Positions 1 to 64,000 of a DNA stretch of 64,000 bases are shown one piece after another (the stretch's first letter is position 1; the number at the start of each line of letters is the position of its first letter). The position numbers were made by a program, and so were the translations under genes. The notes beneath the pieces were generated by a model. It was given only the letters and a program-made list of their open reading frames with translations. It was not told where the DNA came from and searched no databases. This DNA is from Mycobacterium intracellulare ATCC 13950. GTDB lineage: Bacteria > Actinomycetota > Actinomycetes > Mycobacteriales > Mycobacteriaceae. The stretch spans positions 1,674,001-1,738,000 of the forward strand of contig NC_016946.1 in NCBI RefSeq assembly GCF_000277125.1, read 5' to 3'.

Positions 1-17
1 GACACAAGGGAGACGCC

Positions 18-347
18 ATGCCCACCGGACGCGAGCCGGCACCACCCGGCGAAAACGCTTTCACCGCAGAAGATGTCGAACTCGCCGAACGCAGAGTGGC
101 CATGGCGCGCGAGCGCGCGGCTCGCGCGGGGCTGTCCGCGGCACGAAGCTTCGAGGAATCCGCGATCCAGCATGAGCGAGTCGCCAAAAGCCAAGACTGG
201 GTCGTCCGACAAGGGGTGCCGCACCGCGACGTGCACCGCGAATCCGCGCTCAAGCACCGCGAAGCCGCGGCCGAGGACCGCAAGCTGGCCGAGCTCAAGC
301 GCAGGGAATCCGAGGCGGACCTGGCGGCCGGCGCCGCCACGGACTGA
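18..347 (+). CDS. Small charged hypothetical protein
   Basis: This gene encodes 109 residues and begins at an ATG preceded by AAGGGAG about six bases upstream. The product is rich in Ala, Glu, Arg and Lys, has no membrane segment or signal peptide, and is probably largely helical: residues 20-105 contain heptad-like runs of Glu/Arg/Ala. I do not recognise a domain. It converges on the DCC-family gene at 355-780, only seven bases away. Coding reality rests on the good ribosome site and the typical high-GC third-position bias. The function is unknown. Confidence 0.7.
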   Translation: MPTGREPAPPGENAFTAEDVELAERRVAMARERAARAGLSAARSFEESAIQHERVAKSQDWVVRQGVPHRDVHRESALKHREAAAEDRKLAELKRRESEADLAAGAATD

Positions 348-354
348 CGCGTTC

Positions 355-780
355 TCAGTCCTCTACGAAGCGGGCGCGAACCTCCGGAGGCGGCAGCGGA
401 CAGCTGTCGTACTTGCCGAAGACCCGATAGCGGATGGCGGCGAACCTGTCGTAGAGCCAGTCGCGCACGGGGGTCGGAACGAGACGGGCGACCGCGAGCG
501 CTTTCCACGGCCCGCCGAGATAATCCGCGACGCGCAACGCGGCGGCTGAGCGGACGGCCACGCGTTCCGAGGGCTGTCCGGGGTCGTCGACGAACACCAC
601 CGAGTCGACGTTGCCGATCTCGGGGTGCCGCTCGATGATCGCTTTGGCGAAGACGCTCTGCAGGGCCGCAAAGCGCAGCGGACCTGCGGGGTCGAAGCGA
701 AGGATCGTGCGCACCGCCCGATTGCACACCCCGCAGACACCGTCGTACAGCAGGACCGGGGCTGCCGACTCACCGCTCAT
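355..780 (-). CDS. DCC-family thiol-disulfide oxidoreductase-like protein (DUF393)
   Basis: The 141-residue product carries YDGVCGVCNRAV at about residues 12-23. This is the DGxCxxC signature of the DCC (DUF393) family, small thioredoxin-like proteins of poorly known redox role. There is no signal peptide, so a cytoplasmic location is expected. The length is normal for the family. The start is the ATG at 780; its promoter must lie in the gap shared with irtA, so the iron box there could also affect this gene, which is an inference. The substrate is unknown. Confidence 0.85.
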   Translation of the reverse strand: MSGESAAPVLLYDGVCGVCNRAVRTILRFDPAGPLRFAALQSVFAKAIIERHPEIGNVDSVVFVDDPGQPSERVAVRSAAALRVADYLGGPWKALAVARLVPTPVRDWLYDRFAAIRYRVFGKYDSCPLPPPEVRARFVED

Positions 781-1051
781 GTCTCCCAGGTTACTGACGC
801 CGCGGAAGGTGGGCGGGCCCCAAGGTTGACCTATGGTAAGGCAACCCTTAGTTTGTGGGGGTAACGTACCAAGTCGTGACCGGGTGGCCGGTGATCCGCG
901 GCAGGGTGCCGCCCGCGCGGGATCGTGGCAGGTGTCGAATTCACAGTTTGTGCGGCCCTCGCCGGCCGCACCGATCCGTGGCCTCGTGGCGGTGATCCCG
1001 CCGGATCGTCAGCTCCGCGCCGGCGCGGAGCGCCGCGAGAAAGGACCGCTA
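781..1051. promoter_or_regulatory. Divergent promoter region of DUF393 gene and irtA
   Basis: This 271-base gap separates the divergent DUF393 gene and irtA. It contains the IdeR-like palindrome at 832-850. An open frame extends upstream of the irtA ATG through it, but has no homology-like content and I treat it as untranslated leader. About 200 bases lie between the iron box and the irtA start codon, so the transcript probably has a long 5' leader. I see no clear riboswitch or hairpin in it. Confidence 0.5.
832..850. promoter_or_regulatory. IdeR-type iron box upstream of irtAB
   Basis: The 19-mer TATGGTAAGGCAACCCTTA agrees with 13 of 19 positions of the mycobacterial IdeR consensus (TTAGGTTAG, then C or G, then CTAACCTAA), including the core GGT and AGGC. 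It stands upstream of irtA, a gene known in M. tuberculosis to be repressed by iron-loaded IdeR. The match is imperfect on the outer positions, so the call leans on gene context. Confidence 0.65.
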
Positions 1052-3667
1052 ATGGCACGCGGATTCCAAGGTGTGATGTTGCGCAGCTTCGGCGCGCGCG
1101 ATCACACCGCGACGGTCATCGAAACCGTCCGGATCGCACCGCACTTCGTGCGCGTGCGCATGACGTCGCCCACGCTGTTCGAAGACGTGGACGCCGAACC
1201 GGCCGCATGGCTGCGGTTCTGGTTCCCCGATCCGGACGGATCGAAGACCGAGTTTCAGCGCGCCTACACGATTTCGGAAGCCGACGTCGCGGCCGGACGC
1301 TTCGCGGTCGACATCGTGCTGCACGAGCCGGCCGGTCCGGCGTCGCAGTGGGCGCGCACCGTGCAGCCCGGCGCCACCATCGCTGTCATGGCGCTGATGG
1401 GTTCGTCGCGGTTCGATATGCCCGACGAGCAGCCGGCCGGGTATCTGCTCATCGGCGATTCGGCGTCCATTCCGGGGATGAACGGGATCATCGGCGTCGT
1501 CCCGGACGACGTCCCGATCGAGATGTACCTCGAACAGCACGACGACAACGACACGCTGATCCCGATCGCACAGCATCCGCGGCTGCGGCTGCACTGGGTC
1601 GCCCGCCGCGACGAGAAATCGCTTGCGGCGGCGATCGAGAGCCGAGATTGGTCCGACTGGTATGCGTGGGCGACGCCGGAGGCCACGACGCTCAAGCAGG
1701 TGCGGACCCGGCTGCGCGACGAGTTCGGCTTTCCGAAATCCGAGGTGCACGCCCAGGCGTACTGGAGTGCCGGGCGCGCGATGGGCACCCGCCGCGGTGA
1801 CGAGCCCGAGGGCTCCGAAAGCGTGGCGCCCACCGTCGCCCCGGAAGAGGTTGCGGCGCAACTGGAGTCGGCTCGGCAGGTTCCCGAGACGGCGCCCGCC
1901 CCGGTGTCGCGCGGAAACTGGCGCGCCCAGGCCGCGGGCCGATTGCTCGCGCCGTTGCGCTCGGCGCTGATCCTGTCGGGCCTGTTGCAGGCGGTCATCA
2001 CGCTGGTGCAGCTGGCGCCGTTCGTGCTGCTGGTCGAACTCGCCCGCCTCCTGGTGTCCGGGGCGCCCGCGTCCCGGCTGTGGAACGTCGGCATCGCCGC
2101 GGTGTCGTTGCTGGGCCTGGGGGCGTTGCTGGGCGCGGCCCTCACCCTCTGGCTCCACGTCGTCGACGCGCGATTCGCCCGCGATTTGCGTACGGGATTG
2201 TTGCGCAAGCTGTCTCGGCTGCCGCTGGGTTGGTTCACCGCGCGCGGATCGGGTTCCATCAAGCAACTGCTCCAGGACGACACGCTGTCCCTGCACTACC
2301 TGGTCACCCATGCCATCCCGGACGCGGTGGCCGCGGCCGTCGCGCCGGTGGCGGTGCTCGTCTATCTGTTCGTGGTCGACTGGCGGGTGGCGCTGGTGTT
2401 GTTCGCGCCCGTCCTGGTCTACCTGGTGCTGACCTCGTCCCTGACGATTCAATCGGGCCCGCGCATCCCGCAGTCGCAGCGCTGGGCGGAGACGATGAGC
2501 GGCGAGGCCGGCGCCTACCTGGAGGGTCAGCCGGTGATCCGCGTCTTCGGTGGTGCCGCCGCATCGAGTTTCCGGCGCCGCCTGGACGAATACGTCGGCT
2601 TCCTGGTCGCCTGGCAGCGCCCACTGGCCGGCAAGAAGACCTTCATGGATCTGGTCACCCGGCCGTCGACCTTCCTGTGGCTCATCGCGACCACCGGCAC
2701 CCTGCTGGTGGTCGGGGGGCGGATGGATCCGGTCAACCTGTTGCCATTCTTGTTGCTGGGAACCACCTTCGGCGCACGCCTGCTCGGGATCGCCTACGGC
2801 CTCGGCGGCATCCGCGCCGGCATGTTGGCCGCCCGGCGCCTGCAGAACACGCTCGACGAAGCCGAACTCGCCGTGCGCGATCACGGCCAAGCCCAGGGGG
2901 AGCCGACGAAGGCGGTGGTGTTCGACCACGTCAGTTTCGGCTACCGTCCGGGCGTTCCCGTGATCCACGACGTGTCGCTGACCCTGCGCCCCGGCACGGT
3001 CACCGCGCTGGTGGGGCCGTCGGGATCCGGCAAGTCGACGCTGGCCGCGTTGCTGGCACGGTTCCACGATGTCGATCAGGGCTCGATACGCGTTGGGGGA
3101 CAAGATATCCGGTCGATGACCGCCGACGAGCTGTACGCCCAGGTCGGATTCGTGCTGCAGGAGACGCAGTTGGTGCACGGCACCGTGGCGGAAAACATCG
3201 CGCTGGCCGCTCCCGATGCCATCCCGGCGCAGATCGAACAGGCGGCGCGCGAGGCGCAGATCCACGACCGGATCATGCGGCTGCCGGACGGCTACGACAC
3301 CATGCTGGGCGCCGGGAGCGGCCTGTCCGGCGGGGAGCGCCAGCGCCTCACCATCGCCCGCGCGATCCTGGCCGGCACCGGCGTTCTCATCCTCGACGAG
3401 GCCACCGCGTTCGCCGATCCGGAGTCGGAATACCTTGTGCAGCAAGCGCTCAACCGGTTGACACAGGACCGCACCGTGCTCGTGATCGCGCACCGGCTGC
3501 ACACCATCACCCGGGCCCACCAGATCGTCGTGCTCGACCACGGCCGCGTCGTCGAGCGCGGCACCCACGACGAGTTGCTGGCCGCCGATGGCCGGTATCG
3601 GCGCCTGTGGGAGGGCGGCCAGCGCGATGAGGTGGCCGCCGGCGCGGCCGGGGAGGGTGCCCGATGA
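1052..3667 (+). CDS. irtA: Mycobactin/carboxymycobactin importer subunit IrtA (siderophore-interacting domain fused to ABC exporter-fold half-transporter)
   Basis: With IrtB this inner-membrane ABC protein imports ferric mycobactin-type siderophores, and its N-terminal flavin domain reduces the iron. In this 871-residue product, residues about 10-250 form the siderophore-interacting FAD domain (RAYTISE at about 70). Membrane helices start near residue 305. The ATPase domain has Walker [10 protein letters not shown] at about 655, signature LSGGERQR at about 758, Walker B VLILDEAT at about 778 and an H-loop IAHR. The start is the ATG at 1052, preceded by GAGAAAGGA; longer upstream frames lack a ribosome site. 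The 3' end overlaps irtB by ATGA, so the two are co-translated. Regulation is probably by IdeR. Confidence 0.96.
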
Positions 3668-5409
3668 TCCGCACGTGGTTGAGCCTGGTGCCGGCGGATC
3701 GGCGCACCCGGGTCGTCGCCTACACGGTGCTGGCGTTGATCTCCGTGGTGGTGCGGGCGGTGGCCACCGTGCTGCTGGTTCCCCTGGTGGGCGCGTTGTT
3801 CAGTGAGGCCCCACACCGCGCGATGGTGTGGCTGGGGTGGCTGACCGCCGCCACCGCGCTCGGCTGGGTGATCGACACCGCGACGGCGCGCATCGGCTTC
3901 AACTTGGGCTTCGCGGTGCTGGACCACAGCCAGCATGACGTGGCCGACCGACTGCCCGGTGTGCGGCTGGATTGGTTCACCGCCGAGCACACCGCGACGG
4001 CGCGGCAGGCGATCGCGGCGACGGGCCCCGAACTCGTCGGCCTCGTCGTCAACCTGCTCACGCCGTTGATCTCGGCCGTGCTGCTGCCGGCCGCCATCGC
4101 GGTCGTCCTGCTGCCGGTCTCCTGGCAACTCGGTCTGGCCGCGCTGGGCGGGCTGCCGCTGATGCTGGGCGCGCTGTGGGCGTCGGCGCGCCTGGCGCGT
4201 CGCGCCGATTCCACTGCGGCCGAGGCCAACAGCGCGCTCACCGAGCGGATCATCGAGTTCGCCCGGACCCAGCAGGCATTGCGCGCCGCGCGGCGCGTCG
4301 AACCGGCCAGGAGCATGGTCGGCGACGCGCTGGCCGCCCAACACGGCGCGACCATGCGGCTGCTCTCCATGCAGGTGCCGGGTCAGCTGCTGTTCAGCCT
4401 CGCCAGCCAGCTGGCCCTGATCCTGCTGGCCGGGGCGACCACCGCGCTGACGGTGAACGGAACGCTGTCGGTGGCCGAGGCCATCGCACTGATCGTCGTC
4501 ATCGTGCGCTACCTCGAGCCGTTCACCACGATCAGCGAGCTGGCGCCGGCGCTGGAGAGCACCCGCGCCACGCTCGACAACATTCGCTCGGTGCTCACCG
4601 CGCCGCTGATGAACGCGGGCGCCGCGACGCTGCCGGGCGCCACGGCCCCGCGTATCGAGTTCGACGACGTGACGTTCGGGTACCCAGCTGTCGGTGGCGC
4701 CACCGACCTGGTGCTCGACGGGGTGAGCTTCTCGTTGGAGCCGGGAAGCACGACGGCGATCGTCGGACCGTCCGGGTCGGGCAAGAGCACCATCCTGGCG
4801 CTGATCGCCGGCTTGCACGAGCCCACGCGCGGCCGGGTGCTGATCGATGGTGTCGACGCGGCGACGCTGGACGCCGAAGCCCGGCGGGCGGCGAGCAGCG
4901 TCGTGTTCCAGCATCCCTACCTGTTCCACGGGTCCATCCGCGACAACGTTTTCGCCGGGGACCCCGGCGCCGACGACGACCGGTTCGCGCGCGCGGTGGC
5001 GCTCGCCCGCGTCGACGAGCTCGTCGCACGGCTGCCCGACGGCGCCGACAGCGTCGTCGGCGAGGCCGGTTCGGCGCTCTCGGGCGGTGAACGCCAGCGG
5101 GTCAGCATCGCCCGCGCGTTGCTCAAACCCGCGCCGATACTGCTGGTAGACGAGGCGACCAGCGCTCTGGACACCGAGAACGAGGCCGCCGTGGTCGACG
5201 CGCTGACCGCCGACCCGCAATCGCGCACCCAGGTGATCGTCGCGCATCGGTTGGCGAGCATCAGCCACGCCGACCGCGTCCTGTTTCTCGACAGCGGCCA
5301 GGTGGTCGAGGATGGCACGGTCGACGAATTACTCGCTGCGGGGGGTCGTTTCGACGAATTCTGGCGCCAGCAGCACGAGGCCGCCGAATGGCGCATTCTG
5401 GCCGATTAG
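3664..5409 (+). CDS. irtB: Mycobactin importer subunit IrtB (ABC half-transporter)
   Basis: This 581-residue half-transporter is the partner of IrtA in the siderophore-importing heterodimer of the inner membrane. Residues about 15-300 hold the transmembrane domain. The ATPase domain has Walker [10 protein letters not shown] at about 368, signature LSGGERQR at about 472, Walker B ILLVDEAT at about 492 and H-loop VAHR at about 525. It lacks the flavin domain of IrtA, as expected. It starts at an ATG overlapping the irtA stop and is the last gene of the iron-regulated pair; the next gene has its own leader. Confidence 0.96.
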
Positions 5410-5496
5410 ATCACCGCTGTTGACCGCAACTCTTGCGGTATGCCTTACAGTTGGTCAGTCGGATCGAGCTGTCCGCGGGCAGGAGGCGTGCTGGGA

Positions 5497-6579
5497 ATGA
5501 GTGCTGTGCTGTCGTCGATACCGCGTTACCCCGGCGACGTGACCCCGGCATGGCTGTCGGCCGCGCTCAGTGGCCGCGGCGCTCCCGTCGAGGTCGCCGA
5601 GGTGGACGTGGTCGCGATCGGCACGGGACAGACCGGGGCGACCTACCGGGTGAGCGCCCGCTACGCGACGGATCCCGGTGACCTTCCGCAGACCTTCGTG
5701 ATCAAGCTGCCCGCCCAGGACGACACCGTGCGCGACCGGGTGGTGATCGGCTACCGCAGCGAATGCGCGTTCTACTCCTCGGTGGTGGACCGGGTGCAGG
5801 TGCCGACCCCGCGGTGCTTCTACTCCGAGATCACCGAGGACGCAATGGATTTCGCCCTGCTGCTCGCGGATCAGGCGCCGGCGGTGCAGGGCGATCAGCT
5901 CATCGGTTGCGGCGAAGCCGAAGGGCGCCTGGCGGTTAACGCCCTCGCCGGCCTGCACGCGCCGACCTGGTGCGATCCCGCCTGGCTCGATTTCCCCGGC
6001 ATCGCGTTCGGGCGCCCGGATGAGGCCGGCGCTGCCGGCATGGGCGAAGTGGCGAAGATGAGCGCCGATATCACGCTGGAGAAGCTGGGCGATCGGATGA
6101 GCGCCGAAGACCGCGATACCTTCAGCGCGGCAATGGGTGTGATTACACCGTGGCTGCTGTCCGAGTACGACCGGTTCGCCCTGCTGCACGGCGACTACCG
6201 GCTGGACAATCTGCTGTTCGACCCGGACCGGACCCGGGTCAGCGTGGTCGACTGGCAGACGCTCGGGGTGGGCCTGCCGACCCGGGATCTCGCGTACTTC
6301 ACCGCAACCAGCCTCAATTCGCAGCTGCGCGCTGCCATCGAGGAGGAGCTGGTCGCCGACTACCATCGCGCGCTGACGGCCGGCGGCGTCAGCGACTACG
6401 ACCGCGAAACATGTTGGCGCGATTACCGGCTCGGGGTGCTGCAGGCGCCGCTGATCTCGGCGCTGGGGTTCGCGTTCGCCGCCGCCACCGAGCGTGGCGA
6501 CGACATGGTGCTGGCCATGCTCAGCCGCGGCTGCCAGGCGATCCGCGAGCTGGGCACGCTGGAGCTAGTCGAGCACTGA
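5497..6579 (+). CDS. Aminoglycoside/ecdysteroid-kinase-like phosphotransferase
   Basis: The 360-residue product has the kinase-fold signature HGDYRLDNLLF at about 230 and the metal-binding motif VVDWQT at about 250. These identify the APH/CHK-like family that phosphorylates small hydroxylated molecules. An ATG at 5497 with AGGAGG ten bases upstream decides the start; the frame extends further upstream but that part is not protein-like. Mycobacteria carry many such genes near lipid and acyl-CoA genes, with mostly unknown substrates. It overlaps the end of the convergent LuxR-type gene by 15 bases. Confidence 0.85.
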   Translation: MSAVLSSIPRYPGDVTPAWLSAALSGRGAPVEVAEVDVVAIGTGQTGATYRVSARYATDPGDLPQTFVIKLPAQDDTVRDRVVIGYRSECAFYSSVVDRVQVPTPRCFYSEITEDAMDFALLLADQAPAVQGDQLIGCGEAEGRLAVNALAGLHAPTWCDPAWLDFPGIAFGRPDEAGAAGMGEVAKMSADITLEKLGDRMSAEDRDTFSAAMGVITPWLLSEYDRFALLHGDYRLDNLLFDPDRTRVSVVDWQTLGVGLPTRDLAYFTATSLNSQLRAAIEEELVADYHRALTAGGVSDYDRETCWRDYRLGVLQAPLISALGFAFAAATERGDDMVLAMLSRGCQAIRELGTLELVEH

Positions 6580-9500
6580 TCGGCGGGCGGCTTCCTGAGC
6601 CAGCTGCATCCGCGACGTGAGCCCGAGTTTCGCGTAGACGTGGGTCAGGTGCGTCTGCACGGTGCGCGGGGAAATGAAGAGGCGTTCGCCGATGTCCTTG
6701 TTGCCCAGTCCCTCGGCGACGAGGCGCACGACGTCGCGTTCGGTCGGGGTCAGCGAGTCCCAGCCCGTGGGCGGCCGCTTGCGTTCGCCTCGTCCGCGCC
6801 GGGCGTAGGCGATCGCCTCCTCGGTGGACAGCGCAGCGCCGGCGGCCCACGCGGCGTCGAACTCCTTGTCCGTCAAGGCGTTACGGGTCTGCTCCAATGA
6901 CGCCTGGTAGTCCGCGTCGTACACCCGGAAGCGGACTATGCCGGTGCGCCGACGGACCGCATCCGACGCGCCGAAGAGCCGTGCCGCCTCCGGGTGGCTC
7001 CCGGCAAGGTGTGCCAACTGGGCGAGGCACTCCAGCAGGTCTGGAACGAATAGGTGCGCCCGCAATTCGACCGCACGGGTCAGCGCGTCGTGGGTGTCGC
7101 GTTCGGCCTGGCCCGGTTCGTTTTCCGCCAGCGCCACACGCGCACGGGTCGTCAGCGCCTGCACCATGAACCACCCTGCACCGGACGCGATGTCCTCCTC
7201 GGCGAAGCGACGCGCGGATGTCAGGTCGCCGCGGGCCAGCGCGACCTGCGCCCAGGGCTTCGCGGTGGTGGACGCAAGCGGCCAGTCCCCGAACCGCTCG
7301 CGTGCGGCGTCGCCGGCCTCGGTGGCCGCGTCGATATCGCCGCCGGCCAGCGCCGCGTAGGCCAGCGACGAGTACACCACGCCCTCCATATACCGGCCGA
7401 TCTCGGCGGCGCCGTCGAGGGCGTCACCCGCGAGGGCGCGACCTTCGTCCGGCTGTCCGGTGTGCGCCGAAACGTGGGCCAGACGCTCGCGGGCGGACAC
7501 CTGCCAGATCAGGGCGTGCGTCGCGTCGGCTTCGTTCATCAATTCGCGGAGTCGCGCCGCGGCGCCTGTGACGTCACCGAACACCCATTGCGCAGCGATC
7601 AGACACCAACGGCATCCGCGTGAGTAGCCTTGGTCGCCGATCGCGTCCGCGAGGTCGCGCCCCTCGGTCGCTGCCGCCACGGCGGCGGCGGGATCACCCG
7701 TGCCGACTGTCGCCGTCAGGGCCTTGCTGTAGAGGATCTGGGCCAGTCTCCACCGGTCACCTATGGCCCGTGCCAAGTCTTCCGCCTCCGACAAATACGG
7801 TCGGGCGAGTTCCGCGTTCCACGCGGCGAGGCGACCGCAAGCCGTGAGAGTCCGCACCAGCAACGCCGGATCGTCCAGCTCGCGCGCGATCGCCAGCGAA
7901 CGCTGCGCTCGCGCAAGGCTTTCCGGGTCGCGCATGTTGTCCAGGAATGCCTTGTCGGCCAGCGCCCTCGCCATCGCTCGGGGCGACACCTCGGCGCCCT
8001 GACGCTCGGCGTCCGCTAGACCCGCGTCGAGCCAGTCCGATCCCTCCCTGAGGCCGCCCCGGGTGAGCCACAGCGGCTGCAGCGACGTCGCCAGTTGCAG
8101 CGCGCCGTTGGTGTCGGAGTTCTCCCGGCTCCACGCGAAAGCGGCACGCAGGTTGTCGATCTCGGCCTGCGCTCGATCGAGGAGGAGTTCGAGCCTTGCG
8201 TCGCCCGGCGCGTCGACGGCCGCCGCCAGATCAGCGTAGTGCTCGCGGTGCCGGTCCCGAATGGCGACGACCTCGGGGCATTCGCCGAGCTTTTCCTGCG
8301 CGTACTGGCGGATCGTCTCCAGCAGCCGGTATCGCATGGGGCCGCCGGCAGATTCGGCCGTCACCAGCGACTTGTCAATGAGCAGCGCGAGCACGTCCAG
8401 CACCTGGTGAGACGCCAAATCCTGGTCGCAGACCACCTTTCGGCAAGCGTCGAGGTCGAACCCGCCCATGAAAACCCCTAGCCGGCGGAACAGGATCCGC
8501 TCGGGCTCGGTCAACAGCGCGTGTGACCAGTCCACCGATGCGCGCAGCGTCTGCTGGCGGCGCACCGACGTCCGCGACCCGCCCGTCAGCAACCGGAACC
8601 GGTCCTGCAGGCCGGCCAGAATCTCGTGCGGCGACAGCGCGCGGACGCGTGCCGCCGCCAGCTCGATCGCCAGCGGCATGCCGTCGAGGCGACGGCAGAT
8701 CTCGTATACCGCGGCCGCGTTGTCCTCGTCGACGGTGAAGCCGGGGCGCGCATTGCTCGCGCGATCGGCGAACAGCCGCGTGGCGTCGTCGTCGAACGAC
8801 AGGGACGGCACCCGCCACGTCACCTCGCCGCTCACGCCGATCGGCTCGCGGCTCGTCGCCAGCACCGTCAGTCGCGGGCAACCCCCCAATAGCGCACCGG
8901 TAAGTCCCGCACTGGCGTCCAGCACGTGCTCGCAGTTGTCGAGCACCACGAGCATGTGCCGGTCGCCGACGAACTGCAGCAGGCTTTTCTCCGGGGATCG
9001 CCCCGGCTGATCCGGCAGCCCCAGCGCCCGGGCGGTGGTAATGGGCACCAGGTCGGCGTCGGCGAGGGGAGCCAGGTCCACGTACCAGATTCCGTCGGCG
9101 TAGTCGGCGGCGACCGAGGCCGCGATCTGCACCGCCAGCCGGGTCTTGCCCGCACCGCCGGCGCCCGTCAACGTCACGAACCTGTGCTGCGCGAGAAGAC
9201 CTCGCACCTCGCGCATTTCGGCGTCGCGACCCACAAAGCTGGTCAGTTGTGCGGGAAGGCGCTGAGAGACAACGGATTCGCGGTGTCGAAGGGGCGGAAA
9301 TTCGTTGCGGAGGTCGGGATGGCACAGCTGCACAACCCGCTCCGGCCGCGGCAAATCCCGCAGCGCGTGGATGCCGAGGTCGTTCAACCACGCCCCGTCG
9401 GCGAGCGTGTCGGCAACCAGATCGCCGGTGGTACCCGATAACACCGTTTGGCCGCCATGCGCGAGCTCGCGGAGTCGCGCCGTCCGGTTGATGGCCGGCC

Positions 9501-9906
9501 CCACGTAGTTGTTCTCGTCGCGCAACTGAACCTCGCCGGTGTGTACCCCGATCCGCAGCCGCAGCGGCGCCAGCGGCGCCCGTTGCAATGCGAGCGCGCA
9601 CGCCACCGCGTCCGACGCGCGGCTGAAGGCTATGACGAAGCTGTCACCCTCACCCTGCTCGACCGGACGGATTCCGTGATGCGCCCCGACCAATCGGGCG
9701 AGTGTTTGGTCCAGCTTCGCGATCGCCGCGGTCATCTCCCGCGGCTGGGAGCCCCATAGCTGCGTCGAACCCTGGACGTCGGCCAGCAGCAGTGTCACGG
9801 TGCCGGTCGGCAGGGGCTCGTTCATGCCTTCGCCTACGCCCAGGTCGCTCCATTCCAAGGGTGGCGTGCCCGCCCGAGGATCGATTTTGCTCATGCTAGC
9901 CAGCAT
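6565..9906 (-). CDS. Giant LuxR-family regulator with adenylate cyclase-like, ATPase and TPR-like domains
   Basis: The 1113-residue protein resembles the M. tuberculosis Rv0386/Rv1358/Rv2488c group. Residues about 34-190 form a class III nucleotide cyclase domain with both metal aspartates (LADVQGST and EGDSF) and the NRTAR transition-state motif, so catalysis is possible. A signal-transduction ATPase follows, with Walker A GAGGAGKTRL at about 247 and Walker B MLVVLDN. The middle is a helical repeat region. Residues about 1045-1105 are a LuxR helix-turn-helix (LTPTERDVV, GNKDIGERL, SPRTVQTHL). Candidate starts are ATGs at 9906, 9894 and 9825, none with a good ribosome site. Targets are unknown. 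Confidence 0.9.
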   Translation of the reverse strand: MLASMSKIDPRAGTPPLEWSDLGVGEGMNEPLPTGTVTLLLADVQGSTQLWGSQPREMTAAIAKLDQTLARLVGAHHGIRPVEQGEGDSFVIAFSRASDAVACALALQRAPLAPLRLRIGVHTGEVQLRDENNYVGPAINRTARLRELAHGGQTVLSGTTGDLVADTLADGAWLNDLGIHALRDLPRPERVVQLCHPDLRNEFPPLRHRESVVSQRLPAQLTSFVGRDAEMREVRGLLAQHRFVTLTGAGGAGKTRLAVQIAASVAADYADGIWYVDLAPLADADLVPITTARALGLPDQPGRSPEKSLLQFVGDRHMLVVLDNCEHVLDASAGLTGALLGGCPRLTVLATSREPIGVSGEVTWRVPSLSFDDDATRLFADRASNARPGFTVDEDNAAAVYEICRRLDGMPLAIELAAARVRALSPHEILAGLQDRFRLLTGGSRTSVRRQQTLRASVDWSHALLTEPERILFRRLGVFMGGFDLDACRKVVCDQDLASHQVLDVLALLIDKSLVTAESAGGPMRYRLLETIRQYAQEKLGECPEVVAIRDRHREHYADLAAAVDAPGDARLELLLDRAQAEIDNLRAAFAWSRENSDTNGALQLATSLQPLWLTRGGLREGSDWLDAGLADAERQGAEVSPRAMARALADKAFLDNMRDPESLARAQRSLAIARELDDPALLVRTLTACGRLAAWNAELARPYLSEAEDLARAIGDRWRLAQILYSKALTATVGTGDPAAAVAAATEGRDLADAIGDQGYSRGCRWCLIAAQWVFGDVTGAAARLRELMNEADATHALIWQVSARERLAHVSAHTGQPDEGRALAGDALDGAAEIGRYMEGVVYSSLAYAALAGGDIDAATEAGDAARERFGDWPLASTTAKPWAQVALARGDLTSARRFAEEDIASGAGWFMVQALTTRARVALAENEPGQAERDTHDALTRAVELRAHLFVPDLLECLAQLAHLAGSHPEAARLFGASDAVRRRTGIVRFRVYDADYQASLEQTRNALTDKEFDAAWAAGAALSTEEAIAYARRGRGERKRPPTGWDSLTPTERDVVRLVAEGLGNKDIGERLFISPRTVQTHLTHVYAKLGLTSRMQLAQEAARRSVLD

Positions 9907-9957
9907 GGGCTGGCCGCATACGGCAAAACATCGGCGTATGCGCGTATATCTCCGCGC

Positions 9958-10386
9958 TTATAGGTCGCCGGTGAAGTCGGCGCTAAGCCAGCGGTCGGGC
10001 CGGATGGTGAACAGCACCTCCTCGACGCCCTCCATGCTGCGGACGAACGCGCGCCCGCCTTCCTCGCCGAGGTAGCGAATGGCGATTGCTTCCTGCAAGT
10101 CGGCCGGGGCAGGCTTCGTGGTTTCGACGACGCTGCCCTCGACCACCACGTACTGGTACGGCGGCTCCTCGCGCTGGACGACGAGCGTCACCACCCCGGC
10201 CCGCTCGATGAGCCGCGCCTTGCGGCTGGACGCGCCGGTCATGATCCGGACGTTGCCGCCCGGCGTGTAGTCGTACCAGATCGGGACGCTGGCCGGCGGC
10301 CGGCCGTCGGTGGCCGCGACGGACAGGACGCCGACGTGCTTGGCGGCCAGGAACTCTTGGCGTTCGGTCTCGGTGAAGGCTTTCAT
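9958..10386 (-). CDS. Pyridoxamine 5'-phosphate oxidase-fold protein
   Basis: This 142-residue product has the split-barrel pattern of the PNPOx-like superfamily: HVGVLSV near residue 17, PASVPIWYDY near 31-40 and SRKARLI near 54. Mycobacteria have many such proteins that bind FMN or F420 and act as reductases; the exact cofactor cannot be told here. Length and start (ATG at 10386) are normal. It lies between the LuxR-type gene and the SDR, all on the minus strand, with about 50 bases on each side, so it may be co-transcribed. Confidence 0.82.
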   Translation of the reverse strand: MKAFTETERQEFLAAKHVGVLSVAATDGRPPASVPIWYDYTPGGNVRIMTGASSRKARLIERAGVVTLVVQREEPPYQYVVVEGSVVETTKPAPADLQEAIAIRYLGEEGGRAFVRSMEGVEEVLFTIRPDRWLSADFTGDL

Positions 10387-10434
10387 GTGGCCTGAAAGCG
10401 CGGACGTCGGCGATCTATTCCCGCCGCGCTGAGC

Positions 10435-11256
10435 TCAATACTGCGTCGAGCCCTGATCGACCGGGATCTGCGCGGCGGTGACCTTGCGGGACTCGTCGCT
10501 GGCCAGCCAGCACACGGTGTCGGCGATCTCCTCGGGTTCGGCGACCCAGTCGGGCAGGAACGGCGTGAGGACGTGCGACAGCTGCGGGTTGGTTTCCATC
10601 GTCTTGCCCACCGCCGTGACCATGTCGCCCGAACCCATCGGGGTGTTCACCGGACCGGGGTGGACGCTGTTGACCCGGATGGAATGCTTACCCAACTCGG
10701 CGGCGAAGGCGCGCGCCAGGCCGGTGACGGCGTGCTTGCTGGCGGTGTAGTGAATCATGAACGGCTGCATCTTCATACCGGCCGCGGAACTGATCAGGAT
10801 GATGGAGCCGCCGCGGCCGCCCTCGATGATCTTGTCCGCCCCGGCCATCACGGTGTTCCACGTTCCGGTGACGTTGATGTCCATGACGTCGCGAAAGTCT
10901 TCCGGTGTGATGTCGTCCCATGCCTGCGGCGCCGCAACCCCGGCGTTGGCGACGATGATGTCCAACCGGCCCAGCGCGGCGACACCGTCCGCGACGACCC
11001 TTCGCAGTCCGTCGAAGTCACGCGTGTCCACCACCGACGCGATGATGCGACGGTTCGTTTCCTCGACCAGGCGAACGGTCTCGCTCAGGTCGTCCGGGCT
11101 CGCCGGGTCGTAGGGAACGCAGGACGGAAGCTTGCCGGCGATATCGACGGCGATGATGTCCGCGCCTTCGGAGGCCATGCGCACCGCGTGCGCCCGGCCC
11201 TGGCCGCGCGCCGCGCCGGTAATCAATGCCACTTTTCCGGCAAGCCTGCCTGCCAT
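10435..11256 (-). CDS. Mycofactocin-type short-chain dehydrogenase/reductase
   Basis: The 273-residue enzyme has the NAD motif TGAARGQGRAHAVRMA at about 13-28, an inserted loop after the second strand (around VDIAGKLPSCVPYDP), and the catalytic ISSAAG and YTASK motifs. The sequence GAARGQGR with that insertion is typical of SDRs that keep NADH bound and pass electrons to mycofactocin, often carveol-dehydrogenase-like. The start is an ATG that overlaps the stop of the upstream acyl-CoA dehydrogenase by one base (TAATG), so the two are translated together. The substrate is probably a secondary alcohol of a lipid or terpenoid. Confidence 0.88.
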   Translation of the reverse strand: MAGRLAGKVALITGAARGQGRAHAVRMASEGADIIAVDIAGKLPSCVPYDPASPDDLSETVRLVEETNRRIIASVVDTRDFDGLRRVVADGVAALGRLDIIVANAGVAAPQAWDDITPEDFRDVMDINVTGTWNTVMAGADKIIEGGRGGSIILISSAAGMKMQPFMIHYTASKHAVTGLARAFAAELGKHSIRVNSVHPGPVNTPMGSGDMVTAVGKTMETNPQLSHVLTPFLPDWVAEPEEIADTVCWLASDESRKVTAAQIPVDQGSTQY

Positions 11257-12449
11257 TAACGCTCCTTCGTTGTGATGGTCCGTGCCGCCGCCTTGACCAG
11301 ATTCGATCCGATGATCAGGCGCTGAATCTCGCTGGTGCCCTCGTAGAGCCGCAGCAGGCGCACGTCGCGGTAAATGCGTTCGACCGCAACGCCTCGCATG
11401 TAGCCGCTGCCGCCGTGGATCTGCACCGCGAGATCTGCGACATTGCCGGCCATTTCGGTGCAGAACAGCTTGGCCGCCGACGGCGCGATCCTGCGGTCCT
11501 GATCGGTGACCCACAGCCGCGCGGCGTCCCGCACCAGCGCGCGGCCGGCCATCACGCCGGCCTGCTGGTCGGCGAGCATCGCCTGCACCAACTGGAAGCT
11601 TCCGATCTCCGCCCCGCCCTGCGTCGCCGTGGCGGCATACGCGACGGATTCGTCGAGCGCGCGTTGGGCGGCGCCCACGGCGAGCGCGGCGATGTGCACC
11701 CGGCCGCGGGCCAGTGAGGTCATGGCCGCGCGGTACCCGATGTCTTCGCTGCCGCCGATCAGTGCGGCGTCGTCCACCCGGACGTCGTCGAAGGCGACGT
11801 CGGCGGTCCACGCGCCTTCCTGGCCCATCTTGGCGTCCTTGGCGCCCACCTGCACGCCGGCGGCATCGGCCGGCACCAAAAAGACCGCGATCCCGGGTCC
11901 CTTGTCGTCGGCCGGCCGGGTGCGGGCGAACACCACGAAAAGGTTGGCGACGGGCGCGTTGGTTATGAAGCGCTTCTGCCCGGAGATCACCCAATTGTCG
12001 CCGTCGCGAACGGCTTTGGTGCGCAGGCCGGCGGGGTTGGATCCGGCGCCGGGTTCGGTCAGCGCGAAGGACGCGACGACGTCGCCGGACGCGATCGACT
12101 CCAACCAGCGCGATTTCTGTTCGTCGGTGCCGAACCCGACCAGAACCTGTCCGGCGATGCCGTTGTTGGTGCCGAACATCGACCGCAGTGCCAGCGACGT
12201 GTAGCCCAGCTCCATCGCCAACTCGACGTCTTGCATCAGGTTGAGGCCGAGGCCGCCCCACTCCTGGGGGATCGCGTAGCCGAACAGGCCCATCCGCTTG
12301 GCCTCGTCGCGCAGGTCGTCGGGGACACGATCCTCGTCGAGGATCTCCTGCTCGCGGGGGACCACCGCGCTGCGCACGAATTGCCTTGTCTGAGCCAGGA
12401 TCTCGCGGAAGTCCTCGTCGGAGACCTCGGCGATTTCGGCGGTTGCCAT
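11256..12449 (-). CDS. Acyl-CoA dehydrogenase
   Basis: This 397-residue flavoenzyme oxidises an acyl-CoA to the enoyl-CoA. It carries FALTEPGAGSNPAGL in the middle domain and YEGTSEIQRLIIG near residue 368, which supplies the usual catalytic Glu. An ATG at 12449 with GGAG upstream is preferred over a GTG at 12458. It is the first gene of a minus-strand pair with the mycofactocin-type SDR and faces the FabG-like gene at 12563 across a short gap containing an AT-rich palindrome. Confidence 0.92.
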   Translation of the reverse strand: MATAEIAEVSDEDFREILAQTRQFVRSAVVPREQEILDEDRVPDDLRDEAKRMGLFGYAIPQEWGGLGLNLMQDVELAMELGYTSLALRSMFGTNNGIAGQVLVGFGTDEQKSRWLESIASGDVVASFALTEPGAGSNPAGLRTKAVRDGDNWVISGQKRFITNAPVANLFVVFARTRPADDKGPGIAVFLVPADAAGVQVGAKDAKMGQEGAWTADVAFDDVRVDDAALIGGSEDIGYRAAMTSLARGRVHIAALAVGAAQRALDESVAYAATATQGGAEIGSFQLVQAMLADQQAGVMAGRALVRDAARLWVTDQDRRIAPSAAKLFCTEMAGNVADLAVQIHGGSGYMRGVAVERIYRDVRLLRLYEGTSEIQRLIIGSNLVKAAARTITTKER

Positions 12450-12502
12450 CGGCTCCACGCTCCTCTCCCGATCCGGGGCACCCCGGTTCAGGGGAGGATC
12501 CT

Positions 12503-12518
12503 ATATCAAATATGATAT
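12503..12518. promoter_or_regulatory. AT-rich palindrome in the divergent acyl-CoA dehydrogenase / FabG promoter
   Basis: ATATCA-AATA-TGATAT is a perfect inverted repeat with six-base arms in an otherwise very GC-rich genome. It sits between divergent fatty-acid-type operons. The plus-strand operon ends in a GntR-family gene, so this could be its operator, which is an inference. It could also hold a promoter -10 element. Confidence 0.5.
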
Positions 12519-12562
12519 TTGCCTGATGGGTGCCCGATGGCGGCGATAACAGAGAAGGATGT

Positions 12563-13312
12563 GTGATCCAGGTGGCGTTGTTGGCAGGTCAGACCGCAGT
12601 AATCACCGGCGGAGCGCAAGGACTCGGTCTGGCCATCGCGGAGCGCTTCGTCGCCGAGGGGGCGCGGGTCGTGCTCGGTGACGTCAATCTCGAGGAGACC
12701 CAGGTGGTGGCCAAGCAGCTGGGCGGTGACGACGTCGCGATCGCGGTCCGCTGCGATGTCACGCAGTCCTCCGACGTCGAGACGCTGATCCAGACCGCGG
12801 TCGAGCGGTTCGGCGGCCTGGACATCATGGTCAACAACGCCGGGATCACCCGAGACGCGACGATGCGCAAGATGACCGAGGAGCAGTTCGATCAGGTCAT
12901 CAACGTCCACCTGAAGGGAACCTGGAACGGCACCCGGCTGGCCGCCGCCATCATGCGGGAAAACAAGCGCGGCGCCATCATCAACATGTCCTCGGTGTCG
13001 GGGAAGGTCGGCATGGTCGGCCAGACCAACTACTCGGCGGCCAAGGCCGGCATCGTCGGCATGACCAAGGCGGCCGCCAAAGAGCTGGCGTATCTGGGCG
13101 TCCGGGTCAACGCGATCGCCCCCGGTTTGATCCGGTCGGCGATGACGGAGGCCATGCCGCAGCGCATTTGGGATTCGAAGGTGGCCGAGGTGCCGATGGG
13201 CCGGGCCGGCGAGCCCAGCGAAGTCGCCAGCGTGGCCCTGTTCCTGGCTTCCGACCTGTCGTCGTATATGACCGGCACCGTCATGGAAATCACCGGCGGC
13301 CGACACCTGTGA
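12563..13312 (+). CDS. FabG-like short-chain dehydrogenase (3-oxoacyl reductase / 3-hydroxyacyl-CoA dehydrogenase type)
   Basis: The product of 249 residues has the coenzyme motif [10 protein letters not shown] at about 14-23, NNAGIT, the catalytic Ser in MSSVSG, YSAAK, and an IAPGLI loop. It probably interconverts 3-hydroxy and 3-oxoacyl thioesters. The likely start is GTG at 12563 behind AGAAGGA; another GTG lies at 12572. It opens a five-gene plus-strand operon with thiolase, CoA-transferase, acyl-CoA dehydrogenase and GntR regulator, so a degradative (CoA) rather than biosynthetic role is more likely. Confidence 0.88.
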
Positions 13313-14535
13313 GCGGGGTCCGTGAAACCGTCATCTGTGAGCCGGTGCGGACGCCGATCGGCCGCTACGGCGGAATGTTCAAGGCGCTCAGCGCCGTCGA
13401 CCTCGGTGTCACCGCCCTGAAGGGTCTGCTCGAGCGAACCGGGCTGGCGGCCGACGCCGTGCAAGACGTCATCCTCGGCCACTGCTATCCCAACAGCGAT
13501 GCGCCGGCGATCGGGCGCGTGGTCGCGCTGGATTCCGGCCTGCCGGTGACGGTTCCGGGCATGCAGGTCGACCGGCGTTGCGGGTCGGGCCTGCAGGCGG
13601 TGATCCAGGCCTGCCTGCAGGTCGGCCATGGCGACCACGATCTCGTCGTTGCCGGCGGCTGCGAAAGCATGAGCAACGTCGCCTTCTATTCCACCGATAT
13701 GCGCTGGGGCGGGGCTCGCGGCGGCGTGCGGGTGCACGACGGGCTGGCGCGGGGACGCACGACCGCCGGCGGAAGGCACTACCCGGTGCCGGGTGGAATG
13801 CTGGAGACGGCCGAGAATCTGCGCCGCCAGTACGGGATTTCACGCCAGGAACAAGACGAGCTGGCGGTGCGGTCGCATCAGCGCGCGGTGGCCGCGCAGA
13901 AGGACGGCGTCCTCGCCGAGGAGATCGTTCCGGTTGCCGTCCCCACCCGCAGCGGCGAGGAAGTCATCGACGCCGACGAACACCCGCGCGCGGACACGTC
14001 GGTGGAGTCGTTGAGCAAGCTCAAACCCGTTCTGCTGAAAGACGACCCGGAGGCGACGGTCACGGCCGGCAACTCCAGCGGGCAGAACGACGCGGCGTCC
14101 ATGTGCGTGGTGACCACGCCGGAGAGGGCCGACGCGTACGGCCTGAAGCCGTTGGTGCGCCTGGTGTCGTGGGGGGTCGCGGGGGTGGCGCCCAACGTCA
14201 TGGGCATCGGGCCGGTCCCCGCGACGGAGGTGGCGCTGTCCAAGGCGGGCCTGCAGCTCTCCGACATCGACCTCATCGAGCTCAACGAAGCCTTTGCCGC
14301 GCAAGCGCTCGCGGTGATGCGGGAATGGAATTTCGGTGCGGCCGACCATGAGCGGACCAATGTGCACGGTTCGGGAATCTCGCTGGGCCACCCGGTGGGG
14401 GCAACGGGCGGACGGATGCTGGCCACGCTGGCGCGCGAGCTCAATCGGCGGCAGGCGCGCTACGGGCTGGAGACCATGTGCATCGGCGGCGGGCAGGGGC
14501 TTGCCGCCGTCTTCGAACGGGTCGCATCGAGATGA
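13309..14535 (+). CDS. Acetyl-CoA acetyltransferase (thiolase)
   Basis: This 408-residue thiolase has the acyl-accepting Cys at residue 91 in [22 protein letters not shown] at about 361, and the second catalytic Cys at 391 in MCIGGGQG. It therefore looks fully active. It cleaves 3-oxoacyl-CoA to acetyl-CoA and a shortened acyl-CoA. It starts with GTG overlapping the FabG stop (GTGA), and its stop overlaps the next start (ATGA), showing tight translational coupling in the beta-oxidation operon. Confidence 0.94.
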
Positions 14536-15734
14536 CCGACCCCGGGCTGCCTCTGGACGGCCTCACCGTTGTCGAGGTGTCCAGCTTCGTCGCCGCGCCG
14601 CTGTGCGGAATGACCCTGAATCAGCTTGGCGCAGAGGTGATCCGGGTCGACCCTATCGGTGGTGCGTCCGACGTGCAACGCTGGCCGCTGTCGGCGGACG
14701 GTACGTCGATCTATTGGACGGGCCTGAACAAGGGAAAGCGTTCGGCCACCATCGATCTGCGCTCCGAAGGCGGCCAGGCACTGGTCCAGCGCCTGATCGT
14801 CGAGGGTGACGGCATCGTCGTGACCAACGCCGCCGGGCTGTCCTGGCTGAGCCACGACGTCCTGGCGGCCAAGCGCCCCGACGTCATCCACGTCCAGTTA
14901 CTCGGGCGCGGTGACGGTTCCACCGGCGTGGATTACACGGTCAACGCCGGCCTGGGCTATCCACTCGTCACGGGCCCGGCCGATCATGCCGGTCCGATCA
15001 ATCACGTCCTGCCGGCCTGGGACGTGTGCTGCGGACTGTACGCCGCGCTGTCCGTCGTCACCGCCGTCCATCGCCGCGACAAGTCCGGGGCGGGGACGCG
15101 GATCAGCCTGGCGTTGGAGGACGTCGCGCTGGCCACCGCCGCCAACCTGGGCTTGCTCACCGAACCTCAGGTCAACGGGACGCAACGCGAACGGCTGGGC
15201 AACGCCATCTACGGCCAGTACGGGCAGGACTTCACCAGTCGCGACGGCGGCCGGTTCATGGTCGTCGCCCTGACCAAGCGGCACTTCCGCGATCTGGTCG
15301 AGGTCACCGGCACGCATGCCGCTGTGTCGGCGCTCGCCGAGGCGCTCGGGGTGGACTTCGGGTCCGAAGGCGACCGGTACCGGTACCAGGACGTGCTGTC
15401 CGGGTTGTTCGCCACCTGGTTCAACGATCACAGCGCCGACGAGGTCACCGCCGCGCTGTCGAATACCACGGTGCTGTTCGAACGCTACCGCACCTTCGCC
15501 GAGGTCGCGGCGGGACCGAAAGTCACTGACAATCCGCTGTTTTCGCGGTTGCGGCAACCCGGCCTCGGCGACTACTTCGCGCCGGGCCTACCGGCCGCGT
15601 TCGACGGGGTCCATCCCGCCAGCGCACCGGCGCCCGCCTTGGGACAAGACACCGCCGAGATCCTTCAGCGGTTGCTGGGGCTGACCACCGCCGACATCGA
15701 GCGCCTGACGGACGCCAAGACCATCGCGGGCTGA
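14532..15734 (+). CDS. Class III (CaiB/BaiF family) CoA-transferase
   Basis: The 400-residue protein belongs to family III CoA-transferases, which move CoA between acids and CoA thioesters. The N-terminal stretch GLTVVEVSSFVAAPLCG and the aspartate in PAWDV (residue about 164), at the position of the family nucleophile, support this. In this operon it could activate the starting acid using a product thioester such as succinyl-CoA. Acyl-CoA racemases of the same fold are the alternative. Confidence 0.9.
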   Translation: MTDPGLPLDGLTVVEVSSFVAAPLCGMTLNQLGAEVIRVDPIGGASDVQRWPLSADGTSIYWTGLNKGKRSATIDLRSEGGQALVQRLIVEGDGIVVTNAAGLSWLSHDVLAAKRPDVIHVQLLGRGDGSTGVDYTVNAGLGYPLVTGPADHAGPINHVLPAWDVCCGLYAALSVVTAVHRRDKSGAGTRISLALEDVALATAANLGLLTEPQVNGTQRERLGNAIYGQYGQDFTSRDGGRFMVVALTKRHFRDLVEVTGTHAAVSALAEALGVDFGSEGDRYRYQDVLSGLFATWFNDHSADEVTAALSNTTVLFERYRTFAEVAAGPKVTDNPLFSRLRQPGLGDYFAPGLPAAFDGVHPASAPAPALGQDTAEILQRLLGLTTADIERLTDAKTIAG

Positions 15735-15757
15735 GCAGCCGGAAGGAAACACAGCAT

Positions 15758-16951
15758 ATGACCAAACTCGCCCAGACGCTCGGGCTGACCGAAGTCCAGA
15801 CCGAAATCATCGCCACCGTCCGGCAATTCGTCGAAAAGGAAGTCATCCCCAACGCGGTTGAACTCGAACGCGCCGACACCTACCCGCAGGCCATCGTCGA
15901 CCAGCTGCGCGACATGGGCCTGTTCGGGCTGATGATCCCCGAGGAGTACGGCGGCCTGGGGGAATCACTGCTGACCTACGCCCTATGCGTCGAAGAGCTT
16001 GCGCGCGGGTGGATGAGCGTGTCCGGGGTGCTCAACACCCATTTCATCGTGGCGTACATGCTGCGCCAGCACGGCACCGACGAGCAGAAGCAACGCTTCC
16101 TGCCGCGCATGGCGACCGGCGAGACGCGCGGCGCCTTCTCGATGTCGGAACCCGAGCTGGGCTCGGACGTCGCCGCGATCCGGACCCGGGCCCGACGCAA
16201 CGACGACGGCACCTACACGATCGACGGCCAGAAAATGTGGCTGACCAACGGCGCCACCGCGACACTGGTGGCGACGCTGGTGCGCACCGACGAGGGCTCC
16301 GACAAGCCGCACCGCAACCTGACCGCCTTCCTGGTCGAGAAGCCGGTCGGCTTCGGCGAAGTCGTTCCGGGCCTGCGCATTCCGGGCAAGATCGACAAGC
16401 TGGGCTACAAGGGCATCGAAACCACCGAGATGATCTTCGACGGCTACCAGGCCGGCGCCGATGACGTCCTCGGCGGGGCCACGGGGCAGGGCTTTTTCCA
16501 GATGATGGACGGCATCGAGGTCGGCCGGGTCAACGTGTCGGCCCGCGCCTGCGGCGTCGGGCTTCGCGCTTTCGAGCTTGCGGTGCGCTACGCACAACAA
16601 CGCGAGACATTCGGCAAGCCGATCGCCGAGCACCAGGCCATCGCGTTCCAGCTCGCCGAGATGGCGACCAAAGTCGAAGCCGCACACCTGATGATGGTGA
16701 ACGCGGCGCGGCTGAAGGACTCGGGGGAACGCAACGACGTCGCCGCCGGAATGGCCAAGTACCTGTGCAGCGAGTACTGCGCCGAGGTCACCCAGCAGAG
16801 CTTCCGGATCCACGGCGGCTACGGCTATTCCAAGGAATACGAGATCGAGCGGCTGATGCGCGACGCGCCGTTCCTGCTGATCGGCGAGGGAACCAGCGAA
16901 ATCCAGAAGAACATCATCAGCAAGCGACTGCTCGCCGAATATCGGATGTGA
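15758..16951 (+). CDS. Acyl-CoA dehydrogenase
   Basis: A 397-residue acyl-CoA dehydrogenase with MSEPELGSDVA in the flavin-binding domain, HGGYGYSKEYEIER near the C-terminus and the catalytic Glu in GEGTSEIQKNII (about 377). It has a clear GGAAGGAAA ribosome site. It completes the beta-oxidation set of this operon together with the FabG, thiolase and CoA-transferase; no enoyl-CoA hydratase is present in the operon, so that step must be supplied from elsewhere. Confidence 0.94.
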   Translation: MTKLAQTLGLTEVQTEIIATVRQFVEKEVIPNAVELERADTYPQAIVDQLRDMGLFGLMIPEEYGGLGESLLTYALCVEELARGWMSVSGVLNTHFIVAYMLRQHGTDEQKQRFLPRMATGETRGAFSMSEPELGSDVAAIRTRARRNDDGTYTIDGQKMWLTNGATATLVATLVRTDEGSDKPHRNLTAFLVEKPVGFGEVVPGLRIPGKIDKLGYKGIETTEMIFDGYQAGADDVLGGATGQGFFQMMDGIEVGRVNVSARACGVGLRAFELAVRYAQQRETFGKPIAEHQAIAFQLAEMATKVEAAHLMMVNAARLKDSGERNDVAAGMAKYLCSEYCAEVTQQSFRIHGGYGYSKEYEIERLMRDAPFLLIGEGTSEIQKNIISKRLLAEYRM

Positions 16952-16955
16952 AACG

Positions 16956-17642
16956 ATGAGCGTTCCGGATTTCGCTGCGCGGCCGCAACTTTCCGAGGAC
17001 GTTGCGCGCTTGATCCGCAGCAGGATATTCGATGGCACCTACGCCGCCGACTCGTACGTCCGGCTGGATCAATTGGCAGCGGAGTTGGGCATCAGTGTCA
17101 CGCCGGTGCGCGAGGCGCTGTTCGCGCTGCGCGCCGAGGGTTTGATCGCCCAACAGCCGCGCCGGGGTTTCGTGGTGCTGCCGGTCACCGGACGCGATGT
17201 CACCGACGTGGCGAACGTGCAGGCGCACGTCGGCGGCGAGCTGGCCGCGCGGGCCGCGCTCAACATCACCGACGATCAGCTACGCGAGCTCAAAGAGATC
17301 CAGGCGCAGTTGGAGAATGCTTATGCCGGTGACGAGCATGAGCACACCGTCGGCCTGAACCACGAATTTCACCGGGCCATCAACATCGCCGCCGATTCGC
17401 CCAAGCTGGCGCAGCTGATGTCGCAAATCACCCGCTACGCACCCGAATCGGTGTTTCCCGCCATCGAGGGCTGGCCCGAGCAGTCGATGAGGGACCATCG
17501 TCGGATCTTGTCCGCGCTGAAAAAGCGTGACGGCGAGCTGGCGCGCGCGGCGATGTCGGAGCATCTCGCCGCCGGCGCGGTCCCGTTGATCGACCACCTC
17601 ATCGCGCGCGGGGTGGTGACCGGCGGGGACGGATCGCCCTAG
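16956..17642 (+). CDS. GntR-family (FadR/FCD type) transcriptional regulator
   Basis: The 228-residue protein has an N-terminal winged helix (LIRSRIFDG, LDQLAAELGISVTPVREAL at about 30-55) followed by an all-helical FCD ligand domain with the metal-type histidines in HEFHRAI and a later DHRRIL. Such proteins usually repress their own catabolic operon and release on binding an acid or acyl-CoA. It starts four bases after the acyl-CoA dehydrogenase, so it is the last operon gene. The palindrome at 12503-12518 is a candidate operator. Its stop overlaps the convergent AraC-type gene by four bases. Confidence 0.9.
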   Translation: MSVPDFAARPQLSEDVARLIRSRIFDGTYAADSYVRLDQLAAELGISVTPVREALFALRAEGLIAQQPRRGFVVLPVTGRDVTDVANVQAHVGGELAARAALNITDDQLRELKEIQAQLENAYAGDEHEHTVGLNHEFHRAINIAADSPKLAQLMSQITRYAPESVFPAIEGWPEQSMRDHRRILSALKKRDGELARAAMSEHLAAGAVPLIDHLIARGVVTGGDGSP

Positions 17643-18595
17643 CTGGTACCGTCGCCGCCATGGTGGCGAAAGGTGTGCCGATAACTCTGCGGCGGCACGC
17701 CGGCCACCCGGCGAAACTGCTCACGGAAATTCGTTGTCGACGCGAAACCCACTTGACGCGCGATCTTTTCGATGCTGTCGGAGGTTCTCTCCAACAGTTG
17801 CTGCGCGTGCCTGATCCGGACGTTGTTGACCCATTGCATCGGCGTCTGGCCCGTCTCGTGCTTGAACCGGCGATTGAGCGTCCGCTCGCTACTGGCCGCC
17901 CGGCGCGCAATGTCGCGCAACGCCAGCGGCCGGTGCGCGTTGTTCTCGATCCACACCAGTAACTCATCGAGTTCGGTGCTGGACATGCGGCGGTTTCGGA
18001 TGATGAATTGCGCCTGGCCACCGCTGCGGTGCAGCGGGGTGACGGCCAGGCGGGCGGCATCGGCCGCCGCGGCCGACCCATAATCGCGGGCGACCAGGTG
18101 CAGGCACAGGTCAAGTCCCGCAGACGCTCCGGCCGAGGTGAGGATCTGGCCTTCGTCGATGTAGAGCGCGTCGGCGTCGACCCTTACGGCCGGGTAGGTC
18201 GCCGTCAGCAGTTCGGCCGCCAACCAGTGCGTGGTCGCCCGCTTGCCGTCCAGGATTCCCGCGGCGGCCAAGGTGAAGGCGCCGCTACAGATCGATGCGA
18301 TCCGAATGCCCTTTTCGTACGCGGACTTCAGCGCGACGATCACGTCGTCGCGAACCGGTGCCGCGGCGTCGTTTCGGCCCGGCACCACGATGGTGTCGGC
18401 ATCGCCGAGCTCAGCCAAGCCGTGGTCCGTCGCGATCCGGATCGGTCCCGCTGTAACGACGGGTTCGCAGCCACACACGCGCACTCGGTAGCCCGGCGCG
18501 CCGTCCTCGAAGAAGACCCGGCCGAACACCTCAATCGCAATGGCAAGGTCGAACGCGATGGCATCGGGCTCAACCAGAATCGCGACAGCATGCAT
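17639..18595 (-). CDS. AraC-family regulator with DJ-1/PfpI-like N-terminal domain (GlxA type)
   Basis: The 318-residue regulator has a DJ-1/PfpI-like domain (residues about 3-195, with ICSGAFTLAAAGIL) and a C-terminal AraC double helix-turn-helix (DIARRAASSERTLNRRF, IEKIARQVGFAST). The start chosen is ATG at 18595 (MHAVAILVEP); the upstream frame shows no domain. Such regulators sense unknown small ligands. It is divergent from a DJ-1/PfpI gene lacking the DNA-binding domain, so that gene is the likely target. Confidence 0.9.
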   Translation of the reverse strand: MHAVAILVEPDAIAFDLAIAIEVFGRVFFEDGAPGYRVRVCGCEPVVTAGPIRIATDHGLAELGDADTIVVPGRNDAAAPVRDDVIVALKSAYEKGIRIASICSGAFTLAAAGILDGKRATTHWLAAELLTATYPAVRVDADALYIDEGQILTSAGASAGLDLCLHLVARDYGSAAAADAARLAVTPLHRSGGQAQFIIRNRRMSSTELDELLVWIENNAHRPLALRDIARRAASSERTLNRRFKHETGQTPMQWVNNVRIRHAQQLLERTSDSIEKIARQVGFASTTNFREQFRRVAGVPPQSYRHTFRHHGGDGTS

Positions 18596-18652
18596 GGGTT
18601 GGCAATATACCGGCGCAACGTGGCAATCCAGCCACTGTTCTCCGGTGCGGCG

Positions 18653-19327
18653 ATGGGTGACCATAGCCGGGTGCATGCGCAAATCGTGTTGTACGACGGG
18701 TTCGACCCGTTCGACGTCATCGCTCCGTTCGAAGTCCTGGCCGCCGGTGCCGAGATGGTCGCGGGCGACCTAGCGGTGACGTTGGTGGCGGCCGAGGGGC
18801 CCCGCGCCGTGATCAGCGGTACCCGCGGGCTGGCGCTGGCCGCCACCGCCGCGATCGATCCGGCTGATCGCGGCTGGGTGATCGTGCCCGGTGCCAGCGG
18901 ACCGACCGTCGGGGATCCCGACGACGGTGTCGACACCATCCCGGTGGTCTTGGCCCGGGCGGCCCAGACCGCGCTGACCCCGCTGTTACACAAGGCCGCT
19001 GCCAACCCGGAGGTGATTCTGGCCGGGGTGTGTGGCGGCTCGATCATCATGGCGATGTCCGGACTGATCGAAGGCCGCCACGCGGTCACGCATCATCTGG
19101 GGTTGGAGCTGCTCGAGGCCGCAGGTGTGCATCCGGTCGCGGCCCGTGTCGTCGACGATGGAGATCTGATTACGGCGGGAGGCGTGACGTCGGGCCTCGA
19201 TCTCGCACTGCATCTGCTTGATCGTGGCTATGGTCCTCGAGTCGCGCACGCTGTCGAGCAACTCTTCGAATACGAACGGCGGGGCACGGTATGGCGACCG
19301 GTGGGCCGGGAACCGCTGGAGGTTTAG
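18653..19327 (+). CDS. DJ-1/PfpI (type 1 glutamine amidotransferase-like) protein
   Basis: This 224-residue protein has the nucleophile-elbow cysteine in GVCGGS at residue about 127 and the pattern VLYDGFDPFDVIAPFEVL at the N-terminus. It is related to isonitrile hydratases and ThiJ/PfpI proteins. It lacks a DNA-binding domain. The start could be ATG 18653 or GTG 18671. It is read away from the AraC/DJ-1 regulator, 57 bases apart, and is followed after two bases by a small gene; the pair is probably an operon. Confidence 0.85.
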   Translation: MGDHSRVHAQIVLYDGFDPFDVIAPFEVLAAGAEMVAGDLAVTLVAAEGPRAVISGTRGLALAATAAIDPADRGWVIVPGASGPTVGDPDDGVDTIPVVLARAAQTALTPLLHKAAANPEVILAGVCGGSIIMAMSGLIEGRHAVTHHLGLELLEAAGVHPVAARVVDDGDLITAGGVTSGLDLALHLLDRGYGPRVAHAVEQLFEYERRGTVWRPVGREPLEV

Positions 19328-19328
19328 G

Positions 19329-19637
19329 GTGAGCATCCAGGGCGACTGGGACGTGACGATCAAGACCCCGATCGGCACGCTGGCAGTGCTGTACGCGTTC
19401 ACCGAGTTGCGCGGTGGGCTGACGGGCACCGCGACGTACAGGGACGAAACGGTTGCGTTGCAAGACTTTACGAGCGAGTCGACCGAGGGTGGTACCCGGC
19501 TGCGGTGGCGACAGGGGGTGACCAAGCCGATGCGGCTGAATCTGGCCTTTGACGTGCTCGTCACGGGTGACGTTCTGAGCGGTCACTCGCGTGCCGGTCG
19601 GCTACCGAAGTCGGCGGTATCCGGAGCTCGTCGGTAG
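19329..19637 (+). CDS. Small hypothetical protein, probably beta-sheet
   Basis: A GTG one base after the preceding stop codon opens a 102-residue product. Alternating polar/hydrophobic strands (GDWDVTIKTPIG, GLTGTATYRDE, TRLRWRQGV, FDVLVTGDVLSG) suggest a small beta-barrel or lipocalin-like fold, a type seen in mycobacterial conserved hypotheticals. No catalytic motif is evident. Co-transcription with the DJ-1 gene links it to the same unknown response. Confidence 0.7.
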   Translation: MSIQGDWDVTIKTPIGTLAVLYAFTELRGGLTGTATYRDETVALQDFTSESTEGGTRLRWRQGVTKPMRLNLAFDVLVTGDVLSGHSRAGRLPKSAVSGARR

Positions 19638-19711
19638 GCATCGCCTTCTCTTGTAGCAAAGCCCACTGCGGCATACGCTGCCATCAGGGTGGGCAACGAA
19701 TGGAGAAGGAG

Positions 19712-20074
19712 ATGGCTCCAGCGTCTCGTGCCGTGGCCGGATTCGTTGCGTGCGTGACAGCGATCGCATTCGCGGCGCCCGCACATGCCGACCTACTCGA
19801 CCCGATTCCCGGCAACGGCGTGTTTGTCGTGGGGCCCGATATCGCGCCGGGGCTCTACCACACGGGCGGCTCGGGTTCGGCCTTCGGCGTGTGGATAAAC
19901 AATGTGCCGACCCAGGACTCGATGTGTTCGTGGTTCACCTACAGCACGCCCGATGCGAACAAGGACCATGTGCTGCAGACGAATACCTCCATCGGTCCGA
20001 TGTACGCGAACATCAATTCCGCGGTCAAGGCCTTCGAGTCGCAGAATTGTCAACCCTGGACGCGGGTCCCCTAG
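19712..20074 (+). CDS. Small secreted protein with Sec signal peptide
   Basis: The 120-residue product begins with a classic signal peptide: a basic start, a hydrophobic core VAGFVACVTAIAFAAP and a probable cut after AHA near residue 26. The mature part holds two cysteines (DSMCSW and QNCQPW) likely to form a disulfide, plus PGLYHTGGSG, a pattern common in small exported actinobacterial proteins. ATG 19712 is preferred to ATG 19700 because it has GGAGA at good distance and a more typical signal sequence. Its last four bases overlap the convergent ligase gene. Confidence 0.82.
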   Translation: MAPASRAVAGFVACVTAIAFAAPAHADLLDPIPGNGVFVVGPDIAPGLYHTGGSGSAFGVWINNVPTQDSMCSWFTYSTPDANKDHVLQTNTSIGPMYANINSAVKAFESQNCQPWTRVP

Positions 20075-21600
20075 GGCTGATTCGCGTCGATCAACATCTG
20101 CCGCAGCCGGCGGACGTCGACCTTCCCGGTGCCGCCCCGTGGAACGTCGTCGCCGGAGTGCAGCAGCAGCCACACCGTGGGTACCTTGAAGGCGCTCAGC
20201 AACTTTCGCGCCGACGCATGAAGTTGGTCGCGGGTGAGCGCGTCGTCGCATACCACCGCCGCGCCGACCCGTTCGCCCGCGGCGCCGGGCACGCTGGTGA
20301 CAAAGGCGTGGTCGACCCCGTCAATGGTGCGCAGCGCGCGCTCGACCTCGCTGGGGTAGACGGTCGCTCCGCTGACCTTGAACATGTCGTCGGATCGCCC
20401 GTGGTAGAACAGGAATCCCTGCTCGTCGAGGTGGCCGAGGTCACCGGTCGAATAGAAGCCGTCGGGGGTGAAGAGCTCTTCGCGCCGGCGCCCGCAGATG
20501 CCCCGCAGCGTGTGCGGTCCACGGATCTGGATCATGCCGGCGGTTCCCGTCGCGACGGGCATACCGCTTTCGGGGTCCACGATGCGGACTTCCATGCCGG
20601 GAAACGGCTTTCCGCAGCTGCCCCACGCCGTGGCGGGCATGTCCGTGTCGGCGGGGTAGCCGCAATACGGCCCGAATGCCTCGGTCATGCCGAACAGCGT
20701 CGCGCGCGCCCCGGGCCGAGCGCGCTGCTCGGGCGGCAACAGGGCTTCCAGGCTGCCGGGTCGCAGCGCCGAGAGATCCACGCCGACCGAGCCGGCGTGC
20801 CGCGCAAGCGCCTCGGCCTGATCGGGCCAGCCACGAAACAGGGTGACCCGTTCGCGCTCCAGCAGTCTCAGCGTGGTTTCGGGCCGGGGCAATTCTTCGG
20901 TCACCAGGGTGGCGCCGGCAAGCAGGACGGACAGGATTCCGCTGCCGAACCCGCCCACCCAGAAGAACGGCATCGGCAGATACAGGCGCGTTTCGCCGCT
21001 GATGCAGCGCGCGGCCAGCCCCGATTGCACGGCGCCCAGCGCATTGCCGTGGGAGTGCAGGACGCCCTTGGGTGATCCGCTGCTGCCCGAGGTGAACATG
21101 ATGACCAGCGCGTCGGCGGGGGTGACCGTTTCGGTCATGGCATCGATGATCCGGCGGGCCCGGTCACTCGCGGGGGCGCTGTCGAGCTGATCGGTCGACC
21201 AAACCTGTTGCAACGCCGGAATTTCGGACTCGGGCACCGCCTTGAGGTCGTCGAGGTAGCGATGGCCGCGAAACTCTTCGACGCTCACCAGGAACTGGAC
21301 GGCGGCGACCCGCAATTGCGCGACGAGTTCGCCGGCCTGCAGCAGCGTGCTCAGCGGCACCAGGACGGCGCCGATGCGTGTCAGGGCGACGGCGATCTGT
21401 ACCCAGCGGGTGCCGTTGGGCATGATCAACCCGACCCGGGAGCCCTTGCCCACGCCCGCTTCCACAAACACGGCCGCCAGTTCCCTTGTGGTGGAGTCGA
21501 GTTCGCGGTAGCTGAGCCGCGAGGTGGGATCGATCACCATCGGTGTATCCGCGTCGTGCCGGGCCCGAAACCGCACCAGTTGGTCGATGGTGCTAGGCAT
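20071..21600 (-). CDS. Acyl-CoA ligase (AMP-forming, FadD-like)
   Basis: A 509-residue adenylate-forming enzyme that would activate a carboxylic acid to its CoA thioester. The phosphate-binding loop FTSGSSGSPKG, the YSTGDLG hinge region and the C-terminal GTGKVDVRR lysine are all present. It is most similar within the window to the adjacent ligase (shared PFFW-GGF-G segment), so the two look like a tandem duplication. It is the last gene of a six-gene minus-strand operon reaching back to 27128; it overlaps the preceding gene by eight bases. Confidence 0.92.
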   Translation of the reverse strand: MPSTIDQLVRFRARHDADTPMVIDPTSRLSYRELDSTTRELAAVFVEAGVGKGSRVGLIMPNGTRWVQIAVALTRIGAVLVPLSTLLQAGELVAQLRVAAVQFLVSVEEFRGHRYLDDLKAVPESEIPALQQVWSTDQLDSAPASDRARRIIDAMTETVTPADALVIMFTSGSSGSPKGVLHSHGNALGAVQSGLAARCISGETRLYLPMPFFWVGGFGSGILSVLLAGATLVTEELPRPETTLRLLERERVTLFRGWPDQAEALARHAGSVGVDLSALRPGSLEALLPPEQRARPGARATLFGMTEAFGPYCGYPADTDMPATAWGSCGKPFPGMEVRIVDPESGMPVATGTAGMIQIRGPHTLRGICGRRREELFTPDGFYSTGDLGHLDEQGFLFYHGRSDDMFKVSGATVYPSEVERALRTIDGVDHAFVTSVPGAAGERVGAAVVCDDALTRDQLHASARKLLSAFKVPTVWLLLHSGDDVPRGGTGKVDVRRLRQMLIDANQP

Positions 21601-23134
21601 CGAAAAGCTTTCTCAGCCGCCGCGTGTCGACCTTGCCGCTGGACAACAGCGGGACATCGGCGCGGGACAGGGAGACAAACCGTTTGGGAATCTTGTACGA
21701 CGACAGCTCCGCCTTGAGCCGTTCCCGCACGGCCGACTCGTCGAAATCCGGCTGCACGACCACCGCCGCGACCAGCTCTCCCCGTTGGGTATCGGGCACG
21801 CCCACCACGTAAGCCTCGGCGCCGGTGACCCGGGTGATCGCCTGCTCGACCTCGGCCGCCGAGACGTTGGCGCCCGCCGTCTTGACCATCGCGCTGAGCC
21901 TGCCGACGAAGTAGACGAATCCGTCGTCGTCGGTGCGCACCAGATCGCCGGTGTGAAACCAGCCGTCGGCGTCGAAGCACTCCTCGCGAGAGCGCTTGTA
22001 GTAGCCCTGCATCACGTACGGTCCGCGGATGCAGAGTTCACCGACTCCGGAGGCGTCCTGATCGACGATCATCGTCTCGAAGCCGGGCGCGGGCTTGCCG
22101 AATGATCCCCGCCGCGTCTCGGGCTGGTCGGATTCGTCCTCGCTGATCAGGACGACGCTGCCGGCCTCGGTCATCCCGAGCATGTTGTGCCGCAGCTCCG
22201 GGTCGGCGGGGCGGGTGTCGGGGGCCATGATCGGGTAGAGGTTGCCGCGCCGCATCGACGACAGATCACGCTCGGCGTAGCTGGGGTGCTCGGCGAGGTG
22301 AGCGATGCCGGCCGCGAACCCGTTGGTCATGGTGGGTCGTTCGGCCTCCAACAGGTCGAGCGTGGCCCCGGCGTCGATGGCGTTGGAGCAGACCAGGGTT
22401 GATCCGGCCACCAGGGTGGCCAGCAGGCCGAACGCGAACCCGCCGATCCAGAAGAACGGCGAATTGCAGAACAGTTTGTCCGAAGCGGTCAGGCCGCGGA
22501 TCGCGTTGAGGTTCCGCTGATGTCCGAGCAGTGCGCCATGCGTATGCACTACCCCTTTGGGGGCACTGGTTGACCCGGACGTGTAGACGATCGCCAGCGG
22601 ATCGCAGTCGTAGACAACGTCTTCGCTCGCCCGCAGCAGCGCCACGTCGACGCTGCCGGCCAGCGCGCGCACCGCGTCGTGCGCAAACGCCACGTGGCGC
22701 AGCTGCGGCACCGCGGCGCAAAACAAGCGGTCGCCGAAATCGAGGTCGGCCCGCGGAATCACCTCGGACAGTCGCTGCACATAGTCGTGGGACCGAAAAG
22801 ACCCGGCGCTCAGCAGGATTTGGACGTCGCTGTCGACCAGCTGCTCGCGCAGTTCCCGGGCGGTGACGAACGTGGAGAACGGGACTACCACGGCACCGAT
22901 TCGCGCCGCCGCCAGCATGCCGACGACGAAGTCGCTTCCGTTCGGGTGCAGGAGGCCCACATGGGTTCCCTTACCGGCGCCGAGGGCCATCAGGCCGCGG
23001 GCGAGCTCCGCCGATCGGTGATCGGCTTCGGCGTATCCGATGCGGTCGCCGTCGCAGACCAGCAGCGGGTGATCCCCGCGCGCCCGGGCCTGCTGTCGCA
23101 ACGTCGCGGCGACCGTCACAGGATCAGCGCGCAT
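21593..23134 (-). CDS. Acyl-CoA ligase (AMP-forming, FadD-like)
   Basis: This 513-residue ligase has the P-loop YTSGSTSAPKG, the FHTGDLV motif and the C-terminal SSGKVDTRR lysine, so it should be active. The start is ATG 23134 (MRADPVTVAA); further upstream the frame is only the shadow of the neighbouring ligase. It is a paralogue of the next gene in the operon and overlaps it by eight bases, and overlaps the preceding ligase by eleven. The substrate is unknown. Confidence 0.92.
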   Translation of the reverse strand: MRADPVTVAATLRQQARARGDHPLLVCDGDRIGYAEADHRSAELARGLMALGAGKGTHVGLLHPNGSDFVVGMLAAARIGAVVVPFSTFVTARELREQLVDSDVQILLSAGSFRSHDYVQRLSEVIPRADLDFGDRLFCAAVPQLRHVAFAHDAVRALAGSVDVALLRASEDVVYDCDPLAIVYTSGSTSAPKGVVHTHGALLGHQRNLNAIRGLTASDKLFCNSPFFWIGGFAFGLLATLVAGSTLVCSNAIDAGATLDLLEAERPTMTNGFAAGIAHLAEHPSYAERDLSSMRRGNLYPIMAPDTRPADPELRHNMLGMTEAGSVVLISEDESDQPETRRGSFGKPAPGFETMIVDQDASGVGELCIRGPYVMQGYYKRSREECFDADGWFHTGDLVRTDDDGFVYFVGRLSAMVKTAGANVSAAEVEQAITRVTGAEAYVVGVPDTQRGELVAAVVVQPDFDESAVRERLKAELSSYKIPKRFVSLSRADVPLLSSGKVDTRRLRKLFDA

Positions 23135-24593
23135 GGTTGCGCGGCGCCGCGAGCTCGCGGAAGTGTTCCTGGATCGCGCCGAGATCGGGTTTTCCCGACG
23201 GCGTTCGCGGAATGGCGTCGACGATCGCGATCTCGGTCGGAATCTCATAGCGCGCCAAGCGCTCTCGCAGATGCACCACCAGCGCGTCGGCGTCGGCCGC
23301 ACCCGGCTCGCGCAGTTCGACCATGGCGACCGGCGTCTCTCCGAGCCGCTCGTCGGGCCGGGCGATGACCGCCGCGCCGGCCACCGCGGGGTGGCTCTCC
23401 AGCGCGGCGCGAACGTCGTCGGGCATCACCTTGAAGCCGCCGCGGATGATCGCCTGGTCGGCGCGGCCGACAATCCAGAGGAACCCGTCGGCGTCGATGC
23501 GTGCCATGTCCGTGGTTCGCATCCATTGCGCGGCCGGTCCCAGCTGGCCCGGCTTGACCTCCAGCAGGCCGACTTCGTCTGGGCCGAGCAGTGTTCCGTC
23601 GTCGGCTACCACCCTGAGCTGGGCGCCCGGATTGGCCCGTCCGACGCTGCCTCGTTTGGCTCGCCAGTACCGCTGATGGTCGGGAAGGGTCCAGCCCGCC
23701 ACGCCGCCCCCGAACTCGGTTGCGGCATAGGAGGTCAGCACCGGGATGCCGTACTTATCGGTGAAGGCGTCGGCATCATCGGCCGACAGCGGCGCCGTGC
23801 CGCAGGTGACGGCCCGGACGCTGTCCAGGTCGGCCGGCGACACGTCCGAGTGCAAGACCGTGCGCAGGGCCGCCGGTACCAGCGATACGGCGCGGGGCCG
23901 GTGGGTGCGCACCGCGTCGACCCATGCGTTCAGCTCGAATCGCTCCAACAGCACGAACGGTCGGGCCTCGGCGATGCATTGCAGCACGCGGAATACCCCG
24001 CCGATGTGCACCAGCGGCGAGTTCACGATGGCGACGCCGCGCCGCAGCTCGGTGGGTGCCGGCGCGCGGTCGGGTTCGGAGCCCATCACGCTGCGCGCCA
24101 ACATGTCGTAGGTCAGGTCGATTCGCTTGGGTGGACCCGTCGTGCCGCTGGTCAACATGCGCACCGCGACACCGGTCGACGGGCCTGGCTCGGCGCCGGG
24201 TTGCCCGGACACGTCGACGTCGTCGGCCGGTCCCGAGATCGCGACCGTCGGGATGCCCGGCGTCACCAGCGCCGTCAGATCGTCGCGCTCGCCGACGATC
24301 AATCCAAGCTGCAGCCTCGCGACATCGGCCTTGGTGCGCTCGTCGCCGCGCGACGGGTTGATGACCACAACGGTTCCGCCGCCCAGCAGCACACCCAGAA
24401 AGGCCGCCACGTGCCCCGGCCGGTTGCGCAGCAGCATCCCGACCTCGGCGCCGGCGCTCAGGCCGGCGATGCGCTGCGCCAGGGTGCCGACCTGCTCCCA
24501 CGAGATCCATTGGCCGCCATACTCGATGGCGCGTGAGTCTGGTTCGAGGTCGAGCACATCGGCGATGCGTTGGATGAGCGGGTGACGCGGCAT
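23124..24593 (-). CDS. Acyl-CoA ligase (AMP-forming, FadD-like)
   Basis: This 489-residue AMP-forming ligase is more distant from its two neighbours. Its P-loop is LTSGTTGPPKR, with Arg where Gly is usual, and the C-terminal SGKPDLGAI carries the adenylation lysine. The start is ATG 24593, one base into the stop region of the upstream crotonase. Three different ligases in a row suggest the operon handles several acids, or one acid at several stages of degradation. Confidence 0.9.
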   Translation of the reverse strand: MPRHPLIQRIADVLDLEPDSRAIEYGGQWISWEQVGTLAQRIAGLSAGAEVGMLLRNRPGHVAAFLGVLLGGGTVVVINPSRGDERTKADVARLQLGLIVGERDDLTALVTPGIPTVAISGPADDVDVSGQPGAEPGPSTGVAVRMLTSGTTGPPKRIDLTYDMLARSVMGSEPDRAPAPTELRRGVAIVNSPLVHIGGVFRVLQCIAEARPFVLLERFELNAWVDAVRTHRPRAVSLVPAALRTVLHSDVSPADLDSVRAVTCGTAPLSADDADAFTDKYGIPVLTSYAATEFGGGVAGWTLPDHQRYWRAKRGSVGRANPGAQLRVVADDGTLLGPDEVGLLEVKPGQLGPAAQWMRTTDMARIDADGFLWIVGRADQAIIRGGFKVMPDDVRAALESHPAVAGAAVIARPDERLGETPVAMVELREPGAADADALVVHLRERLARYEIPTEIAIVDAIPRTPSGKPDLGAIQEHFRELAAPRNHAR

Positions 24594-25405
24594 CAGCGGA
24601 TCTTCGGTGTGCGTTTGGTGGCCCCGTCGCCGGGAATCTTCTGCGCGGCCAGTTCCGCGGTGCCGAGCGGGTTTCCCAGCCGGGTGTAGATGAGGCCCTG
24701 TTCCAGCGCGGCGCGATACGGCTTGTCCAGCGACTCCCAAATCGCTTTGACCGTGCCCTGAGTCGCCGTTGGCGGCTTGGCGGCGATGGTCGCCGCGATC
24801 TCGTGGGCGCGATCCCAGAGCTGGCCGGAAGCGACGACCTCGGAGACCAATCCGATGCGCAGCGCGGTGTCGGCGCTGACCCGCTCGTCGTTGCCCATCA
24901 GGGCGATGCGCAGCGTCTCGCCGAGGCCGACGCGGCGCATCAGGCCGATCGGCTCCAGCGCGCAAACCAGGCCGGCCGACACGTGGGAGTCGAAGAACGT
25001 GGCGTCTTCCGAGCAGATGACCACGTCGGATTCGTTGATGAAGTAGAACGCGCCGGCGGTGCACATCCCCTGGACCGCGCAGACCACCGGCTTCCACATT
25101 TTCTGCCATTTGGGACTCAGGGCTTCGCCGGGATCTTCGTGGTTCCAGATGTTTTCGGGCTGCCCATAGGGCGTCTTGATGTCCAGTCCCGCGCTGAACG
25201 CCCGGTCGCCGGCGGCGCGCAGCACCACCGCGTGCACGGACTCGTCGAGTTTGACCGTGTGCCAGGCGCGGGCCATCTCCTCACACATGGTGCGGTTGAA
25301 CGCGTTCAGCTGCTCGGGCCGGTTCAGGGTGATGGTGGCGACGTGATCGGTGGCGTCGACCTCGAGCAGGATGGTTTCGAAACTCATCGGCTTGTTCACC
25401 GGCAT
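24593..25405 (-). CDS. Enoyl-CoA hydratase/isomerase (crotonase family)
   Basis: The 270-residue protein has the crotonase oxyanion-hole segments FSAGLDIK (about 65) and GMCTAGAFYF. It would hydrate or isomerise an enoyl-CoA. ATG 25405 overlaps the preceding stop; ATG 25387 (MSFETILL) is a shorter alternative. The usual second acid is not obvious by eye, so isomerase or hydrolase activity is possible. It belongs to the 20071-27128 operon. Confidence 0.9.
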   Translation of the reverse strand: MPVNKPMSFETILLEVDATDHVATITLNRPEQLNAFNRTMCEEMARAWHTVKLDESVHAVVLRAAGDRAFSAGLDIKTPYGQPENIWNHEDPGEALSPKWQKMWKPVVCAVQGMCTAGAFYFINESDVVICSEDATFFDSHVSAGLVCALEPIGLMRRVGLGETLRIALMGNDERVSADTALRIGLVSEVVASGQLWDRAHEIAATIAAKPPTATQGTVKAIWESLDKPYRAALEQGLIYTRLGNPLGTAELAAQKIPGDGATKRTPKIR

Positions 25406-26208
25406 TGCCAATTCGGCGTGCGCTTCTCGACGAAAGCCTTGGGCCCCTCGGCCGCGTCCTCGGTCCGCAGCACCCGCTCACGGAAGGTTTCGGCGAGTAT
25501 CTCCGCCTCGTGCAGCGGCACATTCAGGCCCTTGAGGATCGCCAGGCGGGTGCCCCGGACGGCCAGGGGCGCATTGGAATTGACGATGTCGGCGATCTCG
25601 TGGGCCCGGTCCAGCAGGCGGTCGTGCTCGACGACCTCGCTGATCAGTCCCAGCTCATAGGCGCGCTCCGCGCTCATCCGCTCGTGCTTGCCCATCAGGG
25701 CCATCCGCAGGGCGATCGAGCGGGGCAGCACGCGGGATACCCGAACCAGTTCGCGGCCGGCCACCAGTCCGATGCTGACGTGCGGATCGAAAAAGGTTGC
25801 CTGCTCGGAGGCGATGACGATGTCTGTCGTGGTGACCCAATCCATACCGGCGCCACAACAGATTCCGTTCACCGCGGTCAGCACCGGCTTGGCCGTGGTG
25901 CGAAAGGGCGGCGTGCCCTCCTGCGGAGCCTCCCATTGGTCATACGTCGACAGGTACGGCCGCTCGTAGATCACCTTGCCGTCTTCGGGGATCTCCTTGA
26001 CGTCGGCGCCGGTGCAGAACGCGCGGCCGGTGCCCGTGACGATGGTCAGCCAGACGTTGTCGTCGTTTTCGGCCTCGTCGTAGGCCGCCCGCAGTTCGGT
26101 GATCATGTGCGGGCTGAGCGCATTGAGGGCGTCCGGGCGATTGAGGGTGATCGTGGCGGTGTGCCCGTCGACCTCGTACTTGATGGTGTCGAACGAATCA
26201 GTGGGCAT
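25396..26208 (-). CDS. Enoyl-CoA hydratase/isomerase (crotonase family)
   Basis: A 270-residue crotonase with TLNRPDALNAL at the N-terminus, the oxyanion segments FCTGADVKE and GICCGAGMDW, and SIGLVAGRELVRV in the active-site region. It is clearly related to the crotonase that follows it in the operon, so they are paralogues with different substrates or a hydratase/isomerase pair. About 100 bases separate it from the upstream crotonase, where I see no terminator. Confidence 0.91.
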   Translation of the reverse strand: MPTDSFDTIKYEVDGHTATITLNRPDALNALSPHMITELRAAYDEAENDDNVWLTIVTGTGRAFCTGADVKEIPEDGKVIYERPYLSTYDQWEAPQEGTPPFRTTAKPVLTAVNGICCGAGMDWVTTTDIVIASEQATFFDPHVSIGLVAGRELVRVSRVLPRSIALRMALMGKHERMSAERAYELGLISEVVEHDRLLDRAHEIADIVNSNAPLAVRGTRLAILKGLNVPLHEAEILAETFRERVLRTEDAAEGPKAFVEKRTPNWQCR

Positions 26209-26306
26209 CGGTCATCCCTTCGCTTTGCAGTGAACGTCGAGTGTGGGGCGTATGGACGTATTCGAGGCAGTTCCCGTGCGTAGGTCCCGCGCTCGACGCC
26301 CGAGAG

Positions 26307-27128
26307 CTAGCGTCCACGAAAGTCCGGATCCCGCCGCCGCCGGAAGGCCTCCAAGCCCTCTTTGAAATCGCCTGTCCGGCAAGATAACTCCAGATTGAAC
26401 AACTCCTGGTTCAGCGACTGGCCCAGCGTCGCATGCTGTCCGAAGTTCATGGCCTGCTTGGCCAGCCCGATCGCCGCCGTCGGACCGGAGGCCAGCCGGG
26501 CAACCAGCTCCTCGGCGGCGCGGTCGAGGTCGGGGCCGCTCACCGACTGGTGAATGAGCCCCCAGTCGGCCGCGTCGTCCCCGCTCACCTTCTCACCGAG
26601 CAGCAGCATCCGCCGGGCCCGCGCCAGGCCGACGAGCCGCGGCACCAGCCAGGTGGACCCCGAGTCCGGGCTGAAGCCGCGGTCGAGGAACGGCTCCCAG
26701 AACACCGCGTCGTCGGCGGCCACGGTGAAGTCAGCGGCCAAGGCGAGATTGCAACCGAATCCCACGGCCCATCCGCGCACGCTGCACACCACCGGCAGCT
26801 GAATGCCGGCGACGAGTTCGATCACGCGGTGAGCGGCATGGGGAACCCGGCGCACCAGATCACCGGTGCGGGGACGTTGGCCGCCGGGATCGTTGGCGGC
26901 CACCCAGTCGGAGCCGGCGCAGAAATCGTCTCCGGCCCCGCGGAGGTGTACGGCGCGCAGCGAGTCGTCGGACGCGGCAGCGGTCAGAGCTTCGACCAGA
27001 GTCCCGATCATCAACTGCGTCAACGAGTTACGCCGGGATGGGCGACCAAGCGTCACCCGTAACACTGCACCGTCTCGGTGCACTGTTACCGACCCCTCGG
27101 CTCCGGCCGCACCGGCCCCTTGACTCAC
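26307..27128 (-). CDS. Enoyl-CoA hydratase/isomerase (crotonase family)
   Basis: A 273-residue crotonase, starting with GTG 27128 behind GAAAGG. The oxyanion segments are FCAGSDWVAA and VRGWAVGFGCNLALA. FLDRGFSPDSGSTWLVPRL resembles isomerase-type members. It is the first gene of the minus-strand operon of three crotonases and three ligases. Its promoter lies just upstream and carries one of the 19-bp palindromes (27154-27172), 26 bases from the start. Confidence 0.91.
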   Translation of the reverse strand: MSQGAGAAGAEGSVTVHRDGAVLRVTLGRPSRRNSLTQLMIGTLVEALTAAASDDSLRAVHLRGAGDDFCAGSDWVAANDPGGQRPRTGDLVRRVPHAAHRVIELVAGIQLPVVCSVRGWAVGFGCNLALAADFTVAADDAVFWEPFLDRGFSPDSGSTWLVPRLVGLARARRMLLLGEKVSGDDAADWGLIHQSVSGPDLDRAAEELVARLASGPTAAIGLAKQAMNFGQHATLGQSLNQELFNLELSCRTGDFKEGLEAFRRRRDPDFRGR

Positions 27129-27248
27129 CGTTGATCCGGCCTTTCTCCGCCGATACGGTTACCCATACAGTAGGCAATACGATTGATACGCTGTATAAGT
27201 TAGCAAGGATACGCTGCCTGCGAAACTACCCAGGTGAAAGAGAGAATC
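27129..27248. promoter_or_regulatory. Divergent promoter region upstream of crotonase operon and MIRU array
   Basis: This AT-richer stretch separates the minus-strand crotonase/ligase operon from the plus-strand MIRU array and thioesterase. It contains the 19-bp palindrome at 27154-27172 and several TANNNT-like hexamers (for example TATAAG at 27194). No coding frame of interest is present. Confidence 0.55.
27154..27172. promoter_or_regulatory. Candidate operator (19-bp palindrome family), site 1
   Basis: TACGGTTA-CCC-ATACAGTA matches 13 of 16 arm positions of the perfect palindrome at 44399-44417. It lies 26 bases before the crotonase start at 27128 and 77 bases before the first repeat-encoded ATG at 27249, so it could control both directions. 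Confidence 0.6.
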
Positions 27249-27446
27249 ATGGCCCGCGCCGACGACGATGCAGAGCGTAAGCGATGAGGAGGAGTGGCGC
27301 CGATGGTCGCGCCGACGACGATGCAGAGCGTAAGCGATGAGGAGGAGTGGCGCCGATGGTCGCGCCGACGACGATGCAGAGCGTAAGCGATGAGGAGGAG
27401 TGGCGCCGATGGTCGCGCCGACGACGATGCAGAGCGTAAGCGATGA
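27249..27446 (+). other. Chain of four translationally coupled mini-ORFs in MIRU array 1
   Basis: Mini-ORF 1 (27249-27287) reads MARADDDAERKR and has AAAGAGA upstream. Mini-ORFs 2-4 (27284-27340, 27337-27393, 27390-27446) each read MRRSGADGRADDDAERKR. Every stop overlaps the next start as ATGA, and the last stop overlaps the ATG of the thioesterase at 27443. Because 57-base ORFs overlap by four, the period is exactly 53. Whether the peptides accumulate is unknown; a coupling role is an inference. Confidence 0.5.
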
Positions 27447-27478
27447 GGAGGAGTGGCGCCGATGGTCGCGCCGACGAC
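27249..27478 (+). repeat. MIRU tandem array 1 (53-bp unit, four copies plus a partial fifth)
   Basis: Units begin with ATGG at 27249, 27303, 27356, 27409 and 27462. The first is 54 bases (an extra base near its start), the next three are identical at 53, and the fifth breaks off after 17 bases at 27478. The shared core GCCGACGACGATGCAGAGCG followed by GATGAGGAGGAGTGGCGCC is the mycobacterial interspersed repetitive unit known from M. tuberculosis. Identical copies suggest recent duplication or homogenisation, so copy number is likely to vary between strains. The array lies between a divergent promoter and the thioesterase gene. Confidence 0.93.
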
Positions 27479-28126
27479 AACGCCAGATTCGGCGAGGCGC
27501 CGCTTGACCAGACCGTGGCCGCCGCCGCCGCCATGCGCCGCCTGAGCTCGCTGCTGGTGTCGCTGGAACATCCGCACCCGGCGGTGGATGCCATGTTGGA
27601 GAAGTTCACCGAGTGGGAGCGCGAGTTGTCGGCCGCCGCGCCGGCGGACAACTCACCGCGCATCGGCGAACTGCCCGACGATCCCCGGCGCGTCTACCTC
27701 AATCACGCCACCGACATCGGCGCCTACAACCCGTGTTTCCCCGAGTACCGGTTCACCGAATTCGATGCCGAGAAGGCAACGGGAGGAGTCGAATTCCCGG
27801 TGATCTACGAAGGGCCACCGGGACTGGTGCACGGCGGATTCCTGGGCGTCTTCTTCGACTGCGTGATCCAGCACCACAATTGCGTCACCGGCCTTTCCGG
27901 CAAAACCCGGTCCTTGGCCGTGACGTTCCGCAGACCGACACCGGTGTTGACGGAGCTGCGATTCGACATCGCGCGCTCGGAAGGCGAACGGGGTATCACG
28001 TCGACCGCGCGACTGTGGCTCGACGACGAAGTGCTGTGTACGGGCGAGGTCAACACGTTGGCGTCACGGCCCGAGAAGCTTGCCGGATCGCGGTTCGGCA
28101 GGCGCCGAAAGGAGTCCGACAAATGA
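27443..28126 (+). CDS. Hotdog-fold (PaaI-like) thioesterase
   Basis: The 227-residue product contains GLVHGGFLGVFFDCV at about 132, the central helix of hotdog thioesterases, and the strand SLAVTFRRPTPV, so it probably hydrolyses an acyl-CoA. The start is placed at the ATG inside the last MIRU copy, so the first ~14 residues (MRRSGADGRADDNA) are repeat-derived. A downstream ATG at 27533 would give a protein without them. It overlaps the following crotonase by ATGA, and so probably shares its mRNA. Confidence 0.82.
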   Translation: MRRSGADGRADDNARFGEAPLDQTVAAAAAMRRLSSLLVSLEHPHPAVDAMLEKFTEWERELSAAAPADNSPRIGELPDDPRRVYLNHATDIGAYNPCFPEYRFTEFDAEKATGGVEFPVIYEGPPGLVHGGFLGVFFDCVIQHHNCVTGLSGKTRSLAVTFRRPTPVLTELRFDIARSEGERGITSTARLWLDDEVLCTGEVNTLASRPEKLAGSRFGRRRKESDK

Positions 28127-29019
28127 CCGCTTCGAGCACCTCTGACGATCGCGTGCTCTTCGACATCGATCACGACCGGCGCATCGCGACGGTCACGCTG
28201 AACAATCCCGAACAGCGGAACTCCTATGACGCCAGCATGCGCGAGGCCGTCGCCCGTTGCCTGGACCGGGTGGCCGATGACGACGACCTCACGGTGGTGT
28301 TGTTGCGCGGAGCCGAGGGAGTCTTCTCCACCGGGGCCGACATGAACAATGCGTACGGCTGGTACGGCGACAAGGTCAAGGCGTCCGACGATGCGGCAGC
28401 CAAGCGTCGACCGAGTCAGCGTCGACGACTTGCCGTGGACCGCAAGTCTTTTGGCTTCTATCACAATTTCATGGGTTTTCCCAAGGTCACGGTGGGGGAG
28501 ATCGCCGGCTACGCGCTGGGTGGCGGCTTCGAGATGGCCCTGATGACCGACATCTCCGTCATCGCGCGGGACACCAAGATCGGCATGCCGGCAACCCGCT
28601 TCCTGGGCCCCGCGCTGGGCAGCTTGCACATGTTCTTCCACCGGCTCGGCCCGGTGCTGGCGCGACGCCTGCTGTTGACCGGTGACATCATCGAGGCGGG
28701 CGCGATCGAACATCTCGGAATCTTCACGGACACCTGCGATCCCGGCGCGGTGACCGCCCGGGCGCGCTACTGGGCCGAGAAGGCGGCGAAGATGCCGGCC
28801 GACGGGGTCGTCATCGCCAAGGAGGCGTTCCGGCTTGTCGAGCAGAGCCAGGCGTATCAGGGTGAGGAGGTCGCCAGCTACCTGTTCCACGCCTTCGGCA
28901 CCAACCTGCAATTCGGGCCGGGCGAATTCAACTTCGTCAAGACCCGCGCCCAGCACGGCGCCAGGGAGGCCTTCCGGCTACGCGACGAGCACTTCCACGT
29001 GCCCGAACCCGAGGCGTGA
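28123..29019 (+). CDS. Enoyl-CoA hydratase-related protein (crotonase family)
   Basis: This 298-residue crotonase is longer than usual, with an Arg/Lys-rich insertion (AAKRRPSQRRRLA at about 90) after the first oxyanion segment FSTGADMNNAYG and a second segment GYALGGGFEMAL. Insertions at that place occur in crotonases acting on large or cyclic substrates, including ring-cleaving members. It starts at an ATG overlapping the thioesterase stop. The two form a short operon that ends before the convergent TetR gene. Confidence 0.9.
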   Translation: MTASSTSDDRVLFDIDHDRRIATVTLNNPEQRNSYDASMREAVARCLDRVADDDDLTVVLLRGAEGVFSTGADMNNAYGWYGDKVKASDDAAAKRRPSQRRRLAVDRKSFGFYHNFMGFPKVTVGEIAGYALGGGFEMALMTDISVIARDTKIGMPATRFLGPALGSLHMFFHRLGPVLARRLLLTGDIIEAGAIEHLGIFTDTCDPGAVTARARYWAEKAAKMPADGVVIAKEAFRLVEQSQAYQGEEVASYLFHAFGTNLQFGPGEFNFVKTRAQHGAREAFRLRDEHFHVPEPEA

Positions 29020-29037
29020 CAAGCGGTTTCGGTTAGG

Positions 29038-29823
29038 TCAGCGATTCGCCGGCGCCTTGGACCGACCTCGCGCGGTCGACGACTTGCGCTGGCGGCTCGC
29101 CCCCGCCTTGCCTTTGGCTGCGTTGCTCTCGTCGATCAGCCTGCTGGCGTGATCGAGGATGCAGGTGAGGCCGTACTCGAAATTGGTCTCGTCCGGGGCG
29201 CCGATGCGGTGCCCGATTCGGGTGACTTGGGAAAGGAGCGGGGTCTTTTCGGGGTCGATGGCAACGGCGTCCTCGATGGCGCGGGGTCCGATATCCGACG
29301 ACTGGTTTTTTTCGTACAGCCGTTGCAGCACCACTGATCCGCGGACGTGAACCGAAACCGCCGAATAGGTGTCGAACGCGTCCTCCGGGGACAAGCCGGC
29401 CTCGACCAGATTGGAAACTGCCTTTTCCATCTCCTGTGCGCCCATCCGTGCCGCTTTCGGAGACAGTGCCGCGCGAATCAGAATCAGGTCGCACAGAATT
29501 GGGTTGCCCATGAACGTCTTACGCATCAAGCGCGCGTGGTTGCGCAGGGTTTCCCGCCAGTCGCTGGCTTCGACATAGGGGGTGGCGAACACGTACTTGC
29601 TCAGGGCGCGGTCAGTCATCGCGTTGAGCAGGTCGTCCTTCTTGCGGAAGTACCAGTAGATGCTCGTCACACCCACGCCGAGATGTTTGCCGAGCAGCGG
29701 CATGCTCAGGTTGTCGATCGACACCTCCTCGGCGAGTTCGAATGCGCCGCTGATGATGTCGTCGGGATTGATGGACCCGCGTTCGCGTCGCTGACGCTTA
29801 TCGGCGGTTGCCTGTTTTGCCAC
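29038..29823 (-). CDS. TetR-family transcriptional repressor
   Basis: The 261-residue regulator has a helix-turn-helix at about 20-65 (SMPLLGKHLGVGVTSIYWYF, KKDDLLNAM) and a C-terminal ligand domain, with a basic tail (RQRKSSTARGRSK). GTG 29823 is chosen because GGAGGT lies seven bases upstream; an ATG at 29838 lacks one. It is divergent from the SDR at 30031. It is the only DNA-binding regulator inside the 20-60 kb catabolic block and is therefore the best candidate for its local regulator. The inducer would be an acyl-CoA or the substrate itself. Confidence 0.9.
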   Translation of the reverse strand: MAKQATADKRQRRERGSINPDDIISGAFELAEEVSIDNLSMPLLGKHLGVGVTSIYWYFRKKDDLLNAMTDRALSKYVFATPYVEASDWRETLRNHARLMRKTFMGNPILCDLILIRAALSPKAARMGAQEMEKAVSNLVEAGLSPEDAFDTYSAVSVHVRGSVVLQRLYEKNQSSDIGPRAIEDAVAIDPEKTPLLSQVTRIGHRIGAPDETNFEYGLTCILDHASRLIDESNAAKGKAGASRQRKSSTARGRSKAPANR

Positions 29824-29876
29824 TACGGGCACCTCCATCAAAATCTGTTTCGTGCATGAGGTCTGCCGGCCGTGTT

Positions 29877-29900
29877 GCCGGTAAAATCGAATTTACCGGC
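29877..29900. promoter_or_regulatory. Inverted repeat in TetR/SDR divergent promoter
   Basis: GCCGGTAAA, six bases, then TTTACCGGC is a perfect inverted repeat with nine-base arms, 53 bases upstream of the TetR start. A related half-site GGTAAATCGG recurs near 29978. The position is typical of an autoregulatory TetR operator. The spacing would also allow an RNA hairpin, but it lies upstream in the leader rather than after a gene. Confidence 0.6.
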
Positions 29901-29950
29901 TCTTCGGTACTGACCTGCGTATACGCTTTCGTGTCGTAATTTCCCTCTGC

Positions 29951-29969
29951 TACTGTAATACCTATCGTA
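29951..29969. promoter_or_regulatory. Candidate operator (19-bp palindrome family), site 2
   Basis: TACTGTAA-TAC-CTATCGTA has a perfect left arm and five of eight right-arm positions of the 44399-44417 palindrome (13 of 16). It is 61 bases upstream of the SDR gene at 30031 and in the same gap as the TetR gene. Confidence 0.55.
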
Positions 29970-30030
29970 GGCTTTTTGGTAAATCGGCTGGACAGGCGAA
30001 AATGGCCAGGTTAGAGCTGCGGGTCAAGCA

Positions 30031-30828
30031 ATGGATCTAGGGCTGGCAAATGCCGCCGCGGTGGTGGTCGGCGGTAGCCGCGGCATGGGTTTGGCCACCG
30101 CGCGCTGCCTTGCCGACGAGGGGGCCCGGGTAGCGGTCGTCGGGCGCAGCCGTGACGCGCTGGATTCCGCGGTGACCGATCTCACGCAACGGGGTAGCCC
30201 GGACGCCCTCGGGCTCGTCGCCGACATCGGCGACGACGCCGCCGTCGGCACGGCTTTCGGTGAGCTTTCCCAGCGCTGGGGCGGCGAACTCAACGCTCTG
30301 GTCATCACGGTGGGGCCGGGCGCCGCGGGTACCTTCGAGGATTTGACCGACGACCAATGGCGTCAGTCGGTTGAAGACGGGGTGCTGGGCATGGTGCGCT
30401 GTGTGCGGGCGGCGCTACCGCTGCTGCGTAAGGCGCAGTGGGCGCGGATCGTGAACTTCTCGGCGCACTCGACTCAGCGACAAAGTGTCATGCTGCCCGC
30501 GTACACGGCGGCGAAATCGATGCTGACGAGCGTATCGAAGAACCTGTCCCTGCTGCTGGCCAAGGACGAGATCTTGGTCAACGTGGTATCGCCGGGCAGC
30601 ATCGCATCGGAATCACTGGTCGGCTGGGCGAATTCGGTCGGCGTCGACGGCCATGATCCCTATGCCCTGATGGAGGCCATCGGCAAGCATTTCGGTCATC
30701 CCGCGCACATGCCACGGGCGGGCCTCCCCGAAGAAATCGGCCCGGTCGCAGCGTTTCTCGCCTCGCGCCGCAACTCCTACATGACCGGAGCCAACATCAA
30801 CGTCGACGGCGGTTCGGACTTCACCTGA
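30031..30828 (+). CDS. Short-chain dehydrogenase/reductase
   Basis: A 265-residue SDR with VGGSRGMGLATAR at about 13, the catalytic serine region NFSAHST and YTAAK, and the tail TGANINVDGG typical of the family. The oxidised alcohol is unknown. The ATG at 30031 begins shortly after the divergent promoter that carries two candidate operators. The DapA-like gene follows after 52 bases with its own good ribosome site, so both probably share one transcript. Confidence 0.9.
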   Translation: MDLGLANAAAVVVGGSRGMGLATARCLADEGARVAVVGRSRDALDSAVTDLTQRGSPDALGLVADIGDDAAVGTAFGELSQRWGGELNALVITVGPGAAGTFEDLTDDQWRQSVEDGVLGMVRCVRAALPLLRKAQWARIVNFSAHSTQRQSVMLPAYTAAKSMLTSVSKNLSLLLAKDEILVNVVSPGSIASESLVGWANSVGVDGHDPYALMEAIGKHFGHPAHMPRAGLPEEIGPVAAFLASRRNSYMTGANINVDGGSDFT

Positions 30829-30880
30829 CTTCCCTGACCGTGGGTCGAAGAAATCGATTGGCAGACAGAAGGAGTCGACT

Positions 30881-31897
30881 GTGGCTACGGCAGCAGAGGC
30901 ACGCGCGTGGGCGCCCGGCGCATTGCGGGGGATCGGTGACTCCCTCTACACCCCGTTCTGCGGGACCGACGGCGACGACATCGACTGGGACGCCTACCGG
31001 ACACTGGTGCGCTACTGCGTCGGTGATCTCGGGCACCCGATGTTGTGGTGCACCAGCGGCATTGCCGAATTCTGGTCGCTGACCCTCGACGAGCGGAAAC
31101 GCCTGCTGGAGGTTGCGGTAGAGGAGGCGCGCAGCATCAATCCCGGTGTGGTGGTGCAGGCCTGCACGGCGGCGATGTCGGCGAAGGACTGTTTGGATCT
31201 GACCCTGCACGCCCAGGAAGCGGGCGCCGACATCGTCTACATCCAGACGCCGATGATGGAGGCCCACGGCGGCGAAGGCGTGCTCCGCTTTTTCCAATAC
31301 GTGGCTGCGCGCACGAATATCGCTCTGGGCATGTTCAATTCGCCGTCCTCGGGCTACGTGTTGACGCCGGCCGAGAGCGCACGCATCTACCACGAGGTGC
31401 CCGCGGTGTGCGCCACCAAGGAGGGCGCCTTCCTGCCGGCGGCCAGCCGCATGCTTCATCAGCTGGCGCCCGGTCTGGCCGTGTGGGAATGCGACAAAAC
31501 GGTGTACCGGGCGGGGTGGCTGCGCGACGGGATCGTGTGCCCGGCGCAGCTGGGTACCTCGGGCTACCTGTTCGAGACGCCCGAGCGGCGATTGTTCTCC
31601 GAGTATTGGGATTTGGTGCAGAGCGACAAGCTCGTCGAGGCCATGGACTACGCCCGCGAATCCGGGTTGGATCAGTTCGACCTCGACGTCGGGTCGTGGT
31701 GGACGTGCTATCCGGGGCGCGCGGAATACTTCACCCACTGGGGCGGCGCGTTCAAGTACGCCGCGTCGCTGCTGGGGTTGCCCATCGGCGCGTATCCACA
31801 TTCCCGCCCGCCGCAGGCCGAATTACCCGCGGAGGCGAAGGCCCAGATCGAGCACGCCTACCAGCGCCTGGGTTTGATCCAAACGGTGTTGCAGTAG
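30881..31897 (+). CDS. DapA-like aldolase/lyase (dihydrodipicolinate synthase family)
   Basis: This 338-residue TIM-barrel protein aligns with the DapA/N-acetylneuraminate lyase family: the Schiff-base lysine is K180 in CATKEGA and the Thr/Ser pocket is CTSGIAEF at 57-64. The catalytic Tyr of true dihydrodipicolinate synthases is replaced by Phe152 in MFNSPSSG, so a different aldol or retro-aldol reaction is likely. The GTG start has AGAAGGAG upstream. With the SDR before it, it may cleave or dehydrate a ring-derived keto acid. A hairpin follows its stop. Confidence 0.86.
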   Translation: MATAAEARAWAPGALRGIGDSLYTPFCGTDGDDIDWDAYRTLVRYCVGDLGHPMLWCTSGIAEFWSLTLDERKRLLEVAVEEARSINPGVVVQACTAAMSAKDCLDLTLHAQEAGADIVYIQTPMMEAHGGEGVLRFFQYVAARTNIALGMFNSPSSGYVLTPAESARIYHEVPAVCATKEGAFLPAASRMLHQLAPGLAVWECDKTVYRAGWLRDGIVCPAQLGTSGYLFETPERRLFSEYWDLVQSDKLVEAMDYARESGLDQFDLDVGSWWTCYPGRAEYFTHWGGAFKYAASLLGLPIGAYPHSRPPQAELPAEAKAQIEHAYQRLGLIQTVLQ

Positions 31898-31915
31898 AAG
31901 GGATTACCACGCGAA

Positions 31916-31946
31916 GCGAGCCCGGTTAGGAACCGGGCCCGCTCGC
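31916..31946. terminator. Hairpin between convergent DapA-like and CsbD-like genes
   Basis: CCCGGTT-AGG-AACCGGG (31921-31937) is a perfect seven-base stem, extended outward by GCGAG/CTCGC around a small bulge. It lies between two convergent genes and has no U-tract, as is common for mycobacterial terminators. It could serve both strands. Confidence 0.6.
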
Positions 31947-31959
31947 TCAGACCGACCGT

Positions 31960-32199
31960 CTACTGCTGTTCGGCCCGCTCGCGCTGCTCGTACGCCTTGG
32001 CCTTGCCGCGGGCCTTATCGGCGGCGGCTTCCTTTTTCCCGGCGCTGCGCTGCGCATCCGCCTTGTCCTGTTGGGCCTTGCCCTCTTCGATCAGGTCGTT
32101 GTGGCCGATGATGATGCCGATGACCTGCTTGGTCCTCCCGAGGACGTCTTCCACGATGCCCCGGACGAGTTCGACCGGTCCGCTCTTGGTGTCAACCAT
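31960..32199 (-). CDS. CsbD-like small stress protein
   Basis: The 79-residue, highly charged protein has GRTKQVIG followed by NDLIEEGKAQQDKADAQ, similar to the CsbD family of stress-induced small proteins; the C-terminal half is a Lys/Ala/Glu helix. ATG 32199 is preceded by AAGGAGAG, which rules out the longer frame. CsbD proteins have no firmly known biochemical function. It seems unrelated to the surrounding catabolic genes and shares a divergent gap with the crotonase at 32463. Confidence 0.75.
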   Translation of the reverse strand: MVDTKSGPVELVRGIVEDVLGRTKQVIGIIIGHNDLIEEGKAQQDKADAQRSAGKKEAAADKARGKAKAYEQRERAEQQ

Positions 32200-32399
32200 T
32201 GCCTCTCCTTCCCCCATGTGATGATCGGCTCCTCTACGCGTTCCCGATCCCGGGGTCGACGCAAACATGGGTCAGCGTGTCGATCGCCACATCCCGTCGC
32301 CGCCCCTCGGCCTAGGGGGTGATCACGGCGCCAAGCGGACGCCCAAAATCGCTGTTTAGTCGCCGTTCACGGGGGTGTGGGCGCAGTTGTGGAATGCGG

Positions 32400-32418
32400 T
32401 ACCGATAGGTATACAGTA
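32400..32418. promoter_or_regulatory. Candidate operator (19-bp palindrome family), site 3
   Basis: TACCGATA-GGT-ATACAGTA matches 12 of 16 arm positions of the 44399-44417 palindrome. It lies 44 bases upstream of the crotonase at 32463, the first gene of the 32-39 kb operon. On its own it is weak; its position is what makes it notable. Confidence 0.5.
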
Positions 32419-32462
32419 TGGGTACAAACTCGCCAGTTGGTCAGCTATGAGGGGACGGTCGT

Positions 32463-33287
32463 ATGGGCGCCGCCGACCGTGTGGTCACCGATGAGGCGGT
32501 GCTGTATGAAACCACCGAAACCGGTGTTGCGGTCGTGACCTTCAACCGTCCCGAGCGCCTCAACGCCTGGGGCCCCGACATCTCGAGGGGCTTCTACGCA
32601 AGCATCGACCGCGCCGAAGCCGACCCCGCGGTGCGGGTGATCGTGTTGACCGGTGCCGGCAAGGGATTCTGCGCGGGCGCGGACCTGGGTGGCGCGGGAT
32701 CCATCGACGAAAAACTCGGCGACGGCGACACCGACGTCACCAAGCTGGTCGGCGACCGCCACCCGCATTTCCTCACCGAGCTGCGCAAGCCGATCATCGC
32801 CGCGGTCAACGGCGCCTGCGTCGGGATCGGCCTGACGCACGCCCTGATGTGTGACGTCCGGTTCGCGGCCGCCGGAGCCAAATTCGCCACCGCGTTCACC
32901 CGGCGGGGCTTGATCGCCGAGTACGGCATCTCCTGGATCCTGCCGCGGCTCGCCGGCTGGGGCGCGGCGATGGACTTGCTGTTGAGCGGGCGCACGTTCT
33001 TCGCCGAGGAGGCCGCGCAACTCGGACTGGTCAAGGACGTCGTCGCGCCCGAACAACTGATGTCGCGCGCCCTGGCATACGCCGACGACATCGCGCGCAA
33101 TTGTTCACCGGCGTCGCTGGCGGTCATCAAGCGGCAGGCCTACGGCGACGCGCTGCGCGATGTCGCCGATGTCAGCGCCCGCGCCGAAACACTCATGCAC
33201 GAGTCGCTGCTGCGGCCCGACGTTGTCGAAGGCATCACCAGCTTCCTGGAGAAGCGGCCACCGCGGTTCCCGCCATTGGCCACCTAA
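32463..33287 (+). CDS. Enoyl-CoA hydratase/isomerase (crotonase family)
   Basis: This 274-residue crotonase has TFNRPERLNAW, FCAGADLGGAG at about 72 and NGACVGIGLTHAL, and a C-terminal FLEKRPPRF tail typical of enoyl-CoA hydratases. It heads a plus-strand operon of six further genes up to 39232. It is the fifth crotonase in the locus, in keeping with a long multi-step degradation. The start is ATG 32463, after GAGGGGACG. Confidence 0.9.
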   Translation: MGAADRVVTDEAVLYETTETGVAVVTFNRPERLNAWGPDISRGFYASIDRAEADPAVRVIVLTGAGKGFCAGADLGGAGSIDEKLGDGDTDVTKLVGDRHPHFLTELRKPIIAAVNGACVGIGLTHALMCDVRFAAAGAKFATAFTRRGLIAEYGISWILPRLAGWGAAMDLLLSGRTFFAEEAAQLGLVKDVVAPEQLMSRALAYADDIARNCSPASLAVIKRQAYGDALRDVADVSARAETLMHESLLRPDVVEGITSFLEKRPPRFPPLAT

Positions 33288-33306
33288 CCAGCCGGAAAGG
33301 AACATC

Positions 33307-34509
33307 ATGACCCCCCTGAACTATCGAGCGATCGACGTCGACAATCACTACTACGAACCGTTGGATTCGTTTACCCGCCATTTGGACAAGCGGTTCAAAC
33401 GGCGCGGTGTCCAGATCGTCAGCGACGGCAAACGCAGCTGGGCCTTGATGGGCGACCGCATCAACCACTTCATCCCGAACGTCACCTTCGACCCGATCAT
33501 CGTGCCGGGCTGCCTCGACCTGTTGTTCCGCGGCGAGATCCCGGAAGGCGTCGACCCGGCCTCGTTGATGAAGGTCGAGCGGCTCGCCGAGCACCCGGAG
33601 TACCAGAACCGCGACGCCCGGATCGCGGTGATGGACACCCAGGACATCGAGACGGTGTTCATGCTGCCGACGTTCGCGTGCGGAGTTGAAGAGGCGCTCA
33701 AACACGACATCGAGGCGACGATGGCCTCGGTGCACGCATTCAACCTGTGGCTCGACGAGGACTGGGGCTTCGACCGTCCGGACCATCGCATCATCTCCGC
33801 CCCGATCATCTCGCTGGCCGATCCGGTCAAAGCCGTCGAAGAGGTCGAGTTCGTGTTGGCGCGCGGCGCCAAGCTGGTCCTGGTGCGGCCCGCGCCGGTG
33901 CCCGGGCTGGTCAAGCCGCGGTCGCTGGGCGATCCCAGCCACGATCCGGTGTGGGCCAGGCTGGCCGAAGCGGGAGTGCCGGTGGGATTCCACCTCTCCG
34001 ACAGCGGTTACCTGGCGATCGCAGCGCTGTGGGGCGGGAAATCGACTTTCGAGGGCTTCGGCGCGAAGGATCCGCTGGATCAGGTGCTCCTGGACGACCG
34101 GGCCATTCACGACACCATGGCCTCGATGATCGTGCACGGCGTGTTCACCCGCCACCCGAAACTCAAGGCGGTCAGCATCGAAAACGGGTCCTACTTCGTG
34201 CATCGGCTGATCAAGCGCCTCAAGAAGGCGGCCAACACCCAGCCCCAGTATTTCCCCGAGGACCCGGTGGAGCAGCTGCGCAACAACGTGTGGATCGCCC
34301 CCTACTACGAGGACGATCTGCCGGAGCTGGCCGAGGTCATCGGCGTCGACAAGATCCTGTTCGGTTCCGACTGGCCGCACGGGGAAGGACTCGCATCGCC
34401 GGTGTCGTTCGCCGAGGAGCTGAAGGGCTTCAGCGAGTCCGATGTTCGAAAGATCATGCGAGACAACGCCCTAGACCTCCTAGGCGTCCAAGTCGGTTCG
34501 GCTGCTTGA
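33307..34509 (+). CDS. Amidohydrolase-family metal-dependent hydrolase/decarboxylase
   Basis: The 400-residue TIM-barrel protein has the metal motif IDVDNHYYEP at 9-18, later VGFHLSD and ILFGSDWPHGEG at about 353, as in the amidohydrolase-2 family (including ACMSD-type decarboxylases). Actinobacterial members often accompany acyl-CoA dehydrogenases in ring degradation, hydrolysing or decarboxylating an intermediate. It is a paralogue of the protein encoded at 39245-40486, sharing FIPN-TF and FGSD-PH-EGLA. A good ribosome site (GGAAAGGA) precedes the ATG. Confidence 0.87.
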   Translation: MTPLNYRAIDVDNHYYEPLDSFTRHLDKRFKRRGVQIVSDGKRSWALMGDRINHFIPNVTFDPIIVPGCLDLLFRGEIPEGVDPASLMKVERLAEHPEYQNRDARIAVMDTQDIETVFMLPTFACGVEEALKHDIEATMASVHAFNLWLDEDWGFDRPDHRIISAPIISLADPVKAVEEVEFVLARGAKLVLVRPAPVPGLVKPRSLGDPSHDPVWARLAEAGVPVGFHLSDSGYLAIAALWGGKSTFEGFGAKDPLDQVLLDDRAIHDTMASMIVHGVFTRHPKLKAVSIENGSYFVHRLIKRLKKAANTQPQYFPEDPVEQLRNNVWIAPYYEDDLPELAEVIGVDKILFGSDWPHGEGLASPVSFAEELKGFSESDVRKIMRDNALDLLGVQVGSAA

Positions 34510-34531
34510 TTACCGGGGCGCGGTTACTTCC

Positions 34532-36157
34532 GTGAGCGAATGGACCATCGGCGCGGTGCTCGACGAGATCGCCGCCGTCATTGGCGACCGGACGATGACG
34601 GTGTGCGGCGACCGTCGCAGCACCTTCGCCGAGTCGGCGGACCGCACCCGCCGGCTGGCGAACTTCCTGGCGAGCAAGGGATTCGGCGCACACCGGGAGC
34701 GGGCGGAACTGCAGAACTGGGAATGCGGGCAGGACCGGGTCGCGCTGGTGATGCACAACGATCTGTACCCCGACATGGTCATCGGGTGCCTCAAGGCCCG
34801 GACCGTCCCGGTGAACATCAACTACTACTACACCCCGCGCGAGGTCGGTGAACTTCTCGATTACGTACAGCCCCGGGCGGTCATCTACCACCGGGCGCTG
34901 GGCGCCCAGTTCGCCGACGTCCTCGCCCGCGATGGCGCGGACTTGCTGATCGCGGTCGACGACGGCAGCGAGGCCCCGCACCTACCGGGTGCGGTGTCGC
35001 TGGAAGACGCCCTGGCGCAAGGGGATACCGACCAGCGCGTCGTCGGGTCGCCGGACGACCTGCTGATGATCTGCACCGGCGGCACGACCGGCCGGCCCAA
35101 GGGTGTGCTGTGGCGGCAGTCCGACATCTATGTGTCGTCGATGGTGGGGGCAGACCACGCCTGCGCTGAGGAGATTCACGACAAGGTGCGCGGGGCGGCC
35201 GGGGCGCCGTGGTTCGCCGTGTCGCCGCTGATGCACGCCGCCGGCATGTGGACGGCGTTCTCGGCGATCATGGCCGGCACGCCCGTGGTGATGTACGACA
35301 CCGGCAAAAAGCTCGACCCCCGAACGGTTCTCGAAACGGCGCAGCGCGAGAAGGTCGGCTTGATGACCATGGTCGGCGACGCCTACGCGGCGCCGCTGGT
35401 GACCGAACTGCGCCGCGGCTCCTATGACCTGTCGTCGCTGTACGCGATCGGCACCGGCGGCGCCGCGACGAACCCGAAATACCAACGCGCCCTGGTGGAG
35501 TTGATCCCCCAGGTCACGGTGATCAACGGGTACGGCTCGTCGGAGACCGGGAACATGGGATTCGGCCACAGCCGGCGCGACACGCAAACCGACACGTTCA
35601 CCCTGCGGGAGGGTGGACTGGTCCTCTCCGAGGACTACACCCGCTTTCTCCGTCCAGCTGAGGCCGAGGTGGGCTGGGTCGCCAGGGAGGGACGAATCCC
35701 GTTGGGGTACTTCAACGATCCCGACGCAACCCGCAAGACCTTTCCCGAGATCGACGGCAAGCGGGTGGTGATATCGGGCGACCGCGCCGCGCTGGAGGCC
35801 GACGGCACCCTGCGGCTGTTCGGCCGGGACTCGCTGGTGGTCAACACCGGCGGCGAGAAGGTCTTCGTCGAGGAAGTCGAAGAGGTGCTGCGCGCCCACC
35901 CGGCGATCGCCGACGCGCTGGTGGTCGGGCGCCCCAGCGAGCGCTGGGGAGAAGAACTCGTCGCCCTCGTCGAACTCCGGGCAGACGCCGCCGCGACGGC
36001 AGACGAGCTGCACACGCTGTGCACCACGCAACTGGCACGGTTCAAGGCGCCCAAGGAATTCCTGTTCGTCGAGCACGTCCAACGCTTGGGCAACGGCAAG
36101 GCCGATTACCGTTGGGCGAAACGTCACGCAACAGCAAAGGCGCCGATGTCCACATGA
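34532..36157 (+). CDS. Acyl-CoA synthetase (FadD19-like, AMP-forming)
   Basis: A 541-residue adenylate-forming ligase with P-loop CTGGTTGRPKGVLWR, NGYGSSETG and the C-terminal NGKADYRWAK lysine. CTGGTTG-PKGV-WR is characteristic of the group containing mycobacterial FadD19, which activates steroid side-chain acids. It begins with GTG 34532 and overlaps the following amidohydrolase by ATGA. A second protein of the same type is encoded at 48475-50127. The residue pattern suggests a bulky, perhaps cyclic, acid substrate. Confidence 0.92.
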   Translation: MSEWTIGAVLDEIAAVIGDRTMTVCGDRRSTFAESADRTRRLANFLASKGFGAHRERAELQNWECGQDRVALVMHNDLYPDMVIGCLKARTVPVNINYYYTPREVGELLDYVQPRAVIYHRALGAQFADVLARDGADLLIAVDDGSEAPHLPGAVSLEDALAQGDTDQRVVGSPDDLLMICTGGTTGRPKGVLWRQSDIYVSSMVGADHACAEEIHDKVRGAAGAPWFAVSPLMHAAGMWTAFSAIMAGTPVVMYDTGKKLDPRTVLETAQREKVGLMTMVGDAYAAPLVTELRRGSYDLSSLYAIGTGGAATNPKYQRALVELIPQVTVINGYGSSETGNMGFGHSRRDTQTDTFTLREGGLVLSEDYTRFLRPAEAEVGWVAREGRIPLGYFNDPDATRKTFPEIDGKRVVISGDRAALEADGTLRLFGRDSLVVNTGGEKVFVEEVEEVLRAHPAIADALVVGRPSERWGEELVALVELRADAAATADELHTLCTTQLARFKAPKEFLFVEHVQRLGNGKADYRWAKRHATAKAPMST

Positions 36158-36984
36158 AAGCAATCGATTGCCTGGTCAACGTGCACTTCGGCGAGACCGA
36201 GAAGCAACCGACCTGGATGCTCAAGGTGCGTGACGACTACTTCAAGGGGCCGGAGTCCATGTTCGCGCCCGTCGAGCTGACCGAGTTGCTCGACGAAATG
36301 GACGCGCACGGCGTGCGCAAGGCCATCCTGATGGACAACCTCGCCAAGCCGTCGGTGACGGCGCGCAAATTCGTCGAGGACAAGCCCGAGCGGTTCGCCC
36401 TGGCCATGGGCGGGGTGAATTTGCTGCGGCCGATGCCCTCCCTGCGGGAGCTTACTGCCGTCGTCAACGACCTGCCCGTGGCGTATGCGGCTGTGGGGCC
36501 GAGCTTTTGGGGGGACGGCCAGTACCCGCCCAGCGACGCCGTCTACTACCCGCTCTACACCAAATGCGCCGAGCTCGAGCTTCCGCTGTGCATCAACACC
36601 GGCATCCCCGGGCCGCCCATCCCCGGGGAGGTGCAAAATCCGATCCACCTCGACCGGGTGTGCGTGCGGTTCCCGGAACTGAAACTGTGCATGATCCACG
36701 GCGCGGATCCCTGGTGGGACATCGCGATCAGGCTGCTGATCAAGTACGCCAACCTGCGCCTGATGACGTCGGCGTGGTCGCCGAAACGGTTACCGGAGAG
36801 CCTGCTGCACTACATGCGGACGCGCGGTAAGGGCAAGGTGATCTTCGGTTCCGACTGGCCCGTCCTGAAAATGCACCGCGTCGTGCCCGAGGCCGCCGCG
36901 CTGGACTTGCCCGCCGACGTCCTCGAAAACTATCTCTACAACAACGCCCAGGAATTCTTCTTCAGTGGCCAGGAGGAACGCTGA
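36154..36984 (+). CDS. Amidohydrolase-family protein
   Basis: This 276-residue amidohydrolase-2 member is shorter than the other two in the locus. It carries DCLVNVHFG at 5-13 in place of the usual D-x-H-x-H, LCMIHGADPWW at about 185 and IFGSDWPVLKM at about 231. The first metal motif is therefore partly degenerate (only His11 is clear). It may use one metal or have a different role, such as a decarboxylase. It is translationally coupled to the ligase before it, and the acyl-CoA dehydrogenase follows after two bases. Confidence 0.82.
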   Translation: MKAIDCLVNVHFGETEKQPTWMLKVRDDYFKGPESMFAPVELTELLDEMDAHGVRKAILMDNLAKPSVTARKFVEDKPERFALAMGGVNLLRPMPSLRELTAVVNDLPVAYAAVGPSFWGDGQYPPSDAVYYPLYTKCAELELPLCINTGIPGPPIPGEVQNPIHLDRVCVRFPELKLCMIHGADPWWDIAIRLLIKYANLRLMTSAWSPKRLPESLLHYMRTRGKGKVIFGSDWPVLKMHRVVPEAAALDLPADVLENYLYNNAQEFFFSGQEER

Positions 36985-36986
36985 GT

Positions 36987-38039
36987 ATGGACCGTTACGA
37001 ACTACGTAGGCTCGACTACAGCCTGACGTCGGATCATGAGGCGTTGCAGGCCGCGTACCGCGATTTCTTCAAGACGCATTGCCCGATCGAGACCGTGCGC
37101 GCCGCGGAGGAGACCGGCTTCGACAAGAACCTCTGGGAGCGGTTGTGCGCCATGGGCGCAACCACGATGGCCGTGCCGGAATCCGCGGGCGGAGACGGCG
37201 CGACGCTCGTCGACCTGACGCTCGTGGCCGAGGAGATCGGCCGGTCGCTGGCGCCGGTGCCGTGGATCGACCAGGTCTGCGCCGCGCGCCTGCTGGCCCG
37301 ACTCGGCGCGGCGGAACCCGATGTGGTCCAGGGCACGCGACTGGCCGCGTTCGATCCCCAGCACGACAGCGCCTCCGGGGCGCGGCTGCTGCCCACCGGG
37401 TCGATCGCCGACCAGATCGTCGTGCGCGACGGCGAGGACGTCGTCGCGCTGAGCTTCGGCACCCGCCCGGCGAAGGTGGACAACATCGGTCGGCTGCCGA
37501 TGGCCTGGGTGGATCCGGCCACCGCCGACACCCGAACCGTCCTGGCCAGCGGCCCTGGGGCGGCGGCGGAATATCAACGCGCGCTGGATGAGTGGCGGGT
37601 GCTGTCGGCGGCCGCGTTGGTGGGCTTGGTGGAAGAGACCATGACCATCGCCGCCGAGTTCGCCAAGACCCGCTACACGCTGGGCGTGCCGATCTCGACG
37701 CTGCAGGGCATCTCCCATCCACTGGCCAACATCGCCATCACCGTGCAGGGCGGCCGCAATCTGGCGCGGCGCGCGGCCTGGTTCCTCGACAACGAGCCCG
37801 ACGAACGCCCCGAGTTGGCGCCCTCGGCGTTCGTGTTCATGGCGGAAGAGGCGCCCAAGGCCGCGACCATGGCGGTGCATGTGCAAGGCGGTCTTGGTGT
37901 TTCGGCGGAGGCGGCCGCGACGGCCTATCTTGTGCGTGCCCGCGGCTGGGCACTGGCCGGCGGGGATCCCGGGGCCAGCGCGAAGTACATCGGCGAACTC
38001 GTCGCGGCGCGCGAAGGCAACTCGAGGAAGGGCGCATAG
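36987..38039 (+). CDS. Acyl-CoA dehydrogenase, small (beta-type) subunit
   Basis: The 350-residue protein has the acyl-CoA dehydrogenase fold (VPESAGGDGATLVD, then KTRYTLGVPISTLQG with the flavin-facing Arg, and HVQGGLGVSAEAAATAYL) but no EGT-type catalytic Glu near its end. In mycobacteria such proteins form alpha2-beta2 heterotetramers with a neighbouring acyl-CoA dehydrogenase, as in FadE28/FadE29 of cholesterol degradation. Its stop shares one base with the start of the next dehydrogenase gene (TAGTG), which fits such a partnership. Confidence 0.88.
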   Translation: MDRYELRRLDYSLTSDHEALQAAYRDFFKTHCPIETVRAAEETGFDKNLWERLCAMGATTMAVPESAGGDGATLVDLTLVAEEIGRSLAPVPWIDQVCAARLLARLGAAEPDVVQGTRLAAFDPQHDSASGARLLPTGSIADQIVVRDGEDVVALSFGTRPAKVDNIGRLPMAWVDPATADTRTVLASGPGAAAEYQRALDEWRVLSAAALVGLVEETMTIAAEFAKTRYTLGVPISTLQGISHPLANIAITVQGGRNLARRAAWFLDNEPDERPELAPSAFVFMAEEAPKAATMAVHVQGGLGVSAEAAATAYLVRARGWALAGGDPGASAKYIGELVAAREGNSRKGA

Positions 38040-39232
38040 TGGATTTCTCACGTGTCACGCTGTCCGACGACGATCGGCGTTTCCTCGACGAAGCACGCGA
38101 ATTCCTGCGCACCCATGTGACCGAGGACGTCAAGCGCCGGGACCGCGAGACCGGCGACAACTTCGACGAAGGGGTGCACCTGGCGCTGGGCGCCGCCGGA
38201 TACCTGGAACGCGAATGGAAGCCGGAAGCCGAAGGCGGCTTCAGCCGCGTGCATCGCCGCATCTGGGAACTCGAGAAGCGGCGCGCCCACGTGCCCTGGG
38301 TGACCTGGGGCACCACCGCCATGGTGGCGCGTTCGGTCGCGCGGTTCGGGTCGAGCGAATTGCGGGACGAGGTGCTGCCGGGCGTCTTCAGCGGGCACGT
38401 TCGGCTGTGCCTGGGCTACACCGAACCCGAGGGCGGATCCGACATCGCCACCTGTAAGACCCGCGCGGTGCGGGACGGGAACGGCTGGATTATCAATGGC
38501 TCCAAGATGTTTACCACCGGTGCCCACAACTGCCGGTACGTTTTCCTCATCACCAACACGGACCCGACTGCCCCCAAGCACAAGAGCCTTACCATGTTCC
38601 TGGTCCCGCTGGACTCCCCGGGCATCGAGATCCAGGGCATCCGCACCGTCGATGGCGATCGCACCAACATCGTCTACTACAGCGACGTGCGCGTCGACGA
38701 CAAGTACCGGCTGGGCGACGTGAACGCGGGCTGGACGGTGCTGCGCGAGCCGCTCAACGTCGAGCACGGCGCGGTGGCGGCCGCCCCCGACGGGCTACAG
38801 GACGTGTCGATCATGATGCATCAGGCCGGGTTCATGGCCGACGCGCTGGACAAGGCCGCGGGTAAGGTGTCAGAGCGGGATCCGAACGGGCGCAGGCTCA
38901 TTGACGATGCGGCGGTGGCGTACCGGTTGGGGCGCAGCGCCGCGCGCATGGAAGCGGCGCTCAGTGCGCCCAGCATTTTCGGCCGTGTCGCCCTCGCGCA
39001 GACGATGCGTGACATCTCCCCGGACCTGATGGACATCCTCGGCACGGCGTCCGCGCTGCCGATCGGCACCGACGGCGCGGCCGACGACGGCGCCGCGGAG
39101 TACGTGTTCAGGTTCGCGCCGCTGGTCGGGATCTACGGCGGCACCCTCGAGGTGTTCCGCAACATGATCGCGCAGTACGTGCTGGGCCTGGGCAAGCCGG
39201 CCTACGCGCCGGTCGCGCAGAAGGCTTCCTAG
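38039..39232 (+). CDS. Acyl-CoA dehydrogenase, large (alpha-type) subunit
   Basis: This 397-residue subunit has GYTEPEGGSDIATCKTRA in the middle domain and ends with IYGGTLEVFRNMIAQYVLG; the Glu of the more common YEGT motif is Gly here. Heteromeric mycobacterial enzymes are known to place the catalytic Glu elsewhere in one subunit. GTG 38039 overlaps the previous stop by one base. With its partner it would oxidise a bulky acyl-CoA made by the FadD19-like ligase in the same operon. It is the last gene before a convergent amidohydrolase, 12 bases away. Confidence 0.9.
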   Translation: MDFSRVTLSDDDRRFLDEAREFLRTHVTEDVKRRDRETGDNFDEGVHLALGAAGYLEREWKPEAEGGFSRVHRRIWELEKRRAHVPWVTWGTTAMVARSVARFGSSELRDEVLPGVFSGHVRLCLGYTEPEGGSDIATCKTRAVRDGNGWIINGSKMFTTGAHNCRYVFLITNTDPTAPKHKSLTMFLVPLDSPGIEIQGIRTVDGDRTNIVYYSDVRVDDKYRLGDVNAGWTVLREPLNVEHGAVAAAPDGLQDVSIMMHQAGFMADALDKAAGKVSERDPNGRRLIDDAAVAYRLGRSAARMEAALSAPSIFGRVALAQTMRDISPDLMDILGTASALPIGTDGAADDGAAEYVFRFAPLVGIYGGTLEVFRNMIAQYVLGLGKPAYAPVAQKAS

Positions 39233-39244
39233 CGCTCGGCGGGC

Positions 39245-40486
39245 TTAACCTGTGCCGGCGAGGGCGGGCGGGTTGACGGCGTCCGGGTCGGGGTTGGCGA
39301 TCGGCAGGCCCATGAACCGGCGCGCGTTGTCGCCCATGAAGTCATAGGTGCGCCGCTCGTCCATGTTGTCGGCGTATTTCCAGAAGCCCTTGGGTTCGGC
39401 GAGGCCTTCGGGGTGCGGGTAGTCGGAGCCGAACAGCACTCGGTCCCATCCCACCGTGTCGACGACGTCGGCCACGCAACCCTCCCAGAACGGGCTCACC
39501 CAGATGTTGCGGCGGAACACGTCGTGGGGATGCTCCGGGAAGTTCTGTGGCATCTTCTTGTATAGGTCTTCAAAGTCGTTGAACAACGGGAAGATCCACG
39601 AACTGCCGTTCTCGACGCTGGCGATGCGCAGCTTCGGGAACCGGGTCAGGGTCCCGTGGCAGATCAGGCTGGTGATCATGTCGGCAATTTCGCGGTGCCC
39701 CAGCACCATCCAGCGAAATGCGCTCATGGCCATGAAATTCTGGGTGTGGGGCGGTTCCCACGTGCCGACGTAATCGTCCAGCGGAGGGTAGCTGGCATGC
39801 AGCACGATCGGCAGGCCCGCGGCCTCGACATCGCGCCAGAACGGGTCGAATTCGGGCAGCGCCGGCGACCGCCAGCCGTGGACGCCGTTCACGGGACCCG
39901 GTTTGATCAGCGCGGCGCGGACGCCGTTGGCCAGAAGGTAGTCCAGTTCGCGCTGCGCGGCGTCGACCTCGGACAAGTTGATGATGGGTGTGGAGAAGAC
40001 GCGGTCGGCGTAGTTGTAGGTCCAGTGTTCGGCCATCCACTGGTTCAACGCGTGGATGATCGCCAGTGTGAGCTCGGGGTCGTCGGCCGAGGAGTGCTCG
40101 ACCAGGCTGGCCAGCGTGGGGTAGTTCAGCGCCTCGACGACACCCTGGCGGTCGAGTTCGGCCACCCGATCGACCGGGTTACGGGTCGCGGCCGGCGCCG
40201 CGATGGCCGGTCCCTGCATCTCGCGCAACGTGAGGCCCTCGGTGTTTTCCCCGGCGAAGAACTTCTCGTGCGCGCCGGGGGCCGCGACGCGTTCGAACGT
40301 CGGGTTGGGGATGAAGTCACTGACCTTGTTGTTGATCACGATGCGGGTTTGCCGCCCGATCTGGGCGAATTGGACGGCCCGCGAATACCTTTCCGGAAGG
40401 TATTTCGTCAGCGCTTCGGGCGTTTCGTACATGTGCTGGTCGGCGTCGAAGATCGGCGCTCCGGTGAATTGGGTGGATTGAGCCAC
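39245..40486 (-). CDS. Amidohydrolase-family metal-dependent hydrolase/decarboxylase
   Basis: The 413-residue protein has DADQHMYETPE at 14-24, IVLHASYPP, and VLFGSDYPHPEGLAEP, the metal and active-site motifs of amidohydrolase-2 proteins. The first motif is D-x-D-x-H like the paralogue at 33307, rather than D-x-H-x-H. GTG 40486, with AAAGGG upstream, is preferred as start over longer frames. It is the last gene of the minus-strand operon 44369-39245, after the P450, CoA-transferase and thiolase-like genes. Confidence 0.86.
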   Translation of the reverse strand: MAQSTQFTGAPIFDADQHMYETPEALTKYLPERYSRAVQFAQIGRQTRIVINNKVSDFIPNPTFERVAAPGAHEKFFAGENTEGLTLREMQGPAIAAPAATRNPVDRVAELDRQGVVEALNYPTLASLVEHSSADDPELTLAIIHALNQWMAEHWTYNYADRVFSTPIINLSEVDAAQRELDYLLANGVRAALIKPGPVNGVHGWRSPALPEFDPFWRDVEAAGLPIVLHASYPPLDDYVGTWEPPHTQNFMAMSAFRWMVLGHREIADMITSLICHGTLTRFPKLRIASVENGSSWIFPLFNDFEDLYKKMPQNFPEHPHDVFRRNIWVSPFWEGCVADVVDTVGWDRVLFGSDYPHPEGLAEPKGFWKYADNMDERRTYDFMGDNARRFMGLPIANPDPDAVNPPALAGTG

Positions 40487-40569
40487 GGGGATGGGTGCCC
40501 TTTCTTGCGTGAGCAGATGCAAAAGCACGGAACGCAAAGGCGTGTCGGGTGCTTTGGTGTCTGCTCGCG

Positions 40570-41715
40570 CTAGGTGGTCAGGATGGTGGCCGCGGCGGTA
40601 CCGGGCGCACCGTAGAGCTGAGCGAATCCGACGCGTGGTTCACCGGCCACCTGAAGATCGCCGGCTTCGCCGCGGAGTTGGCGCACCAGCTCGTGAATTT
40701 GCCGCAGGCCCGACGCCCCGATCGGTTCGCCGTTGGCGATCAGCCCGCCGTCGGTGTTGACCGGCATCGAGCCGGTGATCTCGGTGGCGCCGTCGGCCAG
40801 CAGCTTCTCCTGCTCGCCGTCGGCGCAGAAACCGCATTCGGCCATGTGGATGATCTCGGCGCCGGCGTCAGTGTCCTGCAGCTGAATGACGTCGACGTCT
40901 TCCGGTGCGACACCGGCCTTTTCGAACGCGGCCTTCGCGGCATACACGGTCGGCGCCACGTCCTCGTCGACCGGGGCGAAGGTGGTGTTCACCTCGTAGG
41001 CGCCGTAGCGACGGGTGCGTACCTCGACCGCCCGCACGAAGATCGGCTTGGCGGTGTAGCGGTGCGCGATGTCGGCGCGGCACATGACCACGGCGGCGGC
41101 GCCCTCGTCGGGCGCACAGAACATGTACTGGGTGAGCGGGTAATTCAGCATCGTCGAGTTGAGGATCTCGTCTTCGGGAATCGGTTTGCGCCGAAACGCG
41201 TTCGGGTTCCGCGCGCCGTTGCGGAAGTTCTTGGCTGCCACCTTGGCCAGCGTCTGCTGGGAGATGCCGTGCTCGTGCAGGTAGCGGTTGGCTTTCATGC
41301 CGAAGAACTGGGTGGTGAGGTACTGGCCGTTCTCGGCGTACCAGCGCGGCATCCCGACCAGGGCCGGGTCCTCGGTGAACGCGCCGCGCGGATGCTTGTC
41401 CAGGCCGATGGCGATTCCGATGTCGTAGTCGCCCAACCGGATTCCGTCGGCGCAGGCCTTGGCGGCGCTGGCAGCAGTCGCGCAGGCGTTGAACACGTTG
41501 GTGAAGGGGATGCCCGAGAGCCCGACCATGCCGACGATGGCATCGGGGTTGGCGACGGTCCAGCTGCCCCCGGTGGCGGCCTGGATGTCCTTCCACTGCA
41601 CGCCCGCGTCGTCGACCGCGAGCCGAATCGCGTCGACGCCCATCTCCATCGCGGACTTGCCCTCGAAGCGACCGAAGGGGTGCAGGCCCACGCCGATGAT
41701 CGCGACGTCATTCAT
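40570..41715 (-). CDS. Thiolase-superfamily lipid-transfer protein (Ltp-like)
   Basis: The 381-residue protein has the thiolase-type Cys in VFNACATAASAAKA (about 77) and the late motif NGEPIGASGLRQIHEL seen in nonspecific lipid-transfer/SCP-x thiolases and Ltp aldolases. It may act as a thiolase or as a retro-aldolase on side chains; Ltp2-like aldolases need a DUF35 partner, which I do not see here. The start is ATG 41715, which is also the last MIRU ATG; the GAGGAG in the MIRU serves as its ribosome site. Confidence 0.87.
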   Translation of the reverse strand: MNDVAIIGVGLHPFGRFEGKSAMEMGVDAIRLAVDDAGVQWKDIQAATGGSWTVANPDAIVGMVGLSGIPFTNVFNACATAASAAKACADGIRLGDYDIGIAIGLDKHPRGAFTEDPALVGMPRWYAENGQYLTTQFFGMKANRYLHEHGISQQTLAKVAAKNFRNGARNPNAFRRKPIPEDEILNSTMLNYPLTQYMFCAPDEGAAAVVMCRADIAHRYTAKPIFVRAVEVRTRRYGAYEVNTTFAPVDEDVAPTVYAAKAAFEKAGVAPEDVDVIQLQDTDAGAEIIHMAECGFCADGEQEKLLADGATEITGSMPVNTDGGLIANGEPIGASGLRQIHELVRQLRGEAGDLQVAGEPRVGFAQLYGAPGTAAATILTT

Positions 41716-41927
41716 TTGCGCCACTCCTCCTCATCACTCCGTTCTGCATCGTCGTCGGCGCGATTCATGCGCGCCACTCCTCCTCATCACTTCGTTATGC
41801 ATCGTCGTCGGCGCGATTCATGTGCGCCACTCCTCCTCATCACTTCGTTATGCATCGTCGTCGGCGCGATTCATGTGCGCCACTCCTCCTCATCACTCCG
41901 TTCTGCATCGTCGTCGGCGCGATTCAT
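41712..41927 (-). other. Chain of repeat-encoded mini-ORFs linking CoA-transferase to thiolase-like gene
   Basis: The ATG at 41927 overlaps the CoA-transferase stop by ATGA. Mini-ORF 1 (41871-41927) reads [18 protein letters not shown] and its stop overlaps the next ATG. In units 2 and 3 a GAA-to-TAA change truncates the product to MNRADDDA. Mini-ORF 4 (41712-41768) is again full length, and its stop overlaps the ATG of the thiolase-like gene. Thus ribosomes could be handed on except for two internal breaks, where the strong GAGGAGGAG may reinitiate. Peptide function is unknown. Confidence 0.5.
41716..41927 (-). repeat. MIRU tandem array 2 (four 53-bp units)
   Basis: Read on the minus strand, units begin at 41927, 41874, 41821 and 41768, exactly 53 bases apart, and the next ATG (41715) is the start of the thiolase-like gene. 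The sequence is ATGAATCGCGCCGACGACGA followed by TGCAGAACGGAG and a GATGAGGAGGAGTGGCGC tail. Units 1 and 4 share GCAGAACGGAGT; units 2 and 3 have GCATAACGAAGT. It is the same repeat family as array 1 but with different small indels. It is located inside an operon, between a CoA-transferase and its downstream neighbour. Confidence 0.94.
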
Positions 41928-43150
41928 GCGATGGCTCCTGAATCTTTGAGTTCGGCGATGCGGTCCCAGTCCATCCCGAGTTCCATCAGGACGATTTCGG
42001 TGTGCTCGGATGCTTGCGGGGCCCGGGTGGTGACGAGCGGTTCGTGGTTGAACTGCACCGGCCCGCGGACGACCTTGAACGGTGCACCGCCATCGTTGGA
42101 CTCGACTTCGACGATCATGTCGTTGGCGATGGCTTGCTCGTCGTCGGCCAGATCGAGGAGGCTCTGGAACGGCGCCCACTGGCCTTTCATCGTTTTCAGG
42201 TGCTGTCGCCAGTAGTCGAAGGGCTTGCCGGCGAAGGCCTTTGCGATCAGCTCGGCGGCAGCGTCGGCGTTTTGGATCAACGGCAGCACGTCGCAGAAGC
42301 GGGGATCGTCGGCCGCCTCGGGGATGCCGAGGTGCTCGAAGGTGTCGCGAATGTAGCCCGTCGGGCTGACGATGCACAGGTTGATCGTGCCGCCATCGGA
42401 GGTTAAGTAATTGCCCAGGAAGGGATTCACCGATGCGGCCGCGGATCCGGGCATCGGGGTGCGCATGACCTCGCCGGTTTCCATGCCCTGCGTCACGCTC
42501 GCGCCCGCCGCCCACCACGCCGTGCTCAGCAACGACACGTCCAGCTCGAGCGCTTCGCCGGTCCGCTCGCGGTGCAGCAGCGCGGCCGAGATGCCACCGG
42601 CGATGAACATGCCGCCAATGGAGTCCCCGAACGCGGGAATGCCCTGTCCCAGTGCACCGCCCAACTCCTCGGGGGTCAGCGCGTACCCCACCCCGCTGCG
42701 CGTCCAGAACGCCGTCCCGTCATAGCCCCCGACGTCACGCTCGGCGCCCTTGTCGCCGTAGGCCGAGCCGCGCGCATACACGATGTTCGGGTTCACCGCG
42801 CGGATGTGCTCCACGTCGAACTTGTGCTTCTGCCGCTGCGCGGGCATGTAGTTGGTCAGGAACACATCGGCGGACTTGGCCAGTTCGTAGATCACTTCCT
42901 GACCGCCCGGCGTGGAGACGTCGATCCCGACGCTGCGCTTGCCCCGATTGGGATGCTCTATCAGCGGATGCCGGTCGGGATTGAGCTGGAAGCCACCCAT
43001 GTTGACGAAGCCACGCTGAGTATCGCCGCGCGCCGGATGCTCGACCTTAATGACGTCGGCACCCCAGTCGGCGAGGATCGCGCCGGCGGCGGGGACGAAC
43101 GTGAACTGCGCAACCTCGAGGACCCGAAAGCCCTGCATTACCTTGACCAT
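41924..43150 (-). CDS. Class III (CaiB/BaiF family) CoA-transferase
   Basis: The 408-residue protein has the N-terminal [19 protein letters not shown], the substrate/CoA region [17 protein letters not shown] and an aspartate in PAFGDSIGG at about 175, where the family nucleophile sits. ATG 43150 is the start (MVKVMQGF). It could move CoA onto the acid intermediate or epimerise an alpha-methyl acyl-CoA like the racemases of this family. It lies between the P450 and the MIRU array; its stop overlaps the first repeat ATG. Confidence 0.9.
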
Positions 43151-43160
43151 TCCCGGGACC

Positions 43161-44369
43161 CTACTTCGCGTCGAACGTAACCGGAAGCGCGGTCGGCGAA
43201 CGGAACGGCTGACCGTGGACATGCGGATCGTCATCGGTGAGCAGCTTGATGTTGGTCACCCGATCCAGCAGGCATTCGAGCGCGACCCGGGTCTCCATGC
43301 GCGCGAGGTGCAGACCCAAGCAGGTGTGCTCCCCGGCGGCGAACGAGATGTGCGGCACGTGCGCACGGAAGATGTCGAACTCTTCCGGGCGCTCCCAGCG
43401 GTGTCCGTCGCGATTCGCCGAGCCGATGCAGAGGTCGACCACCGAGCGGGCCGGGATCGTGACCCCTTCCAGTTCGGTGTCTTCGGAGGTGAACCGCTGC
43501 GCCGTGGTCAACGGCGTCTCGAAGCGCAGGCCCTCCTCGATCGCCGGTGCGATCAGGGTGCGATCGGCCTGCACCGCGGCGAGCTGCTCGGGGTGGGTGA
43601 GCAACAGGAACAGCAGGTTGCCCGAGGACCGATAGGTGGTTTCCAGCCCGGCGGGCAGCAGCAGGCGCAGGAACGAGTAGATGGCTTCGTCGCTGAGCTT
43701 TTCGCCGTCGATCTCGGCGGTGACCAGGTCGCCGATGATGTCCTCGGTCGGCTCGGCCCTGCGCGCTTCGATCTGCTCGAGGAAGTAGTCCTTCAACGCC
43801 GCCGACGCTTCGAAGGCGCGTTCGTATTTGACGGCGTAGCTGATCAGTTCGACCGCGCGTCGGTGAAACATGGGCAGGTCGTCTGCCGGCAGACCCAACA
43901 GGGTGGCGATGACCCGGGTGGGAAACTCGAAGGTGAATTGGCGGACCAGATCGGCCCGGCCGGAGTCGATGAACTCGTCGATGAGGGCGTTGCAGATCGG
44001 CCGGACGACGGTGGGTTCCCAGCGGGCCAGGGCCTTGGACTTGAACGCCGCGGACACCAGGTTGCGGTGGTCGCGGTGTTTTTTGCCCTCCATCGCCAGG
44101 ATGGTCGGCCCCATGAACAGGCCGATGGTGGTGTCGTACATCGCCGAACTGAACACCCGGCCGTCACGAAACGCCTTGTTCACCGCGTCGAAGGACACCG
44201 CCGCGAAGGACCGCTTGGGTCGCAGCGACTCGGGGGTCTTGGAGTAGTCCATGACGGTGCCGTGGAAAACGCCGCCCTCGCTGCGCTTCCGCGCGAAGTA
44301 GGGGTACGGGTCGCGCAGGTAGTCGCCCGGCTTGTCGCCGGTGACGGCATCCTGAAGCTGACTTTCCAC
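43161..44369 (-). CDS. Cytochrome P450
   Basis: The 402-residue haem enzyme has the I-helix [10 protein letters not shown] (about 250), ExxR in EEGLRFE, and the Cys-ligand loop [10 protein letters not shown] with Cys at about 350. It would hydroxylate a hydrophobic substrate with electrons from a ferredoxin, but no ferredoxin or reductase gene lies next to it. GTG 44369 with GGAGAG upstream is preferred over GTG 44393. It is the first gene of the 44369-39245 operon and has the perfect 19-bp palindrome 29 bases upstream. Confidence 0.93.
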
Positions 44370-44398
44370 GGCTGCTCTCCGGCTCGGGTACACGGTCG

Positions 44399-44417
44399 TA
44401 CTGTAAAGATTACAGTA
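44399..44417. promoter_or_regulatory. Candidate operator (19-bp palindrome family), site 4, perfect copy
   Basis: TACTGTAA-AGA-TTACAGTA is a perfect inverted repeat with eight-base arms. It lies between a divergent P450 (start 44369) and an aldehyde dehydrogenase (start 44460) and so could control both operons. It contains TACTGT and TACAGT, each fitting the TANNNT pattern of mycobacterial -10 boxes, so a bound repressor would cover both promoters. Confidence 0.75.
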
Positions 44418-44459
44418 GACTATATCGACGCGGCTACGGCTGCCGTAAGCTGTGCAGCC

Positions 44460-45956
44460 ATGGGTTCAGTTGGCCAACAGGTTGACGGTCCGGCGGGGCG
44501 GCGGCAAGCCGATTTACGGGCGATGCTGGACCGGCAACGGCGCTCCTTTGTGGCCGAGGGGCCGCCCACCGCCGCGGTCCGGCGCAACCGTATCGATCGG
44601 CTGATGGCGCTGCTGCTGGACAACAGCGACGCGTTCATCGATGCCATGGCCGCCGACTACGGCACCCGGTCCAAGGCGGCCTCGTTGTTCACCGAGATCA
44701 TCGGGATCACTTCTGTGGTCGAGCACACCAGATCCCATGTGGCGCAATGGATGCGTCCGGCCAAACTGATGCCCGCCGCGCGGCTGTGTGGCCTGCGGGC
44801 CGAAGTCGAGCCCACCCCGCTCGGCGTCGTCGGCGTGATCGGTCCGTGGAATTTCCCGGTCAACCTCGTGGTGCTGCCCGCGTCGGCGGCGTTCGCCGCC
44901 GGCAACCGGGTGATGATCAAGATGTCGGAGATCACCGCGCATACCGCGGATCTGATGGCGGCGACCGCGCCCAAGTACTTCGACCCGGCCGAGCTCGACG
45001 TGGTCACCGGTGGCGCCGACGTCGCGGCCGCCTTCGCGGCGTTGCCGTTCGATCATCTGTTCTTCACCGGCTCGCCGTCGGTGGGTGCGTTGGTCCAACG
45101 CGCGGCCGCCCAGAACCTCGTTCCGGTGACCCTGGAACTGGGCGGCAAGAACCCGGTGGTGGTTGCGCCGGGCGCCGACATTGCGCGATCGGCGGCGCGC
45201 ATCGCGCGGGCCCGGATGGTCAACGGCGGACAGGTATGCGTCTGCCCCGATTACGTCATGGTGCCCGACGACCACCTCGACAGCTTCGTCGACACCGCCC
45301 GCGAAACGTTGCGCGGGATGTTCCCGACGGTGATCGCCAACGCCGACTACTGCTCCAGCGTCAACCAGGCCAATTTCGACCGAGTGGTACGACTGATCGA
45401 CGACGCGCGGGCACACGGCGCCCGCGTGGAAACGATTGGCCCGGAGGGCGAGTCGCTGCCCGACCGCGCCAGCCGCAAAATTGCGCCCACCATTGTCCGC
45501 GGCATCGACGACCGGATGCGGATCGCCGACGAAGAGGTCTTCGGCCCGGTGCTGACCGTCATGGGCTACTCCCGTCTGAACGAGGCGATCGACTACATCA
45601 ACGGGCGGCCGGCGCCGCTGGTGGCGTACTGGTACGGTCCCGACGACGAGAATTTCCGCAGCTTTGTCCGCAACACCCGCAGCGGCGGCGTCGCCCGCAA
45701 CGACTTTGCGGCGCAGATGATCCCGTCCGCGGCGCCGTTCGGGGGAGTGGGGCGCAGCGGGATGGGCGCCTATCACGGCAAGGCCGGGTTCGACACCTTC
45801 AGCCACTACCGCACCGTGGTCGGCAATGACCTGCCGTTCAGCATCACCGGAACCGCGGCGCCGCCGTTCGGCAGTTCGTTGCGGTTCTACGCCAACACCG
45901 CCCTGCGAATCGCGCGGGTCCGCACGCACCGCCGCCTCAAGAAAGTTGCGAAATGA
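44460..45956 (+). CDS. Aldehyde dehydrogenase
   Basis: The 498-residue enzyme has the catalytic Cys in GGQVCVCP (about 260) and general base Glu in LELGGKNPV (about 226), and the N-terminal IGPWNFPVNL nucleotide-binding region. Its length and motifs resemble coniferyl-aldehyde-type (class 3-like) dehydrogenases. It would oxidise an aldehyde, perhaps one produced by repeated P450 hydroxylation, to the acid needed for CoA activation. The following P450 starts at an ATG overlapping the stop (ATGA). Confidence 0.93.
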   Translation: MGSVGQQVDGPAGRRQADLRAMLDRQRRSFVAEGPPTAAVRRNRIDRLMALLLDNSDAFIDAMAADYGTRSKAASLFTEIIGITSVVEHTRSHVAQWMRPAKLMPAARLCGLRAEVEPTPLGVVGVIGPWNFPVNLVVLPASAAFAAGNRVMIKMSEITAHTADLMAATAPKYFDPAELDVVTGGADVAAAFAALPFDHLFFTGSPSVGALVQRAAAQNLVPVTLELGGKNPVVVAPGADIARSAARIARARMVNGGQVCVCPDYVMVPDDHLDSFVDTARETLRGMFPTVIANADYCSSVNQANFDRVVRLIDDARAHGARVETIGPEGESLPDRASRKIAPTIVRGIDDRMRIADEEVFGPVLTVMGYSRLNEAIDYINGRPAPLVAYWYGPDDENFRSFVRNTRSGGVARNDFAAQMIPSAAPFGGVGRSGMGAYHGKAGFDTFSHYRTVVGNDLPFSITGTAAPPFGSSLRFYANTALRIARVRTHRRLKKVAK

Positions 45957-47158
45957 CCGTCGCCGAACTGGAATTCGACCCGTTCTCGGAGGACTTCTTC
46001 AACGGGCCGTACGAAACCTACCGACGGATGCGTGAGGAAGCCCCGGTCTACTACAGCGAACGGTACGACTTCTACGCGCTGAGCCGCCACGTGGACGTCG
46101 CCGCGGCGTACAAGAACTTCGAGACGTACTCGTCGGCGCGCGGCGTGGACCTCGCGGCGGTGCGCTCCGAGGAACCGATGGGGCACAAGTCGATCATCAT
46201 GATGGACCCGCCCGAGCACCGGCACATGCGCGGCCTGGTCAACAAGGTGTTCACGCCGCGCGCGATCGAAGCGATGCGCCCGCTGGTGACCGGACTGGTC
46301 GACCGCTATCTCGACGCCACCGACCCCGCGGGATTCGATGTCGTCCAGGATTTCTCGGCGTTGTTCCCCGTCGAGGTCATCACGACGATGCTCGGGGTGC
46401 CGGAAGAGGACCGCCAGCAGATCCGGCTGTGGCTCGACACGTTCCTGCACCGCGAGCCGGGCGAGGTCGAGATGTCGGAGGCCGGCGTGCAGGCCGCCAC
46501 GCAGATGGCGATCGCCTACTACCAGTTGGTGAAGGAGCGCAGGGCCGCCCCGCGCGACGACATGATCAGCGCCCTGGTGGCGGCCCGCGTCGAGCGCGAG
46601 AACGGTGAGCTCACGGCCTTGGACAACATCGAAATCGCCCAGTTCGCCGTGCTATTGGGTGGGGCCGGCGCCGAGACGGTGACCAAGCTGGTGGCGAACG
46701 CGGTGGTGCTGTTTGCGCGCCATCCCGAGCAATGGCAGAAACTGCTCGACGACCGCAGCAAGGTCCCCGCGGCCGTCGAAGAGGTGCTGCGCTACGAATC
46801 CCCGAACCAGTACAACGTGCGCTGCTCGCGCGAAGACGTCACCCTGCACGGCGTCACCATCCCCGCCGGCAAGCCGGTGTTTTTGCTGCTGGGTTCGGCC
46901 AACCGTGATCCCGACGCGTGGACGAAGCCAGAGGTCTTCGACATCGAGCGTGACCGCACCGAGGCGCAGAACCTCGGATTCGGGTACGGGATCCACAGCT
47001 GCCTCGGGGCGGCGCTGGCACGCATGGAAAGCTCTGTCGCACTGCAGAAGCTGCTCGATCACATGCCCCGCTATGAGGTGGACTGGGCGGGCTGCCGTCG
47101 TGTCAACATGCAAAACGTCGCGGGCTGGAACAACGTCCCGGTGCGGGTATTGCCGTAG
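45953..47158 (+). CDS. Cytochrome P450
   Basis: The 401-residue P450 has the I-helix GGAGAETVTK (about 236), ExxR in EEVLRYE and Cys at about 350 in FGYGIHSCLG. It is coupled to the aldehyde dehydrogenase by ATGA overlap, as in terminal oxidation routes (alcohol to aldehyde to acid). No redox partner is encoded nearby. Its stop abuts the convergent SDR gene. The substrate is likely hydrophobic. Confidence 0.93.
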   Translation: MTVAELEFDPFSEDFFNGPYETYRRMREEAPVYYSERYDFYALSRHVDVAAAYKNFETYSSARGVDLAAVRSEEPMGHKSIIMMDPPEHRHMRGLVNKVFTPRAIEAMRPLVTGLVDRYLDATDPAGFDVVQDFSALFPVEVITTMLGVPEEDRQQIRLWLDTFLHREPGEVEMSEAGVQAATQMAIAYYQLVKERRAAPRDDMISALVAARVERENGELTALDNIEIAQFAVLLGGAGAETVTKLVANAVVLFARHPEQWQKLLDDRSKVPAAVEEVLRYESPNQYNVRCSREDVTLHGVTIPAGKPVFLLLGSANRDPDAWTKPEVFDIERDRTEAQNLGFGYGIHSCLGAALARMESSVALQKLLDHMPRYEVDWAGCRRVNMQNVAGWNNVPVRVLP

Positions 47159-48001
47159 TCAGGCGCCGGCGCGCCCCGAACGCGAATTCGTCACCCTCGC
47201 GGCATAGGCCTGCACCGCGGCGTAGTGCGCGCCTAGCAGCCGGGGCATCGCCGCCATCACGCGCCCGTCAGGGCCGATGAGGATCCTCGCCCGGTTCTTC
47301 TCGGCCCCACGCAGAATGAGGCGGGCGGCCTTCTCGGGGGAGGTGATTGCCGCGCGCGCAAAGAGTTTGGCCGCCTGGTCGGGGTCCTCCGTCTCGGCGG
47401 CGCGCATGTTGGCCCCGAAGTTGGTTTTGACCACCCCGGGGTGCACGCAGTGGACGGTCACCGGGTGACGTTCGATGATCATCTCTTGGCGCAGCGCCTC
47501 GGTGAAACCGCGCACCGCGAACTTCGCGGTGCTGTAGGCGCCTTGGTAGGGCACCGCGATCAACCCGAAGGCACTGGACAGGTTCACCAACCGCGACGGG
47601 TGCTGGCCGGAACCGGCCTCGACGAGTTGCGGCAGGAAGGCCTTGGTGCCGTTGACGACCCCACCGATGTTGATGCCGATGAGCCAGTCGAAATCTTTCC
47701 ACGACATGTCCGCCACGCTCGCGAACAGGTCGACTCCGGCGTTGTTGAACAACATCGAGGCGGGCCCGAGTTGCCGGTGCACGTCTTCGGCGAAGCCCAG
47801 CACCGCGTCCCGGTCCGCCACGTCGACCCGGTACGGCGTGACCTGGCCGGGTGGGCACGCTGCTTGCGTCTCGCTGAGGCCCTTTTCGTCGATGTCGGCG
47901 GCCGCGACATGCGCCCCGCCGCGAGTGAGGGCCTGCGTCAGTGCGCGGCCGATGCCGGAGCCGGCGCCCGTGACGACAGCGATGCGCCCGTGATAGTTCA
48001 T
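47159..48001 (-). CDS. Short-chain dehydrogenase/reductase
   Basis: This 280-residue SDR has VTGAGSGIGRALTQ at about 10, NNAGVDLF and YSTAKFAVRGFTEA with the catalytic Tyr and Lys. Its C-terminal part resembles the group often found near monooxygenases and P450s in mycobacteria. It is the last gene of a six-gene minus-strand operon from the Rieske oxygenase (52386). The start overlaps the SRPBCC stop by four bases. Confidence 0.89.
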   Translation of the reverse strand: MNYHGRIAVVTGAGSGIGRALTQALTRGGAHVAAADIDEKGLSETQAACPPGQVTPYRVDVADRDAVLGFAEDVHRQLGPASMLFNNAGVDLFASVADMSWKDFDWLIGINIGGVVNGTKAFLPQLVEAGSGQHPSRLVNLSSAFGLIAVPYQGAYSTAKFAVRGFTEALRQEMIIERHPVTVHCVHPGVVKTNFGANMRAAETEDPDQAAKLFARAAITSPEKAARLILRGAEKNRARILIGPDGRVMAAMPRLLGAHYAAVQAYAARVTNSRSGRAGA

Positions 48002-48471
48002 GGATTCCCTGCCTCGACAATCGTGCGGATCCGGTCCACCGAAAGTTCGAGGTTCGCTTGAAGATCTTTACGACGATCCCGGATGAACAAGAAGAGGCGC
48101 TCGAACGCCACTGCGGCCCATGGCAATGGGACACACATCCGGACGACTTCGGTGAGGCGCGATGTGCCGGCGGTGGAGCCGGGTTCGATGAGATATGTCC
48201 ACTGCGTCCAGTCCCCGCCCATGGCCTGAACGACGAACGAGAACCGTTGTCCCGGTGCGGCTTCGGCGACGACCGCTTCGGTCCGCCACCGCCCCAGCCG
48301 CCTTCGGTTCCAGGCCCGAAAACGGTCCGGAGCCAGCCACTGGGCACGCACGGTCTCCGGGCTCCACTCCGGGATCCGCGTGACGTCGGAGACGACGGCG
48401 TACACCTGTTCCGCGGAGGCTCGCACCTCGGTCGATGCCGTCAGCGTCTCGTCCTTCTGCAGCAATGACAT
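47998..48471 (-). CDS. SRPBCC (START-like) hydrophobic ligand-binding protein
   Basis: The 157-residue protein has STEVRASAEQVYAVVSDV and PEWSPETV near the N-terminus, the beginning of SRPBCC/polyketide-cyclase folds that bind hydrophobic ligands, and a C-terminal amphipathic helix. It has no catalytic signature and may ferry or sense a lipid. It lies between the FadD19-like ligase and the SDR in one operon, so it may bind the same hydrophobic compound. Confidence 0.84.
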   Translation of the reverse strand: MSLLQKDETLTASTEVRASAEQVYAVVSDVTRIPEWSPETVRAQWLAPDRFRAWNRRRLGRWRTEAVVAEAAPGQRFSFVVQAMGGDWTQWTYLIEPGSTAGTSRLTEVVRMCVPLPWAAVAFERLFLFIRDRRKDLQANLELSVDRIRTIVEAGNP

Positions 48472-48474
48472 CGC

Positions 48475-50127
48475 TCAGCCACTCACCGCCTGCTCACGCG
48501 CCCACCGATAGTCGGCCTTGCCCGACGGGCTGCGCTCGATGACCGGACGGAACACGATCGCCTTGGGCAGTTTGTAGCGCGCCAACGTGTTTGAGGCGTG
48601 GGCCACCAGCTCGTCGGCCTCGGCGCGGGCGCCCTGGGCCAGCGCCACGACCGCGACAACCTCCTGGCCCCACCGTTCGCTCGGCCGCCCGGCGACCACC
48701 ACGTCGGCCACGGCGGGATGCGACGCGATGGCCGTTTCGACCTCCTCGACGAAGATCTTCTCGCCGCCGGAGTTGATGGTCACCGAGTCGCGGCCGAGCA
48801 GTTCGACGGAGCCGTCGGCGCCGTGGCGCGCGCGGTCACCGGGGACGGCGTAGCGAACGCCGTCGATCACCGGAAAAGTCTTGGCGGTCTTGGCCGCATC
48901 GCCCTTGTAGCCGAGCGGAACGTAACCGCGTTGGGCCAGCCAGCCCATCCCCTCGTGCCCGGGTTCCAGGATCGCCGTCAGATCCTCGGCGGCCACGAAC
49001 GTGTCCGGCCCGGCGTTGAACGTGCCGGTCGCGACCGCCCCCGAGGTCGACATGTGGTGCATCTGCGCCCCGGTCTCCGACGAGCCGACGCCGTCGACGA
49101 CGACGGCGTTCGGCAGCACTTCGATCAAGCGCTGCTTGACGTACGGGGTCAACAGGGCGCCGCCGTTGGCGACGACCGCCAGCGACGACACGTCGGCGAT
49201 CCCTTTCTCGATGGCGGCGACCAGGGGGCGGGCCATCGCGTCACCGACCACCGTCACCACCGCGACCTTTTCCCGCTCGATGGTGCGGACCACGTCGTCG
49301 GCGTCCAAATGATCGACGACCGTAGGGAAGACGACGGATTGGCCCGTGGTGATCGCGGTCATCACGCTCCACTGGGCCGCACCGTGGATCAGCGGGGGCA
49401 GGATCATCAACTTGGTGCCCGGCCCCGCGGCCGCGCGCTCCACGATCTCGTCGATGGACTGGGACGGCTCGCCGGTCATGAGGTTGCGCCCGCCGAAGGA
49501 CGTCATGAAGATGTCGTGCTGGCGCCACAGCACGCCCTTCGGCATGCCGGTCGTGCCTCCGGTGTACAGGACGTACAGGTCGTCGGCGGAGTGCTGCACC
49601 GGCGGCGGTTCCGGGGACACGGATGCCAGGGCGGCCTCGTAATCGATTGCGCCGTCGAGCAAGTCGTTGCCCGAGTCGTCGGCGATCTGGATCAGCACGC
49701 GTAGCTGTGGCAGGTCGGGGAGGATCTCGGCGACGCGCGGTGAGAACGCGGCGTGGTAGAGCAGCGCGGTGGCCCCCGAGTCCGCCAGCAGATACTGCAG
49801 CTCGCTTTTCACATAGCGGAAGTTGACGTTGAACGGGGCGACCCGCGCCTGGAAGCTGCCCAGCAGCGCCTCGACGAATTCGTTCCCGTTGTAGGCGTAG
49901 AGGCCGAGCAGGTCTTGGCCCACCTCGTGGCCAGCCAGCGCGTCGCGCTCGGTGTGACACCCCAGCCCCTGCGAGTGCAGGTAGGCGGCCAGCCGGTTGG
50001 AGCGGTCGATCACCTGCGCGTAGGTGTACCGGCGATCCCCATGGATGATCAGCTCGCGGTCGGGGATGGCCGCCGCGACGGCCTTCGCGACGGCAGGCAC
50101 CGTGAATGTTGTTGTGGTGTCGGACAT
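48475..50127 (-). CDS. Acyl-CoA synthetase (FadD19-like, AMP-forming)
   Basis: The 550-residue ligase has YTGGTTGMPKGVLWR, GVGSSETG and the adenylation lysine in PSGKADYRWA. VNFRYVKSELQYLL and GDAMARPLV also match FadD19-type proteins, which in mycobacteria activate sterol side-chain acids. ATG 50127, with GAGAGG upstream, is the start. It is a second member of the group in this locus (the other is at 34532), suggesting a two-stage activation or two related substrates. Confidence 0.93.
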   Translation of the reverse strand: MSDTTTTFTVPAVAKAVAAAIPDRELIIHGDRRYTYAQVIDRSNRLAAYLHSQGLGCHTERDALAGHEVGQDLLGLYAYNGNEFVEALLGSFQARVAPFNVNFRYVKSELQYLLADSGATALLYHAAFSPRVAEILPDLPQLRVLIQIADDSGNDLLDGAIDYEAALASVSPEPPPVQHSADDLYVLYTGGTTGMPKGVLWRQHDIFMTSFGGRNLMTGEPSQSIDEIVERAAAGPGTKLMILPPLIHGAAQWSVMTAITTGQSVVFPTVVDHLDADDVVRTIEREKVAVVTVVGDAMARPLVAAIEKGIADVSSLAVVANGGALLTPYVKQRLIEVLPNAVVVDGVGSSETGAQMHHMSTSGAVATGTFNAGPDTFVAAEDLTAILEPGHEGMGWLAQRGYVPLGYKGDAAKTAKTFPVIDGVRYAVPGDRARHGADGSVELLGRDSVTINSGGEKIFVEEVETAIASHPAVADVVVAGRPSERWGQEVVAVVALAQGARAEADELVAHASNTLARYKLPKAIVFRPVIERSPSGKADYRWAREQAVSG

Positions 50128-50135
50128 CGTGCCTC

Positions 50136-50756
50136 TCACGGCTGGTGGGGTAGCAGGCGAACCATCAGGCCGTTGGCTTCGCTGAGCAACGTGCCGTCCG
50201 CGTCTGTCATAGTAGCGTCAATGAAAACTTTCCTGCCCTCGGCTTTGGTGATGCGCCCCTGAGCGCTCAGCGGCTGGTCGATCGGGGTGATATTCCGGTA
50301 GTCGACATGCAGGTAGGCGGTGCGCGTCGGCCGGATCTCCGCGGTGGACACCACCATGCCGAACAACCAGTCGTAGAACAGCGGGATCATGCCGCCGTGC
50401 ACGGCCCGGTTCCCGCCGATGTGCGAGGCGGTGAAATGCCCGGCCATCCTCACACCGTCGGGGCCGGACTCGGTCACCATCCAGGGCGGCAGGAGGGGAT
50501 GGGCCAACCCGGGCAGGGTCAGCACCCGGCCGGCCACCGCCTCGATCTCCGGGACCTGGTGGCCGTCCAGCAGCGCACAGGCGTTCTCCAGGTGCGCCGT
50601 CGCGGCGGCCCACAGCGCGGGGTCCGGCTTGGTGGACACGGTCAGGTCCTGCAGGCGACGCAGCGCGGCGACGAACGGGCCCAGCTCGGCGGGAGCGTCC
50701 TCGACGGGCTTGACGTCGGGGAACCCGCCGCGAACTTCCGGCGCGGTATCGGTCAT
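50136..50756 (-). CDS. Hotdog-fold thioesterase-like protein
   Basis: The 206-residue product has a C-terminal hotdog domain with GNRAVHGGMIPLFYDWLF at about 126, as in PaaI-type acyl-CoA thioesterases, and a helical N-terminal extension. It would hydrolyse an acyl-CoA, perhaps to rescue free CoA. Its start overlaps the isochorismatase-like gene by four bases, and the ligase follows after eight bases. It is a relative, though not a close one, of the thioesterase at 27443. Confidence 0.84.
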   Translation of the reverse strand: MTDTAPEVRGGFPDVKPVEDAPAELGPFVAALRRLQDLTVSTKPDPALWAAATAHLENACALLDGHQVPEIEAVAGRVLTLPGLAHPLLPPWMVTESGPDGVRMAGHFTASHIGGNRAVHGGMIPLFYDWLFGMVVSTAEIRPTRTAYLHVDYRNITPIDQPLSAQGRITKAEGRKVFIDATMTDADGTLLSEANGLMVRLLPHQP

Positions 50757-51382
50757 CGGGCTCCCTTGTCCCAGGCCTGCAGCAGATCGTCGGTGCTGGT
50801 GACGGTGGCCAGCAGCGACAGCGTGTTGGCGATCATCGCTGCACCATAGTCGGCGGGGATGCCGGCCACCGCGTCGCGGGGCAGGACCACCCGGTAGGCG
50901 GCGTTGACCGCGTCCATGACGAGGTTGGGAATCGCGATGTTGAGCGAAACGCCCACCACGACAATGGTGGATACGCCGAGATTGCGTAACACCGAGTCCA
51001 GATCGGTGCCGCCCATCGGGCCCACGCCGTGCCAGCGGCGCAACACCAAATCGGAAGGCTCCGGCCCTAATTCGGGCAGCAACTCCGCACCCGGTGTGCC
51101 GGGCGTGATGTCGACCCGGTTGCCGCCGCCCATCGCGAAGATCTTCGCGTTGTGATTGGAGCCGAGCCCGTCGGGCCGCCGTTGCACCAGGCAATGCACA
51201 ACGCGCACCCCGGCCGCCCGGGCCGCGGGCAGCAGGCGCGCGATGTTGGGCAGCGCCTCGCGGCGAGCCTCCTCGGCGAGCATGGCCAGACCGGCATCGG
51301 GACCCATCACCGCGCCCTGGCACTCCTGGGTGACGATCGCGGTGTGCTCGGGTGCGGCCAGTCCGGCCAGCGGGTCCGTCAT
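50753..51382 (-). CDS. Isochorismatase-like hydrolase fold protein lacking the catalytic Cys
   Basis: The 209-residue product follows the cysteine-hydrolase (isochorismatase/nicotinamidase) pattern: AIVTQECQGAV at 15-25, DLVLRRWHGVGPMGGTDLD at 111-129, VVVGVSLNIAIPNLVMDA from 141. The usual Asp-Lys-Cys triad is altered: Glu20 replaces Asp, Arg stands at the Lys place, and Ala150 stands where Cys is expected. It may be a non-hydrolytic binding protein or use other chemistry. It overlaps the Rieske and thioesterase genes by four bases each. Confidence 0.82.
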   Translation of the reverse strand: MTDPLAGLAAPEHTAIVTQECQGAVMGPDAGLAMLAEEARREALPNIARLLPAARAAGVRVVHCLVQRRPDGLGSNHNAKIFAMGGGNRVDITPGTPGAELLPELGPEPSDLVLRRWHGVGPMGGTDLDSVLRNLGVSTIVVVGVSLNIAIPNLVMDAVNAAYRVVLPRDAVAGIPADYGAAMIANTLSLLATVTSTDDLLQAWDKGAR

Positions 51383-52386
51383 GCGGGGGCGCCCACCGGC
51401 GCGACGTCATAGAACTGCGTCGCCCACTTCCGCAGTGCCATATAGCCTTTCGCATCGACTTTGGACAGCGGCGGACGCTCTACGTACTTTTGGTAGCGCC
51501 AGATCTGCAGGTCGTCGAACACGGTGGACAAGAACTGCTTCTCGATGACCTCCCGGAGCTTGCCCTCCGGCACGGGGGAGTCATCGCCGGGGATCCGCGG
51601 CCACCAGATCGAGTAGAACAGGTCCGAACACTCGTCGTCGACCGGTGTGCACGTGAAGATCAGCCGGTGATTCTGCGCGCCCTCGAAAACGCTGATCGCC
51701 CCGCCGAGGCCGAACAGGTGGCTGTGGAACCGCAACGCGAGGTCCTCGGGGTCGTCGCTGTTCGCATCAGGCCAGCCGGCGATGAACTGCCACTCGTGGT
51801 CGACGATCTTCCAGTCGAGGACTCGGGGTGTCACCGTGGCGTGGTGCACGTACTCGAAATGGGCGCTGTCGGGGGCGTTCTCGGCCACGATCTGCGGATG
51901 CACCGGCTCGCGCTCCGCGCGCCGGGAAAACTCCGGATATGCCCGGTAGTAGGCCGCCGGATCGGTCTCGAATTGGGGGAACTTCCTGAAGATGTCCGGC
52001 ATTTCCCACTGCGGTTCCTTGCCGTCCGGGTGGTGCCAGATGAACACGCAGTCGTATTGCTCGCGGACGGGATACACCTTCAGGTGTAGCGCGCGGTTGG
52101 GTCGGTCCGGCTGATAGGGGATGTATTTGTTGCAGCCGTCCGGGCCCCAGCGCCAGCCGTGGAAGGGGCACTCGACGCAGTCGCCGACCACCTTGCCGCC
52201 GTGGCCGATGTGGGCGCCGAGGTGTTTGCAGTGCGCTTCCAGGACGTGCAGCTCGCCCGACTCGTCGCGGTAGGCCACCAGGTCCTCGCCGAAATAGTGC
52301 AGCGGCCGGACCTCGCCGACGGGAAACTCCGGGGACCAGCCGACCATGAACCAGCCGGTGACCTTCCAGGTGAAGGGGACTTTCAC
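51379..52386 (-). CDS. Rieske non-haem iron oxygenase (KshA-like)
   Basis: The 335-residue oxygenase has the Rieske cluster ligands Cys53, His55, Cys73 and His76 (HCKH and CPFHGW) and mononuclear iron ligands in ENAPDSAHFEYVHH (Asn170, Asp173, His176, His181). GWFMVGWSPEF and RPLHYFGEDLVAYRD resemble 3-ketosteroid 9-alpha-hydroxylase oxygenases, so a polycyclic substrate is plausible. GTG 52386 is chosen because GGGAGG lies seven bases upstream; an ATG at 52422 lies in the palindrome and has no ribosome site. No reductase is nearby. Confidence 0.9.
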   Translation of the reverse strand: MKVPFTWKVTGWFMVGWSPEFPVGEVRPLHYFGEDLVAYRDESGELHVLEAHCKHLGAHIGHGGKVVGDCVECPFHGWRWGPDGCNKYIPYQPDRPNRALHLKVYPVREQYDCVFIWHHPDGKEPQWEMPDIFRKFPQFETDPAAYYRAYPEFSRRAEREPVHPQIVAENAPDSAHFEYVHHATVTPRVLDWKIVDHEWQFIAGWPDANSDDPEDLALRFHSHLFGLGGAISVFEGAQNHRLIFTCTPVDDECSDLFYSIWWPRIPGDDSPVPEGKLREVIEKQFLSTVFDDLQIWRYQKYVERPPLSKVDAKGYMALRKWATQFYDVAPVGAPA

Positions 52387-52410
52387 GTCGGCGCCTCCCG
52401 CGATCGTTGA

Positions 52411-52429
52411 TACTAAATCCATTACAGTA
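52411..52429. promoter_or_regulatory. Candidate operator (19-bp palindrome family), site 5
   Basis: TACTAAAT-CCA-TTACAGTA has a perfect right arm and five of eight left-arm positions of the 44399-44417 palindrome. It is centred between the Rieske start (24 bases away) and the SnoaL-type gene (41 bases away), so it could control both. Confidence 0.6.
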
Positions 52430-52470
52430 TAGATTTCAGCAGTCCGGCCCGCGCGCGGCAAGGGAGTGAG

Positions 52471-52929
52471 ATGACGACAGCGGCTGACGAGCTGGAAGCC
52501 ATCCGACAGCTCAAGGCGCGCTACTGCCGTTTCCTGGACACCAAAGACCTCGAGTCCTGGCGCGGAGTGTTCACCGCCGACGTCGTGGTGACGCTCGACA
52601 TGGCGGTGTCCACCGCCGGTGCGGACCCCCAGACCGCGCCGCCGATCGAGGGCGTCGAGAACTTCGCACCGATGGTGATGGGCGGCCTCGAGGGCGTGGC
52701 CACCAAACATCACTGCCACACCCCCGAGATCACGCTCACCTCGGCCACCACCGCGACCGGCATCTGGGCGATGGAGGACCTGCTGATCTTCGGTGACGGC
52801 CGCGAGTTGTACGGCGCCGGGCACTACCACGAGACCTACGAGAAGCGGGACGGTCGTTGGCAGATCAAGTCCTTGCACCTGACGCGAACCATCTTGAGGA
52901 TGACCGGCGGTGACGATGGCCGACGCTGA
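52471..52929 (+). CDS. SnoaL-like (NTF2-fold) protein
   Basis: The 152-residue protein has the NTF2/SnoaL pattern: IRQLKARYCRFLDTKDLESW at the N-terminus, a histidine-rich HHCHTPEITL and a C-terminal GRWQIKSLHLTR strand. Members include hydratases, isomerases and cyclases acting on ring compounds. It is the first gene of a five-gene plus-strand operon that continues with the flavin monooxygenase, with which it overlaps by 20 bases. Confidence 0.85.
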   Translation: MTTAADELEAIRQLKARYCRFLDTKDLESWRGVFTADVVVTLDMAVSTAGADPQTAPPIEGVENFAPMVMGGLEGVATKHHCHTPEITLTSATTATGIWAMEDLLIFGDGRELYGAGHYHETYEKRDGRWQIKSLHLTRTILRMTGGDDGRR

Positions 52930-54538
52930 TCCCTCGTTCGACGTTCTCGTCATCGGCGCCGGATTCTCCGGGCTGTACATGCTGCACCGGCTGCGGGAAC
53001 TCGGGCTGCGCACCCGTGTGCTGGAGATGGCCGAAAACGTGGGCGGCACCTGGCTTTTCAACAGATACCCCGGCGCGCGGTGCGACATCGAGAGCATCGA
53101 ATACTCCTACAGCTTCTCCGAAGAGATTCAGCAGGAGTGGGTGTGGACCGAGTCGATGCCGGCCCAGCCCGAGATCGAGGCCTACCTGAACTTCGTGGCC
53201 GACCGGCTCGACCTCCGCCGTGACATCCAATTCGGCACCAAGGTCGTCGCGATGACGTTCGACGACGAAGCCGCGACGTGGTCGGTGCGCACCGAAACCG
53301 GCGAAACCTTCCGCGTTCCCTTCGTCGTCGCCGCCTCCGGCATCCTGTCGGTGCCGTTGGAACCCGACATCCCCGGGATGGGCACGTTCGCCGGGCTGTC
53401 GCTGTTCACCAGCCGCTGGCCCGAGGGCGGCGTCGACCTCACCGGCAAGCGCGTCGGCGTCATCGGTACCGGCTCGACCGGCGTCCAGCTCATCCCCGTC
53501 GTCGCCCGAGAAGCCCTGCAGCTGTCGGTATTTCAGCGCTCACCCGCCTACACCCTGCCCTGGCGGGTGCATCGCTTCGCCTCGGGCGAGCTCGACGACA
53601 TGAAGGCCCGGTATGGCGAGATCCGTGCGGCCCAGCGCGCCCACCCGATCGGCGCGGCCCGGCTGAGCGCCTTCTCCGTCCTGCTCGAAATGCTCGGCAG
53701 GCCGCCGCTGAAGTCGGCGACGCGCGAAGAACAACTGAGCGCCATCGAGGAGCACGGCGTCATGGGCGCATTGAACTGGGGCGACATCTTCTTCGACATC
53801 GAAGCCAACCGGATGGCCGCCAAGCTGTACGGCGAGGCGGTGGCGCGGATCGTCAAGGACCCGGAGACCGCCGCCTCCCTGGTGCCGGTGCATCCGTTCG
53901 CGTGTAAGCGACCGATCATCGACCAGGGCTACTACGAGACCTTCAACCGCGACAACGTCACCCTGGTCGACCTGCGCAAGTCGCCGATCCGCGAGGTCAC
54001 GCCCGCCGGCATCCGCACCGAGGACCGGCTGCACGAGCTCGACGTCATCGTCTACGCCACCGGGTTCGACGCCATGACCGGCGCGCTCAGCCGGATCGAC
54101 GTCCGCGGCCGCGGCGGCGTCTCGCTCGGCGAATTCTGGGCCACCGAAGGCCCGCTGTCGTATCTGGGCCTGGCGGTCGCCGGGTTCCCCAACCTCTTCA
54201 CGGTTCAGGGCCCCGGCAGCCCGAGCGCCGCGACGAACTTCGTCGCCGCCCTCGAGCAGCACGTGGAGTGGATCGGCGACTGCCTCGCGTACCTGCGCGC
54301 CCACGACATCCGCACCATCGAGGCATTGAGCACCGCTCAGCAGGAGTGGATCGACCACGCCACGGCGCTTGTTGCGCCGACGGTGCTGGTGCATCCGTCG
54401 TGCAACTCCTGGTACAACGGTGGCAACGTGCCCGGCAAGAAACGGATGTACATGGGCTATACCGGCGGAATCCCCGAATACCGGCGGCGCTGTGACGAGA
54501 TCGCGGCAAGCGGATACACCGGGTTCAAACTGGCGTAG
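52910..54538 (+). CDS. Flavin-containing (Baeyer-Villiger-type) monooxygenase
   Basis: The 542-residue FAD/NADPH enzyme has GAGFSGL (about 17), GGTWLFNRYPGARCDIES and GTGSTGVQ. The Baeyer-Villiger fingerprint F-x-G-x-x-x-H-x-x-x-W-P appears as FAGLSLFTSRWP at about 160 with Phe in place of His. It might oxygenate a ketone to an ester or lactone, which the alpha/beta hydrolase encoded next could open. GTG 52910 has GAGGA nine bases upstream; ATG 52916 is the alternative. Confidence 0.9.
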   Translation: MTMADADPSFDVLVIGAGFSGLYMLHRLRELGLRTRVLEMAENVGGTWLFNRYPGARCDIESIEYSYSFSEEIQQEWVWTESMPAQPEIEAYLNFVADRLDLRRDIQFGTKVVAMTFDDEAATWSVRTETGETFRVPFVVAASGILSVPLEPDIPGMGTFAGLSLFTSRWPEGGVDLTGKRVGVIGTGSTGVQLIPVVAREALQLSVFQRSPAYTLPWRVHRFASGELDDMKARYGEIRAAQRAHPIGAARLSAFSVLLEMLGRPPLKSATREEQLSAIEEHGVMGALNWGDIFFDIEANRMAAKLYGEAVARIVKDPETAASLVPVHPFACKRPIIDQGYYETFNRDNVTLVDLRKSPIREVTPAGIRTEDRLHELDVIVYATGFDAMTGALSRIDVRGRGGVSLGEFWATEGPLSYLGLAVAGFPNLFTVQGPGSPSAATNFVAALEQHVEWIGDCLAYLRAHDIRTIEALSTAQQEWIDHATALVAPTVLVHPSCNSWYNGGNVPGKKRMYMGYTGGIPEYRRRCDEIAASGYTGFKLA

Positions 54539-54556
54539 CTGTTGAAGGTGAGCGAC

Positions 54557-55678
54557 ATGGCGAAGGCATTGAACGGGCTGAGCCTGGCCAAAGACGCGGC
54601 CCGGGAACTCGGAATGCTGGTGCCGCGCACCGTGGCCGGCCTGCAGGAGTCCACTAATTGGTCCCCGTTGTCACCGCGCGGTGCGCGCCAGTTCGGTGAG
54701 GTCATGCTCGATGAGCTTGTGCTGAGCGGCTTTTCGCTGCTCGGTGGGAGCCCCGCGGCGATGCGCCCGCTCGATGCCTGCATTGCGGCGGCCGAAGAGC
54801 TCTCGGCGCTCGGCATCGACCGCGCGCATGGCGACCCGAAACCGTTGCGGGAAGCCTCGATACGTCGGCACCGCATCGCCGGCCTGGCATACGAACGGGT
54901 GACTTTCGAACACGATCCCGCGCTGCCGCCGAGCTTGGAGGCCGACGGGTTGGGCGGCCCGGCACGGGCGGTGGTGCACGTGTGCCGGCACCGCGACGGC
55001 CCCCGACCCTGGCTGGTATGGGTGCACGGCGCCGGCCAGGGCGGCACCGAAGACCTGCTGATGTCCGGCATCGGCCGGATACATCGCAAGCTGGGCTTCA
55101 ACATCGCGCTGCCGGTGCAGCCGGGTCACGGGTGCCGGCGCCGGCAATGGCCGGCGTACCCCGACATGGATCCGCTCGGCAACGTCGCGGGAATGATGCG
55201 GGTCGTCTCGGAGGTGCGCGCCGTGGTGCGCTGGGCACAGGCGCAAGGCACCGCCGTTGTGGTGGCAGGGATTTCGATGGGCAGCCCCGTGGCCGCACTG
55301 GTGTCGCATCTGGAAAAGCAGATCGATGCGGTGGCCCTGTACACGCCCATCCTGGGACTCAACGCGATGATCGCGCGGCACCTTCAGCGTTGGGGGCCCT
55401 CGCGCGACGGATTTCGCGAGCTGCTGGAATCTCCCGTCGTCACCCAGCTGACCTCGGTGATCGACCCCCTGGCCGTCACGCCGTCGCCGCCGCCGGAACG
55501 CCGGCTGATCGTCGGGGCGTGGCACGACCGGATGGCGATGCGCGAGCCCGCCAACGCGTTGCAGGAACGGTGGGGCGGCCAGTTGTACTGGTACGACGGC
55601 AGCCACGTCGGGCACATCTTCTCCCGGCGCGTGCAGCGCATCACCGACCGATTCCTGCGCGACGCGGTGCCCGGCTGA
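54557..55678 (+). CDS. Alpha/beta hydrolase
   Basis: The 373-residue hydrolase has the oxyanion-hole region VWVHGAGQGG at about 154, the nucleophile elbow GISMGSP at about 240, and the likely catalytic His in HVGHIF at about 355. ATG 54557 is preferred over TTG 54542. It may cleave an ester, lactone or ring-opened diketone generated by the monooxygenase before it in the operon. There is no signal peptide, so it is probably cytoplasmic. Confidence 0.86.
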   Translation: MAKALNGLSLAKDAARELGMLVPRTVAGLQESTNWSPLSPRGARQFGEVMLDELVLSGFSLLGGSPAAMRPLDACIAAAEELSALGIDRAHGDPKPLREASIRRHRIAGLAYERVTFEHDPALPPSLEADGLGGPARAVVHVCRHRDGPRPWLVWVHGAGQGGTEDLLMSGIGRIHRKLGFNIALPVQPGHGCRRRQWPAYPDMDPLGNVAGMMRVVSEVRAVVRWAQAQGTAVVVAGISMGSPVAALVSHLEKQIDAVALYTPILGLNAMIARHLQRWGPSRDGFRELLESPVVTQLTSVIDPLAVTPSPPPERRLIVGAWHDRMAMREPANALQERWGGQLYWYDGSHVGHIFSRRVQRITDRFLRDAVPG

Positions 55679-56058
55679 TGGCGCCCACCTGGACGGCGCG
55701 CACCGTCGTCGAACTCTACAACCTGGTCGTGTGGAACGAACGCAACATCGAGCTGGCCGAGGAGTTGTTGGGCGACACCGTCATTCGGCACGAGGTCGGT
55801 TCCTCCCGCACGCTGACCCACGCCGAAGCGGTCCAGCGGGTGGTGGACATGTGGCAGGCGGCCGAATCGTTGCACTTCGACCTCAACGTCGTCATCGAGG
55901 GCGACGACGGCGAACACGTGGCGATCGTCTACGACTCGACGATCAAAACCAAGGACGGCACCGAAACCAACATCGCCAGCATCGAGGTGTTCCGCGTGGT
56001 CGATGGCAAAATTACCGAGGTTTGGAACTGCGGCTACCAGCAAGGGGTTTGGAATTGA
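55678..56058 (+). CDS. SnoaL-like (NTF2-fold) protein
   Basis: This 126-residue protein (VVELYNLVVWNERNIELAEELL, then HEVGSSRTLTHAEAVQRV and VWNCGYQQGVWN) has the SnoaL/NTF2-like fold. Such small proteins act as isomerases, hydratases or cyclases. It starts at an ATG overlapping the hydrolase stop by one base (TGATG). With the protein encoded at 52471 it makes two NTF2-fold proteins in this operon, perhaps acting on ring intermediates. Confidence 0.82.
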   Translation: MAPTWTARTVVELYNLVVWNERNIELAEELLGDTVIRHEVGSSRTLTHAEAVQRVVDMWQAAESLHFDLNVVIEGDDGEHVAIVYDSTIKTKDGTETNIASIEVFRVVDGKITEVWNCGYQQGVWN

Positions 56059-57119
56059 GTGATCGTACGCTTGATGAACTGGGCTTCTATCTGCTGGCCG
56101 GCGCGGGCGGTGAGGGCCCGGCGACCTTGATGGACGAGGCCCGCCGTGGCGAGGAACTGGGCTTCGGCACCGGATTCATCTCCGAGCGCTGGAACGTCAA
56201 GGAGGCGTCGTCTCTGGTCGGGGCGGCGTGCGCGGTGACCACTCGCATGCAGATCGCCACCGCCGCAACCAATCACAACACCCGCCACCCGCTCATCACG
56301 GGATCGTGGGCGACCACCATGCATCGTCTCTCCGGCGGCCGGTTCACCCTGGGCGTCGGCCGGGGCATCGCAGCGATCTACGGGGCCTTCGGCATCCCGG
56401 CGGTGACGACGGCGCAAATGGAGGATTGGGCCCAAGTCATGCGCCGGCTCTGGCACGGCGAGCTGATCTTCAACCACGACGGCCCAATGGGCAAGTACCC
56501 CATCCTTTTTCTCGATCCGGACTTCAACGAAGACATCCGGCTGGCCCTGGTGGCCTTCGGACCCAACACGCTCGCGCTCGGCGGCCGCGTGTTCGACGAC
56601 GTCATTTTGCACACCTACTTCACCCCGGAGACCTTGCAGCGCAGCGTCAAAACCGTGAAGTCCGCCGCGGAGAAGGCGGGCCGCGACCCCGACAGCGTGC
56701 GGGTGTGGTCGTGCTTCGCGACCGTCGGGGACCACCTGCCCGAAGAGCTGCGGCTGAAGAAGACCGTCGCGCGGCTGGCCACTTACCTGCAGGGCTACGG
56801 CGACCTGCTCGTCCGAACCAATGACTGGGATCCCGCTGTGCTGCAGCGGTTCCGCGAAGACCCGGTGGTCACGTCGATCGCGGGCGGGATCGACCACAAG
56901 GGCACGCCCGAACAGATCGAGCACATTGCGACGCTGATTCCCGACGAATGGCTGGAGCCCTCGGCCACCGGGTCCGCCCAACAGTGCGTGGACCGCATCC
57001 GCAAGGAGTTCGACTACGGCGCCGACGCGGTCATCATGCACGGCGCCACGCCCGACGAGCTCGAGCCGATCGTCGCGGCGTATCGCGAATCGGTAGATGC
57101 AATCTCGCGGCAGTCTTAA
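56055..57119 (+). CDS. LLM-class (F420-dependent type) oxidoreductase
   Basis: The 354-residue protein has the luciferase-like barrel: ARRGEELGFGTGFISERW near residue 30, TNHNTRHPLITG near 74 and SGGRFTLGVGRG near 94. Mycobacterial members commonly use F420. The start appears to be TTG 56055, which overlaps the preceding stop and has AAGGGG eight bases upstream; no in-frame ATG or GTG lies nearby. It may reduce or oxidise a keto or alcohol intermediate. Its last bases overlap the convergent carboxyltransferase. Confidence 0.86.
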   Translation: MSDRTLDELGFYLLAGAGGEGPATLMDEARRGEELGFGTGFISERWNVKEASSLVGAACAVTTRMQIATAATNHNTRHPLITGSWATTMHRLSGGRFTLGVGRGIAAIYGAFGIPAVTTAQMEDWAQVMRRLWHGELIFNHDGPMGKYPILFLDPDFNEDIRLALVAFGPNTLALGGRVFDDVILHTYFTPETLQRSVKTVKSAAEKAGRDPDSVRVWSCFATVGDHLPEELRLKKTVARLATYLQGYGDLLVRTNDWDPAVLQRFREDPVVTSIAGGIDHKGTPEQIEHIATLIPDEWLEPSATGSAQQCVDRIRKEFDYGADAVIMHGATPDELEPIVAAYRESVDAISRQS

Positions 57120-58612
57120 GGCAGGATGACCGTCCGGGACACCGGCTCCGCGGCGGCCTGCCTGCTCGACAGGCCACGCTTCAAGGACGCGAGCAGAGCA
57201 TCGCGCGTCTCGCGGGGATCGATGAGCTCGTCGAACCCCATGTGTTCGGCCGATCGATAGGACGCCTCCAGCTCGGCGTTGCGCAGCTTGGCCGAGAGGT
57301 CTTCGCCGGCGTGTGAGGCGCGGCTCAGCGCCGCGGCGCTCATGGCGCCCATCGTCGCGCCGGGGTAGGCGAAGGTCGCGACCTGATGATCGAAACCCAA
57401 CAGCGACATGACCATCGAGCCGAACCCGTACGCCTTACGCAGCGTGAGGTGCAGCTTCAACGTGGTGGCGGCCGTCTGCGCGGCGAACATCCGCGCACCG
57501 GCGCGCAGCACGCCGGCGCGCTCGGATCGGCTGCCGGGCAGCATGCCCGGATTGTCGGCGAGGAACACGATCGGCAGGTGGAAGGAATCCGCCACCATGA
57601 TGAAGTGGGCCGCCTTGTCCGCGGCGTCGGCGTCGATGGAGCCCGCGAGCACCTGGGGCTGATTGGCCACCACCGCGACCGGGTGGCCGCCGAGGTGGGC
57701 GAGTGCGCAGACGATCGCCCTGCCGAACTGGGGCTGCACCTCGAACCAGTCGGCGCTGTCGAAGACCACGTCGAGCACGGCCCGCATGTCGTACACGCGG
57801 CGGTTGTCCCGGGAGACGATGTCGAGCAGCTCCGGCGTCGCCCGCGGGTCGGCGGCCGCACCGGTCGGTTGCGGCGACGGGTACGACCAGGCGCTCGGCG
57901 GGAAGTACGACAGGTAGCGGCGGACGTCGTCGAGCACCGCTTCGTCGTCCTCGGCGACATTGTGGATCACGCCGCTGGGCAAAGCGACGTCCGGCCCGCC
58001 CAGGTCCTCCTTCGAAATGTCTTCTCCGGTCGACTCTTTGACGACGGGGGGACCGGCGGTGAAGATCGCGCCCTGCCGGCTCATGATCCGGAAATCGCAA
58101 ACCGGGGCCACCAGGGCGCCGTGCCCGGCCGAGGGGCCGAGGACGGCGGCGACGGTCGGGACGCGCCCCGAGCACTGCGCCTGCGCCAGCAGGTCGGTCG
58201 GGGTGCGCCCGTAGTGCCCGCCGGTGGGGCGAAAGCCGGCGCCTTCGAGCAGCATGACCAGCGGGATCTTGTCGCGCAGCGCCAGTTCGGCGATGCGGTA
58301 CCGCTTGGAATTGCCGCCGGGACCGATGCTGCCGGCCAGGGTCGTGAAGTCCTCGGCGCCCAGCATCACCGGTGAGCCGTTGATCTCACCGGAGCCCACG
58401 ACCAGCCCGTCGGCCGCGGTCTCACCACCGACGAGGGTGCCGAGCTCACGGAACGTGCCCGGGTCGAGGAGGTACTCGATCCGCGCGCGGGCGTCGAGCT
58501 TGCCCTTGTTGCGGTGCTTGTCGAGCCGCTCCGGCCCGCCCATTTCGAACGCGTGCTGACGGCGGCGCTCGAGATCGTCGAGCGTTTCTCCCCAGTCCTG
58601 GGCTTTCGGCAT
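57116..58612 (-). CDS. Acyl-CoA carboxyltransferase (AccD-like)
   Basis: The 498-residue protein matches the carboxyltransferase beta subunit of acyl-CoA carboxylases: ARARIEYLLDPGTFRELG near 42, LEGAGFRPTGGH near 120 and FLADNPGMLPGSRSER near 350, with a double crotonase-type layout. It would carboxylate, or in reverse decarboxylate, an acyl-CoA such as propionyl- or a branched product. No biotin carboxylase or biotin carrier gene is near, so it needs subunits from elsewhere. It faces the P450 at 58802. Confidence 0.9.
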   Translation of the reverse strand: MPKAQDWGETLDDLERRRQHAFEMGGPERLDKHRNKGKLDARARIEYLLDPGTFRELGTLVGGETAADGLVVGSGEINGSPVMLGAEDFTTLAGSIGPGGNSKRYRIAELALRDKIPLVMLLEGAGFRPTGGHYGRTPTDLLAQAQCSGRVPTVAAVLGPSAGHGALVAPVCDFRIMSRQGAIFTAGPPVVKESTGEDISKEDLGGPDVALPSGVIHNVAEDDEAVLDDVRRYLSYFPPSAWSYPSPQPTGAAADPRATPELLDIVSRDNRRVYDMRAVLDVVFDSADWFEVQPQFGRAIVCALAHLGGHPVAVVANQPQVLAGSIDADAADKAAHFIMVADSFHLPIVFLADNPGMLPGSRSERAGVLRAGARMFAAQTAATTLKLHLTLRKAYGFGSMVMSLLGFDHQVATFAYPGATMGAMSAAALSRASHAGEDLSAKLRNAELEASYRSAEHMGFDELIDPRETRDALLASLKRGLSSRQAAAEPVSRTVILP

Positions 58613-58712
58613 GCCTATGTCCTACCTCATCGAGGATCCGTCGCGCGACGAATCACAGCGTGGCGACCCGCTTGCGGTCACCACGGATTGCGGGGTCACA
58701 TACTGGATTGCT

Positions 58713-58731
58713 TACTGTAAAGTTACCCGCA
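58713..58731. promoter_or_regulatory. Candidate operator (19-bp palindrome family), site 6
   Basis: TACTGTAA-AGT-TACCCGCA has a perfect left arm but only four of eight right-arm positions of the 44399-44417 palindrome; shifting the spacer to two bases gives TTAC on the right. It stands 70 bases upstream of the P450 gene and 100 from the carboxyltransferase gene. Confidence 0.5.
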
Positions 58732-58801
58732 TGCCTGACGCGCCCCGCCTCAAGGTCCGTCTTCGGCCGGCGGGGGTGCCCCGAATCGAGGAGTTTCACC
58801 C

Positions 58802-60040
58802 GTGAGCGCAACCACGATGGACGAGGCCGCCAACCTGCTGGCGGACCCGTTGGCCTACACCGACGAGCAGGGGCTGCACGCGGCGTTGACGCACCTGCGC
58901 GCCAACGCCCCGGTGTCGTGGGTGAAGGTCCCGAATTACCGACCGTTCTGGGCGATCACCAAACACGCCGACATCATGGACATCGAGCGTGAAAACATGC
59001 TCTTCACCAACTGGCCGCGTCCGGTGCTCACGACCGCCGAAGGCGACGAGATGCAGGCCGCCGCGGGTGTGCGCACGCTGATCCACATGGACGACCCGCA
59101 ACACCGGGTGGTGCGCGCGATCGGCTCCGACTGGTTTCGCCCGAAGGCGATGCGGGCGTTGAAGGTTCGCGTCGACGAACTGGCCAAGATCTACGTCGAC
59201 AAGATGATGGCAGCCGGTCCCGAATGCGACTTCGTTCAAGAGGTCGCGGTCAACTACCCGCTCTACGTGATCATGTCGCTGCTGGGCCTGCCCGAGGCAG
59301 ACTTTCCCCGCATGCTCAAGCTGACCCAGGAACTGTTCGGCAGCGACGATTCCGAATTCAAGCGCGGCAGCTCCAACGAGGATCAGCTGCCGGCGTTGTT
59401 CGACATGTTCCAGTACTTCAACGGCGTGACGGCGTCCCGCCGCGAGCACCCGACCGAGGATCTCGCCTCGGCGATCGCCAACGCCCGCGTGGACGGCGAA
59501 CCGCTGTCGGACATCGACACCGTCTCGTACTACCTGATCGTCGCCACCGCGGGCCACGACACCACCAGCGCCACCATCTCCGGCGGCCTGCAGGCGCTCA
59601 TCGAGAACCCTGACCAGCTGCAACGCCTGCGCGACAACCTCGACCTGATGCCGCTGGCCACCGACGAGATGATCCGCTGGGTCACCCCGGTCAAGGAGTT
59701 CATGCGCACCGCCTCCAGCGACACCGTGGTGCGCGGAGTGCCCATCGCCGCAGGCGAATCCGTGCTGTTGTCCTACGTATCGGCCAACCGCGACGAGGAA
59801 GTCTTCGACGACCCGTTCCGCTTCGACGTCGGTCGCGACCCCAACAAGCACCTGGCCTTCGGCTACGGCGTGCACTTCTGCATGGGTGCGGCGCTGGCCC
59901 GCATGGAGGTCAGCAGCTTCTTCTCCGAGCTGCTGCCACGCCTGGAATCCATTGAACTGACCGGTGACCCGGAGCTGGTCGCTACGACCTTCGTCGGCGG
60001 GCTCAAGCACCTGCCGGTTCGTTACTCACTGCGGCGGTGA
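58802..60040 (+). CDS. Cytochrome P450
   Basis: The 412-residue P450 has the I-helix TAGHDTTSATIS (about 246), ExxR in EMIRWV and the haem Cys at about 360 in FGYGVHFCMG. It starts with GTG 58802 after GAGGAG. PVKEFMRTA is characteristic of several mycobacterial lipid/sterol P450s. It is the third P450 in this locus and is transcribed alone. The gap of about 190 bases upstream contains candidate operator site 6. Confidence 0.93.
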   Translation: MSATTMDEAANLLADPLAYTDEQGLHAALTHLRANAPVSWVKVPNYRPFWAITKHADIMDIERENMLFTNWPRPVLTTAEGDEMQAAAGVRTLIHMDDPQHRVVRAIGSDWFRPKAMRALKVRVDELAKIYVDKMMAAGPECDFVQEVAVNYPLYVIMSLLGLPEADFPRMLKLTQELFGSDDSEFKRGSSNEDQLPALFDMFQYFNGVTASRREHPTEDLASAIANARVDGEPLSDIDTVSYYLIVATAGHDTTSATISGGLQALIENPDQLQRLRDNLDLMPLATDEMIRWVTPVKEFMRTASSDTVVRGVPIAAGESVLLSYVSANRDEEVFDDPFRFDVGRDPNKHLAFGYGVHFCMGAALARMEVSSFFSELLPRLESIELTGDPELVATTFVGGLKHLPVRYSLRR

Positions 60041-60041
60041 T

Positions 60042-60054
60042 CGGGCTCCGCCCG
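60042..60054. terminator. Short GC hairpin after the P450
   Basis: CGGGC-TCC-GCCCG forms a five-base stem two bases after the P450 stop. There is no U-tract. A mycobacterial-type terminator is possible but the stem is short. Confidence 0.3.
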
Positions 60055-60193
60055 TACTCCTAACGGCATGCTGGCACTTCCCCCGGCTCAGCTGAGTGCA
60101 GATGGTGGTGGGGCGTTGGCCGAACAGTGAACTCGTCGTTGAGCGGCGGCCCGCCTGTCGCGTGATCGCTACACTCCCCGTGGAGGTCTCGCA

Positions 60194-61039
60194 ATGACGC
60201 GCAGGACGATTGTCATCACGGGTGCCAGCGACGGCATCGGCGCGGCTGCGGCGCGTCGCCTCTGCCGCACCGGCGACCAGATCGTCGTGGTGGGCCGCAC
60301 CCCAACCAAGACCGCCGCGGTGGCCGCCGAATTGGACGCGGACCACTTCGTCGTCGATTACGCCGACCTCTCCCAGGTGCGGGCGCTGGCGGGCAAGATT
60401 CGTTCGCAACATCCGCGTATCGACGTGTTGCTCAACAATGCGGGCAGGATGGCCAGCAAGATCGAGCTGACCCCCGACGGCTACGAACGCACCTATCAGG
60501 TCAACTACCTGGCGCCGTTCCTGTTGACCACCCAATTGCTGGATGTGCTGCTGGAGTCACGCGCCACGATCGTCAACACGTCCAGCTCGTCACAGCGGCT
60601 GCTGCGCAACGTCAAGCTCGCCGATTTCGACACGACGGCACGGCACCGGCCCAGCACCGCCTACGCGGTGGCGAAGTTGGCAAACATCTTGTTCACCAAG
60701 GAATTAGATCGCCGGTATCGGGCCGATGGCCTTTCGGTGGCAGTGGTCCACCCCGGTTTCGTCAACACAAATATCGGTCATTCGTCCGGCTCGCGGTTTC
60801 TGACGACCATGCAACGCACGCCCGTCAGCCGAATGATCAAGTCCGCGGATGATGGCGCCGATCAGCTGGTCTGGTTGGCGACCAGCGTGCCCGGCGTCGA
60901 CTGGGCGGTCGGCGAATACTACGCGAAAGGCAAAGTCGCCAAAGCCAATCGGGCGGCCTACGATCCGATCCTCGCGCGCGAACTCTGGGATCACACCCTA
61001 ACCAAGCTTTCTTGGCGCTATCCTTTCGATACTCAATAG
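60194..61039 (+). CDS. Short-chain dehydrogenase (retinol dehydrogenase-like)
   Basis: The 281-residue SDR has TGASDGIGAAAAR at 9-21, NNAGRM, the serine in NTSSSS and YAVAKLANILF with Tyr and Lys. Together with a C-terminal extension this matches the light-dependent protochlorophyllide/retinol dehydrogenase-like group. The ATG has GGAGG upstream. It is followed by the TetR gene in the same direction after about 35 bases containing two palindromes, so transcription of the two is probably partly separate. Confidence 0.88.
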   Translation: MTRRTIVITGASDGIGAAAARRLCRTGDQIVVVGRTPTKTAAVAAELDADHFVVDYADLSQVRALAGKIRSQHPRIDVLLNNAGRMASKIELTPDGYERTYQVNYLAPFLLTTQLLDVLLESRATIVNTSSSSQRLLRNVKLADFDTTARHRPSTAYAVAKLANILFTKELDRRYRADGLSVAVVHPGFVNTNIGHSSGSRFLTTMQRTPVSRMIKSADDGADQLVWLATSVPGVDWAVGEYYAKGKVAKANRAAYDPILARELWDHTLTKLSWRYPFDTQ

Positions 61040-61064
61040 TATCCATTCGATACCAGGGAGTATG
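61028..61064. promoter_or_regulatory. Two helically phased palindromes upstream of TetR gene
   Basis: GATACT-CAAT-AGTATC (61028-61043) is a perfect inverted repeat that also covers the SDR stop codon. A degenerate copy, GATACC-AGGG-AGTATG, follows at 61049-61064, 21 bases (two helix turns) downstream. This arrangement is typical of sites bound by two TetR-family dimers, and fits autorepression of the following regulator. Confidence 0.6.
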
Positions 61065-61073
61065 CTGCTGACC

Positions 61074-61718
61074 ATGTCTCCTGTCAAGGCGCACCGAACC
61101 CGCCCCACCCGCGGCGAGGTTCGCGACCGCATCCTGGACGCGGCGTCGAAGGTTTTCGCCGCCGAAGGCTTCGCCGGGGCCACCATCGATGCGATCGGCC
61201 AGGCCGCGGGTTTCACCAAGGGAGCGGTCTACTCGAATTTCGAATCCAAAGATGAGCTGTTTTTGGCCCTGCTCGACCGCGAATTCGAGCTCCGCGGCGA
61301 GCAGATCGCCACAGCGCTGGACAGCAGCGGCGGCGACACCGGTGCGGCCGCACGGGAATTGAGCCGGTCATGGCTGGACGCGGTTCGCGACCATTCCGAT
61401 TTCTACGTGCTGTTCGTCGAATACTGGCTGCGCGCCCAGCGCGACAACCAGCTGCGCGAGCGCCTCATCGAACGCCGCCGCGCCGCCGCCGCCCACCAAG
61501 CGGTGCACATCGTCAAATCGAGCCCGTCCGTGGCATCCGATCGAGAGCTCGCCGACCTCGCCCAGCTCGTCGTCACCATCAACCTCGGCGTGGCGATGGA
61601 AGAGGTCCTGCGTCCCGGGACCATCAACCCCGACCTGCTAGCGCAGCTGGTCACCGCGGTGCTGGGATCGATTCGGGCTTCCGCCGGTCAGGGAGGGCCT
61701 CACCATGGGTACGAATGA
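61074..61718 (+). CDS. TetR-family transcriptional regulator
   Basis: The 214-residue regulator has a helix-turn-helix at about 15-60 (ILDAASKVFAAEGFAGATI, AAGFTKGAVYSNFESKDEL). ATG 61074 is chosen because ATG 61062 lies within the second palindrome and only one base after GGGAG, though it remains possible. It precedes an ABC-type ATPase and a YhgE/Pip membrane protein and probably represses them in response to a lipophilic compound. Its 3' end overlaps the ATPase gene by 14 bases. Confidence 0.88.
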   Translation: MSPVKAHRTRPTRGEVRDRILDAASKVFAAEGFAGATIDAIGQAAGFTKGAVYSNFESKDELFLALLDREFELRGEQIATALDSSGGDTGAAARELSRSWLDAVRDHSDFYVLFVEYWLRAQRDNQLRERLIERRRAAAAHQAVHIVKSSPSVASDRELADLAQLVVTINLGVAMEEVLRPGTINPDLLAQLVTAVLGSIRASAGQGGPHHGYE

Positions 61719-62382
61719 CGGGCCGGACGCCGCGGCGCCGGTGATCATCGCCCGCGGATTGGGGGTCGACGGTGAGCACGGGCCGCTCTTCTCGGGGGTC
61801 GACCTAACCCTGACGTCGGGATTTCACGCGATTCAGATGCCCGGGGGCCCAGGGCAGACCACGCTGCTGCTGACGCTCGCGGGACGTTTCAGGCCGAGCC
61901 ACGGCACGCTCACCGTCCTCGGCGAAACAACCCCGCGCGCGATCCGCCGGCAGTGCTCGATCGCGGCCTTCGAAGGCATCGACGAGCTGGAGGATTCGGT
62001 GACCGTGGAGACCGTGCTCGCCGAGCAACGGCGGTGGCTGGCGCCGTGGTATTCGTCGGTGCCGCTTCAATCGGGTCCGGCCGAGCTGGCCGAGGTCTTC
62101 GGCGAGATGGCCCCGCCGTCCGGCGACACCTACATCGTCGAACTGTCAGACCTCGAACTGTTTCTGCTGCGCATCACGCTGGCGTTGTTGTCGAATCGGC
62201 CGATCCTGGTGGTCGGCGACCTCGAGCAGGTTCGCGACAATTCCCGGCGAACGATCGCGGCCGACAGGCTCGGCGTGATCGCCGAGCAGCGCACCGTCGT
62301 CGTCGGGGTGACCAACCCGCTCGGCACGGAGGCGCCCGACCACGAACTACACGATCACCGCATCCTGACCGGAGAGGGCTGA
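61705..62382 (+). CDS. ABC transporter ATPase-like protein with degenerate Walker A
   Basis: The 225-residue protein looks like an ABC ATP-binding subunit, but the P-loop reads GGPGQTT (Gln51 in place of the Lys), the signature motif is not recognisable (LSDLELFLLRITLALL at the expected place) and Walker B is LVVGDLEQV. It may bind nucleotide poorly or act only as a structural partner. It sits between the TetR gene and a YhgE/Pip membrane protein, overlapping the former, so it is presumably part of an export-like system. Confidence 0.82.
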   Translation: MGTNDGPDAAAPVIIARGLGVDGEHGPLFSGVDLTLTSGFHAIQMPGGPGQTTLLLTLAGRFRPSHGTLTVLGETTPRAIRRQCSIAAFEGIDELEDSVTVETVLAEQRRWLAPWYSSVPLQSGPAELAEVFGEMAPPSGDTYIVELSDLELFLLRITLALLSNRPILVVGDLEQVRDNSRRTIAADRLGVIAEQRTVVVGVTNPLGTEAPDHELHDHRILTGEG

Positions 62383-62385
62383 ACG

Positions 62386-64000
62386 ATGTTGGCTGGACTC
62401 GCCTTTGGCTCGGAGATCAAACGTTTCGGCCGTAGCCGCTTGACGCGCGTGGCGATCGTCGTACTGATGCTGCTACCCCTGGTGTACGGGGCGCTGTACC
62501 TGTGGGCGTTCTGGGATCCGTTCGGCCACACCAACAAGATGCCCGTGGCGTTGGTCAACTCCGATCGTGGTGCCGTCGTATCCGGGCAACAGTTCAACGC
62601 CGGCGCGGAGATCGCCAAGAGCCTTACCGCGGACGGCGGCCTTGACTGGCACGTCGTGGACCTAGCGGAGGCACGCAACGGAGTCGACCACGGCAAGTAC
62701 TACTTCATGGTCGAATTACCGCCCGATTTCAGCGCGGCCATTGCGTCGCCGGTGACCGGGCAACCCAAGAAGGCCAACCTGATCGCCGTCTACAACGACG
62801 CCAACAACTACATCTCGACGAGTATCGGTCGTACTGCCATCGGCCAGGTGCTCAACGCCGTGTCCAGCCGGATCTCGGGACAGGCCGTCAATCAGATGCT
62901 GTCGGTGGTGGTTTCGTCGGGATCGGGGATCAAGCAGGCCGCAGACGGGGCCGCGCAACTCGACGACGGCGCCGGTCAGCTGGTGTCCGGCCTGGATACC
63001 GCGCGGTCCGGATCGGCAACGCTTGCCACGGGCGCCAAGCAACTGTCAGACGGAATCAACCAGGCCACCGACCCGCTGCTCGCGGTGACCAAGGCGGTGT
63101 CGCAAATCGGCGGCAGCACGCAGCAATTGCAACAGGGCGCGGCAGCTCTTGCGCAGGCCAACGACCAACTCGGTGCCATCGCCGGGGCGCAGGATGCCGC
63201 CGCAAACTCGCTGTCATCGGTGATCGACCAGCTCTCCGCACGACAGGATCCGCTGGCGAACAACCTGCGCGGCATCCAGGATCAGCTCCGGGGTCACCAA
63301 TTCACGCCTCAGATCCGCCAGCAGCTCACCGACGCGCAGAACGCGGCGATCGCCATGACATCGGGGTTACGGAACCCGGGCAGCCCCCTGGGGTCGGCGC
63401 TCGATCAGGTCGGCAGCAAGGGACAGGAGCTGACGAACAAGCTCACCCAGCTGCGCGACGGAGCCCAGCAAGTCGCCACCGGCAACGCCGAATTGGCCGG
63501 TGGCATCGCCAAGCTCGACGACGGCGCACGACAACTCAAGGCGGGATCGGCCGAGCTGGCGACCAAACTCGCCGACGGGGCCAAGCAGGTACCCAACTGG
63601 ACAAGCCAGCAAAAGGATGCGGTCGCCGAAACCATTGGTGGTCCGGTGCAACTCGAGGCTTCACATGAGAACGCCGCGCCCAACTTCGGCACCGGGATGG
63701 CTCCGTTCTTCCTCACGCTCGCCTTGTTCTTCGGTGCGTTGGTGCTGTGGATGGTGCTGCGGCCCTTGCAGACTCGCCCGATCGCGGCGGAGGTGCTCGC
63801 ATTCCGCGTGGTGCTCGCCAGCTACCTGCCCGCCGCCGCGATCGCGCTATTCCAAGCCGTCATTCTCTACTGCGTGGTCCGGTTCGCCCTCGGTATGCAC
63901 GCCGTCCATCCGGCGGCCATGCTGGGGTTCATGGTGCTGATCTCCGGTGCGTTCGTAGCCGCGACGCAGGCGATCAACGCGCTTGTCGGTCCAGCGGTGG
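62386..64000 (+). CDS. YhgE/Pip-family membrane protein (5' part, runs off window)
   Basis: The visible 538 residues begin with a basic segment and a membrane helix (VAIVVLMLLPLVYGALYLWAF, about 22-42), followed by the YhgE/Pip start MPVALVNSDRGAVVSGQQ. A long extracytoplasmic region has repeated Gln/Ala/Asp/Gly heptads (QLDDGAGQLVSG, KLDDGARQLKAG), the coiled-coil type of this family, and two or more C-terminal helices begin near residue 440. The gene has no stop before 64000. It starts three bases after the ATPase gene and is likely its partner in secretion or efflux. Confidence 0.88.
   Translation, partial: MLAGLAFGSEIKRFGRSRLTRVAIVVLMLLPLVYGALYLWAFWDPFGHTNKMPVALVNSDRGAVVSGQQFNAGAEIAKSLTADGGLDWHVVDLAEARNGVDHGKYYFMVELPPDFSAAIASPVTGQPKKANLIAVYNDANNYISTSIGRTAIGQVLNAVSSRISGQAVNQMLSVVVSSGSGIKQAADGAAQLDDGAGQLVSGLDTARSGSATLATGAKQLSDGINQATDPLLAVTKAVSQIGGSTQQLQQGAAALAQANDQLGAIAGAQDAAANSLSSVIDQLSARQDPLANNLRGIQDQLRGHQFTPQIRQQLTDAQNAAIAMTSGLRNPGSPLGSALDQVGSKGQELTNKLTQLRDGAQQVATGNAELAGGIAKLDDGARQLKAGSAELATKLADGAKQVPNWTSQQKDAVAETIGGPVQLEASHENAAPNFGTGMAPFFLTLALFFGALVLWMVLRPLQTRPIAAEVLAFRVVLASYLPAAAIALFQAVILYCVVRFALGMHAVHPAAMLGFMVLISGAFVAATQAINALVGPAV

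Follow-up and report, generated by a model that had tools for sequence, protein, structure and literature searches.

A palindrome recurring between divergent catabolic operons of Mycobacterium intracellulare as the putative operator of a TetR-family regulator

In the stretch of DNA analysed here (the window, 64,000 bases), a 32-kb block of divergent catabolic operons carries a short symmetrical signal between every pair of operons. Are these signals the operators of one regulon, and which regulator would bind them? The palindrome, TACTGTAA-N3-TTACAGTA, was scored over its 16 arm letters; a looser form of it is TACNGTA-N5-TACNGTA.

Palindromes and genes in the window

Places matching at least 12 of the 16 arm letters number nine in the window, against 0.045 expected when the window is modelled as a first-order Markov chain, and those matching at least 13 number five, against 0.01 in dinucleotide shuffles. 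The preliminary description had listed six places with their arm scores, all of which were present on rescoring, but had supposed that matches of 12 letters arise a few times by chance, an estimate that the model does not bear out. It had also held that the sites are spread over the divergent gaps, and here it was right: eight of the nine places sit in six gaps that make up 1,114 bases, or 1.7% of the window (an extent that rests on our own gene models). An equal density of matches elsewhere, named as a refuting result, was looked for by pattern searches and not found. The ninth place (5434) is remote from the catabolic block and overlaps the beginning of a kinase-like ORF. The observation of the palindrome is confirmed, and is stronger than was first thought.

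Putative operator 1 (27154–27172, TACGGTTACCCATACAGTA) lies 25 bp upstream of an enoyl-CoA hydratase gene (26307–27128, reverse strand), and behind it are two enoyl-CoA hydratase genes (25396–27128, reverse strand; Pfam ECH_1). An ORF without a Pfam match and then an enoyl-CoA hydratase-type gene occupy 27443–29019 on the forward strand, with uncertain gene starts. Putative operator 2 (29951–29969, TACTGTAATACCTATCGTA) is found between a tetR gene (reverse strand) and an SDR gene (forward strand), behind which SDR and DHDPS-like genes extend over 30031–31897 on the forward strand. Putative operator 3 (32400–32418, TACCGATAGGTATACAGTA) separates 31960–32268 (reverse strand) from an enoyl-CoA hydratase gene (32463–33287, forward strand) that heads a series with two amidohydrolases, an acyl-CoA ligase and two acyl-CoA dehydrogenases (32463–39232, forward strand). 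Putative operator 4 (44399–44417) is a perfect palindrome between a P450 gene on the reverse strand and an aldehyde dehydrogenase gene on the forward strand; behind it lie genes for a P450, a class III CoA-transferase, a thiolase/lipid-transfer protein and an amidohydrolase (39245–44369, reverse strand) and for the aldehyde dehydrogenase and another P450 (44460–47158, forward strand).

Putative operator 5 (52411–52429, TACTAAATCCATTACAGTA) is placed between a Rieske gene (reverse strand) and a SnoaL-like gene (forward strand). The genes behind it encode, on the reverse strand, a Rieske (KshA-like) oxygenase, a Pfam-less ORF product, an acyl-CoA ligase, a polyketide-cyclase-like protein and an SDR (47159–52350) and, on the forward strand, a SnoaL-like protein, a Baeyer-Villiger-type monooxygenase, an esterase-like protein and an F420-type luciferase-like oxidoreductase (52471–57119). 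Putative operator 6 (58701–58719, TACTGGATTGCTTACTGTA) stands between an acyl-CoA carboxyltransferase gene (57116–58612, reverse strand) and a P450 gene (58802–60040, forward strand) whose product has P450terp as its best solved match. For this sixth site a match of 12 letters exists at 58713–58731, as first described, but the register at 58701–58719 scores better (13 of 16) and is the one kept in relatives. Judging from the enzyme types, our guess is that the substrate of the block may be a terpenoid- or steroid-like compound.

Conservation in relatives and co-occurrence with the TetR

The absence of conservation in relatives had been named as a second refuting result; it was likewise looked for and not found, and orthologous promoters of many relatives keep the palindrome almost letter for letter. 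In a sample of 80 loci with an orthologue of the tetR gene, 150 places with up to three mismatches were counted, whereas 12 permuted palindromes gave 0 or 1 each. Operator 1 has a counterpart in 63 of these loci, and two of the 17 misses (L080 and L082) do not contain that DNA. Operator 2 is kept in 76 of the 80 loci and in 20 of 21 relatives, the palindrome lying between tetR and the SDR gene, as would be expected of a TetR-type operator near its own divergent promoter. Operator 3 is also kept in 20 of 21 relatives, and for operator 5 a site is present in 15 of 21 at the promoter of the Rieske/SnoaL/monooxygenase/esterase genes. Of the 18 relatives for which at least 40 kb were read, 17 keep operator 6 in the 58701 register. 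For operator 4, 14 of 21 relatives have a site with at most one mismatch next to the orthologue of the P450 gene; the set of sites for 44399 mixes gene pairs, since in G065, G004, G085, G082, G045 and G006 the chosen site stands at other genes, and its identity value is therefore not that of one orthologous promoter. Site identities among relatives are in general biased upwards because the sites were chosen by match. Operons that are split in relatives carry their own sites, and rearranged promoters keep sites too.

The palindrome also follows the regulator across the genus. Among 148 genomes, 113 with an orthologue of the TetR and 35 without, it occurs (at most one mismatch) in 103 of the former and 3 of the latter, or 106 overall, whereas a reversed control pattern, found in 47 of 113 and 11 of 35, does not follow the TetR; these counts are not independent because the genomes are related, and one check on the 35 TetR-less genomes left out G003, G126 and G127. 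Ten TetR-bearing genomes have no site at this threshold, and the three of them that were examined (G026, G029 and G064) show sites with two or three mismatches. Beside the TetR gene itself, G026 and L091 have no site within three mismatches. Conversely, G054, G075 and G115 carry the palindrome without the TetR, and G054 has a site at the thiolase.

These data bear on the alternative, raised in the preliminary description, that the repeats are merely the -10 hexamers (TACAGT/TACTGT) of divergent promoters and not operators. The loose mycobacterial -10 pattern is TANNNT, with which TACAGT is compatible, the sites are near start codons, and a divergent pair of promoters requires two -10 boxes. 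Such boxes would leave unexplained that the paired arms are enriched at one fixed spacing, that the second arm is conserved, and that the palindrome is nearly absent from TetR-less genomes; to our knowledge, no promoter element matches a second arm 12 bp away. With the spacing fixed and the second arm conserved, pure -10 boxes were rejected as an explanation that we consider highly improbable, and the arms may contain -10 boxes as well.

The TetR-family regulator and its rivals

From the placement and conservation of the sites and their co-occurrence with the gene, the TetR-family protein of 29038–29823 (reverse strand; TetR_N and TetR_C_1) very probably has the palindrome as its operator. The product scores 45.2 bits for TetR_N (PF00440; cut-off 24), consistent with an N-terminal helix-turn-helix, and its residues 36–74 are invariant in 13 sequences. 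Among solved structures it matches TetR class A best (E 3.7e-15). It shares both Pfam domains with the tetracycline repressor TetR (TetR_C_1 group), which also has a palindromic operator between divergent genes, but its score of 76.7 bits is far below the NCBIfam cut-off of 265 bits for the tetracycline repressor equivalog, and its neighbours are catabolic.

Could the operator belong to another regulator? A second TetR (61062–61718) adjoins the block, but it is too rare to be the owner, occurring in 25 of the 148 genomes against 106 with the palindrome. The TetR repressors KstR and KstR2 control cholesterol breakdown in mycobacteria, and their regulons resemble the present one in the TetR-family regulator, the palindromic operator, the autoregulation, and the scattered beta-oxidation and P450 genes. 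KstR-type places, by a KstR-type consensus with at most three mismatches, number 16 in the window against 4.84 expected, but none of the 16 lies in the six gaps; operator letters and gene block are different as well.

The third candidate is the orthologue of Rv0767c. Motif X is reported as the motif of the Rv0767c orthologue G155_05115 of Mycobacterium sp. VKM Ac-1817D, a related strain, where it is a palindrome that precedes P450, aldehyde dehydrogenase and SDR operons, with one site near the TetR gene itself, much as here (PMC6593523). The comparison with motif X is by description, not letters, and the difference lies at what we take, by gene order, to be the Rv0767c-like locus of the source genome (L287), where two perfect GGACANNTGTCC palindromes are present and none of the TACTGTA type. 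The window palindrome has no place with up to three mismatches at this presumed locus, and the GGACANNTGTCC-type pattern shows no excess in the window (20 places against 32 expected). The GGACANNTGTCC palindromes are in line with Rv0767c ChIP sites, which are reported to be enriched in GAC/GTC and depleted of TAA/TTA (PMC10312376). The regulator is apparently neither KstR nor Rv0767c, and ownership by any of these three proteins is quite unlikely. The present operator was not found in the literature searched, including the available parts of PMC6593523, PMC4482099 and PMC10312376, figure letters and most subscription papers aside, and its absence from print is not established.

The data are best read as a widespread, autoregulated TetR regulon, for which we infer binding, repression, inducer and substrate. 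Support for a single regulon under a single TetR comes from the placement of the sites, their conservation at orthologous and rearranged promoters, the satellite sites described below and co-occurrence with the TetR. A TetR dimer would bind TACNGTA-N5-TACNGTA between divergent operons and presumably cover the -10-like boxes (TACAGT/TACTGT) of the two promoters, which the operators possibly overlap. The dimer would silence the six operon pairs of the catabolic block, which is of an oxidative, CoA-thioester type, as well as distant satellite genes, until a substrate intermediate, the likely ligand, binds the C-terminal domain and releases all promoters together, including that of tetR.

Alternatively, the same TetR might own the sites but activate, or act mainly on itself and its neighbour. 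Activation is known for some TetR-family proteins, one of them in M. smegmatis according to the abstract of its report (PMC4895335). The sites are close to start codons, where binding should obstruct transcription, and many promoters other than that of tetR have conserved sites; we regard both variants as unlikely. Under the repressor reading, one regulator and one operator would unite some ten scattered operons for P450s, hydratases, dehydrogenases and thiolases as a proposed regulon, and the substrate question becomes direct: which compound releases the TetR?

Satellite sites and the spacing of the arms

At a threshold of at least 13 of 16 arm letters, the whole genome (5.40 Mb) contains eight places, five of them in the window, and the remaining three precede the longest-ORF starts of an enoyl-CoA hydratase and two P450s by 25, 35 and 52 bp. 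The backwards pattern gave five places in the same scan. The looser TACNGTA-N5-TACNGTA, with up to two mismatches, was of no use as a genome-wide detector (23 places against 104 for the reversed control), and four of nine stretches examined had the site within an ORF. Because the reversed controls gave 5 and 104, the genome-wide counts alone prove nothing, and placement and conservation carry the weight.

Five more candidate sites beyond the window, at contig positions 132356, 770616, 1742035, 2203330 and 3606283, lie upstream of genes for a CYP142-type P450, a paralogue of one of the cluster P450s, an enoyl-CoA hydratase, acyl-CoA dehydrogenases, and an alcohol dehydrogenase/thiolase pair, and these satellite sites are conserved in relatives. 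In the Protein Data Bank, CYP142 chains bear the name steroid C26-monooxygenase. The CYP142 loci of TetR-less genomes have the site in 0 of 24 cases, which is no fair test because these homologues are more distant (at most 79% identity). The palindrome could serve as a genus-wide marker for more genes of the pathway, for instance the CYP142-type gene far from the block.

In 834 kb of tetR-proximal DNA, 38 places with at most one mismatch were found, whereas 100 permuted arms averaged 0.05 (maximum 3), and enrichment was seen at spacer 5 only. Spacer 6 gave 0, 0 and 1 places at 0, at most one and at most two mismatches. The LexA (SOS) box of Escherichia coli has the arm letters TACTGTA/TACAGTA at spacer 6; the window operator has the same arm letters, but its spacer is 5 and its targets are catabolic.

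We tentatively suggest that the operator might be composed of TACNGTA units, each symmetrical in itself, that repeat every 12 bp and sometimes occupy three registers, which would allow more than one dimer to be loaded. It might be part of a further steroid/terpenoid-type switch beside KstR/KstR2, undescribed and widespread, that controls the P450-, Rieske- and Baeyer-Villiger-rich block and satellites including a second CYP142-type gene. The signal for a third half-site at +24 is weak: 11 sites match a mean of 2.55 of 6 letters, where the background is 1.36 (sd 0.31) and reaches 2.27 at its highest offset.

As a separate observation, the 834 kb of tetR-proximal DNA contains 18 places with up to two mismatches at spacer 10.

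A palindrome in six divergent promoters

The 19-bp palindrome, scored by 16 arm letters, has sites in the window at 27154, 29951, 32400, 44399, 52411 and 58701. Five places carry at least 13/16 arm letters, against 0.01 expected in shuffled sequence, and nine carry at least 12/16, against 0.045 expected. Eight of these nine lie inside six divergent gaps, which together cover 1,114 bases and, by the gene models of this analysis, are every divergent gap from 27 to 59 kb. The recurrence in six divergent promoters proposed in the preliminary description is thus real; its sixth site also exists, but at 58701–58719, a better match 12 bases before the place first named. Across the host genome (5.40 Mb in one contig, of which the window is bases 1674001–1738000), eight places reach at least 13/16 letters, and a reversed-pattern control gives five. 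Three of the eight are outside the window, each shortly before an enoyl-CoA hydratase or P450 gene.

The arms and one spacer length are enriched. In 834 kb of tetR-proximal DNA, the palindrome, in the form TACTGTA-N5-TACAGTA, occurs at 19, 38, 83 and 142 places with 0, ≤1, ≤2 and ≤3 mismatches, respectively, and 100 permuted-arm palindromes average 0.05, 0.40 and 6.69 places (maxima 3, 4 and 25) at ≤1, ≤2 and ≤3 mismatches. Spacers of 0–4 and 6–11 gave no perfect place in the same DNA and at most one with ≤1 mismatch; spacer 10 gave 18 with ≤2 mismatches.

TACAGT fits the mycobacterial −10 hexamer. Because it lies inside the palindrome arms on both strands, a TetR dimer bound to the palindrome could obstruct the two divergent promoters. 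Many TetR-family proteins are palindrome-binding repressors that are released by ligand (PMC4482099); for the TetR discussed below, we infer repression, a dimer and a ligand.

A weak third TACNGTA-like unit lies 12 bp past the second arm at three sites (29951–29981, 52411–52441 and 27154–27184), and at 29951 and 52411 slow-growing relatives retain it. An ecdysteroid-kinase-like ORF (5440–6579), preceded by an ABC transporter gene, has a 12/16-letter place (5434–5452) at its start.

Conservation and the probable regulator

The proposed regulator, TetR (29038–29823, minus strand), has TetR_N and TetR_C_1 domains, and its residues 36–74, including the helix-turn-helix, are invariant among 13 sequences. 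The closest named loci are those of a Mycobacterium MAG (97% TetR identity) and Mycobacterium sp. WUMAC-067 (98%), followed by M. colombiense and other strains. Over 80 loci that carry a TetR orthologue (1.56 Mb), the palindrome has 150 places with ≤3 mismatches, whereas none of 12 permuted palindromes has more than one. The sites are conserved at orthologous loci of related mycobacteria: one precedes tetR in 76/80 loci, being missing in L017, L041 and L091 (the fourth, L029, has only 21 upstream bases), and a far-side site is found in 63/80 (DNA is missing in L080 and L082). When 17 gaps between tetR and the divergent SDR gene were aligned, the site fell in a conserved block and the remainder of the gap varied, except in L091.

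Among 21 relatives (18 read over at least 40 kb; G087, G016 and G073 over 20 kb), 20 have a site beside tetR and 20 have one at the 32400 promoter; 14 carry one beside the orthologue of P450_43161 (minus strand, next to the 44399 site), 15 at the Rieske/SnoaL/monooxygenase/esterase promoter, and 17/18 at the carboxyltransferase promoter. Column identity is 0.90–0.97 within sites versus 0.46–0.87 in 30-base flanks, but the within-site values are biased, since matching was the criterion for choosing sites, and the set for 44399 is a mixture of gene pairs. What speaks most strongly for a regulon is that the thiolase and CoA-transferase genes, which lie downstream of a P450 in the window, have their own sites where operons are split (G065, G004, G085 and others).

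Within the genus, 118 of 148 genomes have a TetR match at E 1e-30 or better; five with only a distant paralogue (G050, G055, G088, G092 and G147) were set aside, leaving 113 TetR-bearing genomes and 35 others. The palindrome (≤1 mismatch) occurs in 103/113 versus 3/35 (Fisher p 2.6e-20, not a clean probability because the genomes are related). The reversed control has no such link (47/113 and 11/35); place totals for palindrome versus control are 292 versus 76 in the 113 and 4 versus 13 in the 35. Placement, conservation and this co-occurrence support the earlier proposal of one regulon under one TetR-type regulator. By these sequence comparisons, a conserved TetR-type regulon of the ordinary kind appears real, with a probable regulator and members that can be named.

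A second TetR gene in the window (61062–61718) is present in 25/148 genomes. Many relatives (G065, G085, G102 and others) carry a second TetR of ~50–65% identity within ~25 kb of tetR, flanked in G065 by palindromes on either side; the two may share one operator.

Comparison with known regulons

A KstR-type pattern occurs at 16 places in the window, more than the 4.84 expected, but none of the 16 falls within the six palindrome-bearing gaps. By gene order, we take L287 to be the Rv0767c-like locus of the M. intracellulare genome. It carries GGACACATGTCC and GGACAACTGTCC, and a search of L287 found no TACTGTA palindrome. Two perfect GGACANNTGTCC palindromes (L287:4174–4185 and 4332–4343) lie between its TetR and aldehyde dehydrogenase genes and are likely the operator of that TetR. 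The operator letters agree with the GAC/GTC enrichment of Rv0767c ChIP sites (PMC10312376), and the present regulon is therefore probably separate. Among published cases found, the nearest is motif X of Mycobacterium sp. VKM Ac-1817D, which has been attributed to the Rv0767c orthologue (PMC6593523). The present regulon would be distinct from it, with some doubt, being set apart by the Rv0767c-like locus.

Satellite sites and the catabolic block

The three outside places with at least 13/16 letters precede an enoyl-CoA hydratase gene by 25 bp, a CYP142-type P450 gene by 35 bp (675 bits to CYP142A3; closest solved relative of the satellite P450, CYP142) and, by 52 bp, a P450 gene 67% identical to the cluster P450 (45953–47158). 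The CYP142-type site is found in 7/30 loci of TetR-bearing genomes, exactly those at ≥84% identity, and in 0/24 loci of TetR-less genomes, which are more distant homologues. The hydratase site (≤1 mismatch) occurs in 7/22 loci, all among the nine at ≥85% identity. A further site (contig position 2203330), between zinc alcohol dehydrogenase and thiolase genes, is present in 21/27 loci of TetR-bearing genomes and in one (G054) of six TetR-less genomes having the thiolase at ≥85%; G098, with a weaker thiolase homologue, also has an upstream match. This thiolase adjoins tetR in G065, G085 and G004. Another site (1742035), just beyond the window and before two acyl-CoA dehydrogenase genes, was seen in nine relatives.

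The catabolic block (~25 to 60 kb) encodes enoyl-CoA hydratases, acyl-CoA ligases, acyl-CoA dehydrogenases, a thiolase/lipid-transfer protein, a class III CoA-transferase and a carboxyltransferase, together with three P450s, an aldehyde dehydrogenase, a KshA-like Rieske oxygenase, a Baeyer-Villiger-type monooxygenase, an F420-type luciferase-like oxidoreductase and three amidohydrolases. Among solved relatives, the P450 at 58802–60040 is closest to P450terp, the Rieske protein to KshA (E 6.7e-28), and the monooxygenase at 52910–54538 to phenylacetone and steroid monooxygenases; these relatives point, without proof, to a cyclic terpenoid- or steroid-like substrate.

After the sixth operator, a 24-codon ORF (58731–58805, MPDAPRLK...) overlaps the P450's GTG. 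In 15/18 regions read, its place is the start of a long frame that by eye looks like a luciferase-like oxidoreductase, of which only the first codons seem left in the window and G046. Divergent from the operator at 32400 is a small gene (31960–32268) matching NCBIfam microaggregate-binding protein 1 above cut-off, found beside the site in 1/21 relatives at the tblastn threshold used. A 53-bp unit is repeated 4.2 times without mismatch (27255–27478) at the start of ORF 27443–28126, each unit holding an AGGAGG-like stretch and an ATG; since 53 is not divisible by 3, the number of copies would alter the reading frame. The unit length is reminiscent of MIRU elements.
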